A DNA stretch of 21,096 nt. It comes from a virus. The stretch spans positions 1 to 21,096 of the IMG/VR virus record IMGVR_UViG_3300027848_000117, one strand, 5' to 3'. Under the pieces are notes generated by a model, which worked only from the letters and a program-made list of their open reading frames with translations, had not been told where the DNA came from and did not search any database. This document shows positions 1 to 21,096 of the stretch, piece after piece; within the stretch, counting starts at the first letter, position 1, and each line of letters opens with the position of its first letter. Both the position numbers and the translations under genes were made by a program.

Positions 1-219
1 GGCGAAAACCAAGATAAAGACGTGTGTGACGCGTATGCCCCGATCCGGATTGATACACGATTCGATGCGGAACTTCTGAAAAAAATTGCCATTGCAGCCA
101 GACAGGTGACACATGACACAATTCCACCCCGGCGACCGGGTGCGCCACAACCCGACCGGCGAGGAATGGACGTTGGTCAAGGTCTACGGGTCTTATGTGA
201 TACCCGCAGGCTGGCCTGA
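1..219 (+). CDS. Partial hypothetical protein (C-terminal end)
   Basis: A frame open from base 1 gives a peptide whose first part (DAYAPIRIDTRF then DAELLKKIAIAARQ) looks like ordinary protein with an amphipathic helix. It could start at the GTG at 22 or upstream of the window. After about base 110 it overlaps the next gene in another frame and becomes Pro/Arg-rich, as expected for a shadow of that gene. Either the gene really ends at the TGA at 217-219 with a 107-base overlap, or there is a sequence error or frameshift near 110. No function can be assigned. Confidence 0.35.
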   Translation, partial: GENQDKDVCDAYAPIRIDTRFDAELLKKIAIAARQVTHDTIPPRRPGAPQPDRRGMDVGQGLRVLCDTRRLA

Positions 220-334
220 GTCGCAAGCCCTTGCCGCTGACTGCATGCTGATTGAGCGGGATGAAACATGCACCTGCACAACGGCAGATCAGCGGGAAGC
301 CTGCACCAAACAGTGCGATGCGGTGGTGCTGTGA
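113..334 (+). CDS. Small conserved phage protein of unknown function
   Basis: A 73-residue product starting at ATG 113 behind a weak purine-rich site (ACAGGTG). The N-terminal part has the motif FHPGDRVRHNPTGEEW followed by GWPES and a DCMLIE segment. From memory, this pattern recurs in small uncharacterised proteins of proteobacterial phages; it resembles a small beta-barrel of the 'GDxVxHxxTGEEW' type. The C-terminal third is Cys-rich (CTCTT, REACTKQC) and might bind metal, but the spacing is not a classic ribbon. Its TGA overlaps the GTG start of the DNA polymerase gene (GTGA at 331-334), so the two are probably translated together. A regulatory or DNA-related role is possible but not shown. 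Confidence 0.72.
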   Translation: MTQFHPGDRVRHNPTGEEWTLVKVYGSYVIPAGWPESQALAADCMLIERDETCTCTTADQREACTKQCDAVVL

Positions 335-2268
335 CGTGGAACGACTTCCCCTATGATCTGGAATCTTACCCGAACGTCTTTAGCGCGGTAATCGTCCACG
401 CGGCCAGCGGCACGGAATGGATTTTTGAAGTGTCCGACCGGGTAAATCAGTCCCGTCAATTTCTTAATTTTGTGCGGAGCATGGCGCAGCATCCCGGCAA
501 CCGGATGGTGGGCTACGCCAACATCCAATACGATTATCCGTTGCTGCACGCCCTGTTGCGGTTTGACTCGTTTACCGCCGCAGACGCCTATCAGATATCT
601 ATGGGCATTATCGAAACGCCATGGGATGACCGGTTCAAGAACACCGTCTGGGCATCTGACATGATCGTGCCGCAGGTCGATCTGTTCAAGATCCACCACT
701 TTGACAACGTGAACCGCATGACCAGCCTGAAGCAGATCGAGATTGCTTTGCAGCTTTCACACGTTGCCGATCTGCCCTTTCCACCCGGCACGGTCCTGAC
801 ACCGGACCAGATCCCGCAGTTGCTTGGCTACAACCGGCACGACGTGGCAGCAACGCTTAGATTCTGGCAAGAGTCGGCCAGCGCCTTGGCGTTCCGCGAT
901 GAAATGTCCGGGGCGCTGGACCAAGACCTGACCAACGCCAGCGACTCTACCATCGGGTCCAAAGTGTTTATCTCGCGGCTCAACGCGGCACAGCCCGGCA
1001 TCTGCGGCAAGTCTGGATCGTGGCGGCAAACACCCCGCGCGCGCATCCCGCTGGCGGATTGCATTTTTAGCTATGTGCAATTCCGGACGCCTGAGTTCAA
1101 CCGCGTGCTGGACTATCTGCGCGCCAAGACGATCACCAAGACCAAAGGCGCGTTCGATGACCTGGAAGCCACCTGCCACGGCCTGACGTTTGTGTTCGGG
1201 ACCGGCGGCATCCACGGGGCGCAGGACGGCACGACCTGGCGCAGCACGCCTGACAGTGTTGTGCAGGGCCGGGACGTGCGCAGCTACTACCCGAACCTTG
1301 CCATTGCCAACCGGGTTTATCCGGCGCACCTGTCCGACGTGTTCTGCGATATTTACAAGGACGTTTACGACCAGCGGATCAGCCTGCCCAAGAGCGACCC
1401 GCGCAACAAGGCGCTGAAGCTGGCGCTCAACGCGACATATGGCAACTCCAACAGCACCTTCAGCCCGTTTTATGATCCGCTCTATACCATGACAATCACG
1501 ATCAACGGCCAGCTATTGTTGTGCATGCTGGCGGAACGACTGGCGGCAATTCCGACGCTTGAACTGATCCAGGTCAACACCGACGGCGTGGAATACATTG
1601 TTGATCGGGACAAGGTGTCAGAGTGCGATGCGGTGTCAGCAGAATGGGAAAAACTGACCGGGCTGGAACTGGAGTCGGAGGATTACGCTTCATTTTTCCA
1701 GCGCGATGTAAACAATTATCTCTGTATCGACGCGCACGGCAAAGTGAAATGCAAGGGTGCTTTTGAATATCAGCACGGGCTAGGCTACGGCGACGGCTGG
1801 CACAAAAACCAATCGTGCAAGATCGTGGCCATTGCGGCCGAGGCGCTACTTGTTCACGGCACGCCGGTGGCCGATACCGTGGCGGCCTGTGACAACGCTT
1901 TCCACTTCATGCACACGTTGAAGGTCCAGCGCAGCGACCGGGTGATGTTGGGCGGCGATCTGTCAGACTATGACTGCCAATCGACGCCACCAGACGCCAA
2001 GGGGCGGCCCGTGAAGCGCAAGATGCACAGCGGCGGGGTGGCACAGCAGCGAACGGGCCGGTACTACGTCACAGCGCAAGGTGGTGCGGCGCTGTGGAAG
2101 ATCATGGCGCCCCTGTCCAAGCTACCAACGCATGACCGGCCCCAGGCGATCCTGAAGGATCACGCGGTGCGTATGTGCAATGACCTGCATGACTTCAATT
2201 GGGCTTTGCTAGATCGGGATTATTATGCGCGGGCCGCTCAGGACCTGGTAGACAGCACCGGCGGTTGA
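331..2268 (+). CDS. Family B DNA polymerase with 3'-5' exonuclease domain
   Basis: Replicative phage DNA polymerase, 645 aa. The N-terminal proofreading exonuclease has Exo I D9-L-E11, Exo II N64..D68 (YANIQYDYPLL) and Exo III Y167..D171 (YNRHDV). The polymerase part has motif A D315 (DVRSYYP), motif B K363..N367..Y370-G371 (KLALNATYG) and motif C N416-T-D418-G. Motif C differs from the usual DTDS but keeps the second aspartate, the catalytic one in family B; the NTDG form is, as far as I recall, usual in this phage branch. The GTG start at 331 is chosen because it overlaps the preceding stop (GTGA) and places Exo I about 9 residues in. A longer frame to 268 would run through the previous gene. 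At 645 aa it is compact, with no obvious TPR1-type protein-priming insertion. A strong hairpin spans the stop codon. Confidence 0.93.
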   Translation: MTWNDFPYDLESYPNVFSAVIVHAASGTEWIFEVSDRVNQSRQFLNFVRSMAQHPGNRMVGYANIQYDYPLLHALLRFDSFTAADAYQISMGIIETPWDDRFKNTVWASDMIVPQVDLFKIHHFDNVNRMTSLKQIEIALQLSHVADLPFPPGTVLTPDQIPQLLGYNRHDVAATLRFWQESASALAFRDEMSGALDQDLTNASDSTIGSKVFISRLNAAQPGICGKSGSWRQTPRARIPLADCIFSYVQFRTPEFNRVLDYLRAKTITKTKGAFDDLEATCHGLTFVFGTGGIHGAQDGTTWRSTPDSVVQGRDVRSYYPNLAIANRVYPAHLSDVFCDIYKDVYDQRISLPKSDPRNKALKLALNATYGNSNSTFSPFYDPLYTMTITINGQLLLCMLAERLAAIPTLELIQVNTDGVEYIVDRDKVSECDAVSAEWEKLTGLELESEDYASFFQRDVNNYLCIDAHGKVKCKGAFEYQHGLGYGDGWHKNQSCKIVAIAAEALLVHGTPVADTVAACDNAFHFMHTLKVQRSDRVMLGGDLSDYDCQSTPPDAKGRPVKRKMHSGGVAQQRTGRYYVTAQGGAALWKIMAPLSKLPTHDRPQAILKDHAVRMCNDLHDFNWALLDRDYYARAAQDLVDSTGG

Positions 2269-2288
2269 CTAGGGGGAACAACCGCCGG
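2258..2288 (+). terminator. Ten-bp perfect hairpin across the polymerase stop codon
   Basis: CCGGCGGTTG (2258-2267) pairs perfectly with CAACCGCCGG (2279-2288) around an 11-base loop. The polymerase TGA (2266-2268) straddles the end of the 5' arm. No U-tract follows directly; the nearest T run (TTTTT) is about 40 bases on. It may be a factor-dependent termination site, an RNA 3'-end stabiliser or a processing site. It separates the polymerase transcript from the unit started by the promoter at 2352. Confidence 0.45.
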
Positions 2289-2351
2289 GCCGAGGAACAT
2301 GACACACAACATGGACACTGTGCATTATTTTTCAGGCCGTGTAAATAGTGC

Positions 2352-2380
2352 TTGACTGGGTAGGTAATAGTGGGTAATAA
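2352..2380 (+). promoter_or_regulatory. Promoter copy 1 of a three-copy family
   Basis: TTGACT (2352-2357), a 17-bp spacer, then TAATAA (2375-2380). The spacer ends in GGTAATAGTGGG, so a GGTAATA word occurs twice 10 bp apart (second copy runs into the -10). A leader AGAAACGCAACCGG follows at 2390-2403. The same layout recurs at 3500 and 5597. It drives the small-gene run starting at 2434. The conserved spacer suggests a regulator binding site inside the promoter. The remaining 2289-2433 interval holds no supportable gene. Confidence 0.72.
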
Positions 2381-2433
2381 GGGTTTAACAGAAACGCAAC
2401 CGGCAATCCTGCCGCCCACCCTTGGAGGCTCTT

Positions 2434-2640
2434 ATGACCCTTTCTTCTTCCGCCCTTCTGCCCCTCGCCCAGATCATGGGCCTCGACGCCACCAGCGCAA
2501 TCGCGCTGCCGACCGTCATGGAAGCTTGCGCACGCAATGCCAGCACCACGCAAGACTTCATCTTTCACGAGGCGCTTTCTAACGCACCTCTGCGCGATTA
2601 TATTGCGGGCATCTGCCGCAGCGTGATGGTGGCGGCATGA
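2434..2640 (+). CDS. Small hypothetical protein (68 aa)
   Basis: First gene behind promoter copy 1. The ATG at 2434 follows a strong Shine-Dalgarno (TTGGAGG, five bases before ATG); an in-frame TTG at 2422 is part of that site and is not the start. The 68-aa product is Ala-rich and largely helical (SSSALLPLAQIMGLD at the N-terminus, DYIAGICRSVMVAA at the C-terminus), with no recognised motif, signal peptide or clear membrane span. Its TGA overlaps the next ATG (ATGA, 2637-2640). Position in an early-type run of tiny genes suggests an accessory or host-takeover role, but this is context only. Confidence 0.65.
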   Translation: MTLSSSALLPLAQIMGLDATSAIALPTVMEACARNASTTQDFIFHEALSNAPLRDYIAGICRSVMVAA

Positions 2641-2780
2641 GTGCCGCGCCAACTTTCTCGGAAGTTCGCTTCCGTGCAATGCGGGAACGTTTGGCAATTG
2701 TTGCCATGGTTTTGATGGCCGACGACCGCCTGCGTCTGGTTTCTTTTGGCCCGCGTGGCGGGTGGAGGTACACACCATGA
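2637..2780 (+). CDS. Small hypothetical protein (47 aa)
   Basis: Starts at ATG 2637, overlapping the previous stop by ATGA, and ends with TGA at 2778-2780, itself overlapping the next start by ATGA. The 47-residue product begins MSAAPTFSEVRFRAMRERL, has a short hydrophobic stretch (LAIVAMVLMA) and a basic Gly/Trp-containing end (GPRGGWRYTP). The coupling on both sides supports real translation. No family is recognised. The hydrophobic stretch is short for a membrane span. Confidence 0.6.
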   Translation: MSAAPTFSEVRFRAMRERLAIVAMVLMADDRLRLVSFGPRGGWRYTP

Positions 2781-2971
2781 ACCACACCGAACGCCCCTGC
2801 GCCGCCCCCGGGCTGACATCCTACCGCTATGGCAGCATCATGATCGGCGCGACCAGCACGCAGGACGCATTGAACGAGGCGGACCGGTCCCTGACCCACG
2901 GTGTTGCGTCAATCGAACGGCTGGAAATTTGGAACGCCCGGACCGGGCTTTATGAGAAGGTGACGCCGTGA
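2777..2971 (+). CDS. Small hypothetical protein (64 aa)
   Basis: Starts at ATG 2777 within an ATGA overlap and behind GGTGGAGG; 64 aa. The N-terminus is Cys/Pro-containing (NHTERPCAAPG), then GSIMIGATSTQDALNEADRS and ERLEIWNARTGLYEKV. The second half resembles the small beta-alpha-beta proteins of phages that carry a 'W(N/D)xxTGxYE' segment. No catalytic motif is seen. The stop TGA (2969-2971) overlaps the next gene's GTG start. It belongs to the promoter copy 1 unit. Confidence 0.7.
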   Translation: MNHTERPCAAPGLTSYRYGSIMIGATSTQDALNEADRSLTHGVASIERLEIWNARTGLYEKVTP

Positions 2972-3129
2972 GCGATATTTACACAGACAACGGGTATACT
3001 GACCGCGCCGAATACCTTGACAGCCTTGCCGAGGAATACGGGATGGACATCGACGTGATTCTGAACCTTGCCGAAATACTTGGCCCGAATGAGGATTTTG
3101 ACGGCCTGGTGACGACCCTTCAGGATTAA
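2968..3129 (+). CDS. Small acidic conserved protein (53 aa)
   Basis: GTG start at 2968 overlaps the previous TGA (GTGA). The 53-aa product is strongly acidic and contains YLDSLAEEYGMD, then VILNLAEILGPNEDFDGL. This 'YLxxLAEEYG ... LGPxEDFDGL' pattern is, in my recollection, common in small uncharacterised phage and plasmid proteins of many bacteria. A small, acidic helical protein near replication genes could be a protein inhibitor or DNA mimic, but nothing here proves it. Too short to stand out by length; the overlap and the conserved-looking motif are the support. Confidence 0.68.
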   Translation: MSDIYTDNGYTDRAEYLDSLAEEYGMDIDVILNLAEILGPNEDFDGLVTTLQD

Positions 3130-3134
3130 TCGGA

Positions 3135-3305
3135 ATGATCAGCCAATTCCGCAGCAAACTCTACGCCATGGCCAAGATCCTCGGTGACGTGCAGGCCGCA
3201 ACGCACAAAAAGCCCGCCAAGGCTATCCCCAAGCGCATCGGCCGCCGTATCGCCGGGAAGATCACGGGCCGATTGATGGGCTCTATATTTCCACCGACCA
3301 GATAG
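3135..3305 (+). CDS. Small basic conserved protein (56 aa)
   Basis: ATG at 3135 follows AGGA by nine bases and the previous stop by five. The 56-aa product starts MISQFRSKLYAMAKILGDVQA and ends in a very basic amphipathic stretch (KRIGRRIAGKITGRLMG). From memory, the 'LYxxAxxLGDxxA ... KRIxRRxxGKxxGRLxG' pattern is widespread in tiny proteins of unknown function in phages and bacterial chromosomes. The basic helix could bind nucleic acid or membrane. Contrast with the acidic product just upstream is notable; the two could interact, which is only a guess. Confidence 0.66.
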   Translation: MISQFRSKLYAMAKILGDVQAATHKKPAKAIPKRIGRRIAGKITGRLMGSIFPPTR

Positions 3306-3316
3306 GAGAATGAGAC

Positions 3317-3511
3317 ATGCACCTTTACCAGCTATGCCACAACGCGCGCCGGATGGACCGTCATAGTGAGGCGGAATTGTGGGCGCGGTTCAAAGCGGTC
3401 CGGCCCCATGACGCTTGCGCTGTCACACCGGCCCGCCCTGCACAGCACCCCATGCCCGAACAAATCGACGCGGCTTTATCCTGGGCTAAAAATTACCTGT
3501 TGACTCGGTAG
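3317..3511 (+). CDS. Small hypothetical protein (64 aa)
   Basis: ATG at 3317 follows TAGGAG by eight bases, a good Shine-Dalgarno. The 64-aa product contains HLYQLCHNARRMDRHSEAEL, then a short run rich in Ala/Pro/His and a helical end (QIDAALSWAKNYLLT). No family recognised. The last 12 bases of the gene overlap promoter copy 2, so transcription of the next unit begins inside or right at the end of this gene. It is probably the last gene of the promoter copy 1 unit, with no terminator visible between. Confidence 0.66.
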   Translation: MHLYQLCHNARRMDRHSEAELWARFKAVRPHDACAVTPARPAQHPMPEQIDAALSWAKNYLLTR

Positions 3512-3528
3512 ACAATAGGTGGCAATAA
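3500..3528 (+). promoter_or_regulatory. Promoter copy 2 of a three-copy family
   Basis: TTGACT (3500-3505), 17-bp spacer, CAATAA (3523-3528). The spacer carries GACAATAGGTGG, matching the GGTAATAG/GATAATAG core of the other copies, and AGAGACACACCGG (3537-3549) matches their leader. It overlaps the end of the upstream gene and precedes the 49-aa gene at 3565 and the clamp-like gene. This is the copy with the weakest -10 match. Confidence 0.62.
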
Positions 3529-3564
3529 GGATGTAGAGAGACACACCGGCAAGGAGCCACCGAC

Positions 3565-3714
3565 ATGACCAGCCAGAGCATCAGCCAGATCACCGCCCGC
3601 GCCGCACAGGAAGTCGCAGATTTTATTGGCGTCACAGCGCAGGTTGCCATGCGCGACCATAGCGACGCGGTTTTCAAAATGACTTGCGCAATCATGGCCG
3701 CCCGCGCCGCCTGA
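3565..3714 (+). CDS. Small hypothetical protein (49 aa)
   Basis: ATG at 3565 follows AAGGAG by nine bases and lies 37 bases downstream of the -10 of promoter copy 2, so it is the first gene of that unit. The 49-aa product reads as one or two Ala-rich helices (ITARAAQEVADFIGVTAQVA, then FKMTCAIMAARAA). It resembles in style, though not demonstrably in sequence, the first genes after promoter copies 1 and 3 (also short, Ala-rich, helical). No motif recognised. Confidence 0.6.
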   Translation: MTSQSISQITARAAQEVADFIGVTAQVAMRDHSDAVFKMTCAIMAARAA

Positions 3715-3773
3715 CACACCCGGGCGGCGGCGTAACAGCCCCGCCCACCACCAACCCAACCGGAGCAACCGAC

Positions 3774-4445
3774 ATGAAAACCATCACACCCACACCGACA
3801 CCGACCACGTTTTTTCTGCCCGCCGATGACCTGCGCGCGGCGTTCCAGTGCATCAGCACCGAGGAAAGCCGCTACTATCTCGGCGGCGTGCTGATCGAAG
3901 CTGACAAGCTTGTGGCGCTGGACGGCCACCAGATGATCACAATTGATCTGCCGGACGGCTGCCACGTCGGCGCGGAATGTTTCACGCAAGGCATGGACGC
4001 GCCACGGATGCCCGGCGCTACAGGCACGCCTCAAGGCGCGGGGTTTATTCTGTCCTGTGACGCAACCGACAAGGCGTTCAAGTCTGGCGGCAAGGTGGGG
4101 GAACTTTGGGTTTACGGCGACATTGAAACCGGGATCCTGCAATTTGTGATCAACCACGGCAAGGCTGGCGAGATGTCCCGGACCGGCGTGCTGGAATTCG
4201 AGCGCATCGACGGCACGTTCCCGGAATGGCGGCGCGTGGTGGCCAAGGGTGACGGGGGCGCGTCCAGCATGTGCTACGATCCGACCGTGCTGGCGCGCCT
4301 TGTCAAGGCCGCTGACGTGATCGACAAGGGGCGGGCTGTCCGGCTGACCGGCGGTCAATCCGAAGGCGATCCGATCCGTGTGGATTTTGCAGCGTCTGCC
4401 CGCCTGCGCGGAACGCTTATGCCAACGCGGTGGACTGGCGCATGA
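3774..4445 (+). CDS. Sliding clamp-like protein (DNA polymerase III beta-related)
   Basis: A 223-aa protein from ATG 3774, with GGAG eight bases upstream; an upstream in-frame extension to 3684 is unlikely because it runs through the preceding gene. After a Thr/Pro-rich tail the segment EESRYYLGGVLIEADKLV then ALDGHQM closely matches the bacterial beta-clamp pattern 'ETRYYLNG..L......VATDGHRL'. The end (RGTLMPTRW) matches the clamp's terminal 'MPMR'. At 223 aa it is well short of the three-domain clamp (about 366 aa), as in other phage clamp-like proteins. The probable role is processivity for the family B polymerase encoded upstream. The assignment rests on these motifs only. Its stop overlaps the next ATG (ATGA). 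Confidence 0.62.
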   Translation: MKTITPTPTPTTFFLPADDLRAAFQCISTEESRYYLGGVLIEADKLVALDGHQMITIDLPDGCHVGAECFTQGMDAPRMPGATGTPQGAGFILSCDATDKAFKSGGKVGELWVYGDIETGILQFVINHGKAGEMSRTGVLEFERIDGTFPEWRRVVAKGDGGASSMCYDPTVLARLVKAADVIDKGRAVRLTGGQSEGDPIRVDFAASARLRGTLMPTRWTGA

Positions 4446-4624
4446 CCCTCAGAGACTGGCAAGCGCGGTGGGGCCACCACATCCCCGCGCAGGCTCTTGC
4501 CGAGTTGACGGCTATCTTGAGCCCCGTCATGCCCTCGCCCGCACCTACGGCCCGCCACAGTGAGGCTGCGGGGGCGGCACAGATACGTTTGGCGGCGGGC
4601 CGGGCCGGTGTGCCGCCGCGTTGA
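4442..4624 (+). pseudogene. Truncated N-terminal remnant of the VRR-NUC nuclease gene
   Basis: ATG at 4442 is coupled to the clamp gene by ATGA, and the frame stops after 60 codons. The last third, HSEAAGAAQIRLAAGRAGV, aligns residue for residue with the start of the VRR-NUC gene beyond the HNH gene (QSEAAVAAQIRILAGQRGI), then diverges into PPR and stop. The simplest reading is that this was the original N-terminus of the nuclease (about 37 leader residues plus the first conserved helix), cut off by insertion of the HNH cassette. It may still be translated as a 60-aa peptide. Third-position use here is very GC-rich, while the downstream duplicate of the same residues is much less so. Confidence 0.68.
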
Positions 4625-4649
4625 CACTTTGCGCCACGTCTGGTAAGAA
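4621..4649 (+). promoter_or_regulatory. Promoter-like sequence of the left HNH cassette
   Basis: A perfect TTGACA (4621-4626), 17-bp spacer, then TAAGAA (4644-4649). The -35 overlaps the stop codon of the truncated nuclease remnant. It lacks the spacer and leader of the three-copy promoter family, so it appears to belong to the HNH cassette. The predicted start, about 4656, falls inside the 5' arm of the hairpin at 4654-4685. Confidence 0.55.
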
Positions 4650-4653
4650 AAAG

Positions 4654-4685
4654 GGGCGGCGAGGTCTTCACACCTCAAGCCGCCC
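4654..4685 (-). terminator. Stem-loop: minus-strand intrinsic terminator and HNH 5' leader structure
   Basis: GGGCGGC (4654-4660) pairs with GCCGCCC (4679-4685), and GAGGT (4661-4665) with ACCTC (4672-4676), with a 2-base bulge and a 6-base loop. Read on the minus strand the stem is followed by CTTTTTCTT, a classical intrinsic terminator that would stop late transcription reading through the convergent junction. On the plus strand there is no U-tract; there it lies in the leader between the promoter and the HNH start. The A-run that supplies the minus-strand U-tract is next to the -10. Confidence 0.5.
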
Positions 4686-4709
4686 ACACCAGCGTTTAGG
4701 AGACGCCAG

Positions 4710-5222
4710 ATGCCCAGAAATATACGCCCGATCCGCGTTGAAGGCAATATTGCTTTCATTACTCTGACAAAGGGTTATGTCGCAATCATCGACGTTGACG
4801 ATGTTGAACGCGTCCAGTCCTTTTCATGGCGCGCGCTGGTTGTTCACAGTAATGTTTACGGGCAATGCAATTTTCCTAGAAATTCAGGACCGCGACCGTT
4901 TGCGTTACTGCACCGACTAATAATGAATGCACCAAAAGGTTTTGATGTAGATCATATTAATTGCAACAGCTTAGACAATCGAAAATCTAATATGCGAATT
5001 TGCACGCATTCTGAAAATCTGTGCAATCAGCGCACACGCAAAGGCACAGCATCACCATTAAAAGGTGCCTCTTTTGCAAAGTGTAAAACGCGATGGAGAG
5101 CGCGTATAGTGATACAAGGCGTTGAAATATCGCTCGGCCAGTTTGCTACAGAGCAGGAAGCACACGCAGCATATTGCACCGCAAGCGCAAAAATCCATAA
5201 AGACTTTGGGAGAACAAAATGA
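4710..5222 (+). CDS. HNH homing-type endonuclease with AP2 DNA-binding domain
   Basis: A 170-aa protein from ATG 4710, seven bases after TAGGAG. The central HNH_3-type motif is seen as H68 (LLHRLIM), D81-H82..N84..N86..D89-N90 and N94, then CTHSENL. The C-terminal segment 118-168 (SFAKCKTRWRARIVIQG, then SLGQFATEQEAHAAY) is an AP2-type DNA-binding domain. This pairing is typical of phage homing endonucleases, which cut a target site in a related genome so that repair copies their own gene. The gene is clearly AT-richer than its neighbours, a sign of separate origin. It lies within the VRR-NUC gene, has its own promoter-like sequence, and its TGA overlaps the restart ATG (ATGA, 5219-5222). Its last codons contain the Shine-Dalgarno TTGGGAG for that restart. 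Confidence 0.9.
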   Translation: MPRNIRPIRVEGNIAFITLTKGYVAIIDVDDVERVQSFSWRALVVHSNVYGQCNFPRNSGPRPFALLHRLIMNAPKGFDVDHINCNSLDNRKSNMRICTHSENLCNQRTRKGTASPLKGASFAKCKTRWRARIVIQGVEISLGQFATEQEAHAAYCTASAKIHKDFGRTK

Positions 5223-5635
5223 GTCAGTCGGAAGCTGCCGTTGCGGCACAAATCAGAATACTTGCGGGACAGCGCGGCATTGCCCTTTTTAGAAACAATT
5301 GTGGAGCCATGACCGACCAGACAGGCCGCCTGATCCGGTTCGGGCTTGGCAATGAATCGCCCGCCCTGAACGCGCGGTGGAAGTCGTCCGACCTGATCGG
5401 GGTGCTGCCCGTGGTGGTCCAGCCGTCACACGTTGGCAAAACGCTTGGGGTGTTCCTGGCCGTCGAGACTAAAAAGCCCGGATGGCACCTGACGCCCGGC
5501 GACAAGCGCGGCCATGCGCAAGCTGCGTTTATCCAGTCCGTCCGGGGTTTCGGCGGGGTCGGCGGGTTTTGTTGCACCGCTGACGATTTTTTAGGGTTGA
5601 CGCAAAGGATAATAGCGGGTAATTGTAAGTTATAG
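5219..5635 (+). CDS. VRR-NUC family nuclease (restarted copy)
   Basis: A 138-aa PD-(D/E)XK-type nuclease. The N-terminal helix is SEAAVAAQIR, followed by RNNCGAMTD; the catalytic core is D58 (SSDLIG) and E83-x-K85 (VETKKPG), with the conserved Q101 (HAQAAFI) and GFGGVGGF. VRR-NUC proteins in phages are commonly structure-specific nucleases, possibly for Holliday junctions or repair intermediates. The ATG at 5219 overlaps the HNH stop. The first roughly 25 codons repeat the residues of the upstream remnant in different, less GC-rich codons; from about 5310 the composition returns to that of the phage. The catalytic domain looks complete, so the gene is probably functional but lacks the original ~37-residue N-terminal leader. 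Promoter copy 3 lies within its 3' end. Confidence 0.85.
   Translation: MSQSEAAVAAQIRILAGQRGIALFRNNCGAMTDQTGRLIRFGLGNESPALNARWKSSDLIGVLPVVVQPSHVGKTLGVFLAVETKKPGWHLTPGDKRGHAQAAFIQSVRGFGGVGGFCCTADDFLGLTQRIIAGNCKL
5597..5625 (+). promoter_or_regulatory. Promoter copy 3 of a three-copy family
   Basis: TTGACG (5597-5602), 17-bp spacer, TAATTG (5620-5625). The spacer holds GATAATAGCGGG and the leader AGAAACGCAATCGG (5634-5647) differs by one base from that of copy 1. It overlaps the last codons of the nuclease gene and lies 32 bases before the ATG at 5658. Confidence 0.65.
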
Positions 5636-5657
5636 AAACGCAATCGGAGATACTGAC

Positions 5658-5834
5658 ATGACCGCACAAGAAGTAGACAATGTAATTGAGAAGGTCTCGG
5701 CACTGGTCGGCGGTGATGATCGCGGGTTGTTTGCTTGGGTTCTGCGCATGGCAGCAGATCAAGCGTCAAACACCGACGAGTTTTCGATCCTCGCAATGAA
5801 AATGCTTGAGAAAACTTACGGAATTTCCGCGTAA
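5658..5834 (+). CDS. Small hypothetical protein (58 aa)
   Basis: First gene after promoter copy 3; ATG at 5658 follows CGGAGA by eight bases. The 58-aa, mildly acidic product is predominantly helical (EVDNVIEKVSALVGG, then FAWVLRMAADQAS and SILAMKMLEKTYG). No known motif. It is followed directly by a strong hairpin (5841-5863) that could end or protect this short transcript. Confidence 0.62.
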   Translation: MTAQEVDNVIEKVSALVGGDDRGLFAWVLRMAADQASNTDEFSILAMKMLEKTYGISA

Positions 5835-5840
5835 ACCCTA

Positions 5841-5863
5841 GCCCCCGGCCACGCGCCGGGGGC
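5841..5863. terminator. GC-rich hairpin without U-tract
   Basis: GCCCCCGG (5841-5848) pairs perfectly with CCGGGGGC (5856-5863) around a 7-base loop, six bases after the stop of the 58-aa gene. Neither strand has a convincing T-run after the stem. It could attenuate transcription or mark an RNA end; a Rho-independent terminator in the strict sense is not supported. Confidence 0.4.
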
Positions 5864-5883
5864 CACCTCAAGGAATTAAAGCC

Positions 5884-6048
5884 ATGACCCACCCCAGATT
5901 TATCAACCTGCGCGACGGCGGCAATATGCCACCAGCCCGGCCCGGATTGATCCGCGCATGGATTGCAGACGTGATTGCTATTGCATGCCTTGCCGCTATC
6001 TTCCTGGCCGTGCCGTGGATCCTCTATGCGATTGGGGATTGGCTGTGA
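5884..6048 (+). CDS. Small single-pass membrane protein (54 aa)
   Basis: ATG at 5884 follows AAGGA by about ten bases. The 54-aa product has a charged, Pro-containing N-terminus (MTHPRFINLRDGG) and one long hydrophobic segment, about residues 28-50 (IADVIAIACLAAIFLAVPW), ending IGDWL. It is probably an inner-membrane protein with one span. Phage proteins of this kind may act in superinfection exclusion or host membrane change, but nothing specific shows it. Its TGA overlaps the next gene's GTG start (GTGA, 6045-6048). Confidence 0.65.
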   Translation: MTHPRFINLRDGGNMPPARPGLIRAWIADVIAIACLAAIFLAVPWILYAIGDWL

Positions 6049-6248
6049 CATATGACGCATGGCGACTGGCTGGACCGCCCGATGCCCCCGAAGTCGGCAC
6101 AAAGAACGGTGACACCTGCGGGCGCTGCGATGAACCCGACGAGGACGCGCCGCGCGGATACCGGCCCAAGCCCTGCGCCGGGACCATGCAATCTATTAGC
6201 GACGAGTGGCTGCGCTGCGATTGGTGCGGAGCGGGGGTAAAAATATGA
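6045..6248 (+). CDS. Small Cys-rich putative zinc-binding protein (67 aa)
   Basis: The GTG at 6045 overlaps the previous stop. The 67-aa product has a CxxC pair near the middle (C25-G-R-C28) and another near the end (C58-D-W-C61), with C44 between, as in a zinc ribbon. The loop between the pairs holds an acidic run (DEPDEDAPRG) and YRPKPCAG. No known family. Its TGA overlaps the next ATG (ATGA). It is one of two zinc-ribbon candidates at the end of the plus-strand region. Confidence 0.66.
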   Translation: MTYDAWRLAGPPDAPEVGTKNGDTCGRCDEPDEDAPRGYRPKPCAGTMQSISDEWLRCDWCGAGVKI

Positions 6249-6367
6249 GCGCCCGCCTTGGCCGCGACCTTGGCCCGCTGGCAACGATGCCAACCGATTT
6301 GCGCAATGCCCTGTATCGGCTGGCGCTGGAACTGCAACGCAACAAATGGAGGCAAGCAACATGCTGA
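6245..6367 (+). CDS. Very small hypothetical protein (40 aa)
   Basis: A 40-aa frame starting at ATG 6245 in an ATGA overlap and ending at TGA 6365-6367, seven bases into the next gene. It encodes one basic amphipathic helix (TDLRNALYRLALELQRNKW). Support is the overlap at both ends and the absence of any other gene here; the Shine-Dalgarno of the next gene (GGAGG) lies within it. Confidence 0.48.
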   Translation: MSARLGRDLGPLATMPTDLRNALYRLALELQRNKWRQATC

Positions 6368-6549
6368 CCTGTCCGACCTGCCCCGGTAGCCCAAAGTTGC
6401 AAATCGTTGAGACCAGGGGCCGGACCTATGGCGACACGATCACTGTCTGGCGCCGCAGGCGTTGTGCAACCTGTAAGGTTACACATTCCCGCACTATCGA
6501 AGTTCCGGCCGACTGGGCACATGATCTGTTCAGCGACGAAACATCCTGA
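6361..6549 (+). CDS. Zinc-ribbon protein resembling the NrdR N-terminal domain (62 aa)
   Basis: ATG at 6361 is preceded by GGAGG with seven bases spacing. The 62-aa product has C4-P-T-C7 and C35-A-T-C38 with a basic stretch WRRRRC just before the second pair and a short tail HSRTIEV. The order 'CPxC ... RRRxCxxC ... (F/S)RTxE' resembles the zinc ribbon of NrdR-type regulators and other phage nucleic-acid-binding ribbons. The ATP-cone that defines NrdR is absent, so it is not NrdR itself. It is the last plus-strand gene before the convergent late region. Confidence 0.68.
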   Translation: MLTCPTCPGSPKLQIVETRGRTYGDTITVWRRRRCATCKVTHSRTIEVPADWAHDLFSDETS

Positions 6550-6556
6550 GGATCTG

Positions 6557-6581
6557 GCGGGGTCAGATCACCTCGCCCCGC
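6557..6581. terminator. Weak stem-loop at the convergent junction
   Basis: GCGGGG (6557-6562) can pair with CCCCGC (6576-6581) around a 13-base loop, between the last plus-strand stop (6549) and across the last minus-strand stop (6563-6565). No U-tract is present on either strand. If termination occurs here it is probably weak or factor-dependent. The better minus-strand terminator candidate is at 4654-4685. Confidence 0.22.
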
Positions 6582-6763
6582 TTGCACGCAGCCGCAATCA
6601 GCACCACGGGCAACCCTTGCGCGGACTCTTGCAGCCACGCCTCGACCGGGCGGATCATCGCCACACAAGCGGCAGGCGTGCGCTCTGTGCGGATCACGGC
6701 CGTATGGCAGGCCACGGTCAGTGCATCTAGCCGTAGGAATATCGTGGCGGCTAGGATAATCAC
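6563..6763 (-). CDS. Hypothetical protein at the end of the lysis cassette (66 aa)
   Basis: A GTG start at 6763 overlaps the stop of the o-spanin candidate (GTGA), and the frame ends at 6563, 13 bases from the convergent plus-strand gene. The 66-aa product has a moderately hydrophobic N-terminus (IILAATIFLRLDALTVAC) and three Cys residues. It is not clearly a membrane or exported protein. The coupling supports it as the last gene of the late transcript, but the weak Shine-Dalgarno leaves doubt. Confidence 0.45.
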   Translation of the reverse strand: MIILAATIFLRLDALTVACHTAVIRTERTPAACVAMIRPVEAWLQESAQGLPVVLIAAACKRGEVI

Positions 6764-6957
6764 CGCGTGCCAGCGTCAAATTTGGCAATAACCGCCCGAC
6801 CGGCGCGCTTGGATTGCGGCCCCCCATCGACCACCAGCGCCCCGGCAAGATCGGCCATTGGTCCGCGCAGACCAGCTACGATCGCGCTATCGCTTGTCCT
6901 TGCGCTTGGACAGCCACTTAGTGTCATCATCAGGATCCCCGCGACCAATATCCGCAT
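6760..6957 (-). CDS. Lipoprotein, candidate o-spanin (Rz1-like)
   Basis: A 65-aa product from ATG 6957 with a typical lipoprotein signal: MRILVAGILMM then T-L-S-G-C, so lipidation at C16 is expected and the mature part is about 50 residues. The start lies inside the i-spanin candidate in another frame (71-base overlap), the arrangement of the Rz/Rz1 pair. Together the pair would join inner and outer membranes and fuse them in the final lysis step. The mature part is not Pro-rich as in lambda Rz1 and contains AGLRGPMADLAGAL, so assignment rests on lipobox and position. Confidence 0.68.
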   Translation of the reverse strand: MRILVAGILMMTLSGCPSARTSDSAIVAGLRGPMADLAGALVVDGGPQSKRAGRAVIAKFDAGTR

Positions 6958-7132
6958 TTTGCATTGCCTCCGTTGTCTTGCGATACGCCTCAGCAGCCTT
7001 CGCAGCCGCCTTAGCCTTGCCCGCCTGCGTGCCGTCTCGCTTGCCCATGACCCACGCGCCCCAAAGCAACACCGCGCCCGCTACAAGGCCCGCCATGGCC
7101 CGCTTTAGCCATGCGGGGATAAGCCACGTCAT
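6887..7132 (-). CDS. Candidate i-spanin (Rz-like)
   Basis: An 81-aa protein from ATG 7132, which overlaps the holin stop (ATGA); a longer frame to 7201 would run through the holin gene. One membrane span near the N-terminus (residues 11-29, AMAGLVAGAVLLWGAWVMG) is followed by a Lys/Ala-rich helix likely to form a coiled coil (GKAKAAAKAAEAYRKTTEAM) and a charged tail (DPDDDTKWLSKRKDKR). N-in/C-out topology with a periplasmic helix is what an i-spanin needs. The lipoprotein gene starts within its 3' half. Confidence 0.66.
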   Translation of the reverse strand: MTWLIPAWLKRAMAGLVAGAVLLWGAWVMGKRDGTQAGKAKAAAKAAEAYRKTTEAMQNADIGRGDPDDDTKWLSKRKDKR

Positions 7133-7329
7133 TTGCTTTGATCCCGAACGCGCAGCAATATCCCGCCAAGCGCAATCGCAGCAACGATCCACGGATGCCA
7201 ATCGGCAGGGATTTGCGTTTTAATGTCGTCTGGCAAGTCGGCCCAGACCATTGGCAGGACTGCCAACACGGCAAAAACCTGCGTAGAGTGCCAGCGCCAA
7301 GCGGCGTGCCAGTTTTGAACCATTTTCAT
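7129..7329 (-). CDS. Putative holin, two membrane segments
   Basis: A 66-aa protein from ATG 7329, overlapping the endolysin stop (ATGA). It has two hydrophobic segments: residues about 16-30 (STQVFAVLAVLPMVWADL) and 46-61 (WIVAAIALGGILLRV), with a short loop DDIKTQIPADWHP between them and a charged end RVRDQSK. This size and pattern, directly between the muramidase and the spanins, fits a class II type holin that permeabilises the inner membrane to release the endolysin. The 'VWADLP..IK..IP..WHPWI' segment resembles small phage holin-like proteins I recall from alphaproteobacterial phages. Confidence 0.72.
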   Translation of the reverse strand: MKMVQNWHAAWRWHSTQVFAVLAVLPMVWADLPDDIKTQIPADWHPWIVAAIALGGILLRVRDQSK

Positions 7330-8045
7330 GTTTTGCCCTTTCCAAAGATTGCAGCGATTGCCGCGAATAGGTTTGCCCAGAAGTTGACCTCTGGATTAGG
7401 TGGTGTAGGAACATGGTCAACCGGCTGCGTTAATGGTTCATCTGGTTGCCAAGGCGTATCTTTAATCCGCTGCCACTTGGCAAACGCCGCTGCCAGCTTA
7501 CGGTCATACCCGTTTTTGGCAAACCCTGGCCCGTTGTACCCACGCGCAAAGCCTGCCCAATCGTGGCGGCGCAATTCATCATCCAGCTTGTTTGCCTTGA
7601 TGAAAGCCATCATCGCCCGCAAATGCGTTTCCTCATCATCAAGAAACGCAGCAACCATAGCCCTCGCCGACGTATATCCCGCCGCCACATGGTTAAACCC
7701 CATCACCTGACCCAAGCCCCAAGAAGCTGATTGCAACGCGATTTCCTCATTTATCGCCATTGCCTTCACCAAGCGCGGGTAACTGTCGCGCGGATAGTCA
7801 CGTTTCCAACGGGGATACGCCAACCCGGCCCGCACAGCACGAACCCGTGCCTCCCCCGGCCCTAGAAGCCTGTAAAAGATATGCGGTTCAAACAGCATCT
7901 TTGGGCGGCCTTTGCTATCAAAGCCTGTTCCCGCCGATTCAACATCCAAAACCGCATGCACCTCATCCTCGCCAATGCCTAACGCCGCGCCCTCGCGGGG
8001 TAGGTCAATATCGTCCAGACGCTTGGCTCTGCCTTGGAAATTCAT
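7326..8045 (-). CDS. Endolysin, N-acetylmuramidase (DUF3380 type) with hydrophobic C-terminal tail
   Basis: A 239-aa protein from ATG 8045. The segment LDVESAGTGFDSKGRPKMLF then EPHIFYR is the signature of the DUF3380 N-acetylmuramidase family, with E36 the expected catalytic glutamate. Further family-like segments are ASWGLGQVMGFNH and FARGYNGPGF. It cleaves peptidoglycan. The catalytic domain covers about residues 20-190. It is followed by a Pro-rich linker and a hydrophobic amphipathic end (NFWANLFAAIAAIFGKGKT), which is unusual and might hold the enzyme at the membrane. The gene has a promoter-like sequence upstream and leads a coupled run endolysin-holin-i-spanin-o-spanin. Confidence 0.88.
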   Translation of the reverse strand: MNFQGRAKRLDDIDLPREGAALGIGEDEVHAVLDVESAGTGFDSKGRPKMLFEPHIFYRLLGPGEARVRAVRAGLAYPRWKRDYPRDSYPRLVKAMAINEEIALQSASWGLGQVMGFNHVAAGYTSARAMVAAFLDDEETHLRAMMAFIKANKLDDELRRHDWAGFARGYNGPGFAKNGYDRKLAAAFAKWQRIKDTPWQPDEPLTQPVDHVPTPPNPEVNFWANLFAAIAAIFGKGKT

Positions 8046-8075
8046 GTATTCCGCCCCTAACTTTGTCCACTGTGG

Positions 8076-8104
8076 TTAATACTAAAGCTTGGCTTGATTG
8101 TCAC
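8076..8104 (-). promoter_or_regulatory. Promoter-like sequence for the lysis genes
   Basis: On the minus strand GTGACA (8104-8099), 17-bp spacer and TATTAA (8081-8076) lie in the only sizeable gap of the lysis region, 8046-8100, just upstream of the endolysin. The -35 overlaps the stop codon of the gene before. It could allow separate expression of the lysis cassette. It differs from the three-copy plus-strand promoter family. Evidence is sequence match only. Confidence 0.42.
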
Positions 8105-8331
8105 TTAGCCATGCCCCTCAATATCGTTTTGATATCCGTGCTGATTTCATCAAGCCGTCTATCCATGCGGTCCCGGCTGTCTTTAGAAGCTTGCATGTCC
8201 TCCTTTCGCTGGCTCCAAAGCCGTTTAATATCGGCAGCGTTTGCAATCCCCCGCGATTCCAGCCTAATAAACCAAACAATCACGCCAATAGCTGCGGCGA
8301 TAATTGCCCAAAAGTCTCTCACTAATTCCAT
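8101..8331 (-). CDS. Membrane-anchored coiled-coil protein of the lysis region (76 aa)
   Basis: ATG at 8331 overlaps the previous stop (TGATG) and has AGGA six bases upstream; an extension to 8415 would run through the neighbouring gene. The 76-aa product starts with a membrane span (residues 7-22, FWAIIAAAIGVIVWFI) and continues as a charged helix rich in Arg/Asp (RKEDMQASKDSRDRMDRRLD then EISTDIKTILRG), probably a coiled coil. It resembles XhlA/DUF2730-type phage proteins found near holins and endolysins. It may assist the holin or act as an antiholin, but the precise job is unknown. Confidence 0.68.
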   Translation of the reverse strand: MELVRDFWAIIAAAIGVIVWFIRLESRGIANAADIKRLWSQRKEDMQASKDSRDRMDRRLDEISTDIKTILRGMAK

Positions 8332-8612
8332 CACATTCCTGCCCTTGCTAATGTTTTGCGGGCGGCCAAAACCTCCGCCGCCCATGCTTTGGCACAATGA
8401 TCTGGCTGAAACCAAAACAACCGATCAATCAAGTCCCGCCGCTTGGCCCATTTAGGGCAGGTCTGCCCGTCAATGAATGCCCGCGAGCTGAGGGTCTGGT
8501 ACATTGATCCGCCAAACACTGCAGCGTTAAGCACCCGGCTCCCCGCCGCGATAAGCATTTCCGCAAATCTGGCGAGAATATATAACGGGCGGTATAGGCG
8601 GGTGCGGGTCAT
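8331..8612 (-). CDS. Conserved phage protein near lysis genes, unknown function (93 aa)
   Basis: ATG at 8612 overlaps the previous gene's stop (ATGA, 8609-8612). The 93-aa, basic product has RLYRPLYILARFAEMLIAAG, then QTLSSRAFIDG and an end FWFQPDHCAKAW. From memory, small phage proteins with 'YRPLY... QTLSxRA... D...HC' occur beside endolysin genes; they have no established function. It lacks a full membrane span and a signal peptide. Confidence 0.62.
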   Translation of the reverse strand: MTRTRLYRPLYILARFAEMLIAAGSRVLNAAVFGGSMYQTLSSRAFIDGQTCPKWAKRRDLIDRLFWFQPDHCAKAWAAEVLAARKTLARAGM

Positions 8613-9133
8613 GGCCAGTAATCTGCATTCGTGGTGAAGTCCGGCGGGATTGGGTCCATGCCTTTTATTGCCTTGGCCGCGAATATAAACGCGCTCTGAT
8701 TATTCGCCGCCGCCTGCCCAAAGGCAAAACATGTCTGTGCATCCATCGGGGACAGCGTGTTATCCGCCGCAATCCATGCGAAGTCTGCGGCCCCCTGATG
8801 CCAGCGCATAAACCCGGAAGGCGCACCTGCACCAATTGCAAAGCCCGCCAGCGTTGCCGCCCCCGTAATGCGCGCAAGGCTGGATTGGTCGCAATCAAAG
8901 TCTTTGCCCGCAAAGGCAAAGGTTGATGTCATGCGGCGGTCGCGCTCGCGGTTTACTGCCGCGCGCAATTCCGCGACTGTCGGCCCCGGTGGCACGGTCA
9001 ATTTCATGCCGCCAGCAATCGCCTTTTGCACGCGCTGGTAGTCTTCATTCGCCGGGTCATTCGGCACGGACATAACCTGCTCGCCAATTGTGACCTGATA
9101 GCCGTTTTCGGTTTGTGTGATTTTATCCATCAT
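8609..9133 (-). CDS. DUF4376-like protein, putative tail fibre assembly chaperone
   Basis: A 174-aa protein from ATG 9133, chosen because it overlaps the tail fibre stop (ATGA) and has CGGAG eight bases upstream; a longer frame exists to 9166. The middle part (AELRAAVNRERDRRMTSTF then AGKDFDCDQSSLARITGAA) fits the DUF4376 pattern 'R......F.f.G..fd.d..s..rI.ga...A'. Followed by 'W.aaDN' (WIAADNTLSPMDA) it is typical of proteins encoded just after phage tail fibres. They are thought to help fibre folding or attachment. Placed directly after the tail fibre candidate, it fits this role. Confidence 0.72.
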   Translation of the reverse strand: MMDKITQTENGYQVTIGEQVMSVPNDPANEDYQRVQKAIAGGMKLTVPPGPTVAELRAAVNRERDRRMTSTFAFAGKDFDCDQSSLARITGAATLAGFAIGAGAPSGFMRWHQGAADFAWIAADNTLSPMDAQTCFAFGQAAANNQSAFIFAAKAIKGMDPIPPDFTTNADYWP

Positions 9134-10113
9134 GCTGTTAACTCCGCTGTAGCTTCCCAAGTCCAAAAGACATACGCCCCAGAACCCGATGATGACGCGT
9201 TAATACCAAAACCTGAAAACAAGACCCCCTGAAAAGCGGTGCCCGTGGTGGATGCTGAGGAGCCGACTGCGCCAGTCATAGTGGGTGTGGCTCGTTTCGG
9301 GACCGAAAATTGCGTGCCTACGCCATAATGGCCCGTAGTACCCGTTTGCATAAACAGTTGACCAGTTTCATAGTACCGCTGGCATTGCGCCAACTCCAAC
9401 CCAATATCAACCCGCTCAAACGCAGTCGCAACAGTCCCAAGTTCAATCTGCACATCGGTATAAGTGCCGCCCGTAAATCTGACAGTCACGTTGGTGTTTG
9501 CTGTCAGAGTGAAAGTCGCGCCCTTTAGCCTCGCAACTCCACCTACTGTGCAAGTCGCCGTACCTGTCCAGTTGATAACGTAGGTTCCACCAACGATGTT
9601 TCTACCCTCGATAACCTGCGCCACACCACCAGCCGGGGCAGTCATTGTACGGTCCGCATCATTACCCGTGAACGTCAGGTTTTGGCCGCTGGTTATGACA
9701 AACCAACGGTCAAGTGTGAATTGGTTTGCAACGGTTGTGGCAACTGCGCTGACGTAGGCCCGCTGGTTAACGCGGCCAGAACCGTTGATGATTAGGTTGC
9801 GGCCTGCGAGTGTGCTTGCCCCTACATCTGCCAACAACTGCGCCGGTGTGCGAAACTCCATTGCCGTAGCGCCAGCATTAACGCGCAGAAAGTTTCCGGC
9901 TTGTGCAGCAATGGCTGGCAAATCCCCAGAAAGCGCCGTAGCCGCAACCTCCAGCACCCTTGCCTCAATCCATGGCGCAAGCGCCAACAAATCCGGCGCG
10001 AATTGCAGCGTCGTCCAGTCAAGCCATGCATCGACGTTGGTGTCAAAAGTGGTCTGCGCCTGCCCCTTGTCCGGGATGGAACCGACGAATTGTCTGATAA
10101 CTGGTGCGGTCAT
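9130..10113 (-). CDS. Tail fibre / putative receptor-binding protein (327 aa)
   Basis: ATG at 10113 overlaps the stop of the upstream gene (ATGA). The N-terminal ~90 residues (FVGSIPDKGQAQTTFDTNVD then AWLDW) are a likely attachment domain. Residues ~103-120 (AGRNLIINGSGRVNQRAYVS) start a beta-rich carbohydrate-binding-like module. It ends with VQIELGTVATAFERVDIGLE then LAQCQRYYE, a signature widespread in tail fibre and side-tail proteins. The C-terminal Ser/Thr/Gly-rich ~80 residues probably contact the receptor. It is the last structural gene of the tail module and precedes a fibre-chaperone-like gene. Confidence 0.8.
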   Translation of the reverse strand: MTAPVIRQFVGSIPDKGQAQTTFDTNVDAWLDWTTLQFAPDLLALAPWIEARVLEVAATALSGDLPAIAAQAGNFLRVNAGATAMEFRTPAQLLADVGASTLAGRNLIINGSGRVNQRAYVSAVATTVANQFTLDRWFVITSGQNLTFTGNDADRTMTAPAGGVAQVIEGRNIVGGTYVINWTGTATCTVGGVARLKGATFTLTANTNVTVRFTGGTYTDVQIELGTVATAFERVDIGLELAQCQRYYETGQLFMQTGTTGHYGVGTQFSVPKRATPTMTGAVGSSASTTGTAFQGVLFSGFGINASSSGSGAYVFWTWEATAELTA

Positions 10114-11015
10114 AGCGTTTCTACCTCAAGTTGAACTTTTGTCATTCCGCGAACATCGCTGACCGTTTGGCACGAACTGACGAAACCATAAGCTAAAAAT
10201 TCAGGATTGTCATCAGGTCCGGCAAACACCGCTGCCACCCCGTCCAGATCGTCAACTGCCCTCCAGAAAGGGTCGGCAGTGTAGTCGTTCAAGTGTATCT
10301 TGTAGCCGATCCGTGACGCAGGTGTTCGGCGCAACAGCGACGTAAGCGTGCCCTCGGTTTTCTTGACCGATCGGCTGCGCAGCCCGCGTGTCGTTGCAAC
10401 TTCCACTTCACCATATTCAGCGGCAAGCCCCATGACAATCGTGCTTACCGCCGCTGTTGATCCCGTGTTTGTGATCGTCACAGTCACCGTCGCGCCTATT
10501 GGAATGTTTAGTTGGAAGGTTGAATATGTCCGCTCAAGAGATTGCTGCACAAAAAACCAGCGCCAGAACGACCCAAGATAAGGTGTAGCGTCTTGAATGT
10601 CATATGTCACGTCAGCCACATCGCCGGTCGTGTTCAGTGTACCAACGATTGTGATCTGGGTGGCACGCAACCCAAAGAAGGCCATAGCCGATAGCCGTGG
10701 CAGCCCGGTCAGGGTGTACGTAATGCTGTCTGCGCGTTCGGTTATGGTGTCGATCACGCGGAACTTATCCGCCCCGAATTGCAGATCAAACGCGGCGTAA
10801 CGATTGGCAGGTCCAGCGTCAAACCATTCCGTTGATGCGACCAGTCCGGGCTCTTGCGTGGTGCTGGCGGCCGATACTTCAAACAGCCTTTCACCGACCC
10901 GTCGCACGTCGCCAAGCGTGTATGTGCCAGCTGTCCATGCCGTCTCAAGCACTACGTTTGTGCTGTCTATGTTGCCCTCGGTGATGGCAAAAGGTTCAAT
11001 GATCCGCAGGGTCAT
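10110..11015 (-). CDS. Distal tail / baseplate protein (301 aa)
   Basis: ATG at 11015 overlaps the tape measure stop (ATGA); TGA at 10110 overlaps the next ATG. The 301-aa, beta-rich product begins MTLRIIEPFAITEGN, then has a short chitin-binding-like segment (TAGTYTLGDVRRVGERLFEV, AASTTQEPG), and a jelly-roll-like middle (ITIVGTLNTTGDVADV, YSTFQLNIPIGATVTVTITN). It ends in a domain with LRRTPASRIGYKIHLN and QLEVET. Its place right after the tape measure fits a distal tail or hub protein linking tube and fibre. I could not identify a named family with certainty. Confidence 0.68.
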   Translation of the reverse strand: MTLRIIEPFAITEGNIDSTNVVLETAWTAGTYTLGDVRRVGERLFEVSAASTTQEPGLVASTEWFDAGPANRYAAFDLQFGADKFRVIDTITERADSITYTLTGLPRLSAMAFFGLRATQITIVGTLNTTGDVADVTYDIQDATPYLGSFWRWFFVQQSLERTYSTFQLNIPIGATVTVTITNTGSTAAVSTIVMGLAAEYGEVEVATTRGLRSRSVKKTEGTLTSLLRRTPASRIGYKIHLNDYTADPFWRAVDDLDGVAAVFAGPDDNPEFLAYGFVSSCQTVSDVRGMTKVQLEVETL

Positions 11016-14000
11016 AGCGTTTGCTCCAACTGGAAGGCCAGCGTGTCATCTGCCGCATCGGCCCCGCGGCCCGTGTTGCCTGCCGTGATTTCGGACGTGG
11101 ACACAAGCCGCTCCATACTTACATTAAGCGCCCGCAACTCGGCGCGCAACTCCGCATCGGACTCGCGCGGCGTAAACAACTGGCTGTTGCTGGACCGCGA
11201 CAAACTTCTAGCAAAGTCTTGGCCGGTTGCAAACAGATCCTCATTGACCAAAGACCGCAGGCTGTTGCCCAGCGCGTCGGCCCCGGCGCTGATCTCGGCA
11301 AAGGCGGGCGACAGTTGCATCAAGGACGCGACCAGTCCAGTATTGCCCAGCGCATCGGCTTCATCAATCAGCGCCCGGAATGCGGCCCGTGTGGACGGCA
11401 AGGCGTTGATGCCAAGCGCCAGCATTTCGATGGATAGCAACTCTGTAGCCCGCGCAAGGCGTTCAGCATCGGTGAAGAAATTCTGATAATAGGACTGTGA
11501 CACCGCGTTGAAGTTTTCAAGCGATCCAAACAGGTCCACAAAGGCTGCCGCGGCCCCAGCACCCGCCAGCGATACGGTGTAGGTGTTCAGGCCAAGATCG
11601 GCCATGCGCGCATTGACCACAATCAACGACTGCGCCAGCCTTGTTATGGCGGCCATTGCGCCCTCGCCGTCTTTTTGCAGCGCCTGCAAGCCGGGGATCA
11701 GACCAGCAAACGCGTCGCCCATACGCTCAAACGCATCTATGACGGCTTTTTGCGCGGCCTCATCGGACATGCCACGGGTGGAAACTTGCAGGGTGTGCGC
11801 AAAGCCGTCAAACACCGCCGCGCTGATGCCAAGCGCCTCAGCCGAGTCAACGATGCCGCCCTGCATTTCGCCAATGGCTTTTATCAACGGGTTTGCAATT
11901 TCATCGCTTGCGTTCTGGAAGCTGGTGCGCACCTTCTTGGACAATCCCCAAAACCGCTTGGTTTCAATCGTGCGGAACGTTTGCACCAGCGTATCCATGC
12001 CCCTGACGGTCACGCGCAAGCCTGAGTCAAGCTCCTTGGTTTTCTTTTTGAAAAAGCTGAACACCGCAGCAACGGCAAGCAATGGCGCTGCAATAGCCCC
12101 AATCGCCGTGGATATGCCCGCCAAACCGCCAACCGACAGCCCGCCCGATACAGCGCCCGTAAGCCCGCCCAAGCCGCCGTACACGCTTGTCATGAACCCC
12201 GCGCCAAAGTTTGAACCGATGGTGCCCAGAACGCCGCCAATGCTGCCCAGCATCCCGCCGCCGCTGCCCAAGCTGCCGAGTATACCCAATGGCCCGCCAC
12301 CCCCGGCCGCGCCCGCAAGCGCTGCCCCTGCGCCGCCGATGCCGCCGCCCGAAAAGCCCAGGCCGATCATGATGCGGTTTTTGACGGCCATGGCGATCAT
12401 CTGCGAAAGCATGGATTTGAAGCTGTCCACAATGGACCTGACAAACCCTTTGAAGTCTTGCAGCCCGCCTGCAATGAAGTCACCGAATGCGTTGGATATA
12501 CCGTCAACGCCGCTGATCAAGATGCCCGCTTTTTTCTTGCCAAAATCCTCGGCTGTTCCCGCCGCGTCGGTCATTGCTTTGTTGAACGCCTCAGCCTCGG
12601 TCGCAACCTTTTTAATTTCCTTTGCAGCCTTACCCGCAGCCCCACCGCCCATTTCACCGAGGGAATTGTTTAGCTGATCCGCCGCCGTAACCGCACCCTC
12701 TGTTTCAATAGCGTTCACGACCACCGCGTCACTCAAAGCTGAAACTGCATCGCGCGCCGGTCCGAATGCTGACGATATGGTCGCCGCCGCCGATGTAAAC
12801 GATCCTTGCGCTGCCGCCTGTGCATCCGCGCCCGCTTCGTGAAGCGTTCCCGATACATCACTTGCGCCTTTGGCCAACCCCATCAAAGACGCCCCCACGG
12901 CTTGCATGCCTTCTATGCCGTTCATTCCGTTTGCAATGGTCCAGATAAAATCATGGAAGGCGGTTGCCATTCCAGAAAGCGCGATAAGAAAGCCGCCTTT
13001 CATCAGTGCCCAAACGCCATTCAATGCAGGCGGAACCGCTGCGCCCGAGTCAATGATACCTTGGAAGACTGCCGCCGCAACATCGCCAAGCAGTGACATG
13101 GCTTCACCAAAGCCGCCCACCGCAGTCACAAGCCGCCCAAACATGGCAATCAATGCGCCCGCGCCGACGATCAGCGCGCCGACGCCCGTTGCGATCAGTG
13201 CCGTTTTAAGCAGGGCAAGCGCGCCGGTCAGGGAGAATGTGGCAATCACCGCCGCGCCCATTGCAACGGCGTAAGGCCCAACAAATACCGCAGCAGCAAC
13301 GCCCGCGCTGTATCCGATAATGTCGATATTTTCCACAACTGCCGTGATCACCGGCAACAGCATGGTCAGCGCGTTTATGCCCATCTCAGCCGCCGCAAAC
13401 AGCGCCGTGCCGATAGCTTGGACGGCCGCAAAGAATGCAGGATTTGCCACCGCTGCCGTCAGCCGCTCAATGGACGCGCGCAAGTTTTCAGACCCCGGCC
13501 CGGACAATTCAAACAGATCGCCAAAGGCGTTGCGCAAAGATGCCAGCGCGCCGCCGAGTGTGTTGCGTGCCGCCTCAGCAGACCCGCCAAATTGACGCTC
13601 CAATTCTGCCAGGATAATCGTCTGCGCGCCGATTGTATCGTTGGCCTCGACCATGCCTTTGACCATTTCCTTTTGCGCCTCGGTGAACTGGATCCCGCTT
13701 TCGGCAAGTGCCGCCATTCCTTTGACCGGATCGTTCAACGCCTTGCCTACTTGCAGCGCCGCCGATTTCAGGTCAGTACCCATCGCCGTTGCAAGGTTGA
13801 TTGTGGAAAGGGTGGCAGCGTCAAACTGATCGCCTTTGATGTTGGTGAACGTCAGCAACAGCGCTTGCATTGAGTTGATCGCTTCATCACCAAAATTTGT
13901 GACTTTTTGAAGCGCTGCCGCGTGGCTGTTCAAGTCTGCCACGCTTTTACCAGCCGCGCCGCCTGTTGACGCAATGGCAGCGGCAAGCTGCGCCTGGGCT

Positions 14001-14251
14001 TTCTCATTCGTCACCGTTGCGTCAATAAAGCGGCTAAGCTGTGAACTCAACGCGGCGATACTGACCACGGCGGCCAGTGCGCTTGCAGCCGCTACGGCCA
14101 AGCCCTTACCCATCCCGGAGAATGCACCTTGCGCGCGACCTGCGGATCCGCCAGCCCGATCACCGGCGCCCGCGAACTTGTCCAGATCACCGCTGGCCGT
14201 CCGAACTTCCCGGCTGTCAACCTGTAGCCCGACCGATGCCATATCATCCAT
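11012..14251 (-). CDS. Tape measure protein (1079 aa)
   Basis: The longest gene in the window. The N-terminus (SVGLQVDSREVRTASGDLDK) and the following Gly/Ala and helical segments, including ATGGAAGKSVADLN and LNDPVKGMAALAESGIQFTE, are typical of siphophage tape measure proteins. Hydrophobic stretches occur at about residues 50-68 and 315-375; a Gly-rich stretch lies at about 640-720. The protein sets tail length and is thought to be ejected with DNA. With the rule of about 0.15 nm per residue, the tail would be near 160 nm. ATG 14251 follows AGGGAG by eight bases; an alternative start is three codons in. A large open frame on the opposite strand is only a shadow. Confidence 0.93.
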   Translation of the reverse strand: MDDMASVGLQVDSREVRTASGDLDKFAGAGDRAGGSAGRAQGAFSGMGKGLAVAAASALAAVVSIAALSSQLSRFIDATVTNEKAQAQLAAAIASTGGAAGKSVADLNSHAAALQKVTNFGDEAINSMQALLLTFTNIKGDQFDAATLSTINLATAMGTDLKSAALQVGKALNDPVKGMAALAESGIQFTEAQKEMVKGMVEANDTIGAQTIILAELERQFGGSAEAARNTLGGALASLRNAFGDLFELSGPGSENLRASIERLTAAVANPAFFAAVQAIGTALFAAAEMGINALTMLLPVITAVVENIDIIGYSAGVAAAVFVGPYAVAMGAAVIATFSLTGALALLKTALIATGVGALIVGAGALIAMFGRLVTAVGGFGEAMSLLGDVAAAVFQGIIDSGAAVPPALNGVWALMKGGFLIALSGMATAFHDFIWTIANGMNGIEGMQAVGASLMGLAKGASDVSGTLHEAGADAQAAAQGSFTSAAATISSAFGPARDAVSALSDAVVVNAIETEGAVTAADQLNNSLGEMGGGAAGKAAKEIKKVATEAEAFNKAMTDAAGTAEDFGKKKAGILISGVDGISNAFGDFIAGGLQDFKGFVRSIVDSFKSMLSQMIAMAVKNRIMIGLGFSGGGIGGAGAALAGAAGGGGPLGILGSLGSGGGMLGSIGGVLGTIGSNFGAGFMTSVYGGLGGLTGAVSGGLSVGGLAGISTAIGAIAAPLLAVAAVFSFFKKKTKELDSGLRVTVRGMDTLVQTFRTIETKRFWGLSKKVRTSFQNASDEIANPLIKAIGEMQGGIVDSAEALGISAAVFDGFAHTLQVSTRGMSDEAAQKAVIDAFERMGDAFAGLIPGLQALQKDGEGAMAAITRLAQSLIVVNARMADLGLNTYTVSLAGAGAAAAFVDLFGSLENFNAVSQSYYQNFFTDAERLARATELLSIEMLALGINALPSTRAAFRALIDEADALGNTGLVASLMQLSPAFAEISAGADALGNSLRSLVNEDLFATGQDFARSLSRSSNSQLFTPRESDAELRAELRALNVSMERLVSTSEITAGNTGRGADAADDTLAFQLEQTL

Positions 14252-14256
14252 GCGGC

Positions 14257-14616
14257 TTACTCCCTAAACGGCTGCGGCGTGTTTTTGCCATTCGACTCAA
14301 ACAATTCACTTGCGTAAACCCCGCTCATTTTTTGCAGCCATTCCGCTTCATTACCATCAAACCTCAGCCCTATATTTGCGGCCCATGCCTGAATTTCTAA
14401 GTGGGATAGGGCCACCGACCCCATCCCGCCTTGCATTACCGGCCCGACATCCATCAGCCATTCCGCAAGATAAGCACGAAACGGCAATTCAGGAAAGTCC
14501 GCTTCTTCATTTGCCCGCTCCAAAAAACTCCAGCGTGAGTGCTTTATGTCCTTTGGCTGCGCGCATAACCAAGCGTGCTGACGTGCCCAGAGACAAAGCG
14601 CCTCTAGGCTTGTGCG
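14257..14616 (-). CDS. Frameshifted C-terminal half of the tail assembly chaperone (GT-like)
   Basis: This frame has no ATG or GTG suited for initiation before the conserved part (the first candidate is a TTG at 14523 lacking a spaced Shine-Dalgarno). It is open back to the slippery site at 14616-14622, in the -1 frame relative to the upstream chaperone. It adds 119 residues, starting RTSLEALCLWARQHAW and ending FESNGKNTPQPFRE, giving a 266-aa fusion. The region ALSHLEIQAWAANIGLRFD is typical of the 'T' part of tail assembly chaperones. Fusion products of this kind bind the tape measure protein and tube subunits during tail assembly. Stop is five bases before the tape measure ATG. Confidence 0.78.
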   Translation of the reverse strand, partial: RTSLEALCLWARQHAWLCAQPKDIKHSRWSFLERANEEADFPELPFRAYLAEWLMDVGPVMQGGMGSVALSHLEIQAWAANIGLRFDGNEAEWLQKMSGVYASELFESNGKNTPQPFRE

Positions 14617-15056
14617 AAAAAATTGGCCCGATCCTTCAAGAACTCAGTCACTTCGTCAAGAATCGACGGATATTTGCGGTAAATGGCAAACGCCGCGTCT
14701 TCGGAAAACTCTACCGGCTTGCCGTCAAGGCTCAGGTTTTCCCAGCCGATTGTCTGATCGACGGCAGCTTGGACGATACCCTCTTGACCTTCATCAATCA
14801 CCGCCCCGATCTGCGCCGGGCTCATTTTGGCAAAGTCCATTTTGCCGCCGCGCCGCTTCAGAATGTCGGTTGCGCGCTTGCGGGCTTTGGCTTTGGAAGC
14901 TGATGCGTCCATGCCGATCAGATTGATGCGCATAGGCTTGGTCGGATTGGGCACGCCGTTCTCGTCTGTGACGTATGCGGGCGCGTCGGTGCGAAGGTTG
15001 GTCAGGTGCAGCCAAGCGCCGTGCTCTGCCGCTGATACTGAGTCGAAGCAATCCAT
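14604..15056 (-). CDS. Tail assembly chaperone, unshifted form (G-like, 150 aa)
   Basis: ATG at 15056 follows AGGA by eight bases. The 150-aa product (MDCFDSVSAAEHGAWLHLTN at the start, KYPSILDEVTEFLKDRANFF near the end) lies between the major tail gene and the tape measure gene, where gpG-like chaperones are found. Its length is close to lambda gpG (about 140 aa). Three codons before its TAG is the slippery heptamer that would direct a fraction of ribosomes into the downstream frame. The TPTKPMRINLIGMDASASKA type N-terminal domain fits chaperones of alphaproteobacterial phages but I cannot name the exact family. Confidence 0.82.
   Translation of the reverse strand: MDCFDSVSAAEHGAWLHLTNLRTDAPAYVTDENGVPNPTKPMRINLIGMDASASKAKARKRATDILKRRGGKMDFAKMSPAQIGAVIDEGQEGIVQAAVDQTIGWENLSLDGKPVEFSEDAAFAIYRKYPSILDEVTEFLKDRANFFAQA
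14616..14622 (-). promoter_or_regulatory. -1 ribosomal frameshift slippery site, T TTT TTC
   Basis: On the minus strand the zero-frame codons read AAT TTT TTC GCA CAA GCC TAG. The heptamer T TTT TTC (14622-14616) fits X XXY YYZ exactly, so both tRNAs can re-pair after a one-base backward slip. The -1 frame then stays open for 119 codons to the tape measure gene. The TAG four codons beyond the slip may help by pausing. Confidence 0.78.
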
Positions 15057-15109
15057 GGTTTATATCCTGCGGTTTAGGTTAAAGTCGGGGGATGCGGTAA
15101 ACCACGCCT

Positions 15110-15133
15110 CACCCCCCTGGCCTGCGGGAGGTG
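15110..15133 (-). terminator. Hairpin between major tail and chaperone genes (attenuator candidate)
   Basis: In minus-strand RNA CACCUCCC pairs with GGGGGGUG (8 bp with one U-G pair, 8-base loop), starting six bases after the major tail stop in the 82-base gap 15057-15138. The G-U pair exists only in the minus-strand RNA, so the structure favours the late transcript. No U-tract follows, so it would reduce rather than end transcription, or protect the 3' end of the major tail mRNA. The abundant tube protein upstream and low-copy chaperone downstream fit such a step-down. Confidence 0.45.
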
Positions 15134-15138
15134 CAGGA

Positions 15139-15582
15139 TTACGGCGCGGCGACTTCCACATCGGCGCGCGTGAACTCAATATTGCAGCTTGCCATATTGA
15201 CCGACCCGACCGACTGGCCGCGCGGGAACGACATGACTTTGCCCATGATGTAACGGATCGACCCGTCGCTGCGGGTTTCGCGGAAGCTGATTTCGTCCTT
15301 GGACGCCAGCGCGGCAAGCAAGATAATCTGACCCGCATTGGCGGAATCATAGCCCAGCGGGACCGTGATCGAACCGTAGTTCAACTCGCCGTGAAACTTG
15401 TTTACGATGCCGGTTTTCAGCGGCGTGAACGTGACCGGCGAATATGCCGCGCCAAACTCGGGAACTTCAGAAACCTCCCCGACTTCGACAAACGACAGCG
15501 CAACGTATCCGGCTGCGTCAAATGTTGCGGGGGTGGCCGCCGAGACGGACAAAAACCCGCCGATGCCTTCAGTAAGTGCCAT
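15139..15582 (-). CDS. Major tail (tube) protein
   Basis: A 147-aa protein from ATG 15582, eight bases after AAAGGA. It starts MALTEGIGGFLSVSAATPAT, has EVGEVSEVPEFGAAYSPVTF and ends NIEFTRADVEVAAP. The 'G.V..vPeFG' and 'G.I..KFHGELNYGSI.VPL' segments are usual in short siphophage tail tube proteins. Size and position (after the terminator, before chaperone and tape measure) agree. It polymerises into the tail tube. It is separated from the next gene by an 82-base gap with a hairpin, so it is probably expressed at a higher level. Confidence 0.83.
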   Translation of the reverse strand: MALTEGIGGFLSVSAATPATFDAAGYVALSFVEVGEVSEVPEFGAAYSPVTFTPLKTGIVNKFHGELNYGSITVPLGYDSANAGQIILLAALASKDEISFRETRSDGSIRYIMGKVMSFPRGQSVGSVNMASCNIEFTRADVEVAAP

Positions 15583-15619
15583 GATAATTTCCTTTCAATG
15601 GCGTAGATAGGCGGGATGC

Positions 15620-15844
15620 CTATTTCAGAACCGGCAGAATGCCGTTGGTAAACTCGACAAAGACTTCACCGTCCGCGTCGGAGGCGTTGGCCACCGTGCC
15701 GGAATAGGTGACACCGTTGGGCATTGCAAAATGCAACACGTCGCCAGCCTTTGGTGTTTTGCCTTTGTAGATCATGGCGGGGGTTGTGCCAATCGGCGTG
15801 GGCATTGTAACGATGCGGGCGCCTGTGATCGGTTTGGCTTTCAT
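15620..15844 (-). CDS. Small beta-rich protein between tail terminator and tube genes (74 aa)
   Basis: The ATG at 15844, two bases after the tail terminator stop and ten after AAGGA, is preferred over an upstream in-frame start at 15877 lying inside that gene. The 74-aa product alternates hydrophobic and polar residues (TGARIVTMPTPIGTTPAMIY, then GDVLHFAMPNGVTYSGTV and EVFVEFTNGILPVLK), as in a small beta-barrel. No named family recognised. Gene order suggests a minor tail or tail-completion part, but a moron is also possible. Confidence 0.68.
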   Translation of the reverse strand: MKAKPITGARIVTMPTPIGTTPAMIYKGKTPKAGDVLHFAMPNGVTYSGTVANASDADGEVFVEFTNGILPVLK

Positions 15845-15846
15845 GG

Positions 15847-16284
15847 TTACGGTGTCCTTTGAAAGATTGCGCGGCAACGTATGGAAACGTTCTTGCGAAA
15901 GTACGCACCATCCATTCCGCCCGGTTGTGGGTCGCCCATTTCCGCCACCTGAATTTGACCGCTTCCGGCAGACAGTACCAGATCAATGGGGAATTGGTCA
16001 ATGATGCGCTGCGCCTGGTCGTCAGCCTCATCCTCGAACGTGCCCTCTTGCACAAACACCGCTACAAACAGCCGAACGACCATGCGGCTTGACTTGGACA
16101 AACCGAAACGCTCAGGAGGGGTAAAGGTAAAATATGCCAGCCAATAAGGGGGCTTAGGCGTGACATATTGCAATGACGGCGCGTCATAAACCCCCGGCGC
16201 GTTCTCGCCCCAAACGATAAGCGGGGCGGACGGCGTGGCGGCAAGGCGCGTGCGCAGCGCGTTTTTGATATCTTTGTGATTCAT
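15847..16284 (-). CDS. Tail terminator-like protein (DUF4128)
   Basis: A 145-aa protein from ATG 16284, which overlaps the previous stop (ATGA); an extension to 16335 would run into that gene. It has the tail terminator fold's order: N-terminal helix (IKNALRTRLAATP), then WGENAPGVYDAP, strands YWLAYFTFTPPERFGL and MVVRLFVAVFVQEGT, a helix with DEADDQAQRIIDQF, and a final strand (VSIRCRAIFQRTP). This is typical of DUF4128. Such proteins cap the tail tube and join it to the head. Confidence 0.75.
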   Translation of the reverse strand: MNHKDIKNALRTRLAATPSAPLIVWGENAPGVYDAPSLQYVTPKPPYWLAYFTFTPPERFGLSKSSRMVVRLFVAVFVQEGTFEDEADDQAQRIIDQFPIDLVLSAGSGQIQVAEMGDPQPGGMDGAYFRKNVSIRCRAIFQRTP

Positions 16285-16682
16285 CCTACGGCCGCCTTTG
16301 CTTTTGCAATAGATGCCCGCACAATCGCGGGCCATTGATCGACGGCGCCTTCAACAAAATGCGCGCCCGGGCGGCCCTCACGGCCGTTGTTGACTGCCGC
16401 CGCATATTCTGCCGTCCATGTGAATGTTGCCACGTCACCGCCCTTTATTCCGGCCGCTGCCATGATGTAAGATTCCGCGCCCTGCCCCGCCGCGCCACCA
16501 GCTACCGATGATGTCAGGCTGTTGCGCAACATGCCCGTGTCAACCGGCATGCGTCCGCCTTTGGCCTTTGGTGTTTGTGCCACAGCCACGACAGATTGAG
16601 TCGCGTCTTTCAGCACGGCGTCGATCCGGCGTTGTGTCTTTTTGGTCCACTGGTCCAAATTTGCAAAAGTGTATTTGACCAT
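16281..16682 (-). CDS. HK97 gp10-like neck/head-tail joining protein (133 aa)
   Basis: ATG at 16682 overlaps the head morphogenesis stop (TGATG) and has CGAGG upstream; a longer frame to 16886 is a shadow of the upstream gene. The 133-aa product contains KGGRMPVDTGMLRNSL, then FTWTAEYAAAVNNGREG and PGAHFVEGAVDQWP. 'VDTGxLRxSL ... Y...V..G ... FxxxAxxxW' is the HK97 gp10 pattern. Proteins of this family act at the head-tail junction. Confidence 0.83.
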   Translation of the reverse strand: MVKYTFANLDQWTKKTQRRIDAVLKDATQSVVAVAQTPKAKGGRMPVDTGMLRNSLTSSVAGGAAGQGAESYIMAAAGIKGGDVATFTWTAEYAAAVNNGREGRPGAHFVEGAVDQWPAIVRASIAKAKAAVG

Positions 16683-17719
16683 CAGGTCAACCTCGCAAAG
16701 AAGTTGATACGGGGCTCCATATAGCAGCGGCAATTCACAGTTTCCCCGGCAGGTGCCCCCATGGAAGTGTCGCCGGGATACATCATCTGAAACCCACCAA
16801 CCATGAACGCATCGCCCTGCCCCACAACCTGTCCGTCCGCGCCCGCGTGCGTCTCGCGCGTGCGGGCGTCGCCCGTGGAATCCCACGCCCGAACCACGTC
16901 CTCAGCCCGCACATCATTGTTCGGGTTTTCGATCAGTTGGTCCAGCGCCTCTTGCCGCCCAGCGTTCAAAGCCTTGAGCGTTTCGGTCCGGGCAATTGTT
17001 TCGCCACGCAACGCAAGCAGCCGGTCCGAATAACGCCCGGCGATACGGTCAATGTCCGCCTGCCCGACAGATTTGCCGTCCGCCATGGCCCGGCGCACGA
17101 TCCCATCAAAGCGTTTGTCGCGCCGCGTGCGCGTGAAATAATTTGCCATGCTGGCCGGGTCCGACAATTCGCCGCGCATAGATTGCACATAGCCCGCCTG
17201 CTTGCTGTGCAGCCCCACCAGCCCACCTTGCCGCGTACCGTTCACCATGCGCCCGCCGATGTCCAGCGCGGTCCTGCGCGGCCCTGCGCCCGCCTCCAGC
17301 CCCGTCCTGATGGTCTGGGCGATCAGGACGCGCGTGTCGTCTATCACCTCAGTCACCAGCCGGGATCCAAGATCCAGCGCGATCCGTTCTGCCCGCGCGT
17401 TCCGGCCGCCAAAGGATTGCACAACGCGACTGCCAACCGGTGCGCGGCGGGTGGCGTGTTGAAACGCGCCCATCTGATAATTGCCGCCAGCCGACAGCGC
17501 CGCGGTGATTGCTGTATCGGTGCGGAACAGATCGGCCGCATCAAACCGCAGCGCACGGAACGCCGCGTCAACATCACCGCGCGCAATGGCAGCTTCAAGC
17601 GCCGTCATATCTGCCTGGCTTTGGACCTGGCGCATGGCCGCGACAAACTCCGACCGGACGCCCGGCCAGGTATCATCCAGCAGCTTCAGGAACCTTAAAC
17701 GAGTGTCACGTGACGCCAA
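16682..17719 (-). CDS. SPP1 gp7-like (Mu F-like) head morphogenesis protein, restarted copy
   Basis: A 345-aa minor head protein. The C-terminal domain has ETIARTETLKALNAGRQEAL, AWDSTGDARTRETHAGADG and AGETVNCRCYM, the signature of the SPP1 gp7/Mu gpF family, thought to bind the portal and DNA during assembly. The frame opens with TTG 17719, six bases after the strong Shine-Dalgarno GGAGGG, and overlaps the 3' end of the HNH gene by 25 bases. The first codons (MASRDTRLRFLKLLDDTW) repeat the RDT-R motif of the remnant at 18538, in the same reading frame 819 bases away. The original start was therefore probably the ATG at 18538, with this TTG as replacement. Confidence 0.85.
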   Translation of the reverse strand: MASRDTRLRFLKLLDDTWPGVRSEFVAAMRQVQSQADMTALEAAIARGDVDAAFRALRFDAADLFRTDTAITAALSAGGNYQMGAFQHATRRAPVGSRVVQSFGGRNARAERIALDLGSRLVTEVIDDTRVLIAQTIRTGLEAGAGPRRTALDIGGRMVNGTRQGGLVGLHSKQAGYVQSMRGELSDPASMANYFTRTRRDKRFDGIVRRAMADGKSVGQADIDRIAGRYSDRLLALRGETIARTETLKALNAGRQEALDQLIENPNNDVRAEDVVRAWDSTGDARTRETHAGADGQVVGQGDAFMVGGFQMMYPGDTSMGAPAGETVNCRCYMEPRINFFARLT

Positions 17720-18402
17720 GTCTTGCCCTCCTGAATGTTGCGAATAGCCTTTCGTGTTACCCCAAAGTCTTTGGCAATACGTGAGGCTTCTGATTTACAC
17801 GATTGATACGCGTAAATAGCTTGGGTGTCATTAAGTTTAGAGTTACCGCCAGTCTCTCCACGGGCAAGCGTTTGGTCTATCAACTTGTCCGCCTCGTTTT
17901 CTTGCCGGGTCGCCCATCGCAAATGCCTTGGGTTGATGCACCCAGGGTTATGACAAATTTCAGGTGCATGTGCGGCAAAGTGAAAATCACTTGGTCTTGG
18001 CCGCCCCGAAAGCATCAGTACGACTCGACTTACGTTGGTTTGCTTCCCTTGCATTACTACTCTGGCATATCCGCCCGGATTTTTATTAAAAGGCCATTCA
18101 ATGCAACTGTCCGTTGCTGAACTCACTGCGGAATCGACAAACGACAGCGGGTCTCCTTCTTTTGCTCTACGTCTGGCAACGTGAGGTGAACCATTAACTT
18201 TCAATCTATAAGCATGTTTCCCACACAACCCGCCTTGCGTTATAGGGCCTGTGCAATCGTCAACACTGCACGGCGTCCTACCCGGTAACTTAACTTTGTC
18301 AGGATTGGCACGTCGCCATTGTGCGTAATGAGTATCACACCGACCTCTTGCGAGACGCTTCTTGCCGCAACCTTCAATTTCACATATTGTATGGGTAGCC
18401 AT
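17695..18402 (-). CDS. HNH homing-type endonuclease with paired zinc fingers
   Basis: A 235-aa protein from ATG 18402, seven bases after AAGGA. N-terminal: two zinc-finger-like repeats, C7-C12-C22-H25 and C45-C50-C60-H63, each with the pattern C-x4-C-x9-C-x2-H. Middle: HNH_3-like motif H145, N152, N157, H160, N169 (HNPGCINPRHLRWAT, then QEN). C-terminal: helix-turn-helix-like part (SEASRIAKDFGVTRKAIRNI) ending EGKTWRHVTLV, common in HNH and NUMOD homing enzymes. It would cut a related phage's head gene and be copied in. The gene is AT-richer than neighbours. It has a promoter-like sequence in the remnant upstream and overlaps the restarted head gene. It is unrelated to the HNH-AP2 enzyme at 4710 beyond the HNH core. 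Confidence 0.9.
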   Translation of the reverse strand: MATHTICEIEGCGKKRLARGRCDTHYAQWRRANPDKVKLPGRTPCSVDDCTGPITQGGLCGKHAYRLKVNGSPHVARRRAKEGDPLSFVDSAVSSATDSCIEWPFNKNPGGYARVVMQGKQTNVSRVVLMLSGRPRPSDFHFAAHAPEICHNPGCINPRHLRWATRQENEADKLIDQTLARGETGGNSKLNDTQAIYAYQSCKSEASRIAKDFGVTRKAIRNIQEGKTWRHVTLV

Positions 18403-18431
18403 TTTTGATCCTTTCCCGATCAGATTGGTTA

Positions 18432-18465
18432 GGGCCAGCCGGTGCTGATACACTGTGTCTGGCCC
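18432..18465 (-). promoter_or_regulatory. Hairpin in the leader of the right HNH cassette
   Basis: On the minus strand GGGCCAG (18465-18459) pairs with CTGGCCC (18438-18432) in a perfect 7-bp stem with a 20-base loop. The predicted start of the local promoter (about 18463) lies inside the 5' arm, so the full hairpin would form in read-through transcripts but not in local ones. A second small stem (TGATC/GATCA) surrounds the Shine-Dalgarno of the HNH gene. Confidence 0.45.
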
Positions 18466-18469
18466 AAAC

Positions 18470-18498
18470 ATTTTACACTACATCCCTTGGCAAGCCAA
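18470..18498 (-). promoter_or_regulatory. Promoter-like sequence of the right HNH cassette
   Basis: On the minus strand TTGGCT (18498-18493), 17-bp spacer and TAAAAT (18475-18470). The -10 overlaps the stop codon (TAA, 18475-18473) of the truncated head-gene remnant, as the left cassette's -35 overlaps its remnant's stop. The -35 is part of an inverted repeat CTTGGC-TT-GCCAAG. Confidence 0.45.
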
Positions 18499-18538
18499 GA
18501 TCGAATTCATTGGAACGTTGGGTGTCACGGGTTGTCAT
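18473..18538 (-). pseudogene. Truncated N-terminal remnant of the head morphogenesis gene
   Basis: ATG at 18538 overlaps the preceding stop (TAATG) as a coupled gene should. The frame reads MTTRDTQRSNEFDLGLPRDV and one more Val before TAA, 21 residues. 'RDTQR' matches 'RDTRLR' at the start of the restarted head gene, with CGTGACAC identical in both DNAs (18529-18522 and 17710-17703), and GTTCC-TGAA follows in both. The two frames are the same modulo three. The most likely reading is that this is the original start of the head gene, cut off by the HNH cassette. Confidence 0.58.
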
Positions 18539-18738
18539 TAGTAATTCACCGTTGCAAGACAAAGATCAATCGCTTCCTCAGGCGTGAAGCCCTGCCCGAT
18601 ACTGGCATTGTAATGCAGGCGGCGCATCTTTGCCAGCAGTTCCGCCTTGCGGGCTTCAAGCGGTATGGCGGCATGCGCTGCGGCAAACAGCGCCTCGGTG
18701 TTGGCTGCGTCCATCATGCGCTTGGCGGCGTCGTTCAT
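18538..18738 (-). CDS. Small helical hypothetical protein (66 aa)
   Basis: ATG at 18738 overlaps the previous stop (ATGA). The 66-aa product is almost wholly helical and Ala-rich (AAKRMMDAANTEALFAAAHA, then EARKAELLAKMRRLHY) with a segment ASIGQGFTPEEAIDLC. No known motif. It is last in a run of four coupled genes starting with the collagen-like fibre and may be a partner of the fibre products or a structural small protein of the head. Confidence 0.62.
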   Translation of the reverse strand: MNDAAKRMMDAANTEALFAAAHAAIPLEARKAELLAKMRRLHYNASIGQGFTPEEAIDLCLATVNY

Positions 18739-19229
18739 ATTTCAATTGCCATTGCTCTTACGAACGTTTCGTCCATGCGCTCGGGCGTGTAATCAAGCGC
18801 GAACCCAAGCATCACCATATCCTGACTGGTGCGCCGCCATGTCACGGCGTTATCCACCACCTGCCGCAATGCCCAGTTATTCGGGAAGCTGTCGATGAAT
18901 GCGTCGAGGCGGGCTATTTCAGCTTTGCCCAGAGCCAAACGGCCTTGCAATCTGGTGCAAACCATTCCGGCTCGTAACTCGTCTATTGTGATAGTTTGCA
19001 CGTCCCATTCTCGCACCCATTCACCATCCACTTGTGTGAAAGCCTCGGACAGCGTGGCCCGCTGATTGGCGTCAACGGTAGGGCGGGCTATATCGCGGGC
19101 GGTATACACCCCATATTCAGCCAAGGTTGCATTGGGGGTGTTCTTGGGAAACGAGACTTGCGGGTTGTCACGACGCAGTTGCCCGATTGAGTATGCTTTA
19201 GGCTGGCCGTTTGTGATCTTGACGTACAT
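18735..19229 (-). CDS. Putative fibre assembly-type protein (164 aa)
   Basis: ATG at 19229 follows GGAG by about nine bases. The N-terminus (VKITNGQPKAYSIGQLRRDN then PQVSFPKN, LAEYGVYTA) has the 'YSIGxLRRDNPxxSFPxN...LAxxGVY' pattern usual in phage proteins that follow fibre genes and precede tail fibre assembly domains. The middle (WVREWDVQTITIDELRA) is also typical. The C-terminus lacks a recognised fold. Encoded after the two fibre-like proteins, it could be their chaperone. It parallels the DUF4376-like gene following the tail fibre at 9130. Confidence 0.65.
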   Translation of the reverse strand: MYVKITNGQPKAYSIGQLRRDNPQVSFPKNTPNATLAEYGVYTARDIARPTVDANQRATLSEAFTQVDGEWVREWDVQTITIDELRAGMVCTRLQGRLALGKAEIARLDAFIDSFPNNWALRQVVDNAVTWRRTSQDMVMLGFALDYTPERMDETFVRAMAIEI

Positions 19230-19242
19230 CGGTATGCTCCAT

Positions 19243-19920
19243 TTACGAAGGTTTTATTTTTAGGGTAAAAGAGCCTGCGCCTCCCACGAATGCCGGCGTG
19301 TTTTGGAAAGTAGTAGGGTCCTCGGTTGAACTGTCCGCCAGTCGGTATCCGATGCACGATCCGGCTCCTGAATACCGCTCCTCTCGTATAAAAGCAGACG
19401 CCGCTGTTACATATCCTGTTGGAGCGATAATGGCGGAATAGCTGTCGTAAGCGGCCATCATTATTTTGGTGACAACAACATCATTATCGACATCAAATCC
19501 CGACAGTGGTGGGGGGTTTGCTGTCTGTATCGCAGAAGAAAAATCCACACCTGAAACCGCCCCAAAAGTGGCGTTCCTAAAAACTACAACGGACGTTGCG
19601 TTGTTAGCTGCCATACTTTCAATGGTAATTGTTGTTTCCGATCCGAGCAAATAGCCGTACAGGCACTCTATCCAAGAAAAACTGGTATTTGCGGCCGTCT
19701 TTATGAATTGCGTAACCGAGACACCAGTAATCGAACTGTTATGAGAGGAAGGGGTATTTCGCGGGATCGCAATTATAATGAGGTCTCCAGCGGCTATGCC
19801 ATATTCGGATATGTCAAAGCTTATAATGCTAGTGACAGATGATCTTGAAATACCCGCAACAAACTCGATTCCTCCAGCCGCAGCCTGTTGCGCCCCCCTG
19901 CTATGCCAACCCGCCAGCAT
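19243..19920 (-). CDS. Beta-rich fibre-associated or adhesin-like protein (225 aa)
   Basis: ATG at 19920 overlaps the stop of the collagen-like gene (TGATG); a longer frame to 20034 would run through it. After AAAGGIEFVAG the product is a Ser/Thr/Ile-rich beta sandwich (SVTSIISFDISEYGIAAGDL then IIIAIPRN), with ATSVVVFRNATFGAV and a final strand SFTLKIKPS. Phage structural proteins with 'SFDIS.YGI.AGDLIII' segments occur in fibre and decoration gene groups. It may be the tip or a partner of the collagen-like fibre. Its codon use is less GC-rich than the neighbours', hinting at exchange. Confidence 0.68.
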   Translation of the reverse strand: MLAGWHSRGAQQAAAGGIEFVAGISRSSVTSIISFDISEYGIAAGDLIIIAIPRNTPSSHNSSITGVSVTQFIKTAANTSFSWIECLYGYLLGSETTITIESMAANNATSVVVFRNATFGAVSGVDFSSAIQTANPPPLSGFDVDNDVVVTKIMMAAYDSYSAIIAPTGYVTAASAFIREERYSGAGSCIGYRLADSSTEDPTTFQNTPAFVGGAGSFTLKIKPS

Positions 19921-21089
19921 CAGGAACCATCCCCGACAAGCGCGCCGTAAAGGACGCTTGAAACTTTCCATAGGCTTATGACCGTGAAGCCGGTTGCCGC
20001 TAGTGTCGGGGCTACCGCACCATTGTTGACCCATGTCACGCTAGGCCATGTGATCGTAAACGCTGTGCCGTCATTGACCATTATCAAGATGCTTTCCCCC
20101 GCTACAAGGCTATCGGTCGGGGTGCTGTTGGCGGTCAACGTCCATGTCTGGATTGTGCCATTGGCAGGCTCAAGCGCTGGCGTGGTGCCGGTCAGGGCAA
20201 AGATGTCCTCTACAACCGCCCCGGTAAGGGTCATATCGCTGATTGCGGGCGATGTCAGGGTCTTGGCGGTAAGGGTTTGCGTGGCGGTTGTGCCGACAAT
20301 CTCGCCCGTAGGTAGGGTAGAGACAGCGTATGCCCCCGCACCCGTGCGCCGCATCAAGCCGTTTGTTGAGAAGTCGCCGTCCATCACGGCACCAGCAGCC
20401 GCGACATTGGTGCCGTTTACCGTTGCGTCCGATCCAGCGGGTCCAGTCGGGCCAGCCGGTCCAGCCACAACACTATCCGCCCCGGCCGCCCCTGTTGCGC
20501 CAGCGGGGCCAGTGTCACCAATTGGACCTGCCGCGCCCGTTGCGCCCGTTGGCCCCGCTACAATGCTATCCGCACCCGATGGACCAACTGGACCGGCCGG
20601 TCCAGTTGGTCCTGTTGGTCCAGCCACAACACTATCAGCGCCTGCGGGGCCGCTCGGCCCGGTTGGTCCAGCAGGGCCTGCTACGACACTATCCGCACCG
20701 GCAACGCCCTGAATCCCTTGGTCACCCGTATCGCCTTTTACACCCTGCGGCCCTGCTACAGTGCTGTCTGCACCAGCTGGTCCAGTCGGGCCGGTGTTGC
20801 CAGTGGGGCCTGTCGCGCCATCGGCCCCAGCCGGGCCAGTATCGCCAGCCGGTCCAGCGGCCCCGGTCGGACCAGCGGCCCCGGTCGGGCCAGCGGCACC
20901 ATCGGCACCAGCAGGGCCAGCCGGTCCAGCATCGCTCGGGTCTACAAACAGCCCCGCCGCGCTTGTCGTCAAACGGTTCCCTGCTTGCGGGTCGATTGTC
21001 AGCTCTGACGTGCCGGGCGGACCAGCGGGTCCTTGAATGCCTACAATAACAACCACGGGCGGCGCAGTTCTGTCAACTGTTGTGGTCAT
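19920..21089 (-). CDS. Collagen-like repeat fibre protein (389 aa)
   Basis: ATG at 21089, seven bases from the window edge, so its Shine-Dalgarno is not visible. The order is a short N-terminal part (PPVVVIVGIQGPAGPPG), a collagen-like G-x-y region at about residues 55-219, a linker, and a C-terminal beta domain (residues ~226-389, with VNGTNVAAAGAVMDGDFSTN and FTVISLWKVSSVLYGALVGD). The triplet region probably forms a trimeric triple helix and makes a long thin fibre. It is interrupted at intervals by S-(T/V/I)-V-A. Phage collagen-like fibres are known in tails and heads; which this is cannot be decided. The start of the gene before it is not in the window, though ATGA at 21089-21086 suggests coupling. 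Confidence 0.87.
   Translation of the reverse strand: MTTTVDRTAPPVVVIVGIQGPAGPPGTSELTIDPQAGNRLTTSAAGLFVDPSDAGPAGPAGADGAAGPTGAAGPTGAAGPAGDTGPAGADGATGPTGNTGPTGPAGADSTVAGPQGVKGDTGDQGIQGVAGADSVVAGPAGPTGPSGPAGADSVVAGPTGPTGPAGPVGPSGADSIVAGPTGATGAAGPIGDTGPAGATGAAGADSVVAGPAGPTGPAGSDATVNGTNVAAAGAVMDGDFSTNGLMRRTGAGAYAVSTLPTGEIVGTTATQTLTAKTLTSPAISDMTLTGAVVEDIFALTGTTPALEPANGTIQTWTLTANSTPTDSLVAGESILIMVNDGTAFTITWPSVTWVNNGAVAPTLAATGFTVISLWKVSSVLYGALVGDGS
20433..20927 (-). repeat. Collagen-type triplet coding repeat with five spaced interruptions
   Basis: About 165 residues of G-x-y triplets. Five copies of GADS(T/V/I)VAGP insert four non-collagen residues, separated by 7, 5, 6 and 9 triplets. At DNA level the CAACACTATC-type words recur with each interruption, so recombination could alter the copy number. 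Confidence 0.85.
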
Positions 21090-21096
21090 CGCGTAA

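Follow-up and report, generated by a model that had tools for sequence, protein, structure and literature searches.

Stub-and-restart insertion of HNH endonuclease genes, and of other small genes, in a family of phages

Endonuclease genes and replaced gene ends

The mobile endonuclease ORFs (mORFs) of fungal mitochondria are associated with gene hybrids, which have been described in atp6 of Allomyces and in atp6, atp9, cox2 and nad3 of Glomus (PMC3630166). In Glomus atp6 the two copies share 63.5% nucleotide identity, and the native copy is 91% identical to that of a relative (PMC3630166). In T-even phages, free-standing homing endonuclease genes (seg, mob) lie between or inside essential genes, and their flanks are co-converted (PMC2988022). 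Coupling by overlapping codons has been reported for these genes, as have hairpins that sequester the ribosome binding site and hold back the T4 homing genes (PMC2988022). Split genes are represented by nrdA of Aeh1, which contains mobE, and by gene 60 of T4, which contains mobA (PMC2988022). Morons and promoter early stem-loop (PeSL) cassettes (the latter as cited in PMC4503421) are small additional genes, each under a promoter of its own, that lie between phage genes and are shuffled among relatives, as are the inserts of the phage family considered here. HEGs at genetic-exchange borders (PMC10448857) and HNH genes of Skunavirus (PMC12724721) likewise resemble the present cases in marking recombination borders and recurrent insertion places, and the passages of these two sources that bear on them describe no re-supplied gene start.

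The window analysed is a whole virus record of 21,096 bases, which is probably a fragment. It contains genes for a clamp-like protein and a VRR-NUC protein, a DNA polymerase-like gene as read from an open reading frame, and a head/tail module on the minus strand. Two modules have one HNH gene each: HNH1 is found with VRR-NUC (cassette 1) and HNH2 with the head/tail gene Mu-F (cassette 2). In cassette 1, as in the mitochondrial mORFs, an endonuclease gene within coding sequence brings a diverged foreign gene end, and the native end is left as a stub. The mORFs replace a C-terminus and the hybrid lies upstream of the endonuclease, whereas cassette 1 replaces a start and the hybrid lies downstream. 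Cassette 1 is the mirror image, in a prokaryotic virus, of the endonuclease-borne C-terminal hybrids of fungal mitochondria. Cassette 2 differs from the mORF hybrids in that only 8 bases are re-supplied. As read from sequence, the HNH genes of the window resemble seg and mob genes in nuclease location, coupling, hairpins, the splitting of genes and, putatively, flank co-conversion. Aeh1 nrdA is split into two coding regions (PMC2988022), whereas in the window cassettes the lost codons are supplied again.

A sequence-only reading of this DNA had taken the re-supplied, diverged gene start, present twice in one genome, as what seemed new. An endonuclease gene with a diverged replacement gene end is not new in kind, as it is known from fungal mitochondria (PMC3630166). 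An N-terminal case in a phage, or the same anatomy around non-nuclease genes, was not found described in a non-exhaustive search of the open-access literature.

Two HNH cassettes and their empty sites

Sister contigs, which form a dense set, were retrieved by searches with the genes that neighbour the HNH genes. About 22 of them have an uninterrupted VRR-NUC gene of ∼170 codons behind the clamp-like gene, and the 22 intact copies were used for identity comparison. The Mu-F gene is uninterrupted in about 69 loci, where it starts ATGACAACCCGCGACAC and is often found directly behind a gene of 66 amino acids (g66). Because both sites are empty in relatives, both HNH genes are true insertions. HNH1 has a GC content of 45% and the body of HNH2 one of 49%, compared with 58% for the window. 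Promoter-like sites and Shine-Dalgarno sequences of both cassettes are sequence readings and are putative.

Cassette 1 is on the plus strand. The sliding-clamp/processivity-factor-like gene (positions 3765–4445; PHROG 947/3007 matches and synteny in close relatives) has a stop codon that overlaps the ATG of the VRR-NUC stub as ATGA. The stub (4442–4624) consists of native VRR-NUC codons 1–58, and its amino acid identity to the corresponding part of the uninterrupted sister-phage gene is 82–97%. Native identity holds up to GTGTGCCG and is lost after it. Codon changes in the stub average 13.7 synonymous and 5.5 non-synonymous, and relaxation is not evident; the 60-amino-acid stub product has no match in public phages. 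A promoter-like TTGACA-17-TAAGAA is at 4621–4649. Its −35 element (4621–4626) contains the TGA of the stub, a placement also found in the sister contig L011, where TTGACA contains the stub's TGA; the −10 element (4644–4649) scores only three of six. HNH1 (4710–5222) is an AP2-type HNH endonuclease (PF13392, 7.9e-8; PHROG 99, 2e-34) with an HNH motif that is conserved in the family alignment and an AP2 domain match that is below cut-off.

The VRR-NUC gene restarts at an ATG at 5219, which is preceded by GGGAG and overlaps the end of HNH1. The restarted gene (5219–5635; phrog_93 endonuclease, 1.9e-8; tblastn to intact relatives) repeats ∼20 codons of the stub, SEAAGAAQIRLAAGRAGV in the stub and SEAAVAAQIRILAGQRGI in the restart, with a score of 55 compared with a median of 17 for 78 HNH loci. 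Over the first 72 bases after the start of the restarted gene, the best of the 22 relatives shows only 54–71% identity and the mean is 47–63%. The following 24 bases give a mixed picture (0.88 for the best relative, 0.71 on average); past these the best match is 92–100% in nearly all comparison intervals. The relatives, by contrast, each show ∼97% identity to the one nearest to them over the whole length. On this identity profile, the simplest account is that the restarted gene is a chimaera, with ∼30 first codons that would be foreign and a native remainder; the foreign (donor) tract is placed at 5228–5320, with an approximate right-hand edge. The divergence of the restart thus reflects its foreign origin, and a foreign restart next to a native stub means that HNH1 arrived with the start of a donor's VRR-NUC nuclease domain. 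The restart is without the 39-residue N-terminal part of the protein, and these residues remain on the stub. Single-protein search of IMG/VR gave no relatives of HNH1. A donor with HNH1 upstream of VRR-NUC was not found, and none of 80 AP2-HNH loci has a VRR-NUC gene beside the HNH gene.

Cassette 2 is on the minus strand. The g66 gene (18538–18738) is beside Mu-F in many relatives and has only a marginal match in public phages; its stop and the start of the Mu-F stub overlap as TAATG. Comparison with sister phages defines the stub (18473–18538) as Mu-F codons 1–6 (ATGACAACCCGTGACACC), 45 unassigned bases and TAA, and 19 of 19 bases are the same as in the Mu-F starts of L101 and L111. A promoter-like TTGGCT-17-TAAAAT (18470–18498) has TTGGCT at 18498–18493 and TAAAAT at 18475–18470, the latter over the TAA of the stub. 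HNH2 (17695–18402, ATG at 18402) is a zinc-finger/HNH/HTH endonuclease by family alignment and by PHROG 59 (2e-19) and PF05551 (7.4e-5); the PF05551 match (E 7e-5) and that to PF13392 (HNH_3, E 2e-4) are both below cut-off. Both HNH1 and HNH2 have many PHROG endonuclease matches. Only two relatives of HNH2, both distant, were obtained from IMG/VR by single-protein search.

The restarted Mu-F-like head morphogenesis gene (16682–17719; PF04233, 5.6e-11; PHROG 3517, 8e-91) has its ribosome site AGGAGG and then its TTG start at 17719, both inside the C-terminal codons of HNH2 itself (...EGKTWRHV). The W of this C-terminus is invariant and adjacent residues recur in family members. Mu-F is native from about codon 10, and GACACT is shared before that point. 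The re-supplied part amounts to 8 bases (CGTGACAC, residues RDT), which are seen only against intact relatives; the direct score of 19 is not above chance. A foreign diverged copy as the cassette 2 restart was rejected: the repeat is CGTGACAC, and the Shine-Dalgarno sequence and start are in HNH2's own codons. In two relatives, L067 and L084, HNH2-type genes lie precisely between Mu-F and the next gene and the stub is absent. The stub is thus present in only one of the three HNH2-type cassettes of this phage family. L067/L084 retain no more than the GTAAAATG part of the promoter-like site of cassette 2.

The sequence-only reading had described two independent HNH insertions of one design, and the intact genes of relatives bear out two independent events, both of which show a start stub and a restarted gene. 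Its coupled, truncated remnants, its promoter-like sites with 17-bp spacers over the remnants' stops (putative, and in cassette 1 with the imperfect −10), its ribosome sites inside the HNH 3′ ends with overlapping restarts, as they read in the sequence, and its two different types of HNH protein were all recovered; its AT-rich HNH genes are so only in the sense of the GC figures given above. The proposed repeat of lost residues and the diverged, re-supplied start hold for cassette 1. For cassette 2 the repeat is limited to RDT and is not a foreign copy.

HNH1 and HNH2 read as free-standing homing-type nucleases. Both combine an HNH motif with a DNA-binding domain (matches partly below cut-offs), and in close relatives the site of each is unoccupied. 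Both are outside an intron or intein, in that the stub stops before the HNH gene and the split gene restarts after it.

The same anatomy around other genes

In sister phages, the duplicated Mu-F start ATGACAACCCGCGACAC precedes small non-HNH genes in L051, L071–73 and L099/L100, and partly in L108. In L072 the re-supplied Mu-F start is also diverged from the stub (ATGACCAGCCGTGATACC). In L094 the Mu-F stub ATGACAACCCGCGACACTCGCAAAGCG runs into g66 at five shared bases, AAGCG. A third gene, HTERP, is uninterrupted in the window (2762–2971, plus strand) and interrupted in L011, L012 and L004, where the order is stub, TTGAC-17-TAATAA, a gene of 70 or 61 amino acids and restart; in these two events the promoter pattern directly follows the stub. 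None of these non-HNH inserts gives an HNH family match. When contigs that overlap or repeat one another are merged, six clear non-HNH events remain (L051; L071–73; L099/100; L094; L011/12; L004). The promoter pattern occurs 12 times in sense and never in antisense in the family loci compared with 0.2 expected, in a set in which some loci overlap and not all are independent. By sequence pattern only, L011, L004 and L108 are candidate morons or promoter-bearing cassettes (own promoter, small gene, absence from relatives). To our knowledge, the definition of morons and PeSL cassettes does not include a stub/restart duplication of the downstream gene.

The HNH cassettes differ from plain inserts in two respects. 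Leader hairpins are stronger in both HNH cassettes. In addition, cassette 1 is inserted at a depth of ∼58 codons, which exceeds that of every non-HNH stub seen (up to ∼25 codons), so that cutting by the nuclease may have a role in cassette 1.

Outside the family, 80 AP2-HNH loci were taken from IMG/VR, of which 78 could be tested for duplicated gene ends. A re-supplied start is found in one of the 78 (L224, with LDYTFVEYF and a stop in the stub and MDYTFVEGTL... in the restart). A re-supplied end is also found in one (L218), where DEEDQLKYEALCRLVL ends the upstream gene and again ends the HNH open reading frame. L218 resembles the C-terminal replacement of the mitochondrial mORFs, a form that the window does not show. 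Two further cases thus exist in other phages, in support of the sequence-only reading. Scores of at least 30 were obtained for 2 of 78 HNH loci versus 20 of 396 control genes of the same loci, so that the tail is no larger for HNH genes, although short stubs are poorly detected. Matches in L197, L181, L184 and similar loci look like chance and were rejected.

Origin of the cassettes

Both cassettes are probably products of ordinary gene uptake in this phage family and not of a process specific to HNH genes. A DNA fragment of a related phage, with an extra gene directly upstream of its copy of a gene G, would recombine with the resident genome. The right-hand joint would be homologous and lie inside G, and the left-hand joint would be illegitimate, formed where a few bases match at, or within, the 5′ end of the resident G. 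This would leave the native stub of G, followed by the new gene and by a G restarted with the donor's first codons and continued by the native remainder. One illegitimate and one homologous joint thus give a duplicated start whatever gene is carried. Coupled overlaps (TAATG, ATGA) and ribosome sites in the 3′ end of the insert would keep the downstream gene expressed, as would a promoter in the insert, which is often present. HNH cutting may start the event or raise its frequency, and is not needed for the anatomy. Direct support comes from the empty sites, the native stubs, the chimaera of cassette 1, the non-HNH cases and the 5-base shared joint of L094, which suggests an illegitimate left joint. 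Against it, the donor of cassette 1 was not found and its left joint is readable only with that donor, which should carry a relative of HNH1 immediately before a VRR-NUC gene that begins MSQSEAAVAAQIRILAGQRG; the depth of cassette 1 in its gene also counts against it. The donors and the recombination pathway of this scheme are inferred.

The alternative put forward by the sequence-only reading is improbable. It supposes that free-standing homing genes follow a special split-and-restart strategy of their own, at which the two cassettes arrived by convergence. The order of elements, the coupling, the promoter-like sites, the hairpin and the Shine-Dalgarno sequence in the HNH 3′ end are common to both cassettes, and L224 adds a third case. 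In sister phages, however, this order also occurs without HNH genes, with at least six non-HNH stub/restart events versus two HNH events (counts that lack a denominator for stubless inserts), and two of the six have the promoter after the stub. The arrangement is also rare among HNH genes themselves, given the stubless HNH2-type cassettes and the two clear duplicated gene ends among 78 AP2-HNH loci, and the repeat of cassette 2 is short. A comparison of HNH with other inserts, which the reading itself had named as able to refute it, therefore goes largely against it, within the limits of an incomplete denominator. Intronless homing has a better claim, though a minority one. When a co-infecting phage has a VRR-NUC or Mu-F gene without the insertion, HNH1 (and HNH2) would cut that gene, and repair would copy the HNH gene with donor flank, so that the start of the cut gene is replaced; this would be a special case of the uptake explanation, with the break due to the nuclease. 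Foreign sequence immediately behind HNH1 that breaks off after ∼100 bases of the gene fits co-conversion as reviewed for T4 (PMC2988022), and L224 and L218 are HNH loci with duplicated ends of the neighbouring gene; non-HNH inserts of the same anatomy, and the gene-junction insertions of L067/L084, speak against it.

A different possibility, somewhat doubtful, is that VRR-NUC now works in pieces, the cassette 1 stub being translated as an N-terminal subunit (the MTLRDWQARWGHH... domain) that acts in trans with the nuclease domain. The 39 residues missing from the restart are kept by 22 of 22 relatives, the homologue in Edwardsiella phage PVN06 has a stretch of the same length for them, the stub is coupled with mostly synonymous changes, and the split nrdA of Aeh1 is a precedent (PMC2988022). 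Nevertheless, the insertion may be too recent for decay, and in pairwise comparison relatives show similar change. Alternatively, the gene start could have been duplicated locally in tandem when the insert arrived, one copy diverging later, and no donor would then be needed to explain the repeat on either side of the insert. This is very unlikely: the divergence in cassette 1 ends within ∼25 bases and affects synonymous as well as non-synonymous positions (∼21 of 27 codons), and the stub is native.

Stub/restart anatomy alone does not diagnose homing. The uptake reading also offers a concrete account of how phages add genes inside dense overlapping operons without loss of function, with only the gene-preserving joint homologous. 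A wider proposal, with a little less than an even chance, is that this is a general nuclease-independent form of gene gain in which extra genes enter at or inside the 5′ ends of core genes because the fragment brings a working downstream start, the stubs serving as coupling mini-ORFs. Should that route be real, gene gain and the donor could be read from the stubs in phage genomes.

GC hairpins, also pointed out in the sequence-only reading, are present in both leaders, and no part of the window matches Rfam with an E-value of up to 1. In the HNH1 leader, folding predicts a GC-rich hairpin of 12 pairs (4654–4685, plus strand); the fold of the leader, at −28.7 kcal/mol (z −3.8), is better than those of all 200 shuffles. 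The HNH2 leader (18403–18475, minus strand; z −2.3) has two hairpins, one with the 7-bp stem GGGCCAG/CTGGCCC and a second at the ribosome site. By analogy with T4, the leader hairpins probably limit HNH translation. The idea of the HNH2 leader as a widespread mobile element was rejected, as its core is in only two other IMG/VR contigs. The leaders of L067/L084 are 90–97% identical to that of HNH2 and the HNH bodies have diverged. Pairing in the ribosome-site hairpin is kept by two-sided changes, TGATC/GATCA becoming TGAAC/GTTCA in L084, in a comparison of three sequences only.

Leaders shared by different genes

The leader of HNH2, the zinc-finger/HNH/HTH endonuclease gene inserted at the start of Mu-F, is also found at other contig loci. 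It is ∼80 bases long and is nearly the same in L067 (3525-3610), L084 (2350-2435) and the window (18475-18396), at two distinct insertion sites. HNH genes below it in L067 and L084 show only 29-38% residue identity to HNH2. The leader seems to be fixed, with the HNH body exchangeable beneath it.

A promoter-like sequence and leader recur at window position 2352 and in family loci L003, L004, L006, L007, L011, L012 and L016. By sequence pattern, TTGAC-N16-18-TAATAA is followed by a similar leader with GGAGA and then by ATG, and the downstream small genes differ. In family loci the TTGAC-N16-18-TAATAA motif has 12 sense and 0 antisense matches, with 0.2 expected; some loci overlap, so not all 12 are independent.

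Start stubs of the HTERP gene, a third gene with stub/restart insertions in sister phages, also continue into leaders of other genes (L006:4931-5000, L127:2500-2570). The L006 stub joins at common CGCCGCCCAC-like bases, ahead of the clamp-like gene.

Duplicated and possibly replaced gene ends

Two AP2-HNH loci outside the phage family have a duplicated gene end. At L218 (2402-3046), the last 16 residues of the upstream gene are present again as the HNH open reading frame end; this is the C-terminal counterpart of cassette 1, where the interrupted VRR-NUC gene restarts with a foreign start. At L224 (2440-3010), seven codons of a gene precede the AP2-HNH insert and the gene then restarts, with codons that differ synonymously from the interrupted start. 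As read here, this start resembles a DNA polymerase exonuclease domain.

In six contigs (L144-L149), AT-rich, apparently unrelated sequence precedes the final ∼80 VRR-NUC codons. The arrangement, identical in the three of six contigs compared, is either a true transfer or an assembly artefact.

The Mu-F border

A variable host-recognition module may have Mu-F as its edge; if so, the start of Mu-F would be a recombination border. A long collagen-like protein with GPxGPx repeats is encoded at 19920-21089, upstream of the 66-aa gene.
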